NCBI GenBank assembly: GCA_921293015.1
Contig: OV121091.1
Location: forward strand, 7,841,755-7,905,754
Reading direction: 5' to 3'
Source: Phorcus lineatus
Taxonomy: Eukaryota; Mollusca; Gastropoda; Trochida; Trochidae
Length of the DNA stretch: 64,000 bases
In this document: piece after piece, positions 1 to 64,000 of the stretch
Layout of the letters: every line of letters starts with the position of its first letter
Position numbering within the stretch: position 1 is the first letter of the stretch
Notes under the pieces: model-generated
What the model was told of the DNA's origin: nothing
The model's database searches: none
What the model saw: only the letters and a program-made list of their open reading frames with translations
Made by a program: the position numbers and the translations under genes

Positions 1-2
1 CT

Positions 3-210
3 GTGATCAGTCTGCTCACCGGTACCACCAAACACAATGTTTATGATAGACCTTGTTCAGGTCGTCCTAGAGCCACTACACAAGCCCAGGAGCGATACAT
101 TCATAAACAGGTGCTGTGAAATCGAGCAGAAACATCCAATCAGCTTTCAGTAAACTAGTAATAAGTTACAGGAAATCGATGTGGGTGTGATGTTGCATCC
201 TATAGAAGCC
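3..210 (+). pseudogene. Tc1/mariner transposase, N-terminal fragment
   Basis: The frame starting at position 3 reads a Tc1-type DNA-binding region: the motif RPCSGRPRATTQAQERYI (about 60-115) matches the linker before the second helix-turn-helix of Tc1-like transposases (usual form RPRSGRPRVTT). A stop follows soon after, and further stops interrupt the frame. No DDE catalytic domain is visible downstream and the fragment is cut by the window start. Family call is from the motif alone. It is a dead fragment in or near the 3' part of the UBA5 locus. Confidence 0.8.
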
Positions 211-299
211 AAATTGTCAGTTCTGCCTCAACATTATTTGCATTCATGGATCGCTAAGCGAAGAGGGCTCAAGCTATGCGGGTTGCCACGATGGACATG

Positions 300-450
300 C
301 CATCAGGTCCAGATCAGCTATTGAGAGCATCCGTATCCGTGAGTGTAATGCTTCAGTTTGGGCAACGATGTAAACTAAAACCCAGGCCCCGGCCCTGAGG
401 AAGCATGTCGAGTGACAAAACAAAACCCAAAACCCTAACGTGCCGAGCAA
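300..450 (+). pseudogene. Decayed LINE ORF1 leader with a 2A-like trace
   Basis: In the frame at 361-408 the reading is GNDVN-stop-NPGPGPEEACRV. The core at 367-390 (DVN, stop, NPGP) resembles the 2A consensus D(V/I)ExNPGP with one codon mutated to a stop. The neighbouring frame upstream (about 320-355) reads a hydrophobic run ending VMLQF, as expected before a 2A. The DNA around AAAACCCAGGCCC is shared with the intact LINE leader at 52416-52440. Inference: a remnant of a related LINE ORF1. The signal is short, so confidence is modest. Confidence 0.35.
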
Positions 451-522
451 AAGTTCTAAAAGAAATATGAGACATGAGAAAGGCATGAATGACAATTTTC
501 TTACTATATCAAACCGTATTAA

Positions 523-1571
523 CCCTTGTGATGTGGATCTCGAGCTTGTCCGGGATGAATTTTGCTTTTCCTGCAAGATGTCCAGGGGAGATGCGAGTAG
601 CACACTTAGGTTTTCTCACGCTAACTCAATATTGCTGCAGTCCACAGTAGCCGCTCCTGGGCACTTATTGCATAATAGTAGTGTCAGTTCAATGCTTGAA
701 CTTTCTATCTGGCTGTCGCTAAGCTACCCAGTTTTGTTATGTTGATGTTATAAATAAAAGGGGAAAATTATCTGAAAGTTATACAAACTTTGTTAATGTC
801 TATCGTATCGAAAATAAGCAGAAAAGTTTTTTTCCCCTGCTTTTTACACTTCCTATCCTTTTAATGGCAGAGCGCATTATTAACAATTTTACATAACAAT
901 GAAGAGGAAGGGATAGTCTTCAATTCTATATAAAATTTGCAAATTACAATAAGACAATAAAGGAGAGTTAAGTAATATCGCAATCATCAAAATGTGTTCT
1001 CAAATACCTGGATTACCATCTTTGAACACTATATATATTCCAAACCAAGTATTTATTATTTTGATATCATCGTAAAGAAGAAACAAATATCTTCATTTCC
1101 ATGGATAATTTGCACATATTTTAATCAAAATAAAACTTGTGAGAATGATCACAGTCTGTTTTTACTAGCTATAGCCACCCACCTTCCGTTGGTAATACCT
1201 TCTAATCCCAATGCTATAGATTGTTATATTTGATATCTTCATAATTGCCAAGAAAAATTTTCCTTCAATTCTATATATGATTTGCATGTATACAAAGCAA
1301 ATTACTTGATTTATATAGTTGGAAATAAAGACAATTTCTATTATGTGTGAGTGAATTTTTCAGCGGGGATATCATTGTATGTTTGCCTGGGGCTACTAGC
1401 TTAGTAATATTACTGTGGTGGTCAGAACGTTATCTTATATATCTTTCTTTTAGTATGGCGTATCCTAATAAAATTTATCCTAATAAAATTTATCGTGAAA
1501 TACAGAACAATAAATTAGCTTCATTTCCCTATATGACTTGTCTATGTGCACTCATTTATTAAATTCTTTTA
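523..1571 (+). mobile_element. TTAA-family (piggyBac-like) non-autonomous fragment
   Basis: The piece is preceded by TTAA (519-522) and starts CCCTTGTGATGTGG, matching the CCCTTAAGATGCGGG end of the full copy at 52996. Similarity continues through the terminal segment (about 556-800) and the internal AT-rich array (about 840-1560), with an internal deletion near 830. The far CCCTTCCGTTGC end is absent. The same orientation is seen in the copy at 52996-55390. Confidence 0.75.
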
Positions 1572-1575
1572 TTAA

Positions 1576-1882
1576 CACTTAAGATGCAGAGCACGGACCT
1601 GTTCGGGTTGAAATTAGCTTTGACCGCATGTCCTCCAGACGAGATGCGACTACCACACTCAGTTTTTCTCAAACTAGCTCATTATCGCTGCGGTGCCCAG
1701 TAGCCAAGGACAGGCAATTGTTGTACGGCAGTAGTGTCAGTTCAACGCTAGTACTTTCCGTCCATCTGTCGCTAAGCTACCGAATTTTGTTTCGTAAGTG
1801 TTCTAAATAATGCGCGTACATGTTCCAAAAATTATGCAAAGATTGATAACATTTATAGTACCAAAAATAAGCGTTAAAGATA
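1576..1882 (+). mobile_element. TTAA-family terminal segment, second fragment
   Basis: TTAA at 1572-1575 is followed by a segment starting CACTTAAGATGCAG that matches the GC-rich terminal segment of the family (about 300 bp). It abuts the previous fragment and ends where the hAT MITE is inserted. It does not resume after the MITE, so it was truncated before or during that insertion. Confidence 0.7.
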
Positions 1883-1890
1883 ATATATCC

Positions 1891-2310
1891 TAAGGGTGCG
1901 CGGTATTATCGGTATATCGGTATATTGCGATATAGATACAACACGATACGTACCGGTACACTCTTCTGAAAATATCCAATATATCGGATCATATAAAATT
2001 AACAATTTCCGTGTAAAATTACAGAAAAATATAACCAAAAAACATGATTTTACTGATCGTTGAAGTGTGATCTCGCAAAACGAAAATAGCACGGACATGT
2101 TAAAAGTCCGATCCAAGTCACTGAATAATCTTTCTTTACAAAACGAGCCAGATGAGCATTGATCACTGTTCTTATTGCTGTTATTTAGTCAAGAGAGCAT
2201 GGAAAAATTAAAATATGAAAAGTACCAATATATTGCAATACGTATTGCAATACGCCTCTCTGTATCGCAATATATTGCAATATGGAAATGAGTAGCGATA
2301 CCCATCCTTA
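1891..2310. mobile_element. hAT-type MITE with 8-bp target duplication
   Basis: The element begins TAAGGGTGCGCGGTAT and ends with the imperfect inverse ATACCCATCCTTA. It is flanked by a perfect 8-bp duplication ATATATCC (1883-1890 and 2311-2318), the length made by hAT transposases. The interior is rich in GATAT/ATATC and GCAATA words in both orientations. No coding capacity. Confidence 0.8.
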
Positions 2311-2608
2311 ATATATCCCAGTTTTGTATCCGACTTCAATCCCCATTTTCAAAAAGACAATACATTCAAGTACGTAAAACACCAAACAGAGTTTCAATGC
2401 GTCCTTTAATTAAAAAGATATAACGGTTCAAAGTGCGTTGAAATTGGCCACCTCGATAACCCAATTTAAAAAGTCCCTAGAGCGGCCTGAGCTCTCCTTC
2501 AGCGGATGTGACGTCATAGACAGGACTCGCTCCGCGTTTGTTTGTAAACAAGTATATATCAATGCAGATATGGGTCGCATTCGTCTACGTTTTCATTGCA
2601 AAAGAGGA

Positions 2609-2664
2609 ATGCCTTCTTCCTGCGTTGCTGCCAACTGTACTAATAAGAAATCAGGAGTCATAAG
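2609..2664 (+). CDS. Possible THAP-domain first exon
   Basis: An ATG at 2609 opens MPSSCVAANCTNKKS, which matches the conserved start of THAP zinc-finger domains (usual form MPSSCVAVNCTNR, the first CxxxC pair of a C2CH finger). The frame runs to a good 5' splice site AG|GTGCAT at 2664/2665 and stops at 2678 if unspliced. A palindromic TGACGTCA (CRE-like) lies about 100 bp upstream, consistent with a promoter. The next exon (expected to start near FHRFP) was not found. It may be a real gene on the strand opposite UBA5, or a first-exon relic of a THAP-bearing transposon such as a P or Kolobok element. Confidence 0.45.
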
Positions 2665-3835
2665 GTGCATATACATATAGATCTGTAAATGTTTGTGACA
2701 GGTTTGTAGTTTATCACATTACTAGTTTAGGAGTATACATTATTTTTTTGGTGCTGATTACTCTTAGGATACATACAAAATTGTGGGCACATCACTTATG
2801 TTTGTATGTTGACAGTACAGTTTTGGTTTACATTTATGAATAATTATAATTTCTTGCTACAGCGTCATTTTAGAAGGAACAAAAAGTAATTAAAGTCATA
2901 AAGCTGCCCCGGATAAACATTTACCATTTTATGTAGCCTTACAGTGGATAATTCATAACCTATTTAAAATTGATAAACATTGCAGTATGAAATAAGATAT
3001 TTAGTGATACAGATTTGTTAATATATTGTCATGTGTCAAGTGTATTGACAAACCTAATTACCTTCATCAAGTTTCAATAAAGGCTGTTTATCATGTGTGA
3101 GGATAAAGTTTAGATAACTAATCAGTGCCTTGTGTATTACCTATTGGAAATGTGCCAGGTGCTGAGGTCATAATTAGAGAATAACCAACTCAGTACGAGT
3201 GATTACGGGATATATGCCTGAGTCGAAATAATGTTCACAGTTGCGAGCCTTGGCTTTATTTCAGCCCCTCCTATGTTTTTATTTGTGTAATTATTTCATT
3301 CATTTATCAACATGTACGTTTATTGTTTTCGTGCCTCTATTAAAAATGATTTCGAGTCGTCATTCTCTTTCTTCTATGTCATCATGCATTCAATATTATC
3401 TTTTACAGTGAGTGACTTATTCTTTCTTAGCTCCGCATGGGCAAATTTAAGCCTTTATTATTGTTATGTTGTTCAGAATTAAGAAAAATTAACAACTGAT
3501 AGTAAAACAATGAGTCCTCGTTAGCGTCAGCTTCTAGTCAGATAATACCATTTAGCATTTCAGACCAATATCACCTGTCAGACTATGACCAGTGGTCAGC
3601 TTCAGGTATTGAGCAGGTGTCAACTGTGCTGTACAAACACATGCAGGTGGCTTGTAGACAAGTGACCATGTATCAGTCTGTTTCGTCAGGACGGTGCCTC
3701 ACGTGTCTTGAAACAACAGGATACACTACTTTACCGTGTCTGTTATCCAATGAAATATGAGAGGTTAAATAAGAAATTATCAAACTAATTTTACAACAAC
3801 TCGTAAAAACTAAAACAAGATACTTAACATCTAGA
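2665..3835. other. Non-coding stretch, nothing recognised
   Basis: AT-rich sequence with stops in every frame, no clear terminal repeats and no match to the repeat families seen elsewhere in the window. Probably intron of UBA5 on the minus strand and of the putative THAP gene on the plus strand. Confidence 0.4.
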
Positions 3836-5100
3836 AAATAACAACTCTACCAACCCATCGTAAACGTATACAAACACTCATACAACAGGCAGACATGCAC
3901 CACATCAATCTACCCATGCAAAACACCATGCACCACCCCATACCACCTCTCCCCACACCAAAAATTGGCATGCATCTCACCAAAATCATAAACAAACAAA
4001 ACCCATAACAGGCACTATAATATATACAGGACAACTGGCCCGACTGGTGCCATGTATACACTGACGAGTCCAAGGACCCTGAGGCACGCACAACAGGACC
4101 CGGACTGCACATGCGGCAACCCGAGCTACACACATACTACCACAGACTTCCAAATGACCAATTTGTCTTTACGGCAGAACTCATGGCCATCTTGATAGCC
4201 CTATACAGCAAAAAATCACTAAAAACAACAACAACATATTCATACTCAGTGGACTGCAGGCACTCCAAAACAAATCCACCAAAAAACGAGCAGTCATCAT
4301 CTCAAAAATACTACACATAATACAAACACTCAACAACCTTTGGATACCCACCCACAGACTATTCGGAAACGAAAAAGCCGACAAAGCAGCAAAGGAGGGC
4401 CTTAAACTATAAACACCTTCACTTCCACTCTACCACTCTAAACAAGAGGCCAAAAGCCTATCTAAACTACACGCTTAACCCAAGTGGCAACAACACAACA
4501 AACAATCCACCATAGCCACTCACACCAAAACACTACTACCCAACCCCCTCCGCAAACAAATAATATACTCCAAAAACACAAACATAGACAGGGCAATCAT
4601 CAAATTACAAACAGGACACAAACGCCTCAATAAACACAAACAGAAACATATTGCATCCCCAAATTGCCCACACTGCCCACACCAAGAAACTATGTAAACA
4701 ACATATACTTACTCAATGCACACACTAGACAACACAACGCAACACACTCAATACCACAATGCAACAAATGGCTTTAACCCCACAAAACATTCATCAAATT
4801 CTAAACCCTCTAAACAAACCACAAATACACCATGTCCTAGGCACATACTTAAAAGACATGGGCCTTCTGGCCCGTATCTTAAACAACCAAAATTCTAAAA
4901 TACTAAAACCACAACACACCACACTTCCATATTTACTATTCCAAATTTCCAAAATTATTCCCCCCTTCTTTTAGACCAGGCTTCAAAATTTATCTCCCCA
5001 CTTTTCGGAAACTTCCAGCCTCTTTTTAAAGGCTGCAGCCCGAGCTATCATCAGCTTTCGCTGGAAAGGGCTCATGAAACTCTCAACCTAAATAAGTAAG
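3836..5100 (+). pseudogene. LINE fossil with RNase H domain (I/Ingi-like), 3' half
   Basis: Around 4050-4410 the plus strand reads pieces of an RNase H domain: YTDESKDP, then YYHRLPNDQFVFTAELMAIL, then LWIPTHRLFGNEKADKAAKE, in that order but in more than one frame. Downstream, about 4570-4880 gives the usual C-terminal tail, with DRAIIKLQTGHKRLN, a CPHCPH cysteine motif and a final YLKDMGLLARI. RNase H after RT is typical of I/Ingi-type LINEs. The RT domain is missing, so the copy is 5'-truncated. The 3' end is near 5090-5100 with a short TAAATAAGTAAG tail. The strand bias (C and A rich) sets it apart from its surroundings. Confidence 0.7.
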
Positions 5101-5383
5101 TATTCAGCACCGGCTATTTTTCTCATAAGGTCACCATTATTGAAAAACTCTGATAGCTCGATGTCAAGACTGTGTCGTTTATCTGTTTTCTCACTGATCA
5201 GTGATGGGTATAAGTTCTGTTCTTAAGCTAAAAAGGACTTGGATATTTATGTTCTTGTGGATATATTCACTGAAAAGGTACGTTTCACGTGTTTAACCGA
5301 ACAACTAACTCATGCTTTGTTGATTTAAGAAATGAAGAAGGTGAGGCAGCTTTTCACTTTAGCTTACGAACAAGTTACTTAAA

Positions 5384-5478
5384 GTAAGCGCTATGCGAAT
5401 TCAGGGCAATGCGCTTTGAGCATGTATTAGTACGTGGAAAAGCGCCATATAACTATCCATAAAAATATTATTATCAAC
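5384..5478 (+). repeat. SINE or RTE-like 3' tail
   Basis: The words GCGCTTTGAGCATG and AAAGCGCCATATAA followed by an ATT-rich tail resemble the conserved 3' ends of invertebrate SINEs mobilised by RTE-type LINEs. A similar short motif (AAGCGCTATATAA) occurs at 17200-17215. No polymerase III boxes were found, so this is only a tail-like fragment. Confidence 0.4.
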
Positions 5479-6109
5479 TTACGTTAACTAACTATATACT
5501 AAATCCCTTAAATGACCTTTATAAACATGTGAACTATGTTATCCATTGAATTATGATACTGTTTCTTTATATGCCACTCAACCACTCGATTTAATACATG
5601 TTGAATTACTAGCTTAATTCATAACGACTTCTTAACAGCTTTTTATTTCGCTTCACTTAGTTACGAATTTATAAATAATTATTGAGAATAATATTTCCCT
5701 GTCAAGGTTTAACACGGTTTCATGATCTTGAAATTTCCTTAAATCAATTTGATATTTCAAATAAGAAATGAAAAAAACCTTCTAAACCATGCTGCTTAGA
5801 ATTGATAAAAACATAAAGTGCGATTTTATTCGCGCTTAATTGACTTACTCGATTTGGAAAGATAGGCAAAAGAAAGGCGACTTTTCTGTTTTTGGCAAGC
5901 ACGCCTTGCCAAATTTAAAGTTTTGGAATGAACGCGCGTTACTCCAGTGCTAGAAGCAAGGAACATCCCCACAATATATCAGCTTTAGGGATGCAGCAGA
6001 TTTGGAGGAAAATTTAAAAAATGTGAACATTTCTGATTAGCTAAAAAGCAATTTAATTTCTCTGCCTAAACTAGAGAAAGCATGTGTAATGCACTGTACA
6101 ATTACCTAC
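5479..6109. other. UBA5 intron, nothing else recognised
   Basis: AT-rich, no open frame of note and no terminal repeats. It lies directly downstream of the last UBA5 exon found. The next exon, expected to continue IELVSE and to carry the UFC1- and UFM1-binding tail, was looked for here and towards position 1 but not found. Confidence 0.4.
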
Positions 6110-6185
6110 CAAAGTCATCTTCATGTATAACCTCCTCCACCTTGGGTTGGGCAACAACTTCCTTCGGTTTTGATGCTTCCCTCTC
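6110..6185 (-). CDS. UBA5: UBA5 exon: linker to C-terminal region
   Basis: Acceptor TACTCGCAG at 6186-6194; the exon reads [25 protein letters not shown] plus one base. It matches the vertebrate stretch ending EEIIHEDNEWG, after the adenylation domain. The donor is taken as G|GTAGGT at 6109; a second GT four bases on (AG|GTAATT) is also possible, so the 3' edge is uncertain by 4 bp. The upstream intron is about 16.9 kb. Confidence 0.9.
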
Positions 6186-9100
6186 CTGCGAGTAGAAATC
6201 AAATCATTTTGATAATGTCTATTAGATATCAAATCATTGAAGAAGGATTTTTATCATGGTTTTAATAACACATAGCCACAAGGACAACCATTGATACATG
6301 CTTTCTAATATAGTTAATTATTCTAAGTAAAATCTATGTAATCTATAAAACTTGACTCAATTCAGACTCTGTAAATTTCTTTGCAAGTGGCATTCAATTG
6401 TAGCGCATTTGTATTCGTAACACATAACCAGTTATAATTAACTTTGTTATCAATACAATGTCTTTGTATGAACGAGTGCGCGCCAGGTACTGTACCGGAT
6501 GTTCCGTTAGTGAGAGAGCAGACCTCATGGCTGCTGATTGTACTTGACTGTCATGTAATATTGAACAAGCAACAATACACAAATCCTCAGGAACGTAACA
6601 GTGTTTGTTATTATGCCCAGGCTGACTGCCACACTGGACGAAGTCTACATGAGTTGGTTAATGTCTACAGTTTGCCGCTTTTCAATGTTTATGTGGACAC
6701 ACCCAAACTAGAGCCATTGACTCTCTAGATCATCAGGCTAGATAATGTACAATTTACAATCCCGACAGGCCTGTATCTGTAATCAAGATTTGAACTTGCT
6801 AGCGTCAGTGGCTGTTGAGAAGCATCAGGCTTGATGAGCTAAAAAATCAACAATTACAATTTAACTTTGGTCCCTTCAGCTCAATAAGAGGAGAGATACA
6901 CAGTTGTAATTAGCAATCAGGACTGGTAGTTTCCCTACACACACTACCTTCCCTTGACCCCTTGATCATGTGACCAAAAGTTGTTTTCAAACAAGTGTTT
7001 GCCACTAACATGGCAATGTCCCCCGCAGTTATGAGATATTTGGTATAATTAATATTATAAATCTTTAGATATCTGAGTCTTCCTTCATTGAAGGCTGTCA
7101 CCAAATATGAACACTCTAGGTGCTAAGCTTTACGAGATATCGCTTTTTAACAATGTATTACAAAGAGGTCAAAGTGTCCTGGTGACCTTGAAAATGAGGT
7201 CAAGGTCCCTAATGTCGACTGGCATCTGAGTCTTTCTCCATTGAAGGCTTTCACCAAATATGAACACTCTAGGTGCTAAGCTTTACGAGATATTATTAAA
7301 ATCTAAATATTTTAGATATTTAAAAATGCTTACCCCACTTCTGGGATATAAGAAGTGGGGTCAGTATAAAAAATTTATAAAAATCTAATTCTACCATGAA
7401 AGTGCTGGATACTCGATTCTGATTGGCTGTTTTCTCCGATTCACAGGGTATCAATTCACGATTGAAGTCGTTTTGTTACTTGAAATCTGTTTTCAATGTA
7501 TTAACTGGTAACTTCAGAGTCGATATTCCGCTTGCAAGTGGGATTAAAGTCATAGTCTCATTTTTGCAAGGCAAATTGTAATAAATGCCGGAAAAATAGT
7601 TCACCACTCACAGAAATCTTTCCCCTGACGTTTGCAACAATTTTCAGAACTCTCCAGGAATTCTAGCCCTCAATAATGAAGTTCAAACTACCCTACCCTA
7701 CCCGAATATTGTGTTTTTTGCGAGCATTAGTCCTTACCACGTCATTTCGCTAAAACCGTGACGAAGAACACATAAAATTTCCCAGCTGAATATCCAATGA
7801 AAATAGCTAATAGCTTATGCTTTTTCAAATATAGAAATAACAAAAAGGTGGTAAACTCAGTGAAGAATGCGTCTGTCATAAGTATCGGCGCTGCGATGAC
7901 TAGATTTCCGGTGTTTCGTACTCGCGATGGGATTGCACTTGATTCGGTGCCTCATCAGTCTGAAACGGCATATGCCAATAAGCTGCTTTATCCAAAACTG
8001 TTAAACGGGCATAAAAGTGAAAATCTTTGAAAATGCGACAGGAAATATTTGTGTTAGCGATCAGATTTTGTTCGTGAACAATATTTAGTTCAGTTTAGTT
8101 GCCTTACAAAAATGAGACTATGAATTTAATCTCTTTCTAAAAGGAATTAACCGTTATTGTGTTCGTGTGTTTACACAGAGAGAGCAAATTTTTTTAATTT
8201 TATGTCATATTTTTTACAAAATAAGAAGTTTGAGTGAAAAATCATCGTAAACTAAGCTTTCCGCTACTGGGCATGCAACATCATTTCTTCGAATGCGGCA
8301 ACAAAACAATGACGTTATTTCACGAGTGCTTCTGACATCATAAACTCTATTACGACGTCATAGTGGTCTTCTCTTAGAGTCATCTACACTACACCCAGAA
8401 ACAAACTACCCCCTTTCTAGAAATTTCTAGAACGTATCTAGAACGTATCTAGAAAATTTCTAGAACGGATCTAGAAACTTTCTAGAAACTTTCTAGAACG
8501 TATCTAGAAACTTTCTAGAAATTTCGAGTTTTTATTTTTTTAGAGATATTCAAATAATTTAGATTTGGTCTGAAACTGTATGTCATCTTTTGCACAATTT
8601 GAAAAGATGAACTACTTATGTTAATTAGGAAAGAAGATATTCAATGTTAAAGTTTCCCTCCTCTACAACGCATCCTCATTATAACGCTCCCTGCTAGCGG
8701 AATGCTACGCATTGCTTACGCGCTTCCGGCTCCCTCTAATGACCTGTTACGCATCTTGTCTTGCATTAAGAATTGGATGTATTGGCATATGCAATGTGTT
8801 TGACAATTTCTATGGTTGTAATTGATTGTTGATTGCTCATTGTTTATTTCATATCTTGATATTAAATTGAGATAGTAAACCCTGCTGATAATATTGATCG
8901 TTAGCTTATGTCAACAACTTAAGTCAGCGTACAGCTTTGCCTTCAAACGTAGAATCAGAAATGAAAAGAAGTAAATTTGATATAATCAATTTAATGTTGT
9001 AATGTAAATTATTAGTTTTATAAAGCGTCTTATTCTTCGATGTTATTACTCTTCTTTATATATGTGCTAAATGTTCAATGCGTTGCACTATAGGAGCTGG

Positions 9101-12100
9101 TGCCTACAAATCAATCAGTATTCTTCTGATCATAAATAGCAGGATGTTTATATACAATTTAAGCATTTTGTAATAGCTGTGATCGAATCACAACGAATTT
9201 TCTATTTCATATCCCTATTGTTCAGCAACTCGGTATACTTCTAAAATGCATAAACGGGATCAACTTGTTTCTTTAGTCCCATCCTTGACATATTTGTCTG
9301 CCTGTATTTGGAAATCACTCTTATCAAACCAGCTGAGCATATAGTCCATGAGAGTAGTGTGCCCTATTGGTGTCACAAATACACATTTTGGAATGATTAC
9401 CTTGTTTACACAAATATGCGACCATTTGAAAATTGTCTACGGAATATAAGTTCCCTGTCCAACATTTTACATGTTCCATGTATGAAAATACGCGTACGAC
9501 TCTCAACATTTTCCACCCTTGGAGATCTTAATTGAGGAGTGCACACATGGTATGGAGATCACGGTTATGTTCTAAAGACACTCAGTCATACGCGCTATGA
9601 AAATGTGATGTCGTTACGCAGATTTTCCTTTCTTGCGTACCAAGCCATCTTAGAATATATGCCAAAGGAATTAGCAAATAACGTTTCTTCTCTCAGTTCG
9701 TGATATTCAATCTGTAAACTTAACATTAGTGCAAAGAATAACCAAAAACGTTATGAAACAAATGGGTGAATGAGACACACACAAAAAAACAAATAAAAAC
9801 ATTTTTGTCGGTTTAATTTAGGACATATTTGAAATAAATATGCAAACAAAAAATACCCTCGTCTTTTCAAAGACTTGGATATTATAATTGAATTGTTTGT
9901 AGGGGGGTTGACTATGCAAATAACCTCTGCTTGCTCTTAAGAAAATGAAAAGATTGTAAGAGTTAGTTCCCTGTCTCTAAATGAAAATATGAAGGCAACG
10001 TTTACACGTACATAATGACATATCGGAATGTTGAGAAAAAAGTGTTTTCTAGGTGTAAGCAATCATGCGCTTTTGACGTTTAATTCAATCATGAAAGTAT
10101 TCGCAGTTTTAACTAAGCAATTAGTTAGTCTTAAGCTTTTCATTTCCCTCGCCGTCATCTTTGTTTATAGTGTGCGCGCTTACTACATGTACGACTACAA
10201 TGCCTTTGGCGTGACACTAGTATACTCGATCTTTTTACAGATTGTTGAAACGACTTTACTTATTTGTTCAATTTATCGGCTTAATTGGGGTTGACGAAAT
10301 TACAAACAAATTATGTGTATGCCTTTCTTGGATAATCTTAGGAAGTATTTTTTAATTTGTGGAAGATGAACTTACGCGTCGTATTATTTGACAACATAAT
10401 TCAAAGAGCCATGCCGCTGTCCACTCACACAGTGAGTAGAGCTTCACAGTAATTCTCCAAGGTGTGTGTTTATATACTGAGTAGTAAAACACTGTGACAA
10501 CATATTCAAGATTCGATCAAAATAATGTTAAATAGTTTCATCCTCCATGGTATGGTTTAAAGGTTTAAATATATTTTTATTCCAGAAGTGTGTTTGCTTC
10601 ATAAACTTTTTCTTGAGAAACGATATATCAGATTTTCTCTATGCTGTACATTTTTGTTAGTAATACTGAGCAGTAACGGATTGCTATTTTTATTTGCCAT
10701 TGATACATGAGAAACGGACATATAAATGTTAGGACGTCAAAATTCTGCATACATTTTACATGTGTACTGGTTAAAAGTCCTAAATAATCCTGCCAATCAA
10801 TATTTACATTTGTGCTTGATGTAAAGAGGTTTTAAAAATTACGTTTGAGTCATTGACGCGCATCACTGTTCGGTTTTCTTTGTCACTTTACTGAACTCAT
10901 AAGCACTAAGATCCTAATTTTTTTAAACAACCATCTTGATAAAATAACATGTTGAGCCGTGAAGATAGTCCAGTATTTAATGAGTTTTGACAAATAGTTC
11001 AGTAAGTTTAACATGACGCCCGCAATCAGTCTGAAATGTAATCTTAATAACCGATTGTATATTATATATATATATTTGTATTTGTACTCTTATACCACCA
11101 TTGGTGGTCTTTGGAGAATAAAGAAGTTGAAGTTGAAGAAGTTGAAGTTGCTAATACATATAAATATAACCTTTGTTGCTCACGGGGGCTTTGTGATTTT
11201 CACAGTAAATTGAATCAATTTTAAAGAAAACCTATTTAATTACCATCTGACATTGATAACAGGTACCCATTTAATAACCATTTCCTAATTGATTTTGATG
11301 TTTTCAACTATAGTGGTATTTTATGTCCATGTGTTTAAAGATACATATCAATTTGTATCATAATTTAGTAAGAACTCAGTCATAATGACATGTACGCAAT
11401 GTTATGTTATTCACATATTTTTGTATGCATTTAATTATGTAAGAAAACAACATAGATATAATCCAATTACTGTCGATGGTTTCAACGTATTGATAGGAAC
11501 AAAGTAGAAATGACATTCCTTTTCCCCTTACGATTTCATTTAGAAAAATGGATTCAGATGTATAACCGCTTTACTGGTAACGTCGGTGTTAGAAATCTAC
11601 ATTTGAATATGACATGTTTTGTAAGTTTTCAAACAGTCATTTTAAAGTGACACAGAGTATGCATTGTGATTTTTCATATTACACAGATAATAGCTCAAAG
11701 ACCATGGGTCCCTAGTGAGGTTCTAATCGTCTCCCTAAACATGTTTTCCTGTTTTAAATTTGGAAACGGCCATGTATGTTTAAAAGTTAAAACTTTTTGG
11801 TCACATTTACATGTTCATTACTCAACACTTATCAAACACTACAAACCCATATTTCTATGTTTGTCTGCTGTAATTAAGTTTCCAAAATAACGTTTTGCTC
11901 AATGTCGCACGCCATTGTCCGTTTTTTTTATCACACATTACGACTGAAAATTGCTTATTGTCGCTATACTTAACTGTTAAAAATCGGGATGCTGAATTTC
12001 ATAAAACACCACTACTTATCGATGAAAATAACATCATTTATAAAGTTTGACATATTTGACTCCAACAACATTTTTGTGCCCCTTTAACCAAAAAAAGAAA

Positions 12101-15100
12101 TCAACAAGACATAGCGTCAGTACTATCATGTAATTGTGAGTTTAACTTTGTTCGACTGTGTAAGTTATGGCAAAGAAACTATCATGTAAAGTCGTATAAT
12201 GCTTAACGGGATTTATCATAGCTTACTATCTCGTTCACTCTTTCAAATACGAAAGGTTTTAAAAGGAATGATGACGAGTAACTGCAATAAGAATTATTGT
12301 TTTACGTGCAATTTACTCAGTGAACCGTATCTCCTGAACAGGCAAGTGTATGGAGAAGCGTAACCCGGAAAGAATATGTCGGAATTTCAAAGGTTTCAGT
12401 TTGAATTAACAGTGTATTCTACAATACACAACCGGGTTGTCCAGACATAGACGGGAATGCTCAACTTTTGCTGAAGACGACATGTTACGCAATTCAGTCA
12501 ACGAAAGGGGACATGTTTATTACCATGGGACGGTAGAGGCTGCAGTTTTAAACACATTTATCATAATTTGGCTACAAGGGGGATATGGGCTGGTCTTCAT
12601 GTTTTTATTAACAACAAGTCGAAATTGCGCGCGTGTGGCGCAGGCTTAAAGCTCTCCCCCCAAATCGAAACATTTTAAATGCAATTTTTAACTGGTCATC
12701 CTCAATCCCCAATTCTTGGGTTAAACGTGTAAAAGCTCTTTTTGTACATGCTAATATTGATATCACTGATAACAAGTTTAGTTTTTCCGTTGTCAAAGAT
12801 ATGCTGTTAAAATATGATAAAACAAAATGGTTTCATAGTTTATGGAATGACAACGGCAACCATAACGGAAATAAGTTACGCACATATCGCACTTTTAAAC
12901 TTGCAACATTCACTGAAAAATATGTTAAATGTATCTCCCCAAGGGAACATCGTAGTATTTTAGCTAAATTTCGCTGTGGTACCATGCCCCTACAAATCGA
13001 ACTTGGCCGCTTTACCCGTCCAACTACCCCCTCTTTTAAACCGTATATGAACACACTGTAGTTTTAATGTTGTTGAGGATGAATGTCACTTTTTAATTAC
13101 TTGTCCATTTTACTCCGATTTAAGGTATGACCTCTTCTCTAAAATAGCCAATTTTGAACCAACTTTTCTGTCAATCTCATCGTTTGATAAGCTAACTTAT
13201 ATAATGTTAAATGACCTTTTTTCCCAATCTCTTGCCGCAACTCTACACAAAATGTATAAGCGTAATCTTCACCAATAATGTTTTATACCCCTTTATACCT
13301 ATTTTACCAATGTAATATATTTGTATATAATAATGTGTTTGCGTGAGAGTGGATAATCTAGCAAATTCATGGAACTTATTTAAATTTAAATTAACAATTT
13401 TATTGCCAGGTCTTTGAATCGAATTTTTTAAACCGGATAATGTATCAATACTCTGCATGTCAGGAGTTAAATACTTCCAAAGTTTTATTGTGTCAGGTAA
13501 AACGTTCTAGCATATAACGCTGTCCTACATTTTATCTGTTCGGACGGATGAATTTTCTCCGAGTTTGTCGTTATTTTTAGGTGTTGTAGGTAGAATGTTA
13601 CATTGATATTCAGGCACGGGATTATTCTTACTTTTGAAGAACGTTGTCAATTTAGACATGTCTACGTTCCGACAGGTTTTAATAAGTTTGTTCATAAATA
13701 CTGTTTGGCGATCCATCGAAGTGCACTTGTGTGATTTTGTGCCGATCGGTGGAATACATAAACACTGGGAAAAGCTTAGTTCAATAACGAGCGGTAAGCG
13801 GGTTGTGAGAAGATGTTATTTTTTAACTGGGCACCTAAAAGTTCTCCTCATACACTCATAAACAAATAAAACAGACTTAGAGAAGAAGTGTATTGACAAT
13901 GTTTATTCCAGCTCGTCAACTGAAGCAGGGATCGTATAGACAGGGATATGAAACAAATAACTGACTGTACTACATTACTACTACACGGGGGTTACACAAC
14001 TCGTCTCGCTCATTAGCAGGTCACGCTCCATCGCACATGTCTATACGATCCCTTACTGAAGACACAGGAGAAGTGCGAGATTACAGTTACTATTTTGACC
14101 AGACTTTCCAAGTACTAATTAACCCTTCCGTTGCTGAATATTATTTTGACCAGTTTTGCCCCCGTGGCTGAATTTTCCAGCACTCGCCTCGCTACGGTAA
14201 TAATTGATAATTGCGACATCACTTACCGCTCCTTTATTGTTTCATTGTAATTTGCAAATTTTACATAGAATTGAAGACGATCCTTTTCTCTTTATTGTGA
14301 TATAAAAATGTTGATAATGCGCTCTGCCGTTAAATGGATAGGAAGTGTAAAAAGCAGTTGAAAAAATCGCTTCTCGGTTAACAAGATATGAATAGAGAAA
14401 TTGCCTGTTTGCGCAATGCTCGTCGGGTCTTTACTGATTTTCGTTTACATACCAATTTTATATGGAAATAAAGATCATCCTTTTCTCTATATTTTGATTT
14501 ATGAAATTTCAAAATGTCCCGAGACCTTTATGTGATATAAAGTGCGAGAAAATGGTAAAAACACAAAGAATAAAGAAAAGTCGCAATTTTGCGGCACTTG
14601 CTGTATCTTTATTTTATATACTGCATATAACCTTTTTACATCAAATCGAAGACAATTATTTCCTCTTTATCACGAGGTAATCAATTTCAAAATACGTCTA
14701 GCTGTTGAGAAGATATAAACGAAATAAAGGCACATGTCAAAATCGCCGTTCAGTTTACATGATTTAAATAGAGAAATTAGCTTTTTGTGCGGCGCTTGCT
14801 GTGTTTTTATTTATTTTTGCGCATGTACAAATTTTACATGGAATGAAAGACAATCTTTCTCTCTATCTTATAATATAAAAATTGTCAAAATAAGTTGACC
14901 ACATCATGTGAAGATTGGTGTGACAAAATGGTGTAAAACTAAAAATATGTAAAAATCACCTTTTTTGCGGCACATGCTGTATCTTCATTTCAGGTGGCGT
15001 AGTTATGTATTTTATATTGAATTGAAGACAATTTTCTGCTCTTTCAAAAGATCCAACCGGTATTGTAATACGCCCAAGGGTTCAGAGCATAGGGCGTGCG

Positions 15101-18100
15101 ATAGGAAGGCGTGCATAGTCAAAATGCACGCGTCTCAGTAAACGATAGCATGCGCGGGTCGGTAAGCTCGTGCGAGAGGGTAGAAAGTGCCCACAGGCTA
15201 TTAGCACGTGCGGCGGGGAGTGGGGGAAAATTGAGTGATTTTAACGTTTATTTTCGGTACGATAAACATTATCAATACTCTCATAACTTTCGGAGCATGT
15301 TCGCGCATTATTTAGAACACCAACGAAACAAAACACGGTTGCTTAGCGACATCCAAAACGAAAATACAAGCGTTGAACTGAGACTACTGCTAGGCAATAA
15401 ATTTCCGGGCCCCGCTACCGAGACCCGCGGTCATAATTAGTTAGCGTGAGAAAAATAGAGTGTGCTACTCGCATCCCGCTAAGGGGACTTGCGGGCAAAG
15501 CTAATTTCATCCCGGAATATTCCGGGACCCGCATCTTAAGGGTTAACTTCCTTGAAGTGCTATAAACTACTGTCGGCGATCTCTTACATAATATCTTTAT
15601 TATCATTTCCTGTTCCGAGACAGCTTTGTTTTATTGTTGTATGCCTCGCTGGCTGGCTGTTAATTAGATAACATCATTGTTGAATGAAGCTTAACCGGTT
15701 CGTTCATGCAGGGTACAGCGTCTGATAAACTAGGTGGAATATGATACCGTATATATGACAAAATGTAAATTATGCTGTTTTCATTATGTTCAATCTTAAT
15801 CCAACTATATATTTTAATGTCATTATCTTTTTAATGTCTAAAGCATGTATCCACCTACTTTGAATTGACGGGAAAAAAATGAATAACGATAAGTCAATCC
15901 AGTATTAGGACGAGATAATGTTTATTGTACTTTTACTGAAGTGAATCTCTCATTAATGATGGCACAGAACGTTGGTGCCCCTTTCTCTGTTAGAGTGGCA
16001 ATTACGTTAACCGGCACTGCCAGGTTTGTAAACATCATTTTTCAAGTCATTCTGATTCCTATCCATTGATGATCAGAAACCCATATCGGAACGCATGTCG
16101 CGCGAGGTGAATCCCCTGTCGAAAGTAATGAAATGATGAAAATTTTAAATCAATCTCCGATTGTATCATCATAAGATTGTCCTTAAAATTTCACAGACAA
16201 ATAGTTAACTTAAATGCGATTTTATACACAGCGTTGTAAGACACACTGAACCAGACCTTTAAAGATAACTTTGTATATATGTACGCCTTTGTGTTGTTGA
16301 CATAACATAAACATTATTAATTTAGCGTAATAGCTAACATCATTTACGTCAATGTTTTGATTTGGCCACTTGCAGTACATTGTCTTGAGAGATGTTTTGA
16401 TATATTAACAAGCTTGTTCACCATTCCTATGCCGTTTTTATATGTTATTAAATGTTTATCCATCAAGTGATAATGTTATATTGAGGAACGATTGTTCTAC
16501 TTCGCACATTTCATTAAAAAAAAAAGATTTTTGTAAGCACACGTGCATTTCATGCTTCTTTTACAAAACCTCGCATTTATAAGTTGGTTAGCGTGAGCAT
16601 TTTCCTTTTAGTATTGAATGATAAAAACAATATATGTTAAGCAGTTTTCTTTAGGCTTTAGGCCTTTTAAACGATTGCATAGACGTAATAACAACTACGA
16701 TTCTCTTTCATTATATAATCTTTTCATATTGTTGGGTGTAGTGATTTTGATGGAGATCGGTTCACTAGATTCATATCTAATAGACCTGTATGTGATAGAG
16801 GCTATCACTTTGAAGACGCCTTAAATTCCTTCATCACCTGTCTAAATGTTAATGACATAAAACTTAAGGCATATTTCTTTCAAAAAAGGTTTAATCTGAC
16901 GTCAATTCAATTTGGTCACCCGGGCTCATCAGAAGAGGCTAACGAAGGACTGTTACAAATCTGTTAATAATTTTATCACTTTATCAAAGAGATTTTCGGA
17001 ATTCATCAATCGTTTTCCTATGTGCCCTGCACATATCAAACAACATGTAGTTATCAGCGGTATAAAATAAGTTTGTAAACATTAATTGTTTCATTGAAAA
17101 GTGTCCAACATAATCAGGCATCTATTGGGTCCTGTTTACTGTATGTATGTCTTCATTCATCCATATGTACGTCACTTTTTATGTAATATTTTATTTGTTA
17201 AGAAGCGCTATATAATGAAATAAAATATGTTTAAACCACAATATAATTCATGTAGTGACAGATATAAACATGTCCCCAAAGCCTCTTTCTTCATAAGCTC
17301 GCATAAATTATTTATAAAAAGGCAATCGCAATGTATATACGTTATGTCAACTATAATTACTTCTTTTATTAATGCTTTATTGCAAAGTTATATATAACAT
17401 AAAATTGTTATAATATAACGACAACCAAAACAAACTACATGCGTCGGAACATCTTGAAAACGAGCGATCTAATTAGCGCCGATCATTGTGAAGCTAATAA
17501 AGGAAGTGCGCTATAAATAGACTGCCCCTTGTGCAGCGGAAAGAGACGCGTTAAAACGAGGAAGATTTAAAATTCAATATTAATTATCTCTCTTTCTATT
17601 GATGCAATCTCGTTCAAAATTTCACAATAGGCAAAGAAAACATGGGGATTTTAAATTAGATTATAATATTTGAATATTTTGAAAAGATTGAAAACTCGAA
17701 ATTTCTAGAAATTTCTAGAAAGTTTCTAGATACGTTCTAGGAAGTTTCTAGATACGTTCTAGAAAGTTTCTAGTGCGTATCTAGTGTGTTTCTAGTGTGT
17801 TTCTAGATACGGGGTATGTTTATTTATTGGTGTACTGTATTAGCGTTGTAGGGGTGTCACGGTCTTTGTTTGCTATCAAAACAAGAAAAAGGACTTTTTA
17901 AATGATTTGATATTTACATTTGTACTACATACTATGACAAAACCATTTTGTGAACACCCTTTAATAGGTTTAACTTTGTTAACGGTTTAATTTAAGTTCA
18001 ATACTAAGACGCAAAATCTCCGATGCAGACGTGTTCATGTTTGTCTCCCGAAGTCGCAACAATTTACACTGAAAAAGAGTTCAGCATCAAAATTGTCATG

Positions 18101-21100
18101 GTAGAATGGAGATAAACAAGGTGTGTTTGAAAATCAGAGACATGTTATACTGGATTGATAGCGAGTAAATTTTAAATTGAAACCGAACGCGCTACTAATC
18201 CAGTATAACATGTCTCTGATTTTCAAACACACTAGGTTTATCTCTTAAATATTTTAGATATTTAAAAATGCTTACCCCACTTCTGAGGTATAAGAAGTGG
18301 GGTAAGTATTAAAAATTTATTAAAATCTAAATATTTTAGATATTTAAAAATACTTACCCCACTCCTTATATCCCAGGAGTGGAGTAAGTATTTAAAATTT
18401 GCATTAACAATGTATTACAAAGCGATCAAAGTGTCATGGTGACCTTGAAAATGAGGTTAAGGTCACCAATGTCGACAGGCATCTGAATCTTCCTCCATTG
18501 AAAGCTGTCACCAAATATGAACACTCTAGGTGCTAAGTTTCATGAGTTATCACATTAACAAGAATCCGGACGTATATGCGTACGTATGTACGGACAGACG
18601 GCGCTGACTTCATAGTCCCCCGTTCCACTAGGGGGAAGCTAGGAAGATACATTTATACTGCACACAAATATAGACTAGTAATGATCAAATTAAACATGAG
18701 TGACAAAACTTTGTTGCTGTTTTAGAATCGAACAAATAAGTAACAAGTGATAATATAGCAAGTGGCTCTGGAGTTTATGAAGCTTCATAGAATAAAATAG
18801 ATAATATGAAAAATACAGTAAACAAACAGAAAGTCTTTTAATGGCTAAACAGATGTCTTCGCCTTCCACAAATTCTCATAGATGTTTCAGAATTATGTTC
18901 CCAAAACTAGGTGCAACAGTTTAAGAGATATTGCAATAATAAGAGTTCTGTGGTATGCTTGAAAACAAGGTTACGGTCACTATAATTAATTGGTCTCTGC
19001 AGTATCCCCCAAATGGAGGCTGTCACTATATTTGGAAACATTGGGTGCAATGGTTCAGATTACACAGCGTTAACAAGTGTATGAAAAGTAAATAAATGGG
19101 TGTAATGTCCTTGAAATTAGGTCATGGTCATCAAATTGGATCCAGCAATACAGGCTGTCCCGATTCAAAAACTGGAGTGGAGTGCAGAGTGGTTCATAAG
19201 CAAGTGGTCAAAATGATGTGGTGACTTTGAAAATAGAGGTCAAGTTCACCATAAATGACTGTGTAATCCCTAATACAGACTTACATGGCATAGAAAAAAG
19301 TATGTCATACATGGGCATTTCAAATGGCACATTCAACATTATGGACTGAAAATGTTGTATATTAATAGCAATAGGTCATTTCTTGAATATTGGGATTAGT
19401 GATTCCCATTTGTTGTTAAACATAATGATTTCATTGTCTCTTTTAGAAATGACCCATTTTGGCCCAATTTCTGATGAAAAAATAGGGATTTTTATAATTA
19501 TGGTTCAGCCATAAAGGTTCTGCAAAAAAATCATCAAGTGTATAATGTTCAAAACTAAACTTTTTACAGTCATTATTCCATGCTTTTTTAAACATCTTTC
19601 CAAAATGGGTTTTCAATGTTTAGTATCTTATTGATATTTGATCCAAATTGAAGAATATTATGGTATGGAATATTGCTAGGGTTATTAGTTGATAATGTTT
19701 TAAACAATAAAATCTGAGGGAAGATAATATTAAAGCTTAAAGTTTCCAAAAAAAGACTATCACTTATCTTAAAGGGGAAGGTAAAACAGGCCCGATTTAC
19801 CCATGGGTAAGCAATTAAGGCTCCAAGAGCAGTGATTGGCTACTAGCAGACTGGGGGAGATCTTATCACCAAATGTGCCACACCTTCTAACGGTCGCTGG
19901 AGTCAGGGAGGTCAAAGGTTATGGGAATTTTACTATGAGTGATCTACACATATACTACAGTAAAATGAGATTTCACGGCAAAAAGCAAATAAGTGAATGA
20001 ATGTGCTGGTAGATGATATTTTCTTAGAATGACTTGAATGATATTGTATTTCCCTATAAAAATAATTTTTAAAAAGATTCCCCATTTTAAATATTTTGCC
20101 TTTATTAGTCCCTTGATATGTTTGGTGTTTGTTGTGGATTCTCAAGCTATGTATGCATCAGATTTTTTACACTGTTAGGCCTTATGATCCTTTAATAATT
20201 GTTAGCCAATACAAAGTACATCTATGTGCCTAGTTTTGTCATATCATTGGTGACAATACAAAATAAGGTTCAGCACAATCACTACTCTAGTGCTAAAGGC
20301 CCATTCCCACAGGCAGCAGTGGACAGGCTGGGGTCACAGCTGTCTTGGAGTGGGGAGGTGGGGGGTTGTTTTACACGGGAAAGAGAGGACTACTGGGGTG
20401 AAATTGATATCATGAATGGAAGGTTCTTAGCCACTCAGAGACTGCTGCCATGGCAACACTCACTTATCTGATCATATGACACATACAGAGGCAAATTTGA
20501 ATCTTAGGTAGGTGTATTTGAATATTATTTTTAAAATTCTCTTTACAGAGTAAATGTATTTTTTCAGAAATGACAGCTTTGTGCTCTTCAAATACTGGTG
20601 TACATGGATGCAAAAAATCATTCTTAAATTACAAGTAATTGTTTTGATAATTGGCTAGACAAGAGTGTACCCAACTATATCTCAACTGAAAAGACACTCT
20701 TTACTGGGAAAATTGACTCCACCCATTCTGTGTATAGGGATTTACCTTCCCCTTTAAGTTTAACCTTATCATCCTGTTCAACATTTTCAGGTATATGTGT
20801 TACAGAATATTCTTCAATTGTTTCTTTCAAAATTTCCTTCACTAAATTATTATAGTCAAGATGAAGTAATATGGAAGTATTAAATTTCCAATACCCCTTA
20901 CCTCTTTTTTGATGGATAGAATTTGATGAAATTAATTATATAGCTGAATGGTCAGTCTTATAACCCGGTAAGATATCAGAATCCAGAGTTATATCAAATA
21001 TATCTTGGGAGATGAGGAAAAAATCAAGTCTAGCTTGTTTCTTTGGATTCTTTTTCCACCATGTATATTTTCTAGCATGTGTATTAAGTTCCCTCCATAC

Positions 21101-24100
21101 ATCAAGTAAATCATAGTTTTCCAAGTTTTCTAAGACAACATCCCTTGATTTAGGATTATTTGAATTCTTACAGTTTTCTAGATCAAACGAAGGGTCCAAT
21201 ACAAGATTCCAGTCCCCTACAATGACTAATGACTCATTATTCAAAGAAAATATTTTTTCAAAGAGTTGGATATAGAAATCTGGATCATCATTGTTTGCAC
21301 CATATAAGTTTGTTAATGTAAATCTCTTTTCTTCAACAGTAATATCAGCAATAATATAATTTCCATCATAATCTTCAATAGCTCTATGAATAGTAAGATC
21401 AACATTATTATTAAAAAGTACAGCTACTGCCCTGGCATTTGATCTAAAAGGAACTAAGATAGATTGTAGAACCCATTCATTCCTCATGATATTGATATCC
21501 TTTTTAGCTAAATGAATGTCTTGTAAACAAATAATTGAGTAATCTTTTTTCCTGTACAAATTCATTACTTCTCTTCTTTTGTTCTTATCCCCTACTCCTC
21601 TGCAGTTAGCTGAAATCATTGTTATCTTTTTAATGCTATCTGTATTCATTATAAAATTTACATAAAATATAATCAATGGTTATGATTGGCTTATGGTTGT
21701 AATTGTAAATTTGGTCTATGGGAAATATCCAACAATCCTTAGGTAGATATCCAAAAAGGTACATTTCGAACCGAATGGGAACAGATATTTGAATAAAGAA
21801 AAGGCAAAGATAAAAAAAAATAAAACATTAGGAAAAAAATAAAACAAGAAATAAGAACAGGGGCAGGCTCCCTTTCTCATACAATATTAGGGTATATAAT
21901 TCATCCCAAAGGTAAGAGAGAAAATTAAATCACCAAGTATATTAATAAATATAAAGTCATTTTTTTTACAAACGAGATCATAAATGAATTTGTCAAGAGG
22001 ACTAGTAAATAAAATGTTTACATCTTATCAAAGATCCAGTCGTCTTTGAAGCGTTCTTAAAATAGCCCATCCATAAAACCTTTAGTAAACGACATTATGT
22101 CAGTTGTACTCAGAAAGCACAGAAATCGAAGCATTCTGAAAATATCCATAGTTGTCACTCAATGACGTTATCTCGCACAACTAACGAGGACAAACATAAC
22201 TAAAGTTTTCTGAAAGTATCCAAACTTGACACTTTTTTAGAATGTAAAAGATCAAAGGAATAGTGTTAATTATTCAATATTCACTGACAATTCTTCATAT
22301 CAATAAAATATAATCGTGTCCACACAAGACATACAAAGGAAGTTACCATAAAAAAAAAGGAATAGTCTATATCAAGATATTCTCAATGAAGAAAATGGCA
22401 CATAAAAAAGAAAATTACAGTTAAAGAAATTGTTTGAAGCGTTCTGTAAATATGACACACAACCAACTGCCAAAATCTGATGTCGAGTTGTTCGTAAATA
22501 AAGAAGTTCATTCGGTCCTTTTTAACAGAAGAAATGGTTTATCCATATTAAATGTATTAAAGAAAAAAAATACCACAATGATGTGTGTCCGAGAAAAAGC
22601 ACATCCGAGAGTAAGCTTGAGTCTCATTAAGAAAACACTAAACAGACCACAAAATAAACAATCTTTGAAATAACGCCTCCTAGTTACGGATCTCCTTGAC
22701 TGTTATCCATGGGTCCCCCGGGGATCTTCTGGTCTCCAGTTTGAGATTTATGTCCCTCTCAACGATTCTTGTTTGTAGTTTTTCAAACTTTCGAAGTTCA
22801 TATGCCCGGTTGGCGAGTCGTCCGCTTTGCTTTTTCATAATTACATTTATTACAAATAAATTAGTTTGTAACTTAACCATCATGAGTTAATGCATATTAT
22901 GCATTCATCCCAAAGTTACAAACTTTGAAACACCATTGAGGTGCAATGTACCTCCCAAAAAAATTACAGATTAGGGGTGCAACAAATATAGGGTTTTACT
23001 TGCCCTTCCTGTCATCCAGGTAACAGCTAGCATCTCCGTAAGAAGGAATTACATCACAATGTCCCTCTTGTATTCAAAACTTGTTGACTTTTATTTCTCA
23101 CCTGATATAGATGTTGTTGCTTTTGACAGTTGTTATCATCACATTGAGGGTTGGGTTTCATTGTCATACTTGGGAAAAAGTCTTGTAGTGCATTGTATCC
23201 AAGATAATAGGAAACATCTCCAAACTTAAGCAAGTACCTTGAAAATTAAACAAATCAACACTTTACTCAGCATGTTTCACAGAAAATGACACTGAAGATT
23301 TTATGTTTTCTAAGCTATAAATTTTTTTTGTCAACTGTATAGCATATTTGTTTAATATCTATTGTTTAATTCTACTAAATTCACCGGTAAATATTTTTGA
23401 ATAATGAGATGTAACTTAATACCAATCTTTGGCGGTTAGAACTTACTTGAGCGTATTTTGCACAAGGAATCCTGCAACAACAGCCATCGTGGTTGGAAGA
23501 CTAGCCGCACACACTCCATCTCTCTTCAGGGTTTTTTCATCAGTCTTAGTTGCAACAACCAGTGGCGGGGCACACTAAGAGCAAGCATATCCATGCATCG
23601 TAATATAGAGCAAACTGACAGATTTTTTTACACCAACGAAGATTGCCCGAATTTCTAACACTTTTGACAGAAAGCTGATGCAAAAATAAGTCCAATTTCT
23701 TCAATCTGTTTGTTCTAAAACATTCCTTTTCAGTATGTTATTTCAATTATTAATAACTTAAATTTCTAACTTAAATTTTGCTGGGAAGTAAAATTAACAG
23801 ATGCAAAAAAATTTGGCAAGTATTTGCTTCAATGTAAATGTTACCTCTCTGGTTAGGTAATGTAGGGAGGTCAAAATTGTGTATGGCATTTATACAATAT
23901 TTACAAAGAGCATGCAAAGTCACACGAATGGAGAAAGAGCTATCACCTCAAAACTTCCATCTGTTATAACAGGGCCTCCTTTCACAAAGCCCTAAGGTGA
24001 TCGGAAGTCCTTAAGGTAACCTTAGTGCAATGTTAAAGAATGGGAGTTAAGGTTAACCTTAGTTAACCCTTCCGTTGCTGAATATTATTTTCACCAGTTT

Positions 24101-27100
24101 TGCCCCTGTGGCTGAATTTTCCAGCACTGGCCTCGCTACCGTTATAGCGCAATTAGCCCCTGTGGCTGAATTATTTATTTTTGATATATGGTTTGTTCAC
24201 ATGGCGAATTACGGATGAAAATAGCCGTTCCATACAAAAGTAGCCCACCAATCCCATATACAAACGAACGATTTTTATCCGACACTTTCAATGAAATTTT
24301 TATCTCACCTAGAACGATTTCTATTACAATCTGAAGATTGTCTTTATTTAGAGTTACGGAAAATCCTTAAATATGATCGTACAATTAAAATGTTTACATG
24401 GAATTGAAGATACATTATTCCTCTTTACGATGATATATTTCTATTTATATAAGAACCTCTAGTTAGATATCTACAAGTATCTAAATATTGTCTTTATTTC
24501 CGGCTGAATAAAATCCCTAATTCTGAGCACGCAAACATGTATTATATATGGTATCGTACACAATTTATTCTTCTTTATGATGATAATAAATTATTAGAAT
24601 ATGTCATCCAGTTCAAAAGATATACGCCACGAAAGATGGTTGGGGGTACCCCGAGAATGCTCCGACATAAAGGGATTATTAGCCAGAACTAATTTTCCCT
24701 TGGGCAGACTGGCATCGGTAAGCTTATTAGTGCCTAGTACCCCTGGGGCACCAGCATGCGAGTGCCAGTGTTCTAAGCACCAGCATTGCTTCCTGCTGTA
24801 CCGATCCTCTCGGCGCGTGTGCGGTCACACGCGGGCGAACATTTCGAGATTATTAAATCGGAAATTCTTTACATACGCAGCATCGTAATTTCCTGCTGCA
24901 CATGTACAAATTATACATGGAATTAAAGATAAATCTTTCGTCATTAGGACTCTGAAAAAATAATGAAAATGTGCCAACTGGTTCAAAAGATATGAAATGC
25001 GAAAGAGGGATACCCTCAACTATTTGAAAACAGATTTTGATAATTTTTCTATTTGCTACACCAGTTACATCACTCGCCTCATCTTTATTATCAACTGCGC
25101 ATATGCATATTATACATGGAATTAAAGACAATTCTTTTTGCTAGAGAAAGGTGACAAAAATATTAAAAAGTTACAAATAGTTCAGGAGATATGAACCGCG
25201 ACAGACTGACACCCGCAACTAATTGAACACAGATTATGATAATCGTCTTATTTGCGACAGTTGTCACATCACTTGCCGCATCTTTATTATTGACTGCGCA
25301 CATGCATATTATAAATGGAATTAAAGACAATTCTTTTAGCTTGAGAATGTTGAAATTTTTTTTTTTGAATGTCAAATAGTTCGGGAGATATGAAGCGCAA
25401 AAAAAGTGTTCCCTAAGACATTTGGGAAATTGTTTTGATAATTATATGTCACATCATTTGCCGCTTCTTTATTTGGTGTTGCGCATTTCCAAATTTCATA
25501 TTGAATAAAAGCCAGTTCTTTTCCCTTTACGCTGATGTAAAAATTATAAAGTTTCGCCATCCGATTCTAAAGATACAAATTGCGAAAGATCGGGTGGAGG
25601 TTCGTGATGCGGCTCGTACAGAACGTCCAGTGACAGCTCGCATTGACTTTCTCTGTCGCTTTTACGAAACAAAAAAAAGAATATTTATTTACAATATGTT
25701 ACAATGAATTAACTTTTCACCTTTTTGGTGTGAAGTACAAACTGGATCAGGAGAGTAACGCTCATCCACACTTCTGCTTCTCTCTTCTTTCTTCAATTCT
25801 CTTCATTATCCCCCTCTTCGTCGTTCTCTGTCGTCAAACTGATTAAGCTTTAGTGTAATTTTGTGACGTGTGATAAAGTCTGAAACATGGTGCTGCACAC
25901 AGAGCGACACTACACTCCTTATATTCAAAAGAAGATTCTTTGCCTACCCTTTTCTTCTTTCGAACTGGCTGATTGGTTTCTTTTGACTTCCCTTCGACGA
26001 AGTTCTCTTTTCGCTATGGAGCAAACAACACACATGCGTGAAAGGTTTTTCTTCTTTCCAACAGGCTGAATCTTTGATGGAAAGTGACGACCATGGAGTC
26101 ACAACACACTATCGTCGCACGTGCTCGGCCGGCCGCAAGGACGTCTGTGCAGGGAGGGCACTTTTTCTGTTTTGGCGAAGGTGATCATATGCTACACCAA
26201 ACTTTTCTAAATTGACGGCTTGTTTTCAAGGGTTTGTCCTTTGAGAATTCTTTATAGAGAATGTAAGAATTCAACATGGCAACGTTCAACACATGAAACC
26301 ACACGCGCTTCCACCATTTAAGAGTTTTCATTTTGAACACGGTGTACGACAACATCTGGTCGGCCCGATCCACACCTCCCATATATTTGTTGTATTCGTG
26401 CACAATACGTGTTCTTGTATTTGCTTCCCCAGTCACTCAGTTCTTCTTTCCTCTCTCTACAATTTCGGCGTCTTCTACGGTTGACATGAGCAACACTGAC
26501 TTCCTGTCCTCATACCGCAAAACAAGTAGGTCTTGATTGTGATAGACTATCATATCCCCTTTCTTCAGTTTCTTCTGTGCCTTCTTTACCTTTTCAGGAA
26601 TGCCTTTGCCATTTCCTCTCAAAGTTCCCGTCGCACCAGTTCCCATTTCCCACAAGTTCATGTACAATGCCATAGAGGAATAGAAATTGTCCATAAACAC
26701 ATGATACCCATCCCCAGCATATTCCTTCACCAAGTCCATGACGAGATCATACGTTTTCCCACCAACAGAAACAGCTTCATTTGTTTTTCCAGTGTAGAGT
26801 TTGAAATTGCAAACATAACCATTTGTTGAGTCGCATGACATGTAGGCTTTTATAACATACTTCTTCAGCTTGTCGGGATAATATACTTTGAAACTCAGAT
26901 TGCCTTTCCAAGGCACCAACCCTTTGTCAACACAAATGTTTTGATGCGGCTTATAAACTCTGGAAAAACGATGCACGATGCATTGGTACAGATAGCCAGG
27001 TTTATTCATTGGTGAAAAATGTGGAGTGTTTCGTCCCGGCATTTGGTTGTTATCATTCAAATGTAGGTACCTTAGCAGTAGCCAGAACCTGTCGCAGGGC

Positions 27101-30100
27101 ATGCATTTGGAAAAGAAGGCTGCCGACGTCACATCACTTGTTGACCAATACTCAGAAAAGTTTCTCTGTACAACCAGAGACATTGCTATTGTCATTGCTA
27201 TGAATACTTTCATTTCTTCAGCATTCGTATAATACCACTGCCTCAACCGTGAACAGGTTTTCAGAACCTTATCATCGACCTGTTGGTGGAAGTATCTGTT
27301 GGTTTCTGCTGCCAATGATTCATAATCATCTTCATGAAAAAACAGTCCGAAAAAGTCTACAGGATGCGGATTATCAGGCAATTCTATAAACCGTTTATAA
27401 TCCCGTGTCGCCAGTAAAATGCAATTTGACACGTCCACGTTGCCTCGGCCCCCCTTCCAAGCGATCCATAAAATTATCTTGGTCATCAAAATGTGTGTCC
27501 ATTTCATTATATTGCTCATCAAAGCCACTGACTCTTCCTCTGTGGAAGTACCAGTCGTAGCAGTTTCACCCGTACCAACTAATATGTCTCTTGCAATGTT
27601 TCTTATTTCTTGATCACTATCAATGTCACTTTCACTATTACTGTCACCATCACTCTCATCAGTTGATTCCATATCAGAAGCTTCATCGGCATGGACCTCG
27701 TTGATGAAGTTGTTGTTGCTAGAAGTTGACGGACCTTCCCAACTCCTGGTTCGCGGCCTCCTGGCCTTAGGTATCTTTCACATCAATCTGTAACTGATTG
27801 AAAATAATTTAGGCACACGCAAAATATAACATCAACACATGACCTGTTGTACAGAGAAATTCAATGTGAGCTTCATGGACATTCAATTGCCACATTTTGT
27901 AAGTGTTTTCCTAAGCAACGAGCCGGCGAGTTACAAACAACTGCCTTCTACGTCAGGAAAGTTCTGATTGTTAGTTGTGGATTACAAGAGTTTTTCAGCT
28001 CTTGACTTCTCTTCCGAGAATGATAGGTTCCACGGGCCTATCCGTCGGGACGTCCGTAGTCAACGAGCACCCGGCCCCTTGTCTTTAGTTTACTCAAGGA
28101 ACTCATGCCATTCCGACATATGTAGCAAAATATTTAAAACCTCGGAATGCTACCAAACTTTATTTTCAAAAATGAGTTTCCTCGACCAACAAAAATTTGG
28201 TAGAAAAAACCCATACCTGGTGGCGGTGCCCGACGGAAGGCCGCTGAAATACTGTGTCTCAAACACGAACATTTTTGTTGGACACTTTTGCCTTGACCTG
28301 ATGGCGGTTCACGATGGAAGATCCCCGACATAATGTGTCTCAACCACAAACATTTTCGTTGGACAATTTTGCCATGACCTGATGACGGTGCCGGACGCAA
28401 AAATCCCCTAACTCAACAAAGACATCAATAACTCTATAAATGTAAATCCAAAATCTCCTTTAACTTTCATGGCTTATAAAACTCTACAATTGAACACTAA
28501 AGAAACAGGGTTTCCTTCATCATTTTTTTACTTATTACATTTTATTTAAAACTTTTTAGCAGCGCTTGTTGAATCTTTATTTCTGTGAGCGCATATACAA
28601 ATTGTATATCAAATTGAAGAGAATTTTCTGCTCTTTACGCTGATACCAAACCTTTTTGAGCGCGCCACTTGGTTACAGAAATACGAAATGCAAAACTTGC
28701 CCAATTAGCGGCACTTCTTGTACCTTTATTTTTGTGTGCGCATGTATGATCAATATATGGAAATGAAGAACAATGTTTCGTCTTTATTTAGATGTAAAAT
28801 TTATCAAAATCCGCCAAGTGGTATAGAAGATATCGAGTGCCAAAGAAAGGTACATGTACATATTATATATCACTGTAGACAATTTATTCCTCTTGATAAT
28901 GATATAAATGGTTTTGGAATACGTCATTTTTACACGGAGATATAAAGTGCCAAAGTTTCCCTATTCGTGTCACTAACGGAGATGCGAAGTACGAAAGTCA
29001 TTCTTTTTATGGCACTTGTTGAGTCTTTATTTATTTGCGCGCATAAATCATTGATATAGGGAATTGAAGACAATTCATTTGTCTTTATTGTTATGTAAAA
29101 TTCAACAAAATTCCTTTCACGGTGTTGAAGAAATTCATTGCGAAAGAAAGGCACATGAAAATCGCGCTTCAGATCATATGATAAGAAAGTCGGCAATATT
29201 ACCTTTTTTTGCGGCGCTTGCTGTGTCTTTATGTATTGTTGCGCATGTACACATTTTACATGGAATTAAAGCCAATCTTTTCTCTATCTTGTGATTTTAA
29301 AAATGTCAAAATACGTTGAGCACATCTTGAGAAAATTGGTGTGACAAAACAGTGTAAAACTAAAAATATATAAAAATCACCTTTTTTGCAGCACATGCTG
29401 TATGTTTATATCACGAGGCGCACATATGTATTTTAGATCGAATTGAAAACAATCTTTTTCTCTTTCAAATGATCCCACCTTTATTGAAATCCGCTCAAGG
29501 GTTCAGACCATGCGGCGTGCGACAGGAAGGCGTGCATATGGTCAAAATGCATGCGTCTCAGTAAATGATAGCACGCGCGGGTCAGTAAGCTCGTGCGAGA
29601 GGGTAGAAAATGCCCACAGGCTATTAGCACGTGCGGCAGGGAGTGGGGAAAAATTGAGTGATCTTAACGCTTATTTTCGGTACGAAAAACATTATCAATG
29701 TCCGCACAATTTTCGGAACATGTGCGCACATCATTTAGAACACCAACGAAACAAAACACAGTAGCTTAGCGACAGCCGGAACGAAAATACAAGCGTTGAA
29801 CAGAGACTACTGCTAGGCAATAAATTTCCGTCCTTCACTACTGAGAACCACAGCTATAATGTAGTTAGCGTGAGAATAATTAAGTGTGATACTTGCATCT
29901 TGCTAAGGGGTCATGCGGGCAAAGCTAATTTCATCCCGGAATATTCTTAAGGGTTAAGGTTGCTTTGTGAAAAGAGGCCCAGTTCACCAATCTCATCAAT
30001 AATTTTGATTAAGATGAAAATGAATTTTTTACAATGGTGCGAGAAAGATAAAAAGAGGTTGATTGATGAAATTGTTATTACTTATGTATTTCAGCATTTG

Positions 30101-33100
30101 CTGTGTTCAAGACCTCTGGCTTATAACTTGGTCAATACGGAAATACTTAATTAATAACATTATAATATTAAGATCTTCATAAAATGTCAAAATAACAATG
30201 GTTCAGTTACTTCTTAAATTTTTTCTAACATAAAACCAATATAGAAACATTGCTCCATAATGAGATAGAAATACAAAAACTACATAGGGCAAACTGCCTG
30301 AGGTTCGGACAGTGCATTGATTAAAATATTTTGAAAGACTATATAATTTATAACTATCTGAAGAAAATAATTCTTTCAAACCAAAGTATAAAAAATGTAA
30401 TATTGTTTTCAATTTATTTCTATATAGCCATAATTATCTCAGTTTTAGCTGAAATAACGGTTTTATTTGCATATATCAATTCGCCCTAGGTTCGGACACT
30501 TCTGCCCTAACTTCGGACAGTTGCACCTCATCTTATTGAATGCATCCCTGGCTTTAGTTACTCATTAAAATTATTTTCAGACATCCTCACTCAAGCATTG
30601 AATAGGCTATGTACAACAATTTCATAGTTTTGGGGGAGGATAAAGTAATTTGTTACTGGTACAGAGCATCTTTTCCAATGTTGAATTCTTGAAAACTACT
30701 ACATGCGCCGTAACAGTATGGTGACGTCACAATCGCATTTGTAGGCATTCGACACTAAAAACGCCGATAACGCTAAACAGTATGTTTTCAATAATAATCA
30801 GTTTGTTTTATGTGATAGTTGTATGTTTATTCGTGTTTCCCAAACCTGTTAAATCTAAACATTACGAGTCCTTAAATAGAAAACTTAAGAAGTGTCCGAA
30901 CAATGGTCAAAACTGTCCTAACCAAGGTCATTTAGATATGTTATCAAAATCTCAATATTTACTTAATATGTTTTCACTTCATATGTACCGATGTTAAGAA
31001 TAATTGGACTATTTGGTTATTTTTCTTTGTTAATGAATACAGTTTAAGATATTTAGCCGCTCCCTACCTCTCCTGACCGAAGAGTCAACATTTACATTGA
31101 AACAAATAGTTTGCCATTTTCGTCCTCGAATCCGTTAATTGTACCTTCAGGCATAACTTCGATAAGAAATATAACCGAGAATCGAACGAAAAGAACGAAA
31201 AGAAATAAAATAACACACTGAAAAGAACATTTTACAATAAACAGTCGCACGTATTATTGCGTCATCTCAAAGTAAAAAGTGTCTGAAGTTTGGGCGACCT
31301 CGATTGGTGTCCGCACCTCAGTCAGTTTGCCCTACATTTTTGGGATAGTTTTGTTTGCTGATAATTACTTTCTTCAGATAGTAAATACTTTTACAATCTT
31401 GAAAAATATTTGAATCATTACATGTGCAAACCTCGTTCAGTTTTAACAGGATTAACCAATTGAGTCTTTAGACAATGCAAGGACTCGAAAATTTAAAAAC
31501 AGAGCAATGTGCTCTGTAGATCATCAGTCTTTGTATTGTTGATGTTCAAGACTAAGATAGTTCAGTGTCAGTGCATTTAATTGAAGATGTATTAAATATT
31601 TTTTTTAAAACATATCTGTTATGTATTTTGACTTAAGTGAAAGCAAAATTTTGCGATGTAACCAGTCACCTGAATAAACTTAGTTCGTTGCTGTCTGCCA
31701 ACTTGTGTGGTTGTGTAAGTGAACCCTGGTCTTTGTATGAGGTCAAGCGTAACAAGACAACAGTCTCATTAGTTTATGGTTAGCCAGCAGTGAAATATCA
31801 TACTTGTCAAATTTTTTAACTTATAAACTAATTATAACTGTAGTATGAACGCTGTCACCTAATCTTCTTATGCAGGAGCTCATGTTTTCATAAACTTTTG
31901 AACTTTTACTCAAATTATTAACCTGAACATGAACCTTAATGTTCGAAAAGTGGCTTCGAGTTATGGCCATGAATATGGCTCAAATACTCCTCATAAGGAC
32001 GATTTTGATAAAACAGTAGAGAACGTTGATTGTTGGTTTTTCTCAAAGTGCAGAAAGAAAAGAAAATTGCAGCAATTTTGACATTTATTAGACCAAAAAC
32101 ATTTGGACTTTTGCTGAATCTTACAGTGCCAACAAATCCTAAAGATTAAAATTTTGACCAGATAGTTGGAATTTTGTCAAACCATTTGTCTCCAAAACCA
32201 CTAGTTATAGCAGAATTCTATAAACGTGAACAGCTTGAGGTACAAAATATTCAAGCTTTTATAATCAAAACATTGTTACCATGTCATAATCCCATATGGC
32301 CTTTCAGGTTTGATGAGCTAAAAATCATAATGAATACAAATTAAACTGAAGTAAGTAGGTCTTCTCTAAAGCTTAATAAGAGTAAAAATATTAGGATGTG
32401 ACTTACTGCAAAACAGGAAGTTTCCCCTGGAATTATGAACTGAATGTGTCCAGACACTGCATTCTCACTGACCCCCGACTCCATCCAACTCTGACCAGTT
32501 TCATTGCACGCCTGCAACATAAGCCTCACTTCATCACTATCTAGTGACATAGCTATGTTGATATTCATTGTCATCTCATGCGTCATCTTCAGCTTACCAA
32601 GGGACTGGTTAAGAATTATACAACGGTGTGACAAATGACCAGTACTCACAGTATTGATGGCCATCCTTGCCTCAAAGTTATCCACACAGCTGAGCACTAG
32701 GTCGACGGGAGCACCTGACTTCAAACCTCCTTTGCTGTGGGATAGATACCATAGATAGATCAATCACAATAGGGACATAGAAAATTGAGACATTGGCTCT
32801 GTATATAGCTCATAAGGCTATCTAATATTTTTATTTATCATACAATGGATAGTGTTCTCGGCATAATAAAGTCAACGGATATTTTCGATATCTGTTGGGG
32901 TCATATGCGGATACCGATGCAAATTACAGAGGTCAAGTGCCAGAACTTTTTCTGAAAATTACTATGACGTCACACGGTTTATCATTTGGAATGCCTGCAC
33001 AACAGATGGCTTCAGCAAATTATTCATCATCTAATGCATGAAAATTAAGTTGAAGAAATGACAAAAGGACTTTAAAATTTGTGCAGCTGTTTCATGAAGT

Positions 33101-36100
33101 TCATGATTAAGCAGTGCAAAATAACTTAATTATTACTCGCCCGTGTAAGATACCGCAGTGTAATATTTATACGGCGATATTAAACTAGTGTAATACCGCT
33201 ACCATTATGACGTCATAATATTGTGAGGTTGTGACGTCACAATCTTGGCACCGACGTCTCAATGGCGGCTTAGTCGCGGAAATGCTTTGTTCAGTACACT
33301 TTCGGTAATAATGCTTAATAACTGAGGTCAAGTAATAAACAGAATACTAAACTTCCTTCCATTTTATACTATTTTTTATTAAACTCGTTAATAGTATTAA
33401 ATGGAAGGTCGTTTAGTATCCTCTATTTACATCGCTGGATGAAATCTACAGAAATACTTAGGCCTACTTAAATGAATGAACTGAGTTATCTTTTACTCAT
33501 GGGAATCCAAGGCAGATTGAGTCACATGTTCAAAGACCTCATATTTAGCTTTGATGTATCATAAATGTTTTCATCATTTATTGGGTATCGTCAAATAAGT
33601 ATAGTAAGTATTTCAACTGTATTTGTTAATCTATCGGTAATACTGCGTTTACACAAGCTGCCATTTGCATTTGGAAAAGGGAAGGAACTCTCGTTTTGAG
33701 TGAGATACGCCTCGCCGCCTGAGTACGTGTCAATGCAAAGGCGAAAGCATTCGGGTTCAAATCTACACATACCACTGAAACGCTTATTTAATTTCGTTTA
33801 CATCTTCTCTATTTAGAAACAAATTCTTAGACCAACTAAAACATTTAGATCATGTCAACACAACAGCTCTGTTGCCTCAAAGCCAAAAAATGGAGGATTA
33901 ATTAATTTGGGTAATGTCAATTTACCGTGGATATCATTATGCTGTTCATTTGCATATATCACTGTGCACATTTGGAGATAACTACAGCTTCAGTATTGAC
34001 GGCAGACCTTTTTTGGCAAAATGAATGCAGAATGACTGAGTATGATAAAGAAGTTATCATTCTCCTATGTTTTGGGATGGTAAATATCCTGCATTAGGAA
34101 TAAACACTCTGTATTTAGCTCGCCAAGGCTCGCAAAATACAATGTTTATTCCTAATGCAGGATATTTACCATCCCAAAACATACTCGCATGATAACCTCT
34201 ATAAATGATAACAGATCGAGTCACCATGTGAGCTGTCACAGTATCACTACATGCATTCATTATAATTCAGTTTAGGAGTCTGTACACAAGAATTTAGTTT
34301 TCTACGCCTTTTCTTTTAAAAAAAAGGGACCAAAAAAGGGACAAAAAAAGTTTTTAGGGTGTGGCCTCAATTTTACCAAATTCATGAAATTACAATCACC
34401 TACAAATAAGATGTCTGTGAACAAGGATTTAACTTTTTGGCCTTTTGCTTCTTGAGATAATGATGAAAATAAGTTTTTAGGCTGTAGTCCATGTGACCCT
34501 TGTTAGAGGTTACAATTCTTTCACTCGAAATGTTTGAATTTTGAAATGGCCAGTCCTTAAAAATTTTTCCCCTTGTGACAAAATGCATTATAAAATGCAT
34601 GTAGGGTGGATATCGCGATTGATGAAACATATCAAATCCTCATTAAAGTACAATTTTCATATTCTTCATATTTTTCATTTGGTTGATTTTTAGGGGGAAA
34701 ATTTAATTTTCCTACATTCATCTTAAAATGAGAACAGCTTTTTTTCAAATATTTGGTTTTGAAATGTTGGTTGCAATTAACATTTCATTCATTTAAGTCA
34801 AATCATCATGGATTGTTGAAATCCTGAGATGAGTTCTAATTTATTATCTCCATTTTTCAAAAAATCTTTCAAAGAATTTTGATGAGAAACACACTTCGAA
34901 ATCTTAAAATCATAAAATCCTTAGAACAAGTCGAGTTGCCTCCCTTTAACAAAACCTTGCTTTAGCTAACTTCATTTGAGGAAGAGTTATTTTCTTATTA
35001 TTTTTTTATTTAGAAATATAAGCTTTTGTATTCTTCAATAATGTTTTTTCTCGATTTATAACTTGTTTTACTTTAACCCTTACAATGTGGCGCATGGACA
35101 GGTCTGGGATGAATTTCAATATTGATGCATGGGATCATTTGAAAGAGAAAGAAATTGTCTTCAATTCGATGTTAAAACATTTCTGCGCTACGTGAAATAA
35201 AGATACAGCTTGTGCCGCAAAAAGGTGATTTTCACATATTTTGAGTTTTACACCATTTTGTCACAATTTTTATATCACAAGAATGAAGATAGAGAAAAAG
35301 ATTGTCTTTCATTCCATGTAAAATTTGTACACGAGCAAAAATAAATAGACACAGCAAGCGCTTCAATTCTATATAAAATTTGCAAATTACAATGAGATAA
35401 TAACGGAGCGTTAAGTGATGTCGCAATTATCAAAATTGTGTTCCAAACCAAGTGGTACATATTTATTATTTTTATATCATCGTAAAGAAGAAATAAATAT
35501 CTCCATTTCCATATTTAATCTGCACATATTTGCATCAAAATAAAACGTGTGGAAATGATGCGACAAATGTTGCGGTAAGGCAATTATTAAAGTCTGTTTT
35601 TATACCCACGTTTTGTTGGTAATACCTTCTACCTAATACCTTCACAGTGCAATAGATTATTTTGTTTTATATCTTGGTAAAGAAGAATAAATTGCCTTTA
35701 ATTCCATATATAATTTGCACACATACAAAGCAAATTATAAAAAATAAAGACAATTTCTATTATGTGAGAGTGAATTTTTCAGCTAGGATATCACTGTGCT
35801 GCCTGCACGTGATGAGCTTGTGTGTTTGCCCAGGGCTATTAGCTTAGTAATATTACTGTGGGGGTCAGAACGTTATCGGGGTTTATCACTACCATGCTTT
35901 CGTAATTTATATCTTTTGTTTAGGATGGAGTATTTGTATGAAATTTATCTGGAAACATAAAGCAAGAAATTTGCTTCATTTCCATTTATAATTTGTCTAT
36001 GTGCAGTCAGTGATTAAATGATTTTTAAAAGTTTGATATAAATAAAAAAATTTAAATAATTGTAAAATTTGTTCTAGACATATTTTTTTTAATAATTTTC

Positions 36101-39100
36101 ATATCAATGTCAAGAGGAACTATTCGTCTCCAGTTTCGTGTTGATTTTGTGCATGCGCTCTTAGAATTTATTGAGTTATGACGCCCGAATTATAAACAAG
36201 TGTACTTTGGTTATAGAAACCGTTCTTGGGGTGATAGAAATTTCATTCAAAGTGCCAGGTAAGTATCATCCATTTATAACATGGGATTGGTCGACTAGTT
36301 TTGTAAACAACCATGATAACGTCCGTATTTCGCTATGTAAACACACCATATGTTGTTAAAACATATAACAAATTCCCTCTTTTCTTTTACTATTCTGATG
36401 GTTCTAAAATCCTGCATGAAAGTGAACAAAGTATAATCATCTTTAAAACATCAGAATTCTATAAAAACAGACATCAGTATTCACAGGTACATGAGAAATA
36501 TCATAAAAGTATCCAAACTGCATTTTCTTTTTCTTCTGTTATTATTGTCATATCCCTGTTCTTTGTGCAGCTTCTCCTTTTCTGTTTTTCTTTTTTTTTG
36601 GCTAATCAATTGTGTGGAAAACATCTTCTCATTCCCCTTCAATGATTCTTCAGACACATCTTTCCAATTCTCTATTTCAACTTGTTTACTTTCACTTTTT
36701 GTCCATGAAATATCCTCAATTTTGAAAACATCATTGTGTGAACTGTGACCTTTCTGGCCTCTACCTGTAGACTCTCTTTGATCCCTATCATGCTCCTTAG
36801 AGGTGCTGGAATGTTCCAGTTGTTTCAGGTTTAAATACTTTCTTACACCTTGTGTTTCTTCACTTTCCTGTGTTCTTTACATTTCTGTACTTCCTTTGTT
36901 TGTTTCATTAATCTGGACTTCCTGATGTCTGTCATGACTTTCAGTTAGTGCCTTATCTCTCAATATGTCCACACAGAAGTGACCACTTGAAGTAAGTTTG
37001 AAACTGGTTTCTTAAACATTTCAGCCTTGTCTGACCCTAAATCGAGGAATGTCCCGGCTCTCTTCAGAGATTCTTTCCTCAATAGCATAGGTATGTCTGC
37101 ATCCACAACCTTAGTCTTAATCCTACAGTCTGTTTCTCCAATTGTTGCAGGGATTGTAGCAGTCATTGATGATAACATCATAATTCCATCTCCAAACCTG
37201 AATGCTTTCTCACTAGCTCCAATAACTACTTCTGATTTTTGTGCCAGACTCAATTTTTGCATAAGATTACCAAACCACTGTCTCCCATATACAGTTCTCG
37301 TACAGGCTGTGTCTAGAACTGCACTTCCAAAGGCCTCTGTCATAAATATTTGATTTTCTACTTTTTCTTCTTTGGTGAATAAGGTCAGATTGCATGTTTC
37401 TTCAGCATTTCTGTTGTCTCCTGTCACTTCATCCCTCTCTTCATCTTGTTCTTCGTCCATATCTACCGGGGTATCTAATTGGTTTGTTCCCCTCTGATTA
37501 CTAGTCTGATGTCATCCTCTATTTTCCATGGAATATCTGGTTTTGCTTCTTGGTTCATATTGAGTGACATACACTGCTTCCTGTTTAACAGTAATGCTAG
37601 GTTCTGCACTCTCTCCAGTTGAGATACTTTCACTGAATATTCTTTTTAAGGCAGGTTTGACTGTCTGATATTTCCTGTCACAGGCAGCTGTCAAAACCAA
37701 TTGTCTTTCTCTGAATGAGAGATTTGCACAATCAAGGAGTTTGAACGCAAGAATGGGGTCAGGAAATGCCAATTTATATTTTTACACATTCCATTTCTTC
37801 TTTCAAACTCAATAATGTATCCAAGAAGTAGTGGAGCGGATGAAGGCCACAGTCAAATCTGACTGCAAATCTGTACAAAGAAGAGCATCGAGGTAAGGAC
37901 CATTAGAATGAACACATGAAACATATTTTCGAGTTTCTACTTATTAAATTTCACATAGGTATGCATTGATATGCATTGACGTTAATGTTCCATTTTATTG
38001 TTTCAGCCTACAGCAACCGTGAAGGTCCTGAAGTGGCATCAACTATCCCTATGTTCAGCAGCGTACAAGCCAGTCTGTACCGTTCCTGTGCCGCCAACAC
38101 CCCACTTCTTCCACATAGACCGTCAGACATCAACCTACCACCACCCTGGCAAATTGATGACGCTAGGCCCTGGTCATCCGAATATTTTCAAGTTCCTAGA
38201 CCTGATTAAGATGGAACAAGATAACATGGAAATTACTATAAAGCAACTTGAGGCGGGGGGCAGACTTGCCTCAAAGAGAAGAAAATACCGCCGACTTGAA
38301 GAGAGGATTTCTGAAGACAACTGGTGCCAAGACTCCCATCCAATACCTGTACAGTGTTGTACATTTTGTTGGACTCCAAATGCTGATAAATCAGACTGTT
38401 ATCACATGTCAAAAGTGCTATATATAATATATGAATGTAAATTTTGAGTGAAATGTATATTATGTGTACAAGATGTTTTTAATGTCAAAAGTGCTATCCA
38501 AAATAAAGAAACTTGTGCCACATCTGAATTTTAAGTTTGGAACAGACTAAAGCTTAATCCCCTATTGTTCCCCAGTTGGTCATGGCCCTGTGAATCTGAA
38601 CTCTGAACAATAGATGTGGGACAAGTGAGGTGCCTCCGTCTAGAAAAGCAGATATACAAACAGCTGCAATTGAGAAACTTGTAGGAGATGATATACTAGA
38701 AAGATGCTCTTAGTAAGATTGGTCAGTCTGACGAGGTTCAGTTACGGAGGTTGAGTTAGAAGTTCGTATGAAGGAAATAGAAGCAAAAGAACGAGAGTTG
38801 AAGTTTGAGGCTCTTGAACGTGAGAAACAGAGAGAACATGAACTGAAACTATTAGACCTGTGTATCATGGCCTTAGTGCCGAGACAATATATCCCGATTC
38901 AAGTTTTACTGGCGAGACACTATATCATGGCGGTATTGCTAAGGAAGCTGCGAGATGATTATCATCACGATACCATGGTTGCGATACAATAAGTATCCCG
39001 ATGCTCTACAGTTTCATAGATAGAACATAAAAACTGATTTTATTTATCTGATACCAACCTGTCATAAACATTACATGAATATGGAAGTATATAAATTCAG

Positions 39101-42100
39101 AGAGACTGTTAAATTATAGGTAAAGTGTCAGAAATATTATATAGACCCTTCTGTTTTCTTTTCCCAGGTAATTTTTCTAAAACAGAATAAAACTATAACT
39201 TTGTCAGTTTATAAAGTTATTTGTTTAAAACAAATTTTGTAAATAATATCGGGATATATTGTCTCTTTTGGGGATACATTGATGTATCATGGACCCTCAC
39301 GACATAAATATCCTGATATATTGACTAAATGTGTTTTGTATCGATGCACTCGTATCGGGCAGTAGACGATGCATACATCAATACTATCGTTACACCACTA
39401 GAAACTATTGTCAATGAAAAGTCAATGTTTAGAATCTCCAGCATTTGATGTTACCAAATATGTAAAGTTTGTTCCTCGTTTCCAAGAAGCTGACATTGAC
39501 AATTACTTCATTCATTTTGAGAAAATCGCTGAACGTCTTAAGTGGCCTAAAGATTCATGGACTATCCTCTTACAGAGTGTTCTTATTGGTAAAGCTCATG
39601 ATGTGTATGCTTCACTTGCCTATTCCCAAAGCAATGACTATGACTTTGTGAAAGACACAATTCTTAAAGCATATGAACTTGTACCATAGGCTTATCGCCG
39701 AAATTTCAGAAATCTTAGAAAACAGGACTCTCAAACTTTTGTTGAATTTGCAAGACAGAAATCCACTCTATTTGACAGATGGTGTACATCAAAAGGTGTT
39801 AATCAGGATTTTGACAAATTGAGACAGCTGAATTGAGGAATTCAAACGATGTATTCATGTAGAAATAAAAACTCATCTTGATGAACAAAAGGCTGAAACA
39901 TTAGACCAAGCAGCAGTTGTAGCAGATGATTATGCACTTACTCACAGGGGTTTATTGCAGAAGTCATTCTATAAAGGAAGTCTAAGCTGGTCAGATCAAA
40001 GGTCAGTTATTACAAGGCGAAGTTCTCCACAACCGGATATTACAGGTCGTAACACTCTCCAGTCAGATGTCAAGTCTGATTTAACCCAAAATCAGCGTGA
40101 TTTTAAGTCGGAATCGAGTAACACTGATACGGTTTCCTTATCCATCTTGTGCATATTGTAAAAAGAAAGGACATTTGATAAGTGATTGCCCAATCTTAGC
40201 CAAGAAGAATAGTAAACCCTCTCCAAATGCACTTGCTTCTGTTTTTTCCCATGATCAACATCAACCTTTGACGGATCCATGTGATCAAGATTCGCTTTCG
40301 ACACCAATTATTGATGATAGTTGTAAACCTTTTATGTCAAAAGGAACTGTATCATTTTTAGGGGATAATGCCACTTGGAAGCCTATCACAATTTTGAGGG
40401 ACACTGGATGTTTTCAATCCTTGTTGCTAGAAGATATTTTGCCACTGTCAGAAGAGACTGCTGTTGGCTCGAGTGTCCTAATTAAGGGCGTAGAATGTGG
40501 TTTCATTCAGGCTCCATTACATGTCATTAGCTTGAACTCTCCTTTGGTGTCAGGACCTATCACAGTATATTGGTATTATTCCAAAACTACCAGTGCAAGG
40601 TGTTTCCTTTCTTTTGGGGAACGATATTGCAGGGGGATTGTTTGGAGTGGGATGTGACCCAAGGTTCAACTCTCAACTGCAGTAACTACAATTTCCAAAT
40701 TGTACTCTGACAAACCCACAGTAGACTTGTCAGACTCATTCAATCAAAGGGAAAAATCTACTCGCAGATTTGACAAGGATCATGTTAGGAGGCAAAAGCT
40801 CAGTATTCTTCTCCACAGATTGTCTCGCAATTGAAGACAAGGTCCCTGACGCTGAATTGACTGAACTCATGATTCTTAATGAACCTGTTGATGCTCCTCT
40901 TGCCCTTGATGCTTACAAATTTCCTGATGTTCCTGAGGTTTACAACGTTACTGATGATCCTGTTGTCCCTGAAGCTCATGAAGTAACTGATGTCTACAAG
41001 GCTCACACTGATTCTGTCTCTGAGGGGAACGATGTTCCTGTTAATCCTGATGTTATGAAGTCTGATGATCCAGAAGATCCAGATGGTGCTGGCTTTCCCA
41101 AGTCTAAGTCTCCAAGCATTTTTTATGCTTTTGATGTACTTCATAGTTTGGACATTCGTCTAGGACAAGGTGATATGAAAGACAAAGCTCAAGATAAAAA
41201 TCTCTCCAATTCTGAACTTCTCTTCAATTGTGATTCTCAGCCTGACCACCCACCTGAACCTCAGAGACAGAAACTGACTAATTTTGTCTTAGATTACATG
41301 ACCTCATGTAAGGGTATCAAATTTAAAGATGAAATTAAGTATCACCGTAGGAATACCCCATGTGCATTTATGCTCGAACCTGATAGTCTTCGTTGTCTGT
41401 ATACAGTTGTTGACAAGGTTAACTTCATTTTTCAATCAGATTTCTTTCAAAATCCTAGGATTGATAACTGCTGTGATAGAATAGAGACTGCTAGTGTTGC
41501 AGGTAACTATGATTTACTGGGATTTTGGCAGGTCCCTCTTAAAGATAGGGCCAAGCAAGTTTCAGCTTTCAGTACCACCAGTGAGTTGAAGTATGGCATT
41601 GTTGTTCCTTTTGGTATTATTAAGAAACCAGAAACTCTTATGTGGTTTACCCGCAGACTGTTGAGGATCTTTGACATTTCACAAGCTGATGGCTTCATTG
41701 AGTATATCATTGAGGACGAAACGACCTTCAATGGGCATACAGAGTCAAGGTCAAACCCAGCTAGTGCAGGTTCAAGATTTCCACACATGGTTTTCGTTAC
41801 CTGTCAACATTGAAGCAGGTGGCGTTCCTCAACCGAAGTTCAGCGACAATGTCGATCATACAATCTCTAGTGTCCACCGATATTTCATAGACTATTGACA
41901 TTGCCCCTTCACCATGGAGATGGCGATGCTGACACCTGTACAATCACAGGAGCACTTGGATCATGTTCTGTTATTTGCAGTGAGGTCAGTTGTAGTCGTC
42001 ATATCAGATTACTTCCTCTTGATGTCCAAGATGGAGATGAAGAACAAGAGACTGATACTTTGGAATCTCTACCTTGATATTCATGACCACGACTGTAGAG

Positions 42101-45100
42101 ACGGAGATGATATTTTGACTATCATTACACTCTTGAATTATCATTCAGGAGGCTGTAATTTAATTACAGAGACTGTGATATGAATCACGAGACTGTGATG
42201 ATTCACGAGACTGTGATTTGATTTACTAGACTGTGACATGATTCATAAGACTGATTCTGAACAACATAGATATTCATTATGATTAACACTCATATATCTG
42301 CAGAAAGTTCTGATACCATAACTCTCTTTCTTTAAATGGGGGCGTGTTATGATAACATGTTTTAACCATTATTATTTATATATCTTATACATATCTCTTA
42401 AATACCAAAAATAACATGTTTATATGTTTTATCAGCTGAGAGCTTATTACCTATTTCTTAGCACATCCAGCTTGTTATCTAATCACCTTGGGCTTTGATT
42501 TTAATTAGTAGCTTGTCGCTTCAACACTCAAGCTGCAAGCTCCAATTACTTCCATAGCTAAACATTTAACATTTAGTATAAAAACCTGTAATTTATCATT
42601 TCTGGGAGAATTTGTTTTGGACCCTACCTTACCCTTTGGATAACTGAATTTGGATATTTGTGCATTTATTCTGAAATTGGATTTATTTGTGCTAACTTCA
42701 AGGAACTATGTGACTGAGCAATAAGGTACAATGTCTGATCTTGCTTGGTAATTTTTACTGTCAAACTGCCATATTATATCATTTTTTCTTGTATTAAACC
42801 TGGTATTATTTACTGCTGGTCTTTTCTTTGTTAATGAGTGGGTTTAATTCTACCATCTAAACCCACTCGTAACAATGATACAGAAGTCTTAGATCAAACT
42901 CTTTGGCATAATAGCAATGTTTTCATCGATGGCAAAACAATCTTTTACAAAAAGTGGGAAGAAAAGGGAATAACACATTTGAGAAATATCATGAAGGAGG
43001 AAAGAATGATGTCTTTGGAGGAATTGAAGGGTAAATATGATATTAGTATAGACTTAAATCTCAACTATCAAGGTCTTAAGAGTGCTGTGTATGATTATTA
43101 AAAAAAAGATAAATATTACTTTTAATCGTATCAAACCAATGCATGTTTATCCTATTATGCCTTTCAATGTCTCAAAAATATATGTAAGCAAGCAGACATA
43201 TAAATCACTTAGCCAATTAAGCTTTGATAAAACAATAGGTCAACTGAGATGGGAAGAAATATTCAAAAGAGATTTCCAACAGAATGAATGGGAAAACATC
43301 AATCTGATGGCTTGTAGATGTACTCAAAGTGTTAACTTAAAATGGTTTCAGTACAAGATAAATCAGAATATTTTAACAACAGATAAGTATCTGTATAAGA
43401 TTGGATACATTTGTGTTATTTCTGTTAACAGGTGCTTGAGAGTGTGCTCCATTTATTATGTGATTGTGTCCATTCTAGGAAAGTGTGGAAAGATTTGGCA
43501 AAATGGCTAGAAAGGTTGGCTGAAGGAAATACAGATCCAACCTCTGAAAATATTATTTTTGGTTTTAAAGAAAAAAATAATAACCCCTTAAATGCCATCT
43601 TTTTATTAGTGAAACAAAATACCTACACTGCCAGTAGAACAAATAAAAAACCCAATTTTGGATATTGTAAAGGGAATTAACAAAATATTATCAAGCATGC
43701 AAATATATTCCTTTTTCAAATAATAATCAGCACAAATTCTTTGCATTTTGGTCATCTTTTCGCACACTTTTTAGACCCATGTAATTACAGATGCTCAAGC
43801 TCAAGCGATAAATTTAAAGCTTGAAATTGAATGTTATAAGATAAGCCTTGTATTTTATCAGATTGCCTGCTATGTTGATTTCAAAGATAACAGACAATTC
43901 TTTTCAGTAACACAAACATTTTTGTTATTATGTGTATCATGTATTATACAAATGTAAACATCTACACTGCATGATTGTATATTTAAGGATTGTTTTACAT
44001 TTTTTGTGCCTCTATCGATGTATAACAGCAACAAATTGTATAACATCGCGTAGAGGATGACTCAGGTATTGATCCTCCAGTTTGTTACTTTTCCAAAAAG
44101 TTTGACAAGCACCAAAAGAACTATTCAACCATTGAAAAAGAAACTTTGGGTCTCTTGTTAGCTTTACAGCATTTTGAAGTGTACTTAAATAAGTCTTTAC
44201 TGATCACAATCCCTTGACTTTTCTTCACAAAATGAAGAACAAAAACCAAAGACTTATGAGATGGAGTTTTACTTTGCAAGGGTTCAATCTTGTGATTAAA
44301 CACATCATGTGTAAAGACAATGTTTGTGCTGATGTACTTTCCAGAGTGTAAAATGTCCTTTTTGATGCTGAATGTTTGTATTTGAAATATTGTTTTCTAG
44401 TTTTTGTATTTTGTTAAAATGTAACTGTTTATTATTACTACAACAGAAAGTTTCTTTGTAACTTTCTTTTGTACTACATTGCGGGATTTGCAATTGTATC
44501 TCCGATATGAGTATCTACAGCCCGTTACAAAACTATGGAAGTAGCTCTGTTTGTTGATATGAATGCATAGTCTGCATTGGTTATTGTCGCATAAGTTGTT
44601 GACGTAGGTCTCTCCCACTGATTTGTGGGCGCTTAGGGGGATAGGTGATGCTAGCATAGGGACTAGCATATCCCGGAGGGTTTTATTCCCCTGTAGGCGG
44701 CAATGTGGGGTATAGGGAAGATCTCTTTGCAGATGTCGGAACCTTGGAGTAGGTGCCATCTGTTCCTGATAAGATCTGTTCTTGTAATTACAAATATAAT
44801 TACAAAATGATGTTGTTACACGATTTTCGGCGATTCTGATTGGACGAGAGCTCTCAAAAACATGCAACCATTTCTCGATGAATGCAGAAAAATTTGCTGT
44901 TATACCTCGTGCATTCATACTTTATGACGTCACAATCTGACAGAACAAATTGACGCGACGGCTAGCCCGGTTATGACAACATCGCGTTACTTAGGTTTTT
45001 TTTGGCAAAATAAGAAATGTACGCATTTCATTTTCTTATTAACTGAACGGATAACCAGATAATACTTTCCTCCCCCAAAAAACCCAATTACCTTCACCGA

Positions 45101-48100
45101 AAACTCTTGATTTTAATAACTACGAGTCCTGAAGTTCGATAGCTCGAATCGTTTTTGAGAAACGGTAGCCATTTTGCATGTCACGTGATATGCTAATGAC
45201 GGTTATATAAAAAATGCGGACTGGAGTTAAGACGAACTTTGATTGCATGCGCGTCAATGCTGATAAAAACGAAACTAAATCATATTCCGTTTTATTATAT
45301 GAAATTCGCAATTTAATTCCACCACGTTATGTTGTGTGTAACATGCTGCAAAATAACGTAATGTTCACGACAATTATTCAAGTTTAGTTGAAATTATTCA
45401 GAAAATCTGTGGAAGTAGAGTTTATTTTGTAATTATAAGGATTGTTTTACATTTTTTGTGCCTCTATCGATGTATAACAGCAACAAATTTTGTATAACAT
45501 CGCTACGCTACGCTACGCGATGTTATACAATTTGTTGCTGTTATACATCGATAGAGGCACAAAAAATGTAAAACAATCCTTAAGTAAACATCTACACTGC
45601 ATGATTGTATATATGATAATAAACAAATGTTCATACATATGATACGATATGATACATATGATACACATCTGATGGTAAATAAAAACATTAAATAAAAAAA
45701 AAGACAGGAAAAAAATCATATGAAAAATATGAGCCCCGATATCATTGCCCTCGTAGGTAATAAATTGTTAAAACAATCGCATCTGGTAATGCTGGAAAAT
45801 TCAGCAAGTGGTGCTAATAATGCATTAACGCAAGCGAGATGGCTGCTGGAAAATTCAGGCAAAAATGGTCAAAATAATATTCAGCAATGTAAAATTTATG
45901 GTGTGTCATGATTGACATTGTCTTAAATTTATTTTTAAGATATTGCGTTTTTAGACAAAAAATGGGTATGATGTTAGAAAAAAGTTCAAATTCTGTTCAA
46001 TGCACAACTTCTATTCTAATCGTCTAATTTTATTCAAATTGTGAAAGTGAAATGTATTATTACATGAACGTGTCTTGCTTACCATTTCAAATATCTTTTA
46101 AAAAAATTTGCATTTTTTGTGTGCGACGCGTTGACTTTGTTGTCTGGCTCATTACTTCTTAAGTAGTTAACTGATTTATATCAAACCTTACATGAAGATT
46201 CATAGTTCCATTTTTTTTATAAAATTTTCTAAAATTTTGCAATATTTGTTAAAATGTAGTTTCTCTGTTACAAAGTTTTTACAAGTCCTGTCCAGTTCAT
46301 AACTTCTCAACTAATAATCTGATTTTGATCAAAGTTGGTATAGGATCCTTAAGACATGAAGGTGTGTAACAATTTTGGAAATTTTTGTGTACAAATTCTA
46401 GTTTTTAGGAGAAAAACAATGTCTTGGAAAGAAAATTGTAGCGAGTCATGTATAGATCATAAATAGGTCTGTTTTGGGTCTGAAATAATAAAATCTAAAA
46501 AAGACTGAATGATCAAGCTTTCTCTGCCTATGCTATTTTGTCTAATGGGATTTGAATGTGTACACTCCACTGTGCATTTGGTTTAAATTTAACATTTACT
46601 CGCTATCAATCCGGTATGACACGTCTGTGATTTTTAAACACATTAGGTTTATCTACCATGATGATTTTAATGATGAACTCTTTTTCCTAACGAAAAGCAC
46701 AGCGTAAAACGTTACAACTTCAGGAGACAATATTGAACTCATCTGTATCGGGGATTTTGCATCTTAGTATTGAAATAAATTAAACCTAATACTGCATGTC
46801 CACAAAATGGTTTTGTCATAGTACGTAGTACAAATGTAAATATAGAATCGTGTAAAAGTCTGTTTTCTTGTGTTGATATCAAACAAAGACTGCAACATCT
46901 CTCTGAAGTAAAAAGATGACTCAAACAATAATCCACTATGACATCGTAATAAGGATTATGATGTCAGAAGCACTTAAGTAATGATGTCATTATTTGTTGC
47001 CGTATTCGAAGGAATGCAGCTGCATGGTCAGTAGCGGAAAGCTTAGTTTACGCTGATTGATCACTCAACCTTCTTATTTTGTACAAAATATGACATATAA
47101 TCAAAACAATTTGATCTCTCTGTGTAAACACATGACAACAAATACGGCTAATTCGCAAATTCTTTTTGGAAAGAGGTTAATCCCACTTATAAGCAGAATA
47201 CCACTCTGAAGTTACCAGTCGGATAGTCAGAAGTCAATGGATGTATTTATACATTGTAAACTGTTTTCGAGTAAACAGAGCAACATCAATCGTGAATCAA
47301 TTCCCTGTGAAATGGGAAAACAACCAATTTGAATCGGGTATCCAGCATTTTCATGGTAGAATTTGCTTTTGATTTGAGGAAGTTTACATCAACGACAGTC
47401 ATAGAAAAATTGTAAAGTGATCAAATACCTAAAAAGATTGTGTCAAATGCGGGAGAGATAGCTTGGCCATGTCAGCCTCTTGTTGTATGTTTCAACTTGC
47501 TTATCAATTGTCATACAGACATGAAATTGGGTTTGTTTGTATGAAAACCAAAAGGATTACTACAAACTTTATTTTCTTTGTTTCAAAGATATTATTATGA
47601 AAATGTGGTATTCTATATTCATTGGTTTAGGAGATAAGTAATCTTCAAGGATAATAGCTACAACCTCCACACAAATTCAAGGGCAGTCAAGATAAAATAT
47701 ACAAACTTTTTAAAACTTTTTGTTTCTATCAATTGCCCACTGAAACTCAATTCCATATACTCTCCCATATTTGCTTTCAATCCCATATCTTTTGAAAACT
47801 TTTTTCAAGTAGTGAATGAAGATAAATACCACTTGAAAGAATATTTGAAATAAGCAAACTTGTCCTTTTAAGCACCGTAAGACAACCTTTCACCCCTCTC
47901 CCACTTCCTACTGACACTACACCACAAAGGTGAACTTACCGGTACATTCCTCTCAATGTCAAAGATCTCCATAAACTAACTATGAACAAAACAATGTGGC
48001 TAAGCAATCTCATTAAAATAAGTTCATGATTGTAGTATCCCATTAATTCAATTCAATTGTTTATTTCAGTATAAAGGCCATTGGCCCATGTACATAAATA

Positions 48101-51100
48101 TATACATACTATGGCGAGATTAAACGTCAAGGATTGTCTTTCTTTTTCGAAGTGCCTGTTTTACATATTGTGCCAGGTGATAAAGAATTGTATTATTTGT
48201 ACATGATAATAGTTGATGGTAAACAGAAATGTTGATATTCACAAGACATTGATTTGGTAGATATATAGTTCTTAAAGTATGGTATACTGGGCAAACAAGG
48301 CAGAAATGATATTCATCTTCGATGCTGTAAGTGTCGCAGAATTGACATATTCTTTCTTCGTATGGCAATCCTTCCCATCGTCCCGTATTGATTCTCAATG
48401 GCAGTTCTGAAGATCTCAACAGGAAAAGAAGTCGTCTATGTTCTCTTTTATTTAAAGCTGACAAGTAAGTTTCGATGTTTAGCAAAGATTTAACATATTG
48501 ATAAGATTGAAGTTTCTTCGACTCTGTAATCTGTGTATGCCAATACTGGAGGTTGCAGTCTTTAAGTCTCTGTTTAAAAACGTTTAAAAAGTTATTGACA
48601 TCGCCCACTTCTTGATGTAGCCAAACTGTACCAAAACCGTACATAAATAATAGTTCTCGAATTTCTGTCGCCCATGTCCTTCTGTTTTGGTCGTCAAGAG
48701 TCTTAAGATGGATATATACTTGTTTCGGATATCTGTGACGTGGCATTGTTATCAACTTGAGCCAGAACTTAATGCTTCTTGAATGATAATCTACAGCGAT
48801 GTCGTGACGTCCACAGTCTCCTAATGCCGCTGCACTCGAAACATGTCGCCCGACACCGAGAGTGAATTTGCAAAAATTGACATGGAATTGTTCAATTTTT
48901 GGTCGTCTTCCGAAGCCCCAAATTTCAGATCCGTACAGAAGAATTGGTTTAATCTGGGTGTCAAACAACTTGAATAATAATTGAGGTGATATATTCGTCA
49001 ATCGTTGTTGGAGAGTCTTGATACTAAATAGAGCCTTGCTTGCCTTAATAGTCAATGTGTTCACTGCTTTACTCCATGACAGCCGTGAAGAGAATAATAA
49101 TCCTAAGTAGTTGTAATATGTAGCAGTATTTATCTTTTCGTGCCCAAACTTCCATTTCTCTACTTGTTTGATAATGCCTCCTCTTCTGAAAACTATTATT
49201 TCTGTCTTGTCAAGGTTGACTTCGAGTCCCCATTTGATACAGAACTTTTGAAGCAAGTCTATCTTTCTCTGAAGGCCTATAACGCTATCGTCGAACAGAC
49301 ACAGATCATCTGCGTAGAGAAGCATGAGGATATCAAAAAATTCTTGTCCGACAAAAGTCCCTCTCAATTGGGCTTGTTGTATCATTTCTTCGAATTCCAC
49401 TATGAATAATGAGAACAGTAGAGGGCTGAGTGGGCACCCCTGTCGTACACCAGTATTTGTGTCAAAGAAATTAGTAATCGATGTGTTGGATATCTTGACA
49501 GCAGCTCTCACCTTTGAATATATTGCTTGTAAAATGTTAAGAAATTTTCCATGAATGTTCTTTTGCATAATAACGTACCAGAGTAAATTACGGTTTATAC
49601 CATCGAATGCCTTGCGGAAATCCACGAATAAGCAATAGAATCTTCCATTTCTCTTTGATAGGTATTTCTGTGCGAGTCCTTGCAGCGTGAAAATATTATC
49701 AGTTGTGGCATATCCGGCCCTGAATCCAGCTTGAGACTCCGGTAGCTCCTTAAATACTTCACAGAAATATTGCAGGCGACAGTTCAAGATATAAGTAAAT
49801 AGTTTCCCGAAAACGTCCATTAATGCAATTCCCCTGTAATTGTTAACGTCATTGACATTTCCCTTCTTGTGTAGTGGTTTAATGAGTCCAGTCGACCAGG
49901 ATTTTGGATATACACCAGATTGAAAAATGGAGTTGAATAATTCTGTTATATATTTTAGCAGAACATTTTGACACACTTTTATCATTTCTGGTAGGATTCC
50001 ATCCAAACCAGCTGCTTTGCCGTCTTTAAGATGGTTCAATGCACTTAAAACTTCTTCCTCTGTAAAGTTTATATTCAGAATGTTATTCATATCATCCTCT
50101 TCACATGTTGCACAATATAGTTCTTTATGATTATTGACAAACTGTTCACAGAACCGTAGATTATCCTGATCTATTTCGACATCCGTTAAATTCAAAAATT
50201 TTCCGAAGTATGCTGACCAATCGTCGGTAGATATTATTGGTTTGACTTCTTGTTTCTTGTTCATATTCTTTAGCTTATTCCAAAAAGCTTTAGAATTATT
50301 CGTTGATGTGATTAAATCGTTAATCTGTTGTTGATCATGTGATCTCTTCTTTTCTCGGCATTTCTGACGATAACAGTTCCGTAAATGTCTAAATTCACAA
50401 AAGGAGGCATGCGTCCCCGTAGCTCTAAACGTATTCAAAGCTTCGTATTTGCTGTCTTTCAATTGTGAACATTCCTTGTCATACCATTTCTCACTATGAT
50501 GCGATCTATCACGATAGGTTCGTATCTCCATTTTGCATTCTGATGCTGATGATGTCATTAGTGACGTCAATGTCTCCACCGCGTCATCAATGTCATTGGC
50601 AATATCATCCTTGAACTGCTGTATCGTGTAATCATTCAACCTCATGGACACCTGTGAACTGTATGTTACTGCTTTTTGACGGTTCCATCTGTATCTTGTA
50701 AGTTCATTTACTTGTGATTCTATAACAGTATGAGAGTTTACATAATGTGTTTTCACTGTAAGTTTTAACGGTAAGTGATCAGATTCACATCTTGATACAA
50801 CCTCCAAATCAATATCTAGATCGAAAATGGGTGATGAACATAAGCAATAATCTACAAGACTAGCTCCATCTCCAACGTAGCATGTGAAATCACCTTGTGG
50901 ATCACTTTCACTCCTTCCATTTAGAATATGCAGTCCCAGTGTAGTACACAATTCGATTAAATCTATGCCGTATCGATTAACAGTATCATCCTTGCTATTT
51001 CTTGGAATTTGAAATGAATCAGCAATGTATGGCATATCTTCAAGAGATGGAATATGTCTTGAGTTATCATCGATGATCACGTCCTGTAGATTACCTGTTC

Positions 51101-54100
51101 TAGCATTTATGTCTCCCATAATGACGATCATCACATCATTAGATATTGTTTCATCACACATAATTTCTGTAACACATGTTTCTAAATAATCGATACCCTT
51201 CTCCGTTCTAGTGTCACTTTTAAGCGATGAGTTTATTGGATGTATATAAATCACTCCAAACAGGATGTCCCGTGAAGTGCCCAACACGATTTTGTCCATC
51301 AAGACAAATATACAATCCACAAATTCTAAATAAATTTTTTTAACACCTGAAACAAATGCATGATTAATACATAATGCTACACCACCTCTATTGTTGAATT
51401 TTCGATAATTTGTAAAAACTTTGCAGTCAATAAAAGTCTTTTCAATGTCACATTTTGAACAGTTATTCCATACTTCGACAAATCCAAACAGACAATATTT
51501 TGCACAAAAGTTTATAAAATCATTATCAAATAATTTATGATATAGTCCACAAACGTTCCATGACATGAATGTGAGGTTGTGTTCAGTTGAGTTCGAGTCT
51601 CCATTTGGTATCATCTGAGCCGGGCCACTTCGTCAGTTCAAGCTGTCCTGAGTAAGACTCTGCGTCTGGCCTTCCTTTATCACAACAAGGGAATCCTTCG
51701 TGACGTCATACGTGTAAATGTTACCATCAACAAACAGTTTATCATAACGCAAATAACACTTCCGACCCGCTTCACGACTCTCGAACATGAGTGACAACAA
51801 CTTCTTACGTTTCTGTCTTACTGTAGCTGAGAAGTCTTCATTAATGTAAATAGTCGTTCCCTTTAACTTGTTTGCGGATTTCAGAATGTTCTGTTTGTCT
51901 TTTTCGTCTGTTAATTTCACAATGATCGCCTTCCCGTTCATGATCCTGTGTGCTCGTTGAATGTTGATACTGCTTTCATCCAGTTCCAGATTCTCCTTTA
52001 AGACAGACCGTACACTCTTTTCACAGTCACTCCATGTCTCCGCTGAGTTAGATTTCGGGATACCACTGAATATCAAATTATTCCTTCTACTCACATTTTC
52101 AAGATGATCGACTTTTTCTTCAAGTATGTCCATTTTTTCTTTCAGGTACTTGTTTTCCTGCTCAAGTCGTTCGCATTTGTCATTAACGTCATTCAGTTGA
52201 TCATGCATGTGTGTGAGCTTTGTATCGATCGATGTCAACTTGTCGTCCATGTTTTTACTCGATGTCTGTAGGGTATCAAACTTTGTCGACAGGGTACGCA
52301 CTATATCGAGGACAGCTTGGATTGATTTGTCACTCGACGATTTAGATAGAGTTAATTGTTTTTCTGCACCCTTAGCACTAATCTGACCTCGCGTCTTAAC
52401 ACAATCTTCATCACCAGGGCCTGGGTTTTGTTCAACTCCAGCCCTCAGTAACAACATCAACACCAAGTTCAATGTGACCAGTCGGGTGGACATATTCAGA
52501 CCCGCGTTAAAACGGGGTATTCGTGAGTTTTTGTAGTGATCACTTATTCTAGTCAATATTTTGATATGGACAGGAGCAAAAGTTCCAATTGATACCCGAA
52601 ACTGTACCGGAGACACTCCCATACTGTTGAGGTGTTTATAGAGGACTTTTAAAACTTCTCTGCTCCGGTATTCAACTTTCTCTCTCTCACTTCATTTCGA
52701 CTGACTTGTCAATCCGCCATTGTTGTCCCTCCCATTAACAGATTACAGAACTAAAGACTAAAGAGGCCTTATTACTGAAGCGATCATGTTTTCCATATAC
52801 ATTGTTCAAATCAGACTATAAAATTACCTCTTGTAAAGCAATCTCTGCACCCAAAAAGTAATGCTTTATACTGTTTGAAAAATCAAAAGGTTACAAATTT
52901 GAAAACAATTAGAAATCTTTGTTAAACTAGATGGACCCAGAGGTCAAACAGAAGTCAAATAAAAACCTACTGACTTGTGTAATCAGGCTTCTTAACCCTT
53001 AAGATGCGGGTCCCGGAATATTCCGGGATGAAATTAGCTTTGCCCGCAAGTCCTCTTAGCGGGATGCGAGTAGCACACTCTATTTTTCTCACGCTAACTA
53101 ATTATGACCGCGGGTCTCGGTAGCGGAGCCCGGAAATTTATTGCCTAGCAGTAGTCTCAGTTCAACGCTTGTATTTTCGTTCCGGCTGTCGCCAAGCAAC
53201 CGTGTTTTGTTTCGTTGGTGTTCTAAATAATGCGCGAAACCTGCTCCGAAAGTTATGCGAGCATTGATAATGTTTATCGTACCGAAAATAAGCGTTAAAA
53301 TCACTCAATTTTCCCCCACTCCCCGCCGCACGTGCTAATAGCCTGAGGGCACTTTCTCCCCGCTCGCACGAGCTTACCGACCCGCGCGTGCTATCGTTTG
53401 TTTACAAGCCTGCACTCACACCAAACGTACAACCTTATATCGCACGCCCTATGCTCTGAACCCTTGGGCGGATTTCAATACCGGTTGGATCATTTGAAAG
53501 AGCAGAAAATTGTCTTCAATTCAATATAAAATACATAACTACGCTACCTGAATTGAAGATACAGCATGTGCCGCAAAAAAGGTGATTTTTACATATTTTT
53601 AGTTTTATACCATTTTGTCACACCAATTTTACATCATGTGCTCAACGTATTTTGACAATTTTTATATCATAAGACAGAGGGAAAGATTGTCTTTCTTTCC
53701 ATGTAAAATGTGTACATGCGCAAAAATAAATAAAGACACGGCAAGCGCCGCACAAAAAGCTAATTTCTCGATTCAAATCATGTGAACTGAACGGCGAAAT
53801 TGAAATTGATTACCTCGTGATAAAGAAGGAATAATTGTCTTCGATTTGATATAAAAAAAATTATATACACCATATAGAATAAAGATACAGCAAGTTCCGC
53901 AAAATTGTGACTTTTGTTTATTCTTTACGTTTTTACCATTTTCTCGCACTTTATATCACATAAACTTCTCGGTAAATTTTGCAATTTCATATATCAAAAT
54001 ATAGAGAAAAGGATGATCTTTACTGCCATATAAAATTGGTATGTACAAGAAAATCAGAAAGGACCGGGCGAGCATCGCACAAACAGACAATTTCTCTATT

Positions 54101-57100
54101 CATATTTTGTTTACCGAGAAACGATTTTTTTTCAACTGCTTTTTACACTTCCTATCCATTTAACGGCAGAGCGCATTATCATCTTTTTTATATCACAATA
54201 AAGAGGAAAGGATCGTCTTCAATTCTATATAAAATTTGCAAATTACAATTAGACAATAAAGGAGCGGTTAGTGATGTCGCAATTATCAAAATCTGTTCTA
54301 AAATACCCGAGGGTACCATCTTTGCAAACTTTATATATTCCAAACCAAGTGGTACATATTTGTTATTTACATATCATCGTAAAGCAGAAATAAATACCTT
54401 CATTTTCATGTGAAATTTGCCCATATTTGCATCAAAATAAAACGTGTGGAAACGATGCGACATATGTTGCGGTAAGGCGATTATCAAAGACTTTATTACT
54501 AGCTATACCCACGTTTCGTTGGTAATAACTTCTAATTACAGTGCAAAAGATTGTTATGATTTATTTCTTCGTAAAGAAGAATAAATTGCCTTCAATTCCA
54601 TATATAATTTGCATGTATACAAAGCGAATAACATGATTTATAAAGTTGGAAATAAAGACAATTTATATTGTGTGTGAGTGTATGTTTCAACGGGGATATC
54701 CCGCCTGCACGCGCTGAGCGCGTGCATTTGCCCGGGGCTATTAGCTTAGTAATATTACTGTGGGGTCAGAACGTTATCGGGATTTATCATTACCCTGTTT
54801 TCGTAATTCATATCTTTCGTTTAGGATGGCGTATCGTAATAAAATTTATCGTGAAATATAGAGCAAGAAATTAGCTTCAATTCAGTATATAATTTGCATG
54901 TGTGCACTCAGTGATTAAATGATTTTATAATGTTTGAAATGAAGAAAAATTTTTAAATTTAGTAAAATTCGTTCCAGACATATTATAAAAATAATTTTTA
55001 TATCGATGTGAAGAGGAACAATTCATCTTTAGTTTCGTTTTGATTTCGCGCATGCGCTCTTCGAATTTATTGAGTTATGGCGCCCGAATTGAAAACAAGT
55101 TTACTTCAGTTGTAGAAACCGTTCCAGGGGTGATAGAAATTTCATTCAAAGTGTCAAGTAAGTATCATCCATTTGTAACACGGGATTCGCCGACTAGCTT
55201 TGTATAAAACGACGATATCGTCCGTATTCCGCCATGTAAACACGCCATATGTTGTTAAAACGGTCGCATCTGGCGGCGCTGGAAAATTCGGCCACAGGGG
55301 CTAATTGCGTTATTACCGTAGCGAGGCAAGTGCTGGAAAATTCAGCCACGGGGGCAAAACTGGTCAAAATAATATTCAGCAACGGAAGGGTTAAGATCTA
55401 TGATCTAGGTAGTGCAGCACAAAGACGGTAGAATTTGAGTGAGATTGGCAGAAAAGACTGAGTGCATACTTCTCTGTTGTCCCTCACATGACACATGCTG
55501 AATTTTTATGGAAAGCGTATCTCATTTAAGGTTCTCCCACATTCCCTTTAGATTAATATTTACAAAAATAAACAACGTTGCACCTTATCCTTTCCACAAA
55601 GTGTCCAAAGTTGTCGACTGTAGTGATGTTATAGTTAAATACCTCGAACTCCACATCTGGGTTGATTTCTCTGAAAGCCAAATAACAGTAACATCTAAAA
55701 TATGCAAAGAAATATGAAAGGGCTTAGTAGCTCATTGGGTTAACTATGAGTTCATTTTATAAATGGTCAAAGGGTCACAATATGAGCTGCCACAGGATCA
55801 CCAAATCCATTAACTGAAATCCTCATCTCTGTACACAGAAATTAAGGTATTTAGGCCTTTTGCTTCTAGAGCCAGAGATGAAAATAAGTTTTTTAGGGTG
55901 TGGTCCCAATCAGCTCAGGAGTCTGTACACAATGTTTCAATTTTCTAGGCCGCTGCTTCTGAAGAAGATGATAAAAGGTTTCAAGGGCATTGCCCTTTTT
56001 GCCTTTATTAGGGGTCACAGGTTCACTAAATCCATAAATAAGATTCCCAATCAATTAAGGAGTCTATACACAAGGTTTCCACTTTCTAGGCCTTTACTTC
56101 TGGAGAAGCAGATGAAAATAGGTTTTAGGGGCATTGCTCCTAGGGCTCTTATTAAGTGTGACAGGTTCACCAAATCTATAAATTAGAATCCCAATCAGCT
56201 AAAAAGTCTGTAATATAAGGTTTCAGTTTTCTAGGTCTCTTGGTTCTCCCTGTGCCCTTATCACATACCTGTGGCTATGCTTGCCGTGTTCCTCTGATGC
56301 TAAGAAGTGTAATACTAATCACATACCTGTGGCTATGCTTGCCATGTTCCTCTGATGCTAAGAAGTGTAATACTTATCACATACCTGTGGCTATGCTTGC
56401 CGTGTTCCTCTGATGCTAAGAAGTGTAATACTTATCACATACCTGTGGCTATGCATGCCGTGTTCCTCTGATGCTAAGAAGTGTAATACTTTCATCCCTT
56501 AGGCTATGCTTGCCGTGTTCCTCTGATGCTAAGAAGTGTAATACTTATCACAACCTGTGGCTATGCTTGCCATGCTCCTCTGATGCTAAGAAGTGTAATA
56601 CTTTCATACCTGTGGCTATGCTTGCCGTGTTCCTCTGATGCTAAGAAGTGTAATACTTTCATCCCTGTGACTATGCTTGCCATGTTCCTCTGATGCTAAG
56701 AAGTGTAATACTTATCACATACCTGTGGCTATGCATGCCGTGTTCCTCTGATGCTAAGAAGTGTAATACTTATCACAACCTGTGGCTATGCTTGCCATGC
56801 TCCTCTGATGCTAAGAAGTGTAATACTTTCATACCTGTGGCTATGCTTGCCGTGTTCCTCTGATGCTAAGAAGTGTAATACTTTCATCCCTGTGACTATG
56901 CTTGCCATGTTCCTCTGATGCTAAGAAGTGTAATACTTATCACATACCTGTCGCTATGCTTGCCGTGTTCCTCTGATGCTAAGAAGTGTAATACTTATCA
57001 CATAGGGCAAACTGACCGAGGTTCGGACACCACTCGAGGTCGCCCGAACTTCGGACACTTTTGATTAGTAGCTGACGCAATAATACCTGCAATGTCAGCA

Positions 57101-60100
57101 ATATATTTGTTTTGAAATATGAATTTCTAGTATGTAGATTTATTCATTTCATTAAATAGACAATTGATTGTAGGTAGTATATCTAATCGACCTTTTGCTA
57201 TGATGTACAAATAAAAGATCCATGTAAGGAATTGGCAAAATATTTGTTTCAACGTAAATGTTGACTATCAGGTTAGGAAATATAGGAAGCGCCAAAACAT
57301 TTTAAATTGTATCCATAAATAAAGATAAACAACCAAACAGTTAAATTGTGCTGAATATTGGTATATATAAAAGGGATTTTAAAGTAAATGTTGAGATATT
57401 GATAATATGTCAAAATGACCTTGCTTCGGACAGTTTTGACCATGGTTCGGACACTTTTTATATTTCCTTTGTACGGACTTGTAATGCTGTAATTCAACCA
57501 ACAAAAGTTCTGGAAACATGCAATAACATATTCCTAACATATTTCACAAATTAATACATTTTTAAAACCTACAGTTTAGCGAGTACGGCGTTTTGGCGTC
57601 AAATGCCTAAGAAACTGATTGTGACGTCATAAGTTTGTAACGACGCATGCGGCAATTTAGGGAGAATTTAACATCGGGAAGCATTCTCTGTACAGATGAC
57701 AAATTAATTCATGTTTCCGAAAAACCTTGATATTATTGTACATGAACTACTCAATGCGTGTTTTGGAATGTCTGAGACCATTTTGATAAATATTTTAAGC
57801 TAAGGGTGCATGCGAGAAGATCATGTGCAGCTGTCCGAAGTTAGGTCAGAACTGTCCGAACCTCGGGCGATTTCATATTGGCAATAAAAACCGTTATTTT
57901 CGGATATTTTACGAACAATTATGCATTTTAAGATAGAAATCTAAAATAAATATTACTTTATGATAATTTGGTTTACTTATATTTACATTATTCAAAATAT
58001 CTTTTATAATGCAGAGTTTCAAAACATTTGAATGGATACACTGTCCGAACCTCGGTCAGTTTGCCCTACCTGTTGCTATGCTCACCTTATTCTTCTCATT
58101 CTAAGAAGTGTAATAATTATCAGAAACCTGTGGCTATGCTCGCTTTGTTCTTCTGATGCCCTGAAGTGTAATATATTCTACCAAAAAAAATTAGGGTGTA
58201 CCCCTCTCCACACCTCGATCCCTTCCTACCACTCTCCACTCCCTTCCTACCATTCTCCACAACTCCCTTCCTACCAGTCTCCACTCCCTTCCTACCAGTC
58301 TCCACACCTCCCTTCCTACCAGTCTCCACACCTCCCTTCCTACCATTCTCCACACCTCCCTTCCTACCAGTCTCCACACCTCCCTTCCTACCCCTCTCCA
58401 CACCTCGATCCCTTCCTACCACTCTCCACTTCCTTCCTACCATTCTCCACAACTCCCTTCCTACCAGTCTCCACACCTCCCTTCCTACCCCTCTCCACAC
58501 CTCCCTTCCTATCAGTCTCCACTCCCTTCCTACCACTCTTCACTTCCTTCCTACCCCTCTCCACACCTCCCTTCCTACCAGTCTCCACACCTCCCTTCCT
58601 ACCAGTCTCCGCTCCCTTCCTACCAGTCTCCACACCTCCCTTCCTACCAGTCTCCACTCCCTTCCTACCAGTCTCCACTCCCTTCCTACCAGTCTCCACA
58701 CCTCCCTTCCTACCAGTCTCCACACCTCCCTTCCTACCAGTCTCCACACCTCCCTTCCTACCCCTCTCCACACCTCCCTTCCTACCAGTCTCCACTCCCT
58801 TCCTACCACTCTTCACTTCCTTCCTACCCCTCTCCATACCTCCCTTCCTACCAGTCTCCACACCTCCTTTCCTACCCCTCTCCACACCTTCCTTCCTACC
58901 ACTCTCCACTCCCTTCCTACCACTCTTCACTTCCTTCCTACCCCTCTCCACACCTCCCTTCCTACCCCTCTCCACACCTTCCTTCCTACCACTCTCCACT
59001 CCCTTCCTACCACTCTTCACTTCCTTCCTACCCCTCTCCATACCTCCCTTCCTACCAGTCTCCACACCTCCCTTCCTACCCCTCTCCACACCTTCCTTCC
59101 TACCACTCTCCACTCCCTTCCTACCACTCTTCACTTCCTTCCTATCCCTCTCCACACCTCCCTTCCTACCAGTCTCCACTCCCTTCCTACCACTCTTCAC
59201 TTCCTTCCTACCCCTCTCCATACCTCCCTTCCTACCAGTCTCCACACCTCCCTTCCTACCCCTCTCCACACCTCCCTTCCTACCACTCTCCACTCCCTTC
59301 CTACCACTCTTCACTTCCTTCCTACCCCTCTCCACACCTCCCTTCCTACCCCTCTCCACACCTCCCTTCCTACCCCTCTCCACACCTTCCTTCCTACCAC
59401 TCTCCACTCCCTTCCTACCACTCTTCACTTCCTTCCTACCCCTCTCCATACCTCCCTTCCTACCAGTCTCCACACCTCCCTTCCTACCCCTCTCCACACC
59501 TTCCTTCCTACCACTCTCCACTCCCTTCCTACCACTCTTCACTTCCTTCCTATCCCTCTCCACACCTCCCTTCCTACCAGTCTCCACACCTCCCTTCCTA
59601 CCCCTCTCCACACCTCCCTTCCTACCAGTCTCCACTCCCTTCCTACCACTCTTCACTTCCTTCCTACCCCTCTCCATACCTCCCTTCCTACCAGTCTCCA
59701 CACCTCCCTTCCTACCCCTCTCCACACCTCCCTTCCTACCACTCTCCACTCCCTTCCTACCACTCTTCACTTCCTTCCTACCCCTCTCCACACCTCCCTT
59801 CCTACCCCTCTCCACACCTCCCTTCCTACCAGTCTCCACACCTCCCTTCCTACCCCTCTCCATACCTCCCTTCCTACCCCTCTCCACTCCCTTCCTACCA
59901 GTCTCCACACCTCCCTTCCTACCAGTCTCCACTCCCTTCCTACCAGTCTCCACACCTCCCTTCCTACCAGTCTCCACTCCCTTCCTACCAGTCTCCACTC
60001 CCTTCCTACCAGTCTCCACTCCCTTCCTACCAGTCTCCACACCTCCCTTCCTACCAGTCTCCACTCCCTTCCTACCAGTCTCCACACCTCCCTTCCTACC

Positions 60101-60751
60101 AGTCTCCACACCTCCCTTCCTACCCCTCTCCACACCTTCCTTCCTACCACTCTCCACTCCCTTCCTACCACTCTTCACTTCCTTCCTACCCCTCTCCACA
60201 CCTCCCTTCCTATCACTCTCCACACCTCCCTTCCTACCCCTCTCCATACCTCCCTTCCTACCCCTCTCCACTCCCTTCCTACCAGTCTCCACAACTCCCT
60301 TCCTACCACTCTTCACTCCCTTCCTACCACTCTTCACTTCCTTCCTACCACTCTCCACTCCCTTCCTATCACTCTCCACACCTCCCTTCTGACCACTCTC
60401 CATACCTCCCTTCCTACCCCTCTCCACTCCCTTCCTACCAGTCTCCACAACTCCCTTCCTACCACTCTTCACTCCCTTCCTACCATTCTTCACTTCCTTC
60501 CTACCACTCTCCACTCCCTTCCTATCACTCTCCACACCTCCCTTCTGACCACTCTCCACACCTCCCTTCAACCTCTCCCCCTCAAGCCACCACCTCCCCC
60601 TGTTCTTCTTTCACTGCCTCCCTTCAGTCCAACTTTCCTACCTCAGCGTTCTTTCAGCCGCCTGTACCTTGCTCATTCCTGCCTGGTGTGGTTGGTAGAA
60701 GAGACGGTTCATATTTGCCAGCTCCACTTTGTCATAGTCGAACAGAAGCAG
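6110..60751 (-). CDS. UBA5: UBA5, UFM1-activating E1 enzyme, seven internal exons
   Basis: UBA5 adenylates UFM1 with ATP, holds it as a thioester and passes it to the E2 UFC1, starting UFMylation (ER homeostasis, ribosome quality control). Seven minus-strand exons join in phase and encode about 242 residues, from [18 protein letters not shown] to EEVIHEDDF, near-identical in order to the vertebrate protein (about 404 residues). They contain the metal/ATP-site aspartate in [10 protein letters not shown], the catalytic cysteine in [11 protein letters not shown], and four zinc cysteines (CFA-C and PQCDDNNC). Introns are about 5.0 kb, 22.8 kb, 138 bp, 8.8 kb, 209 bp and 16.9 kb; the long ones are packed with transposons. 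N-terminal exons (Rossmann GxGGVGS loop) should lie above 64000 and the C-terminal UFC1-binding exons below 6110. No frame damage is seen in any exon, so the gene is judged functional. The family call is very secure. Confidence 0.97.
6186..6989. other. UBA5 intron, mostly unrecognised
   Basis: No supported gene. A segment at about 6805-6895 (GCTTGATGAGCTAAAAA then CAGCTCAATAAGAG) resembles 32305-32390, so it belongs to a short dispersed repeat. Small open frames here have no recognisable features. Confidence 0.4.
6990..7295 (+). repeat. Dispersed GGTCAAGGTC-type intergenic repeat
   Basis: Two tandem units of about 140-160 bp carry GTGACCTTGAAAATGAGGTC, CATCTGAGTCTT and CACCAAATATGAACACTCTA. 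The same text returns at 18405-18550. This kind of repeat (GGTCA words followed by a conserved 'tatgaacactctaggtgc' block) is common in bivalve genomes. Confidence 0.7.
7296..7390. repeat. Short hairpin repeat (CTTACCCCACTTCT stem)
   Basis: The stem is CTTACCCCACTTCT and AGAAGTGGGGT with a short loop (about 7329-7365), flanked by AT-rich arms (AAAATCTAAATATTTTAGAT). Two more hairpins of the same kind occur at 18245-18410. It looks like a very short MITE or a sub-terminal module of a larger repeat. Confidence 0.65.
7391..8385 (+). repeat. Dispersed repeat B, first half
   Basis: Begins CTACCATGAAAGTGCTGGAT and shares long blocks with the reverse complement of 46900-47365 (for example AAACTAAGCTTTCCGCTACTG and GTGTTTACACAGAGAGAG). 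It contains an open frame of 77 codons (7797-8030) that the other copy does not keep, so that frame is unlikely to be coding. The boundary with the next repeat is at about 8385, where the two copies diverge. Confidence 0.65.
8386..9040 (+). repeat. Repeat D carrying a heat-shock-element array, copy 1
   Basis: Starts CACTACACCCAGAAACAAAC, then the TCTAGAAA array, then about 500 bp of sequence closely matching 62349-62803 (for example ATTATAACGCTCCCTGCTAG and TGTCAACAACTTAAGTCAGC). The similarity ends near TTTAATGTTGTAATGTAAATT. Non-coding. Transposon class unknown. Confidence 0.7.
8414..8527. promoter_or_regulatory. Heat-shock-element-like array
   Basis: About ten TCTAGAA half-palindromes. 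Positions 415-417, 420-422, 425-427 and 430-432 of this kilobase (8415-8432) form four alternating TTC/GAA units at exact 5-bp spacing, the ideal HSF1 site; several two- and three-unit sites follow. Sequence match only; binding is inferred. Confidence 0.6.
9041..11035. other. UBA5 intron, nothing recognised
   Basis: AT-rich non-coding DNA. An 88-codon frame at 10028-10294 reads as hydrophobic residues but has no family motif and no splice context, so I do not call it. No terminal repeats seen. Confidence 0.4.
11040..11155 (+). repeat. LINE 3' end with GTTGAA tail
   Basis: ACCACCATTGGTGGTCTTTGG forms the short hairpin common at CR1/L2-type 3' ends, followed by AATAAAG and repeats of GTTGAA (about 11122-11152). 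These are the 3' recognition end and microsatellite tail of a 5'-truncated CR1-like LINE. Confidence 0.6.
11156..12632. other. UBA5 intron, nothing recognised
   Basis: Low-complexity AT-rich sequence with no supported genes or repeats. The last about 200 bp may belong to the LINE fragment that follows, but no RT motif can be read there. Confidence 0.4.
12633..13330 (+). pseudogene. CR1/L2-like LINE ORF2, C-terminal fragment
   Basis: One frame from 12633 reads [18 protein letters not shown] then [20 protein letters not shown], the region after the RT of CR1/L2-type LINEs. It matches the same region of the intact LINE in this window ([24 protein letters not shown]). A shift to another frame near 13048 gives [21 protein letters not shown], the histidine/cysteine part of the terminal zinc-like motif, with a stop at about 13278. 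The copy is 5'-truncated and has at least one frameshift. A short 3' UTR follows, without a clear tail. Confidence 0.75.
13331..14118. other. UBA5 intron with a small inverted repeat
   Basis: Mostly unrecognised. GGGATCGTATAGACA (13929-13943) and its inverse (14038-14052) make a 15-bp stem around a GC-rich loop with CTCGTCTCGCTC. It is not a tRNA. No supported coding sequence. Confidence 0.4.
14123..15542 (+). mobile_element. TTAA-family (piggyBac-like) non-autonomous element, complete copy
   Basis: Flanked by TTAA at 14119-14122 and 15543-15546. The left end is CCCTTCCGTTGCTGAATATT and the right end is the inverse of CCCTTAAGATGCGGGTCCCG; CCCTT is the shared terminal repeat. Between them lie an AT-rich array of diverged units of about 150-200 bp (markers: GCGCATGTACAAATTTTACA, GAATTGAAGACAAT, CTCTTTATTGTGATATAAAA) and a GC-rich terminal segment (about 15080-15542). 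It has no transposase. The ends match the piggyBac at 24067-29953, which probably mobilised it. Confidence 0.88.
15547..17220. other. UBA5 intron, nothing recognised
   Basis: AT-rich non-coding DNA without clear genes, terminal repeats or matches to the families named here. A short SINE-like motif (AAGCGCTATATAA) ends it at 17200-17215. Confidence 0.4.
17221..17840 (-). repeat. Repeat D carrying a heat-shock-element array, copy 2 (diverged)
   Basis: In reverse, this copy starts TACAGTACACCAATAAATAA, then ACCCCG and the TCTAGAAA array, then diverged sequence weakly like the interior of copies 1 and 3 (a TTATAACG-like block and CGCACTTCCTTTATTAG). A TATTTATAG motif lies about 180 bp beyond the array on the minus strand. 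More diverged than copies 1 and 3. Confidence 0.5.
17697..17810. promoter_or_regulatory. Heat-shock-element-like array, five perfect units
   Basis: GAA at 17698, TTC at 17703, GAA at 17708, TTC at 17713 and GAA at 17718: five alternating units at exact 5-bp spacing, followed by further TTCTAGAA and TTTCTAG units to 17810. This is the strongest HSF-type site in the window by sequence. Confidence 0.65.
17841..18244 (+). repeat. Dispersed repeat B, second half, with terminal inverted duplication
   Basis: Positions 17850-18180 match the reverse complement of 46565-46890 (for example TTTACATTTGTACTACATAC and ACAAAACCATTTTGTG). The last part is inverted on itself: 18109-18156 and 18197-18244 are near-perfect 48-bp inverse copies (start GAGATAAAC) around a 40-bp loop. 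The second arm is not present in the 46-kb copy, so it is a local inverted duplication. Confidence 0.65.
18245..18410. repeat. Two CTTACCCCACT hairpins in tandem
   Basis: Stems at about 18269-18308 and 18353-18391, with GGTATAAG and TATATCCC loops, each flanked by AAATATTTTAGATATTTAAAAA. Same module as 7296-7390. Confidence 0.65.
18407..19290 (+). repeat. Dispersed GGTCA-type repeat, several decayed units
   Basis: 18407-18550 closely matches 7150-7290. Then comes a GTACGGACAGACGG stretch and TCCCCCGTTCCACTAGGGGG, a typical end of such bivalve intergenic repeats. Units at about 18890-19260 keep only the skeleton (GGTTCA, GTGACTTTGAAAATAGAGGTC). No genes. Confidence 0.6.
19440..21676 (-). pseudogene. 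L1-like LINE remnant: endonuclease plus C-terminus, RT missing
   Basis: 20936-21676 keeps an open APE endonuclease: [18 protein letters not shown], a catalytic-type LQDIH, GDWNLV near residue 158, and KTDHSAI at the end. The frame runs on through [11 protein letters not shown] and VEQDDKVKL, is interrupted by a MITE at TTAA, and resumes as [11 protein letters not shown]. It then jumps to C-terminal text: ENPFWKDV, then [20 protein letters not shown] and a stop at about 19446. The whole RT domain between LETLSF and the tail is deleted. Stops appear in the last part. The endonuclease's D/N and SDH-type residues are present (the H motif reads TDH). Confidence 0.85.
19773..20753. mobile_element. 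TTAA MITE with 13-bp perfect TIRs, inserted in the LINE
   Basis: 981 bp flanked by TTAA (19769-19772 and 20754-20757). The ends are AGGGGAAGGTAAA and its perfect inverse. Removing the element and one TTAA restores a continuous LINE frame (VKL-KISDSLF), which proves both edges. No coding sequence. Its ends differ from the CCCTT family, so it belongs to another TTAA-targeting lineage. Confidence 0.9.
21677..23101. other. LINE 5' flank and UBA5 intron
   Basis: Directly upstream of the LINE endonuclease. It has loosely repeated words (TTCTGAAAATATCC, TTGAAGCGTTCT at 22040-22450). A 64-67 codon minus-strand frame at 22680-22883 ([16 protein letters not shown]) could be part of a LINE ORF1, but I recognise no domain. 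Confidence 0.35.
23102..23237 (-). CDS. UBA5: UBA5 exon: end of adenylation domain with zinc pair
   Basis: Acceptor TTTTCAAG|G at 23238, donor CAG|GTGAGA at 23101. It reads [20 protein letters not shown], then [20 protein letters not shown]. The cysteines of PQCDDNNC are the second zinc pair of UBA5. Phase 1 at the start completes the lysine codon begun in the previous exon. Confidence 0.97.
23447..23574 (-). CDS. UBA5: UBA5 exon: catalytic cysteine
   Basis: Acceptor CTCTTAG at 23575, donor CTCAA|GTAAGT at 23446. It reads [20 protein letters not shown], then [20 protein letters not shown]. The cysteine in [11 protein letters not shown] is the active site that forms the thioester with UFM1 (Cys250 in human UBA5). 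The first codon is a zinc cysteine; the CxxC motif is split by the intron. Confidence 0.98.
23575..23970. other. UBA5 intron start, nothing recognised
   Basis: About 400 bp of AT-rich intron between the exon and the nested MITE/piggyBac pair. No repeats or open frames of note. Confidence 0.4.
24300..25620 (+). repeat. Left internal array of the piggyBac element
   Basis: Diverged units of roughly 150-190 bp. Each carries a TTGCGCA/CTGCACATG word, then AAATTATACATGGAATTAAA and GACAAT, a CTCTTTA..GATG block and a GAGATATGAA..GCGAAAG block. The same unit order and orientation is found in the right flank and in the transposase-less copies. Confidence 0.7.
25850..27672 (-). pseudogene. piggyBac transposase, nearly full length, damaged
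   Basis: A DDE/DDD transposase of the piggyBac family (DDE_Tnp_1_7). From ATG at 27672 it has an acidic N-terminus, then [17 protein letters not shown] (residues 101-117), [15 protein letters not shown], and catalytic aspartates in [13 protein letters not shown] (D249) and [10 protein letters not shown] (D328). An in-frame TGA at 26437-26439 separates the third, in [14 protein letters not shown] (about residue 435). The C-terminal cysteine-rich domain is still readable at 25860-26090 (SRMCVVCS and [19 protein letters not shown]) but in different frames. At 27410-27530 another frame reads [20 protein letters not shown], more protein-like than the open frame, hinting at a compensating indel pair. 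Not functional as it stands. The frame is open upstream of the chosen ATG to about 27770. Confidence 0.93.
28560..29480 (+). repeat. Right internal array of the piggyBac element
   Basis: Units start near 28588, 28738, 28853, 29039, 29242 and 29418 (spacing about 115-205 bp), each with a GCGCAT..TACA word, a GAATTGAAGACAAT-like word and a CTCTTTA block. The last two units match the array of the 14-15 kb copy most closely (TGAGCACATC..TTGGTGTGACAAAA). Confidence 0.7.
30287..31332 (+). mobile_element. TA element with TTCGGACA sub-terminal motifs, copy 1
   Basis: 1046 bp flanked by TA (30285-30286, 31333-31334). Left end GGGCAAACTGCCTGAGGTTC; right end is the inverse of GGGCAAACTGACTGAGGTGC. Inside are repeated TTCGGACA/TGTCCGAA words near 30310, 30490, 30515, 30895 and 31280. 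TA duplication and size suggest a Tc1/mariner-superfamily MITE. Non-coding. Confidence 0.85.
31335..32406. other. UBA5 intron, nothing recognised
   Basis: AT-rich, no genes. 32305-32390 shares the GATGAGCTAAAAATCA block with 6805-6895. Confidence 0.4.
32407..32511 (-). CDS. UBA5: UBA5 exon: crossover region, first zinc cysteine
   Basis: Acceptor ATGTTGCAG at 32512, donor GCA|GTAAGT at 32406. Reads [20 protein letters not shown], then [15 protein letters not shown], almost identical to vertebrate UBA5. The cysteine in SCFA pairs with the first codon of the next exon (CxxC zinc pair). Exactly 35 codons, phase 0 at both ends. Confidence 0.98.
32650..32734 (-). CDS. UBA5: UBA5 exon: ATP/metal-site aspartate
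   Basis: Acceptor GTCCCACAG-like (CCACAG) at 32735, donor ACT|GTGAGT at 32649. Reads [20 protein letters not shown] then EARMAINT. The aspartate in [10 protein letters not shown] is the conserved metal/ATP residue of E1 enzymes. Only 138 bp of intron separate it from the next exon, the shortest intron here. Confidence 0.98.
33343..33420. repeat. Inverted repeat around GAATACTAAAC
   Basis: The arms ATACTAAACTTCCTTCCATT and AATGGAAGGTCGTTTAGTAT flank a short AT loop. Near-perfect stem of about 30 bp. Likely a small foldback or MITE. Confidence 0.6.
34052..34198. repeat. 147-bp palindrome, 40-bp perfect arms
   Basis: Arms 34067-34106 and 34143-34182 are perfect inverses (start ATGTTTTGGGATGGTAAATA). 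The stem extends outward through GTTATCAT/ATGATAAC and inward to a CTCGCCAAGGCTCG centre. Similar layout to the palindrome at 61724-61886, whose centre is CCTCGGCAAGCCTCGG. Confidence 0.75.
35077..36360 (+). mobile_element. TTAA-family non-autonomous element, truncated copy
   Basis: Preceded by TTAA (35073-35076) and starts CCCTTACAATGTGG. Most of the GC-rich terminal segment is deleted, then it follows the copy at 52996-55390 through the internal array to ATGTTGTTAAAAC near 36360. The far end (ending GGAAGGG) is missing. Confidence 0.75.
36380..37772 (-). mobile_element. LTR-type retroelement fossil: Gag end and aspartic protease
   Basis: Minus-strand pieces of a Gag-Pol polyprotein. 37512-37772 resembles the end of Gag ([20 protein letters not shown]). 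36960-37460 is a retroviral-type aspartic protease with the DTA triad in [11 protein letters not shown] and a [17 protein letters not shown] block. Family within the LTR elements not resolved. No LTRs seen. It is an old, broken and partial copy. Confidence 0.7.
37832..38320 (+). pseudogene. MULE (FLYWCH-type) transposase, internally deleted
   Basis: 38021-38160 reads [20 protein letters not shown] and [16 protein letters not shown], the segment just before the catalytic domain of FLYWCH/MULE transposases. From 38166 another frame reads [20 protein letters not shown] then [21 protein letters not shown], the conserved C-terminus. The whole DDE catalytic domain (several hundred residues) is missing between them. 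Just upstream, 37832-37891 reads [14 protein letters not shown] before a GTAAGG, and TTTCAG precedes 38007, so an intron may once have been present, although the phase as I read it does not fit exactly. Confidence 0.75.
38854..39400. mobile_element. hAT-type MITE inserted in the gypsy fossil
   Basis: 547 bp flanked by GAAACTATT (38845-38853 and 39401-39409; 8-9 bp). The right end, read inward, is TAGTGGTGTAACGATAG, a typical hAT terminus; the left end matches it only weakly. The interior has TATCCCGAT/ATCGGGATA words in both orientations. Confidence 0.7.
42345..42874 (+). repeat. 3' LTR of the gypsy fossil
   Basis: Starts TGTTATGATAAC right after a purine tract (AAATGGGGGCG, 42334-42344) and ends CCCACTCGTAACA, so the ends are TGTTA...TAACA. 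A TATA-type promoter word (AGTATAAAAACC) lies near 42576. No second copy is in the window, so its age cannot be estimated from LTR divergence. Confidence 0.8.
42880..43690 (+). pseudogene. L1-like LINE ORF2, C-terminal fragment
   Basis: Begins right after the LTR. Frames from 42838 and 43082 read [20 protein letters not shown] and [15 protein letters not shown], then [20 protein letters not shown], then from 43432 [20 protein letters not shown]. This is the post-RT region of L1/Tx1-type LINEs, ending in the H..C..C motif. At least two frameshifts. Relative of the minus-strand copy at 19440-21676 (ENPFWKDV...PLWLNHN). The LTR element may have inserted into it. Confidence 0.8.
43985..44050 (+). 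repeat. Half copy of the 45437 palindrome
   Basis: AAGGATTGTTTTACATTTTT through GTATAACATCGCG is one arm of the palindrome at 45437-45581. Just before it is GTAAACATCTACACTGCATG, which follows the palindrome's other arm at 45584, so the two loci share flanking sequence as well. Confidence 0.7.
44055..44350 (+). mobile_element. Ty3/gypsy fossil fragment: RNase H region
   Basis: Short, broken plus-strand piece with [19 protein letters not shown], the RNase H start of gypsy-type Pol, and a [11 protein letters not shown]-like end. It lies outside the 3' LTR of the larger fossil, so it is a separate or displaced fragment. Old. Confidence 0.7.
44397..44918 (-). pseudogene. Penelope-like retroelement fragment (post-RT linker)
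   Basis: A 173-codon open frame. Its middle reads [14 protein letters not shown], then [20 protein letters not shown] and NCKSRNVV, which fits the RT-to-GIY-YIG linker of Penelope-like elements (usual forms RNLKDLLV, C..CKTC.HI, T..Y.I, C.S.NVVY). The RT and the GIY-YIG endonuclease are not present. The first about 60 residues are not recognised and may come from flanking DNA. Confidence 0.6.
44919..45436. other. Intron, nothing recognised
   Basis: Contains a TGACGTCACAAT word (44934) like those near 33230 and 61620, and otherwise unassigned AT-rich DNA. Confidence 0.4.
45437..45581. repeat. 145-bp near-perfect palindrome
   Basis: Arms 45437-45503 and 45517-45581 (start AAGGATTGTTTTAC) differ only by a 2-base slip; the 13-bp loop is a CTACG repeat. 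Such long stems can extrude as cruciforms. A single arm is found at 43985-44050. Ends TAAGGATT/AATCCTTA recall the small AAGGATTCAGC hairpins at 63769-63858. Confidence 0.85.
45740..45893 (+). mobile_element. TTAA-family fragment (CCCTTCCGTTGC-end side)
   Basis: GTTAAAACAATCGCATCTGG through GCTGGAAAATTCAG and AAAATAATATTCAGCAA matches 55252-55383, the last 130 bp of the full copy. The terminal GGAAGGG-TTAA is lost. Confidence 0.75.
45894..46564. other. Intron, nothing recognised
   Basis: AT-rich sequence with loosely repeated AACTTCTTAA/GTTACA words (46130-46330). No genes or terminal repeats. Confidence 0.4.
46565..47365 (-). repeat. Dispersed repeat B, longest copy
   Basis: Read in reverse it runs from ACCATGAAAATGCTGGATAC through AAACTAAGCTTTCCGCTACTG to CGCTATCAAT. 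Its first half matches 7391-8385 and its second half matches 17850-18180, so it shows that those two pieces belong to one family. It lacks the heat-shock-element array, which marks repeat D as a separate unit. Non-coding. Confidence 0.65.
47366..48037. other. Intron, nothing recognised
   Basis: Unassigned AT-rich DNA up to the target duplication of the full-length LINE. Confidence 0.4.
48120..51614 (-). CDS. LINE ORF2: APE endonuclease and reverse transcriptase
   Basis: 1164 residues, intact. It nicks target DNA and copies the element's RNA there. Endonuclease (residues 13-285): [14 protein letters not shown] (catalytic E47), MGDINARTG (D168, N170) and ESDHLPL (D279, H280). Reverse transcriptase (about 520-810): [40 protein letters not shown] (motif A, D665), [17 protein letters not shown] and [10 protein letters not shown] (D769, D770). 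The C-terminal region ends with [19 protein letters not shown], a CCHC-like motif of CR1/L2-type LINEs. No RNase H. All key residues are present. It starts 18 bp after the ORF1 stop, in the same frame, suggesting coupled translation. Confidence 0.95.
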   Translation of the reverse strand: MIPNGDSNSTEHNLTFMSWNVCGLYHKLFDNDFINFCAKYCLFGFVEVWNNCSKCDIEKTFIDCKVFTNYRKFNNRGGVALCINHAFVSGVKKIYLEFVDCIFVLMDKIVLGTSRDILFGVIYIHPINSSLKSDTRTEKGIDYLETCVTEIMCDETISNDVMIVIMGDINARTGNLQDVIIDDNSRHIPSLEDMPYIADSFQIPRNSKDDTVNRYGIDLIELCTTLGLHILNGRSESDPQGDFTCYVGDGASLVDYCLCSSPIFDLDIDLEVVSRCESDHLPLKLTVKTHYVNSHTVIESQVNELTRYRWNRQKAVTYSSQVSMRLNDYTIQQFKDDIANDIDDAVETLTSLMTSSASECKMEIRTYRDRSHHSEKWYDKECSQLKDSKYEALNTFRATGTHASFCEFRHLRNCYRQKCREKKRSHDQQQINDLITSTNNSKAFWNKLKNMNKKQEVKPIISTDDWSAYFGKFLNLTDVEIDQDNLRFCEQFVNNHKELYCATCEEDDMNNILNINFTEEEVLSALNHLKDGKAAGLDGILPEMIKVCQNVLLKYITELFNSIFQSGVYPKSWSTGLIKPLHKKGNVNDVNNYRGIALMDVFGKLFTYILNCRLQYFCEVFKELPESQAGFRAGYATTDNIFTLQGLAQKYLSKRNGRFYCLFVDFRKAFDGINRNLLWYVIMQKNIHGKFLNILQAIYSKVRAAVKISNTSITNFFDTNTGVRQGCPLSPLLFSLFIVEFEEMIQQAQLRGTFVGQEFFDILMLLYADDLCLFDDSVIGLQRKIDLLQKFCIKWGLEVNLDKTEIIVFRRGGIIKQVEKWKFGHEKINTATYYNYLGLLFSSRLSWSKAVNTLTIKASKALFSIKTLQQRLTNISPQLLFKLFDTQIKPILLYGSEIWGFGRRPKIEQFHVNFCKFTLGVGRHVSSAAALGDCGRHDIAVDYHSRSIKFWLKLITMPRHRYPKQVYIHLKTLDDQNRRTWATEIRELLFMYGFGTVWLHQEVGDVNNFLNVFKQRLKDCNLQYWHTQITESKKLQSYQYVKSLLNIETYLSALNKREHRRLLFLLRSSELPLRINTGRWEGLPYEERICQFCDTYSIEDEYHFCLVCPVYHTLRTIYLPNQCLVNINISVYHQLLSCTNNTILYHLAQYVKQALRKRKTILDV
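51633..52622 (-). CDS. LINE ORF1: coiled-coil RNA-binding protein with 2A-like leader
   Basis: 329 residues. ORF1 proteins of this type bind the element's RNA and form the transport particle. A leader (1-68) ends in AGVEQNPGP (residues 61-69), a 2A-like ribosome-skipping motif preceded by a hydrophobic run ([12 protein letters not shown]). A coiled coil follows at about 100-175 ([20 protein letters not shown]), then an L1-type RRM ([13 protein letters not shown] at about 180) and a C-terminal domain ([20 protein letters not shown]). Two starts are possible: Met1 (52622) and Met44 (52493); both have A at -3. Starting at Met44 would give a 25-residue leader, the arrangement known in sea urchin 2A-bearing elements. 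The stop (TGA followed by C) is in frame with ORF2. Confidence 0.92.
   Translation of the reverse strand: MGVSPVQFRVSIGTFAPVHIKILTRISDHYKNSRIPRFNAGLNMSTRLVTLNLVLMLLLRAGVEQNPGPGDEDCVKTRGQISAKGAEKQLTLSKSSSDKSIQAVLDIVRTLSTKFDTLQTSSKNMDDKLTSIDTKLTHMHDQLNDVNDKCERLEQENKYLKEKMDILEEKVDHLENVSRRNNLIFSGIPKSNSAETWSDCEKSVRSVLKENLELDESSINIQRAHRIMNGKAIIVKLTDEKDKQNILKSANKLKGTTIYINEDFSATVRQKRKKLLSLMFESREAGRKCYLRYDKLFVDGNIYTYDVTKDSLVVIKEGQTQSLTQDSLN
52416..52493 (-). other. 2A-like ribosome-skipping leader of LINE ORF1
   Basis: Residues 44-69 of ORF1: [16 protein letters not shown] followed by [14 protein letters not shown] at 52416-52427. The consensus is D(V/I)ExNPGP; here the Asp is replaced by Gly, or lost. 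2A motifs at this place are known in trypanosome L1Tc and in several marine-invertebrate LINEs, where the hydrophobic leader can also act as a secretion signal. Activity of this variant is unknown. Confidence 0.75.
52996..55390 (-). mobile_element. TTAA-family non-autonomous element, complete long copy
   Basis: 2395 bp flanked by TTAA (52992-52995, 55391-55394). Begins CCCTTAAGATGCGGGTCCCG and ends AATATTCAGCAACGGAAGGG, opposite in orientation to the 14-kb copy. GC-rich terminal segment at 52996-53470, then the array of diverged units, then a CTGGAAAATTCAGCCAC..GGGGC terminal part. No transposase. It is the least decayed of the non-autonomous copies and the best reference for the family. Confidence 0.9.
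55584..55670 (-). CDS. UBA5: UBA5 exon: NPDV..NYNITTV region
   Basis: Acceptor GCTTTCAG at 55671, donor ATAAG|GTGCAA at 55583. Reads [20 protein letters not shown], then FGHFVERI. Phase 1 in, phase 2 out, completing the arginine before it and the serine after it. Matches vertebrate [20 protein letters not shown]. The downstream intron (22.8 kb) holds the full-length LINE and the 53-55 kb element. Confidence 0.98.
55730..56250 (+). repeat. About 145-bp tandem repeat, three to four decayed units
   Basis: Units share AATCAGCT..AGGAGTCTGTACACAA, TTTTCTAGGCC, CTTCTGGAGAAG..GATGAAAATA and a CACAGGTTCACTAAATC block. A single decayed relative is at 34270-34500. A 108-codon open frame across it is a by-product of the repeat. 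Confidence 0.65.
56255..58170 (+). repeat. 58-bp tandem array, split by a TA element
   Basis: About 13 units with CTGTGGCTATGCTTGCCGTG, TTCCTCTGATGCTAAGAAGT and GTAATACTTATCACATAC up to 57004, then two diverged units from 58067 to 58170. Unit variants (ATGCATGCC, TTTCATCCCTGTGAC) alternate, suggesting duplication of several units at once. The second TA element sits inside it at a TA. Confidence 0.9.
57005..58066 (-). mobile_element. TA element with TTCGGACA sub-terminal motifs, copy 2
   Basis: 1062 bp, flanked by TA (57003-57004, 58067-58068). The terminal inverted repeats (at least 24 bp, starting GGGCAAACTGACCGAGGTTC) are perfect. TTCGGACA or its inverse recurs near 57025, 57055, 57425, 57450, 57828, 57855 and 58042. 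It is inverted relative to copy 1. The flanks rejoin to a normal tandem unit (CACA-TA-CCTG), confirming the edges. Confidence 0.92.
58197..60572 (+). repeat. 2.4-kb pyrimidine-rich minisatellite next to a UBA5 exon
   Basis: About 100 units of 21 or 24 bp built on CCCTTCCTACCAGTCTCCAC, with variants in the middle triplet (CCAGTC, CCACTC, CCCCTC). Units are grouped in higher-order blocks of roughly 100-190 bp (the series CACCTTCC, CACTCTCCACTCCC, CACTCTTCACTTCC recurs from 58870 to 60180). Because the units are multiples of 3, frames of 700-900 codons stay open on both strands; these have no start context or conservation and are not genes. It ends 70 bp from the UBA5 donor at 60641, and the UBA5 transcript carries the G-rich strand. 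Confidence 0.93.
60642..60751 (-). CDS. UBA5: UBA5 exon: nucleotide-binding region
   Basis: Acceptor TTGATTGCAG at 60752, donor CTGAG|GTAGGA at 60641. Reads [20 protein letters not shown] then [16 protein letters not shown] plus two bases. [15 protein letters not shown] is the conserved Rossmann-fold segment of UBA5 whose acidic residues contact the ATP ribose. Phase 0 at its start. The preceding exon should end at CGIGK and was not found up to position 64000. Confidence 0.98.
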
Positions 60752-61723
60752 CTGCAATCAAGCATGATCAAATATCACATTTTTGGTATCGTATTTCTAT
60801 TTATTATCTTTATGGTTGATAATAAGCCAGTTAATATTTTCAATACGAGCACATGTGCACATATCACTTTTGGCGTAGATGATTGGTTGAAATATGACCT
60901 TGACCTCTGTGTACGAGACGAAGGACTACTTTCTCCATTCATAATTTTTAACTACGTAGCGTAAACTTCATTCAAGTTTTCAATCACGATGAGACGAGAT
61001 TACAAGTCGGGAGTCATAACAACAATAAACGCATTCTATACTCATTAATTGTCACTAAATAAACCAACGTCAACAAATATGAACTTTATATACGTTATTT
61101 TCCAATTTTCCTTAAAACATTTTAGTTGTAAAATTTCCACAAGTTTACGTAGCAGCTGGCCGACAATATGGCGATGTTTTCACCTGTAAAAATTTTTTTT
61201 GAAATAGACGGCAAAGCTTTAAGTAGGGTGATTGACATAACTAAACCACTTGGAAGTTTTAATGTGTTTGTGATTCGTAAGGAAACAGGTACAATCAAAC
61301 AAATTCCTCGTTATCGTTTGAGAGTTTTACTCAACATCACTATCGGGTCCGGTGCTGGTGTGACTGAGTGCATGTCGCCTACATCGCCTCAAGCCAAATA
61401 ACTCAGAATCTAACGTCCCATCGACCTCTCGTCAGATGACGAATAAATTCCTTCGTAAACACTAACGTTTCGTCGTGGAAGATCAAGAGATATCTCCTAG
61501 GAGATATCATTTTGACAGTAGATTTTGAATAATGCTCTATCACAGTCAAGTTCATGACATCACAATTGTTTTACATCATCAAGTAATGACATCACAATGC
61601 TATGACATCATAAACATGATGACGTCACAATGCTATGACATCACTCCACTGAGAGTCTTAGAGTAGTGCAGTGTTCAGAAAAACACATTTTTCACGGAAT
61701 CGAAATGAAAAATGACTTTGAAT
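60752..61723. other. UBA5 intron, nothing secure
   Basis: A 77-codon frame at 61168-61401 (VKIFFEIDGKALSRVIDITK) has some protein-like character but no motif I know and no visible splice partners. ATGACATCACAATG words repeat at 61550-61645. Confidence 0.4.
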
Positions 61724-61886
61724 GATAAATAGAATCTCACCCTCGTGTCTTCTGATATCAAATATATCAACACTCGTTGATAAATATTGAAATATCCTCG
61801 GCAAGCCTCGGATATTTGTAACTTTTATCAACTCATATTGATATATTTGATATCAGAAGACACTTGGGTGAGATTCTCTATTTATC
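61724..61886. repeat. 163-bp palindrome
   Basis: Arms start GATAAATAGAATCTCACCCT and share CTTCTGATATCAAATATATC with a few mismatches; the centre is CCTCGGCAAGCCTCGG. Same architecture as the palindrome at 34052-34198, but different arms. Confidence 0.75.
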
Positions 61887-62261
61887 TTTAGCTTAATAGG
61901 CCTAACTCATTCTAGGCTAGCAATCTTGCTTGAACGTCGATCAACACGTTTAAAATGGCCGCGTCACTACTATGCTAACTTTTATCTTTCTACAGTGATA
62001 TAACGGTTTGGCTATTAGTGAAAGCAGTGTCGGTATATTACTTACTAAATGTAAACTAGTAGCATATGGTCATAAACTTCCGTGATTTTCCCCAGTATGT
62101 TTCTCTCTATAGACAGAAACTAGAGACTTAACTTTGCACTATTTCTTGTCACTGACCTCGCCGTTTCGTAAGCTAACTTAATCGTTTTTCAAGGAATTAT
62201 AACAAAACTTAAATGGATAATAAAGAAATTATTACACTCGCAAGTGTGTCATATGATACAC
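61887..62261. other. Intron, nothing recognised
   Basis: Unassigned DNA between the palindrome and repeat D copy 3. Confidence 0.4.
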
Positions 62262-62286
62262 TACGCCCAGAAACAAAGTACCCCCT

Positions 62287-62344
62287 TTCTAGAAATTTCT
62301 AGAAAGTATCTAGAACGTATCTAGAAACTTTCTAGAAATTTCGA
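62287..62344. promoter_or_regulatory. Heat-shock-element-like array
   Basis: TTC at 62287, GAA at 62292, TTC at 62297 and GAA at 62302 are four units at exact 5-bp spacing, followed by two shorter sites to 62344. Shorter than the other two arrays. Confidence 0.55.
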
Positions 62345-62803
62345 GTTTTTTTTGTTTGAGAGATATTCACACAATTTTGATTTTTTCTTAAACTCTTTGT
62401 TAACGTTTGTACAGTTTTAAAAGATTAACGGCTTATGTTAATTAGGAAATAAGATATTTAATGCTAAAGTTTCCTTCCTCTACAACTTATCCTCATTATA
62501 ACGCCCCTTACTAGCGGAATGCTACACATGGCTAACGCACTTCCGGCTCCCATTAATGAGCTGTAACGTGTCTTATCTTGTATTAAGAATTGGATACATT
62601 GGCATATGCAGTGTATTTGATAATTTCTATGGATGTAATTGTTTGTTTATTGTTTATCTTATATCTCGATTTTAAAGTTGGTGTATCTGAGATATTTAAC
62701 CCCTGCTGATAATTGTGATCGTTGTATCTCATGTCAACAACTTAAGTCAGCGTACATGCAGCTTTGCCTTCAAACGTAGAATAAGAAATAAAAAAGAAAT
62801 ATA

Positions 62804-63858
62804 GTCGCAAGCGACGACAACAGAATTCAGCGTTGTAAAAGCACATTCAGTACAAACATAGTCATGTTAGCAATCAACCCTGAAAGTTTCATGAAGATTG
62901 GGTCACACAGTAGTCCACAGCAGCATGTTTTATGTGACCAAGTCTCCTACCCAAACTGCGATTATTGCGAAGAATTTGATAATGCGAAAAAACCATGACA
63001 CTTACAAAATACATCATGATTTACTTTTTTGTTTGTAGTGCTATAACGCTTCTTTCAAAACAAGTTGCAAGTCTTTAAGTACATTTTGAAAAATTAGCCC
63101 ATGTTAATTTTGAAAAAGGTATTTTCCCCGATTTTGATGGTTTATTGTGAACGAAAATGACTGTTTGCAACAAATGTTTTAATAGATTTGTAAACTGTCG
63201 AAAGTGGTCTTAAAGTCCTGAAAAATTGGTGTATCTATGTGTCCAACTTTTTGAGTTATCGCCCCTTGAACATGGTTACACGAGCTACGTTGCCCGACTT
63301 TGAAGGGTTGCTGACAAAAAAGTATTAAAGTTACAGCAAAAATTCATTAACTTTTGTTCCTCAATGCTTCAGCTACAACATTTGTAACTTTCAGCTCTGA
63401 GATGCAAGTATCTTCAGAGGAGAAGATTGTCAAAGGTTCACAGGGTCCGTAAATTTCGAAAAGTCAAACAAAGCAATATGGCAGCGAAACTAATCATGCT
63501 ACAAGTTTGACATGATTTACTTTTTTGCTCCAAATATTATTGTCTATCGTTTAAAAAAAATTCAGGTCTTTAATTTCATTTTGAAAAAATTTCCCATGTT
63601 AATTTTTGAAAATTTGAGTGGTACTGTGCCTTTAACGTTTTAAACGATTTAGCCCAAAAGCTTATTAGAACCCCTTCTCATGAAGTTCTATCAGATTGCC
63701 AAGTTTGGCTGAAAAAGCTTAAGCGGTTTTGGCTAAATCGTGTCCACAAAATCGGTGGAATAAAACACGCCAATAACAATAAGGATTCAGCAAAATTGCT
63801 GAATCCTTAATAAAACACACCAATAACAATAAAGATTCAGCAAAGTTGCTGAATCCTT
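62804..63858. mobile_element. Insertion within repeat D, possible transposon
   Basis: Defined by comparison with copy 1. Flanked by AAATATA (62797-62803 and 63859-63865), a possible target duplication in AT-rich DNA. Starts GTCGCAAGCGAC, itself a palindrome. Ends with two hairpins of AAGGATTCAGCAA and its inverse (63769-63858). The interior is not coding and resembles dispersed intergenic repeats (TGAAAGTTTCATGAAGATTG). Confidence 0.5.
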
Positions 63859-64000
63859 AAATATATTTGATATAATCAATTTAATGTAATGTAAATTTTA
63901 AAAATTGGTTTGGATTAGGTTTATAAGGTTTAAAGGCACTAGTGCAAGCTTTTACGGTTTAAATTAGCTATTTTAAGGTTTACGAGTACTTATGCATTCA

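Follow-up and report, generated by a model that had tools for sequence, protein, structure and literature searches.

Arrays that resemble heat-shock elements (HSEs) occur at three sites in a 64-kb stretch of DNA (the window) that harbors the UBA5 gene. The gene structure and the mobile elements of the window suggest that the host is an animal other than Caenorhabditis. A preliminary description treated the arrays as possible heat-responsive elements within UBA5 introns, carried by three copies of a transposon called repeat D. The locus therefore raises the question of what carries the arrays, and whether they exist as binding sites for HSF or for some other purpose.

Results

Each array contains one perfect run of alternating GAA and TTC units at exact 5-bp steps, with 4, 5 and 4 units in copies 1, 2 and 3, respectively (Table 1), as originally reported. 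Two further runs of three units are found in copies 1 and 3. Taking an HSE as at least three alternating nGAAn units at a 5-bp step, the arrays thus hold five HSEs of 3-5 units, and these are all of the runs of at least three units in the window (5/5). Dinucleotide-shuffled windows (n = 200) had a mean of 0.905 three-unit runs and 0.02 four-unit runs. Likewise, all nine matches to GAANNTTCNNGAA in the whole window, some of them overlapping, lie in the arrays (chance mean 1.03). The results support the conclusion that the HSE runs are genuine, far exceed chance, and are carried by a mobile element within a UBA5 intron.

Copies 1 and 2 are not separate repeats, but the opposite inverted ends of a single 9,451-bp insertion. 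The 27-bp terminal inverted repeats (TIRs) agree at 20 of 27 positions (binomial P = 4e-7), the tips read CACTA on the left and CAGTA on the right, and the element is bounded by a TA target-site duplication. When the flanks are joined with one TA, they align to a related host-repeat copy at 46574-47373 with no gap at the insertion site; this single empty-site relative (n = 1) is 83% alike over the left flank and 75% over the right, and its TA reads TT. The view that repeat D is present as three independent copies is rejected: copies 1 and 2 point toward each other in inverted orientation, and the host repeat runs on from one side of the pair to the other. A second family member, of which copy 3 forms the left end, extends past the edge of the window. 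TA adjoins all three visible ends, against a background in which TA makes up 8% of the dinucleotides of the window. The right TIR equals that of copy 3 at only 18/27 positions and differs from the consensus of the left ends at seven. The likeness of the ends runs past the arrays into the interior, with a score of 152 for copy 1 against copy 2 (best of 200 shuffles, 121) and 105 for copy 3 against copy 2 (best shuffle, 94). At all three ends the array occupies the matching place immediately inside the TIR. A TIR-like 12-mer at 16732-16743 (one mismatch) was judged to be a chance occurrence.

Table 1. Coordinates of the transposon features in the window; array limits are approximate.
Feature	Position	Strand	Basis
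Left TA of target-site duplication	8385-8386		TA in both flanks; one-TA join aligns to 46574-47373
Left TIR, starts CACTAC	8387-8413	+	20/27 vs right end, 25/27 vs copy 3
Left subterminal array, 10 CTAGAA units	8414-8528	+	Spacings one 10 bp, eight 11 bp; HSE runs 8415-8432 (4 units), 8513-8525 (3 units)
Left inner terminal region	8529-8967	+	Common to copy 3, 371/433 aligned bases equal; right end less alike
Whole 9,451-bp TIR DNA transposon, non-autonomous or decayed	8387-17837		Inserted in another repeat; six-frame Pfam search without a match
Right subterminal array, 10 CTAG units	17698-17811	-	Spacings eight 11 bp, one 10 bp; HSE run 17698-17720 (5 units)
Right TIR, starts CAGTAC	17811-17837	-	20/27 vs copy 1, 18/27 vs copy 3
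Right TA of target-site duplication	17838-17839		TA in both flanks
Related host-repeat copy without insertion (empty-site control)	46574-47373	-	Alignment to joined flanks
TA and left TIR (CACTAC), second member	62257-62285	+	TIR 25/27 vs copy 1
Left subterminal array, second member, 5 units	62286-62345	+	HSE runs 62287-62304 (4 units), 62330-62342 (3 units)
Inner terminal region, second member	62346-62794	+	Likeness picks up again at 63859-63897; remainder outside window

UBA5 is encoded on the minus strand of the window. The 9,451-bp element lies inside a 16.9-kb UBA5 intron, between the exon at 23102-23239 and an exon match at 6114-6188 that is weak by itself (E 0.51). Copy 3 is upstream of the first UBA5 exon found (60641-60754), and no exon encoding residues 1-98 could be located within the window. 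The placement of the arrays in UBA5 introns is supported for the element, and copy 3 is presumably intronic.

The arrays were originally described as arrays of TTCTAGAAATTTCTAGAA. They are present at the three sites, but TTCTAGAAATTTCTAGAA occurs once per array, and the array as a whole is a ladder of CTAGAA units at 11-bp steps, with a single 10-bp step in each. Over the three arrays, which contain 10, 10 and 5 units, the spacing is 11 bp in 19/22 cases and 10 bp in 3/22. The dominance of 11-bp steps places most of each array outside the 5-bp HSE register. The two half-sites are unequally retained, with GAA in 24/25 units and TTC in 12/25 (Fisher p = 2.9e-4); the full TTCTAGAA is present in 12 of the 25. 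The TA of the unit, which is irrelevant to an HSE, is invariant (25/25); units were located by CTAG, making this invariance partly a matter of construction, yet the ladder has no missing rungs. The most diverged array, that of copy 2, was said to have persisted. This holds for the five-unit run at its inner end, which is intact, but only one of the five outer units has kept TTC. The dominance of the 11-bp step and the asymmetry between TTC and GAA favor a directional CTAGAA unit, which is probably a binding site on the transposase side.

The arrays of copies 1 and 3 are more alike than their surroundings. In a gapped alignment (55 gaps), 58 of 59 aligned array bases are equal, compared with 371/433 beyond the array (Fisher p = 0.003), and only 1/1000 arrays simulated at 14.3% divergence were as alike. 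This difference is expected if transposition constrains the ends while the interior drifts. Slippage or homogenization is another possible cause of likeness between units. A perfect HSE of 4-5 units is present at least once in all three arrays, at positions that differ between the two ends of the element, which counts mildly against pure accident.

Searches for a transposase yielded no match above cutoff. Ten of the 70 ORFs of at least 45 aa were scanned singly and gave only sub-cutoff matches, the best being to GNT-I (E 0.0033; score 16.7 bits, cutoff 25.4). Six-frame Pfam searches at E 0.5 returned no family for 8387-17837 and none for the visible interior of copy 3 (62345-63999), including Transposase_21 (tnp2). 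Rfam gave no match at the gathering score. Exact scans of viral contigs with the TIR and two array stretches, and of genome contigs with one array stretch, had no matches. An 18-base array stretch matched two viral contigs. The 201 bases around each match, which proved to be one sequence in opposite orientations, contain two adjacent TTCTAGAA units with a third nearby and no longer ladder, and the matches were taken as chance rather than as relatives.

Discussion

The arrays represent subterminal repeats in a family of TIR DNA transposons whose ends are CACTA-like and whose target-site duplication is TA. Helitrons are not known to have TIRs or target-site duplications, and the TIRs (20/27) and TA duplication observed here rule out a Helitron, so that the analogy initially drawn with nematode Helitrons fails on structure. 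The HSE-bearing Helitrons of Caenorhabditis are likewise mobile elements with a NGAANNTTCNNGAAN cluster (PMC6927752), but they differ from this element, in which most of the array is off the HSE register and the HSEs are predicted only.

The closest resemblance is to CACTA (En/Spm) elements and the wider CMC/CMCT group. The element shares with them a large size, CA..TG termini, a CACTA tip at both left TIRs (two of three visible ends; the third is CAGTA), and short-motif subterminal repeats, here the 10, 10 and 5 CTAG units that adjoin the TIRs on their inner side. In CACTA elements, such repeats are bound by TNPA and act in cis in excision and transposition (PMC2613891). The CMC(T) group is described as having mostly CA..TG termini and target-site duplications of 2-5 bp (PMC12730594), and in this loose sense the CA...TG ends and TA duplication agree with it. 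Unlike the 3-bp duplication of plant CACTA elements, however, only TA is common to the flanks here (left CTA, right TAT), the right end is CAGTA, and neither Transposase_21 nor any other transposase domain was found. Animal CACTA relatives with 2-bp direct repeats have been reported, but the three compared in that work begin with CCC, whereas the left ends here begin with CACTA (PMC1636069). Membership in CACTA proper is not claimed, given the 2-bp duplication and the lack of a transposase match. The TA target is also shared with Tc1/mariner-type elements. The end repeats of Tc1/mariner elements can hold several transposase-binding sites. Those elements differ from the one described here, which is 9.45 kb long with CACTA-like ends and gave no DDE transposase in six-frame Pfam searches.

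It is moderately probable that the arrays are subterminal repeats whose CTAGAA ladder is bound by the family's own protein, with the HSEs as by-products. An 11-bp pitch would present about one unit per helical turn to a protein presumably encoded by an autonomous member. This protein may be TnpA-like or the transposase itself, and would pair the ends for excision; the binder is hypothetical, as the ORF and six-frame scans turned up neither a transposase nor a DNA-binding protein. Perfect HSEs would arise where the ladder happens to step 10 bp. In open chromatin HSF would probably bind these HSEs, but such binding would not be the arrays' reason for being.

Alternatively, the family may be a heat-activated transposon, in which HSF1, drawn to the terminal HSEs under heat, activates transcription of the autonomous member or outward transcription, with stress-induced jumping scattering HSEs. 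The perfect HSEs of 4, 5 and 4 units, one per array, and the confinement of all nine window HSE matches to the arrays are consistent with this explanation. There is also precedent: Helitrons of Caenorhabditis contain HSEs that are bound by HSF-1 (PMC6927752), worm genes induced by heat show enrichment of TTCTAGAA in their vicinity (PMC4821803), and the fungal CMC-supergroup DNA transposon CNEST, which clusters with a transposase from oyster that carries a CACTA annotation, is more mobile at 37 than at 30 degrees, while two fungal LTR elements contain putative HSEs (PMC12810828). Two contiguous units can be enough for HSF binding in vitro, and longer or odd HSE gaps (8 bp) are mentioned in the same source (PMC4552642), making the 11-bp pitch compatible with HSF; 12/25 units here are full TTCTAGAA. 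However, gap- and step-type HSEs have 5-bp gaps in the account given there, the longer ones being mentioned in addition, and 19/22 steps here are off a continuous register. Moreover, TTC decays where GAA does not, and six-frame Pfam searches revealed no transposase gene for such a promoter to drive. Heat activation thus seems unlikely, and slightly more doubtful still is its full form, an animal cut-and-paste TIR family with HSF-binding end arrays that HSF1 mobilizes or transcribes on heat, seeding strong HSEs genome-wide. It is similarly improbable that slippage in the transposon ends produced the arrays as passive minisatellites without binding function. Like minisatellites, others of which are present in the window, they vary in their number of units (10, 10, 5), but the arrays are equally placed inside the TIR at three ends, their pitch is almost exactly 11 bp, and copies 1 and 3 differ less in the array than in the flanks.

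The suggestion that the intronic arrays make UBA5 heat-responsive is very unlikely to be correct. The arrays do have a strong HSE consensus and are located in UBA5 introns (presumably so for copy 3), but the element came to lie deep in the 16.9-kb intron by inserting into a repeat that was already there, which explains its position, and nothing in the analysis links the arrays to the UBA5 promoter. UBA5 is not named as an HSF1 target in the titles and abstract openings of four papers found on UBA5, heat shock, HSF1 and UFM1 together. Regulation of UBA5 by the arrays, and with it a heat role for the gene, is without support beyond the motif. What stands from the preliminary description is that perfect HSE runs are borne by a mobile element; that the arrays exist as HSEs is not supported, given the 11-bp step and the unequal retention of TTC and GAA.

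Finally, the results recast a claimed regulatory oddity of a single gene as a defined transposon whose ends, target-site duplication and empty site have been mapped. Whether transposons spread heat-shock sites beyond the nematode Helitrons is now a question that can be asked of one family. The difference between a 10-bp and an 11-bp pitch offers a means to discriminate HSF sites of the host from look-alike docking sites of a transposase.

Results

The preliminary description reported perfect heat-shock elements (HSEs; alternating GAA/TTC units at a 5-bp step) in three arrays. That sequence observation is correct: direct reading and a scan of the window both recovered the claimed runs of four, five and four units, and the scan gave two further runs of three. 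All five runs of at least three units in the 64-kb window lie inside the arrays, compared with means of 0.905 runs of three and 0.02 of four in 200 dinucleotide shuffles. The pattern GAANNTTCNNGAA, which is the degenerate HSE from the methods of a Helitron study without its outer N (PMC6927752, where the results text prints a variant form), has nine matches in the window, some overlapping, and all nine are within the arrays (chance mean 1.03).

The arrays had been described as three separate copies of one repeat, an error that is itself informative. When parts of the window were compared with one another, the minus strand of 47154-46914 proved to match 8144-8385 (83.5%), and 17862-18190 carried this repeat on at 46890-46574 (74.6%). 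With 8387-17837 cut out and the flanks joined with one TA, the sequence aligns to 46574-47373 with no gap at the site and gaps elsewhere; this relative has TT at the TA position. Directly inside the TA are the terminal inverted repeats (TIRs), CACTACACCCAGAAACAAACTACCCCC on the left and, inverted, CAGTACACCAATAAATAAACATACCCC on the right, which are equal at 20 of 27 positions (binomial P 4e-7). Arrays 1 and 2 therefore mark the two ends of a single 9,451-bp insertion. The likeness of these ends extends past the arrays, with a local score of 152 against a best of 121 and a mean of 83 in 200 shuffles. Array 3 belongs to the left end of a second family member, whose TIR, also directly preceded by TA, equals the left TIR at 25 of 27 positions and the right at 18. 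Its likeness to the left end runs through 62794 and reappears at 63859-63897, its local score against the right end is 105 (best of 200 shuffles, 94), and its other end is outside the window.

Pfam searches at E 0.5 identified no family in six frames of the element, nor was one found in the visible interior of the second member; a single-ORF Pfam scan of 10 of 70 ORFs of at least 45 aa gave sub-cutoff matches only. This copy is non-autonomous, or decayed, or has a transposase outside Pfam. Its interior contains a nested second repeat family, with several copies elsewhere in the window, and a short remnant similar to the C-terminal portion of the LINE found in the window.

A minus-strand ORF at 32341-32763 matches UBA5 structures (E 4e-26). 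Exons were placed by tblastn with human UBA5; residues 1-98 had no tblastn match in the window. The proposed location of the arrays in UBA5 introns holds for the element, which sits in a 16.9-kb intron between the last two exon matches. Array 3 lies upstream of the most 5' exon match. Apart from the motif, nothing supports the suggested heat response of UBA5.

Positions of features in the window
Feature	Position	Strand	Remarks
Element	8387-17837		TIR DNA transposon
Array 1	8414-8528		HSE runs 8415-8432 (4 units), 8513-8525 (3)
Array 2	17698-17811		HSE run 17698-17720 (5)
Array 3	62286-62345		HSE runs 62287-62304 (4), 62330-62342 (3)
LINE scrap	12612-13058		46 aligned residues; E 8e-7, single comparison against ORF 48120-51632
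Second repeat family	14119-15546, 52992-54289, 29005-29946, others		several copies, differing in similarity, across UBA5 introns; 14119-15546 nested in the element
TATAAATAG	17512-17520	+	~180 bp inward of array 2; possible outward-reading promoter
UBA5 exon match	60641-60754	-	tblastn
UBA5 exon match	55586-55672	-	tblastn
UBA5 exon match	about 32653-32736	-	tblastn
UBA5 exon match	about 32389-32512	-	tblastn
UBA5 exon match	about 23437-23567	-	tblastn
UBA5 exon match	23102-23239	-	tblastn
UBA5 exon match	6114-6188	-	tblastn; weak alone (E 0.51, 44% identity), order right
Minisatellite	58219-60569		~2.35 kb; 24-bp unit TCCCTTCCTACCACTCTCCACACC; directly adjoins exon match 60641-60754; strongly strand-biased composition (GC skew -0.88 at 58001-60000)
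Tandem array	56257-57004		58-bp unit; 225-bp period likewise detected
Transposase ORF	26437-27777	-	446 aa; DDE_Tnp_1_7, E 1.1e-69; piggyBac-type
LINE, long open	48120-52691	-	1170-aa ORF with RVT_1 (reverse transcriptase; E 1.5e-31); a 352-aa ORF bearing a 2A-like EQNPGP motif comes before it
Endonuclease/exonuclease/phosphatase ORF	20936-21679	-	247 aa; Exo_endo_phos, E 2.1e-10; probably a piece of another LINE

Discussion

The arrays are ladders of 10, 10 and 5 CTAG rungs with none missing. Steps are 11 bp in 19 of 22 cases and 10 bp in three, one per array (outermost in arrays 1 and 3, innermost in array 2), and a continuous HSE register here needs the 10-bp steps. Units shaped by binding of heat-shock factor (HSF) should keep TTC and GAA equally and leave the two bases between them free. 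GAA is intact in 24 of 25 units and TTC in 12 (Fisher p 2.9e-4), and the intervening TA is unchanged in all 25, partly by construction since units were located via CTAG. What is conserved is a directional CTAGAA unit, about one per helical turn. The 11-bp pitch weakens a role for HSF without excluding it, because passages of PMC4552642 describe, besides gap- and step-type HSEs with 5-bp gaps, gaps of greater length, a single atypical one of 8 bp, and in vitro binding of HSF to two contiguous units.

Arrays 1 and 3 are equal at 58 of 59 aligned bases (55 gaps), compared with 371 of 433 past the array (24 gaps; Fisher p 0.003), and their TIRs are equal at 25 of 27. Only 1 of 1000 arrays simulated at 14.3% divergence was as alike. 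Slippage or homogenisation is an alternative source of this likeness; kept ends with a drifting interior are the pattern that a transposition end required in cis would show. Most likely, by analogy, the arrays are docking sites for the family's transposase complex, as in CACTA elements, whose excision and transposition depend in cis on subterminal repeats bound by the protein TNPA, with motifs and proteins that differ widely between families (PMC2613891). Such a complex would dock on the subterminal arrays, and the 10-bp steps would yield perfect HSEs as by-products, to which HSF may bind. CACTA elements have a 3-bp duplication in addition to subterminal repeats (PMC8978399), whereas this element has TA and no transposase was found in it; for these reasons it is not assigned to CACTA. 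CMCT-group elements mostly have CA..TG termini and 2-5 bp duplications, and one fungal lineage among them, ESTA, has a TA duplication (PMC12730594).

Two points speak against the docking-site reading, and because of them we still consider a heat-activated transposon, although it is rather improbable. First, in every array one or more HSEs reach four or five units, and their placement differs between the two ends, which is not the easiest outcome of pure accident. Second, the fungal CMC-supergroup transposon CNEST shows more frequent movement at 37 than at 30 degrees, and an oyster transposase with a CACTA annotation falls into one group with it (PMC12810828). Passages of that paper report putative HSEs in two LTR elements and mention none for CNEST. 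Among the papers retrieved on HSEs with transposons, no title or abstract opening named an animal TIR transposon with HSEs. If it were shown to bind HSF, a TIR element carrying HSEs would be a counter-example to a quoted passage.
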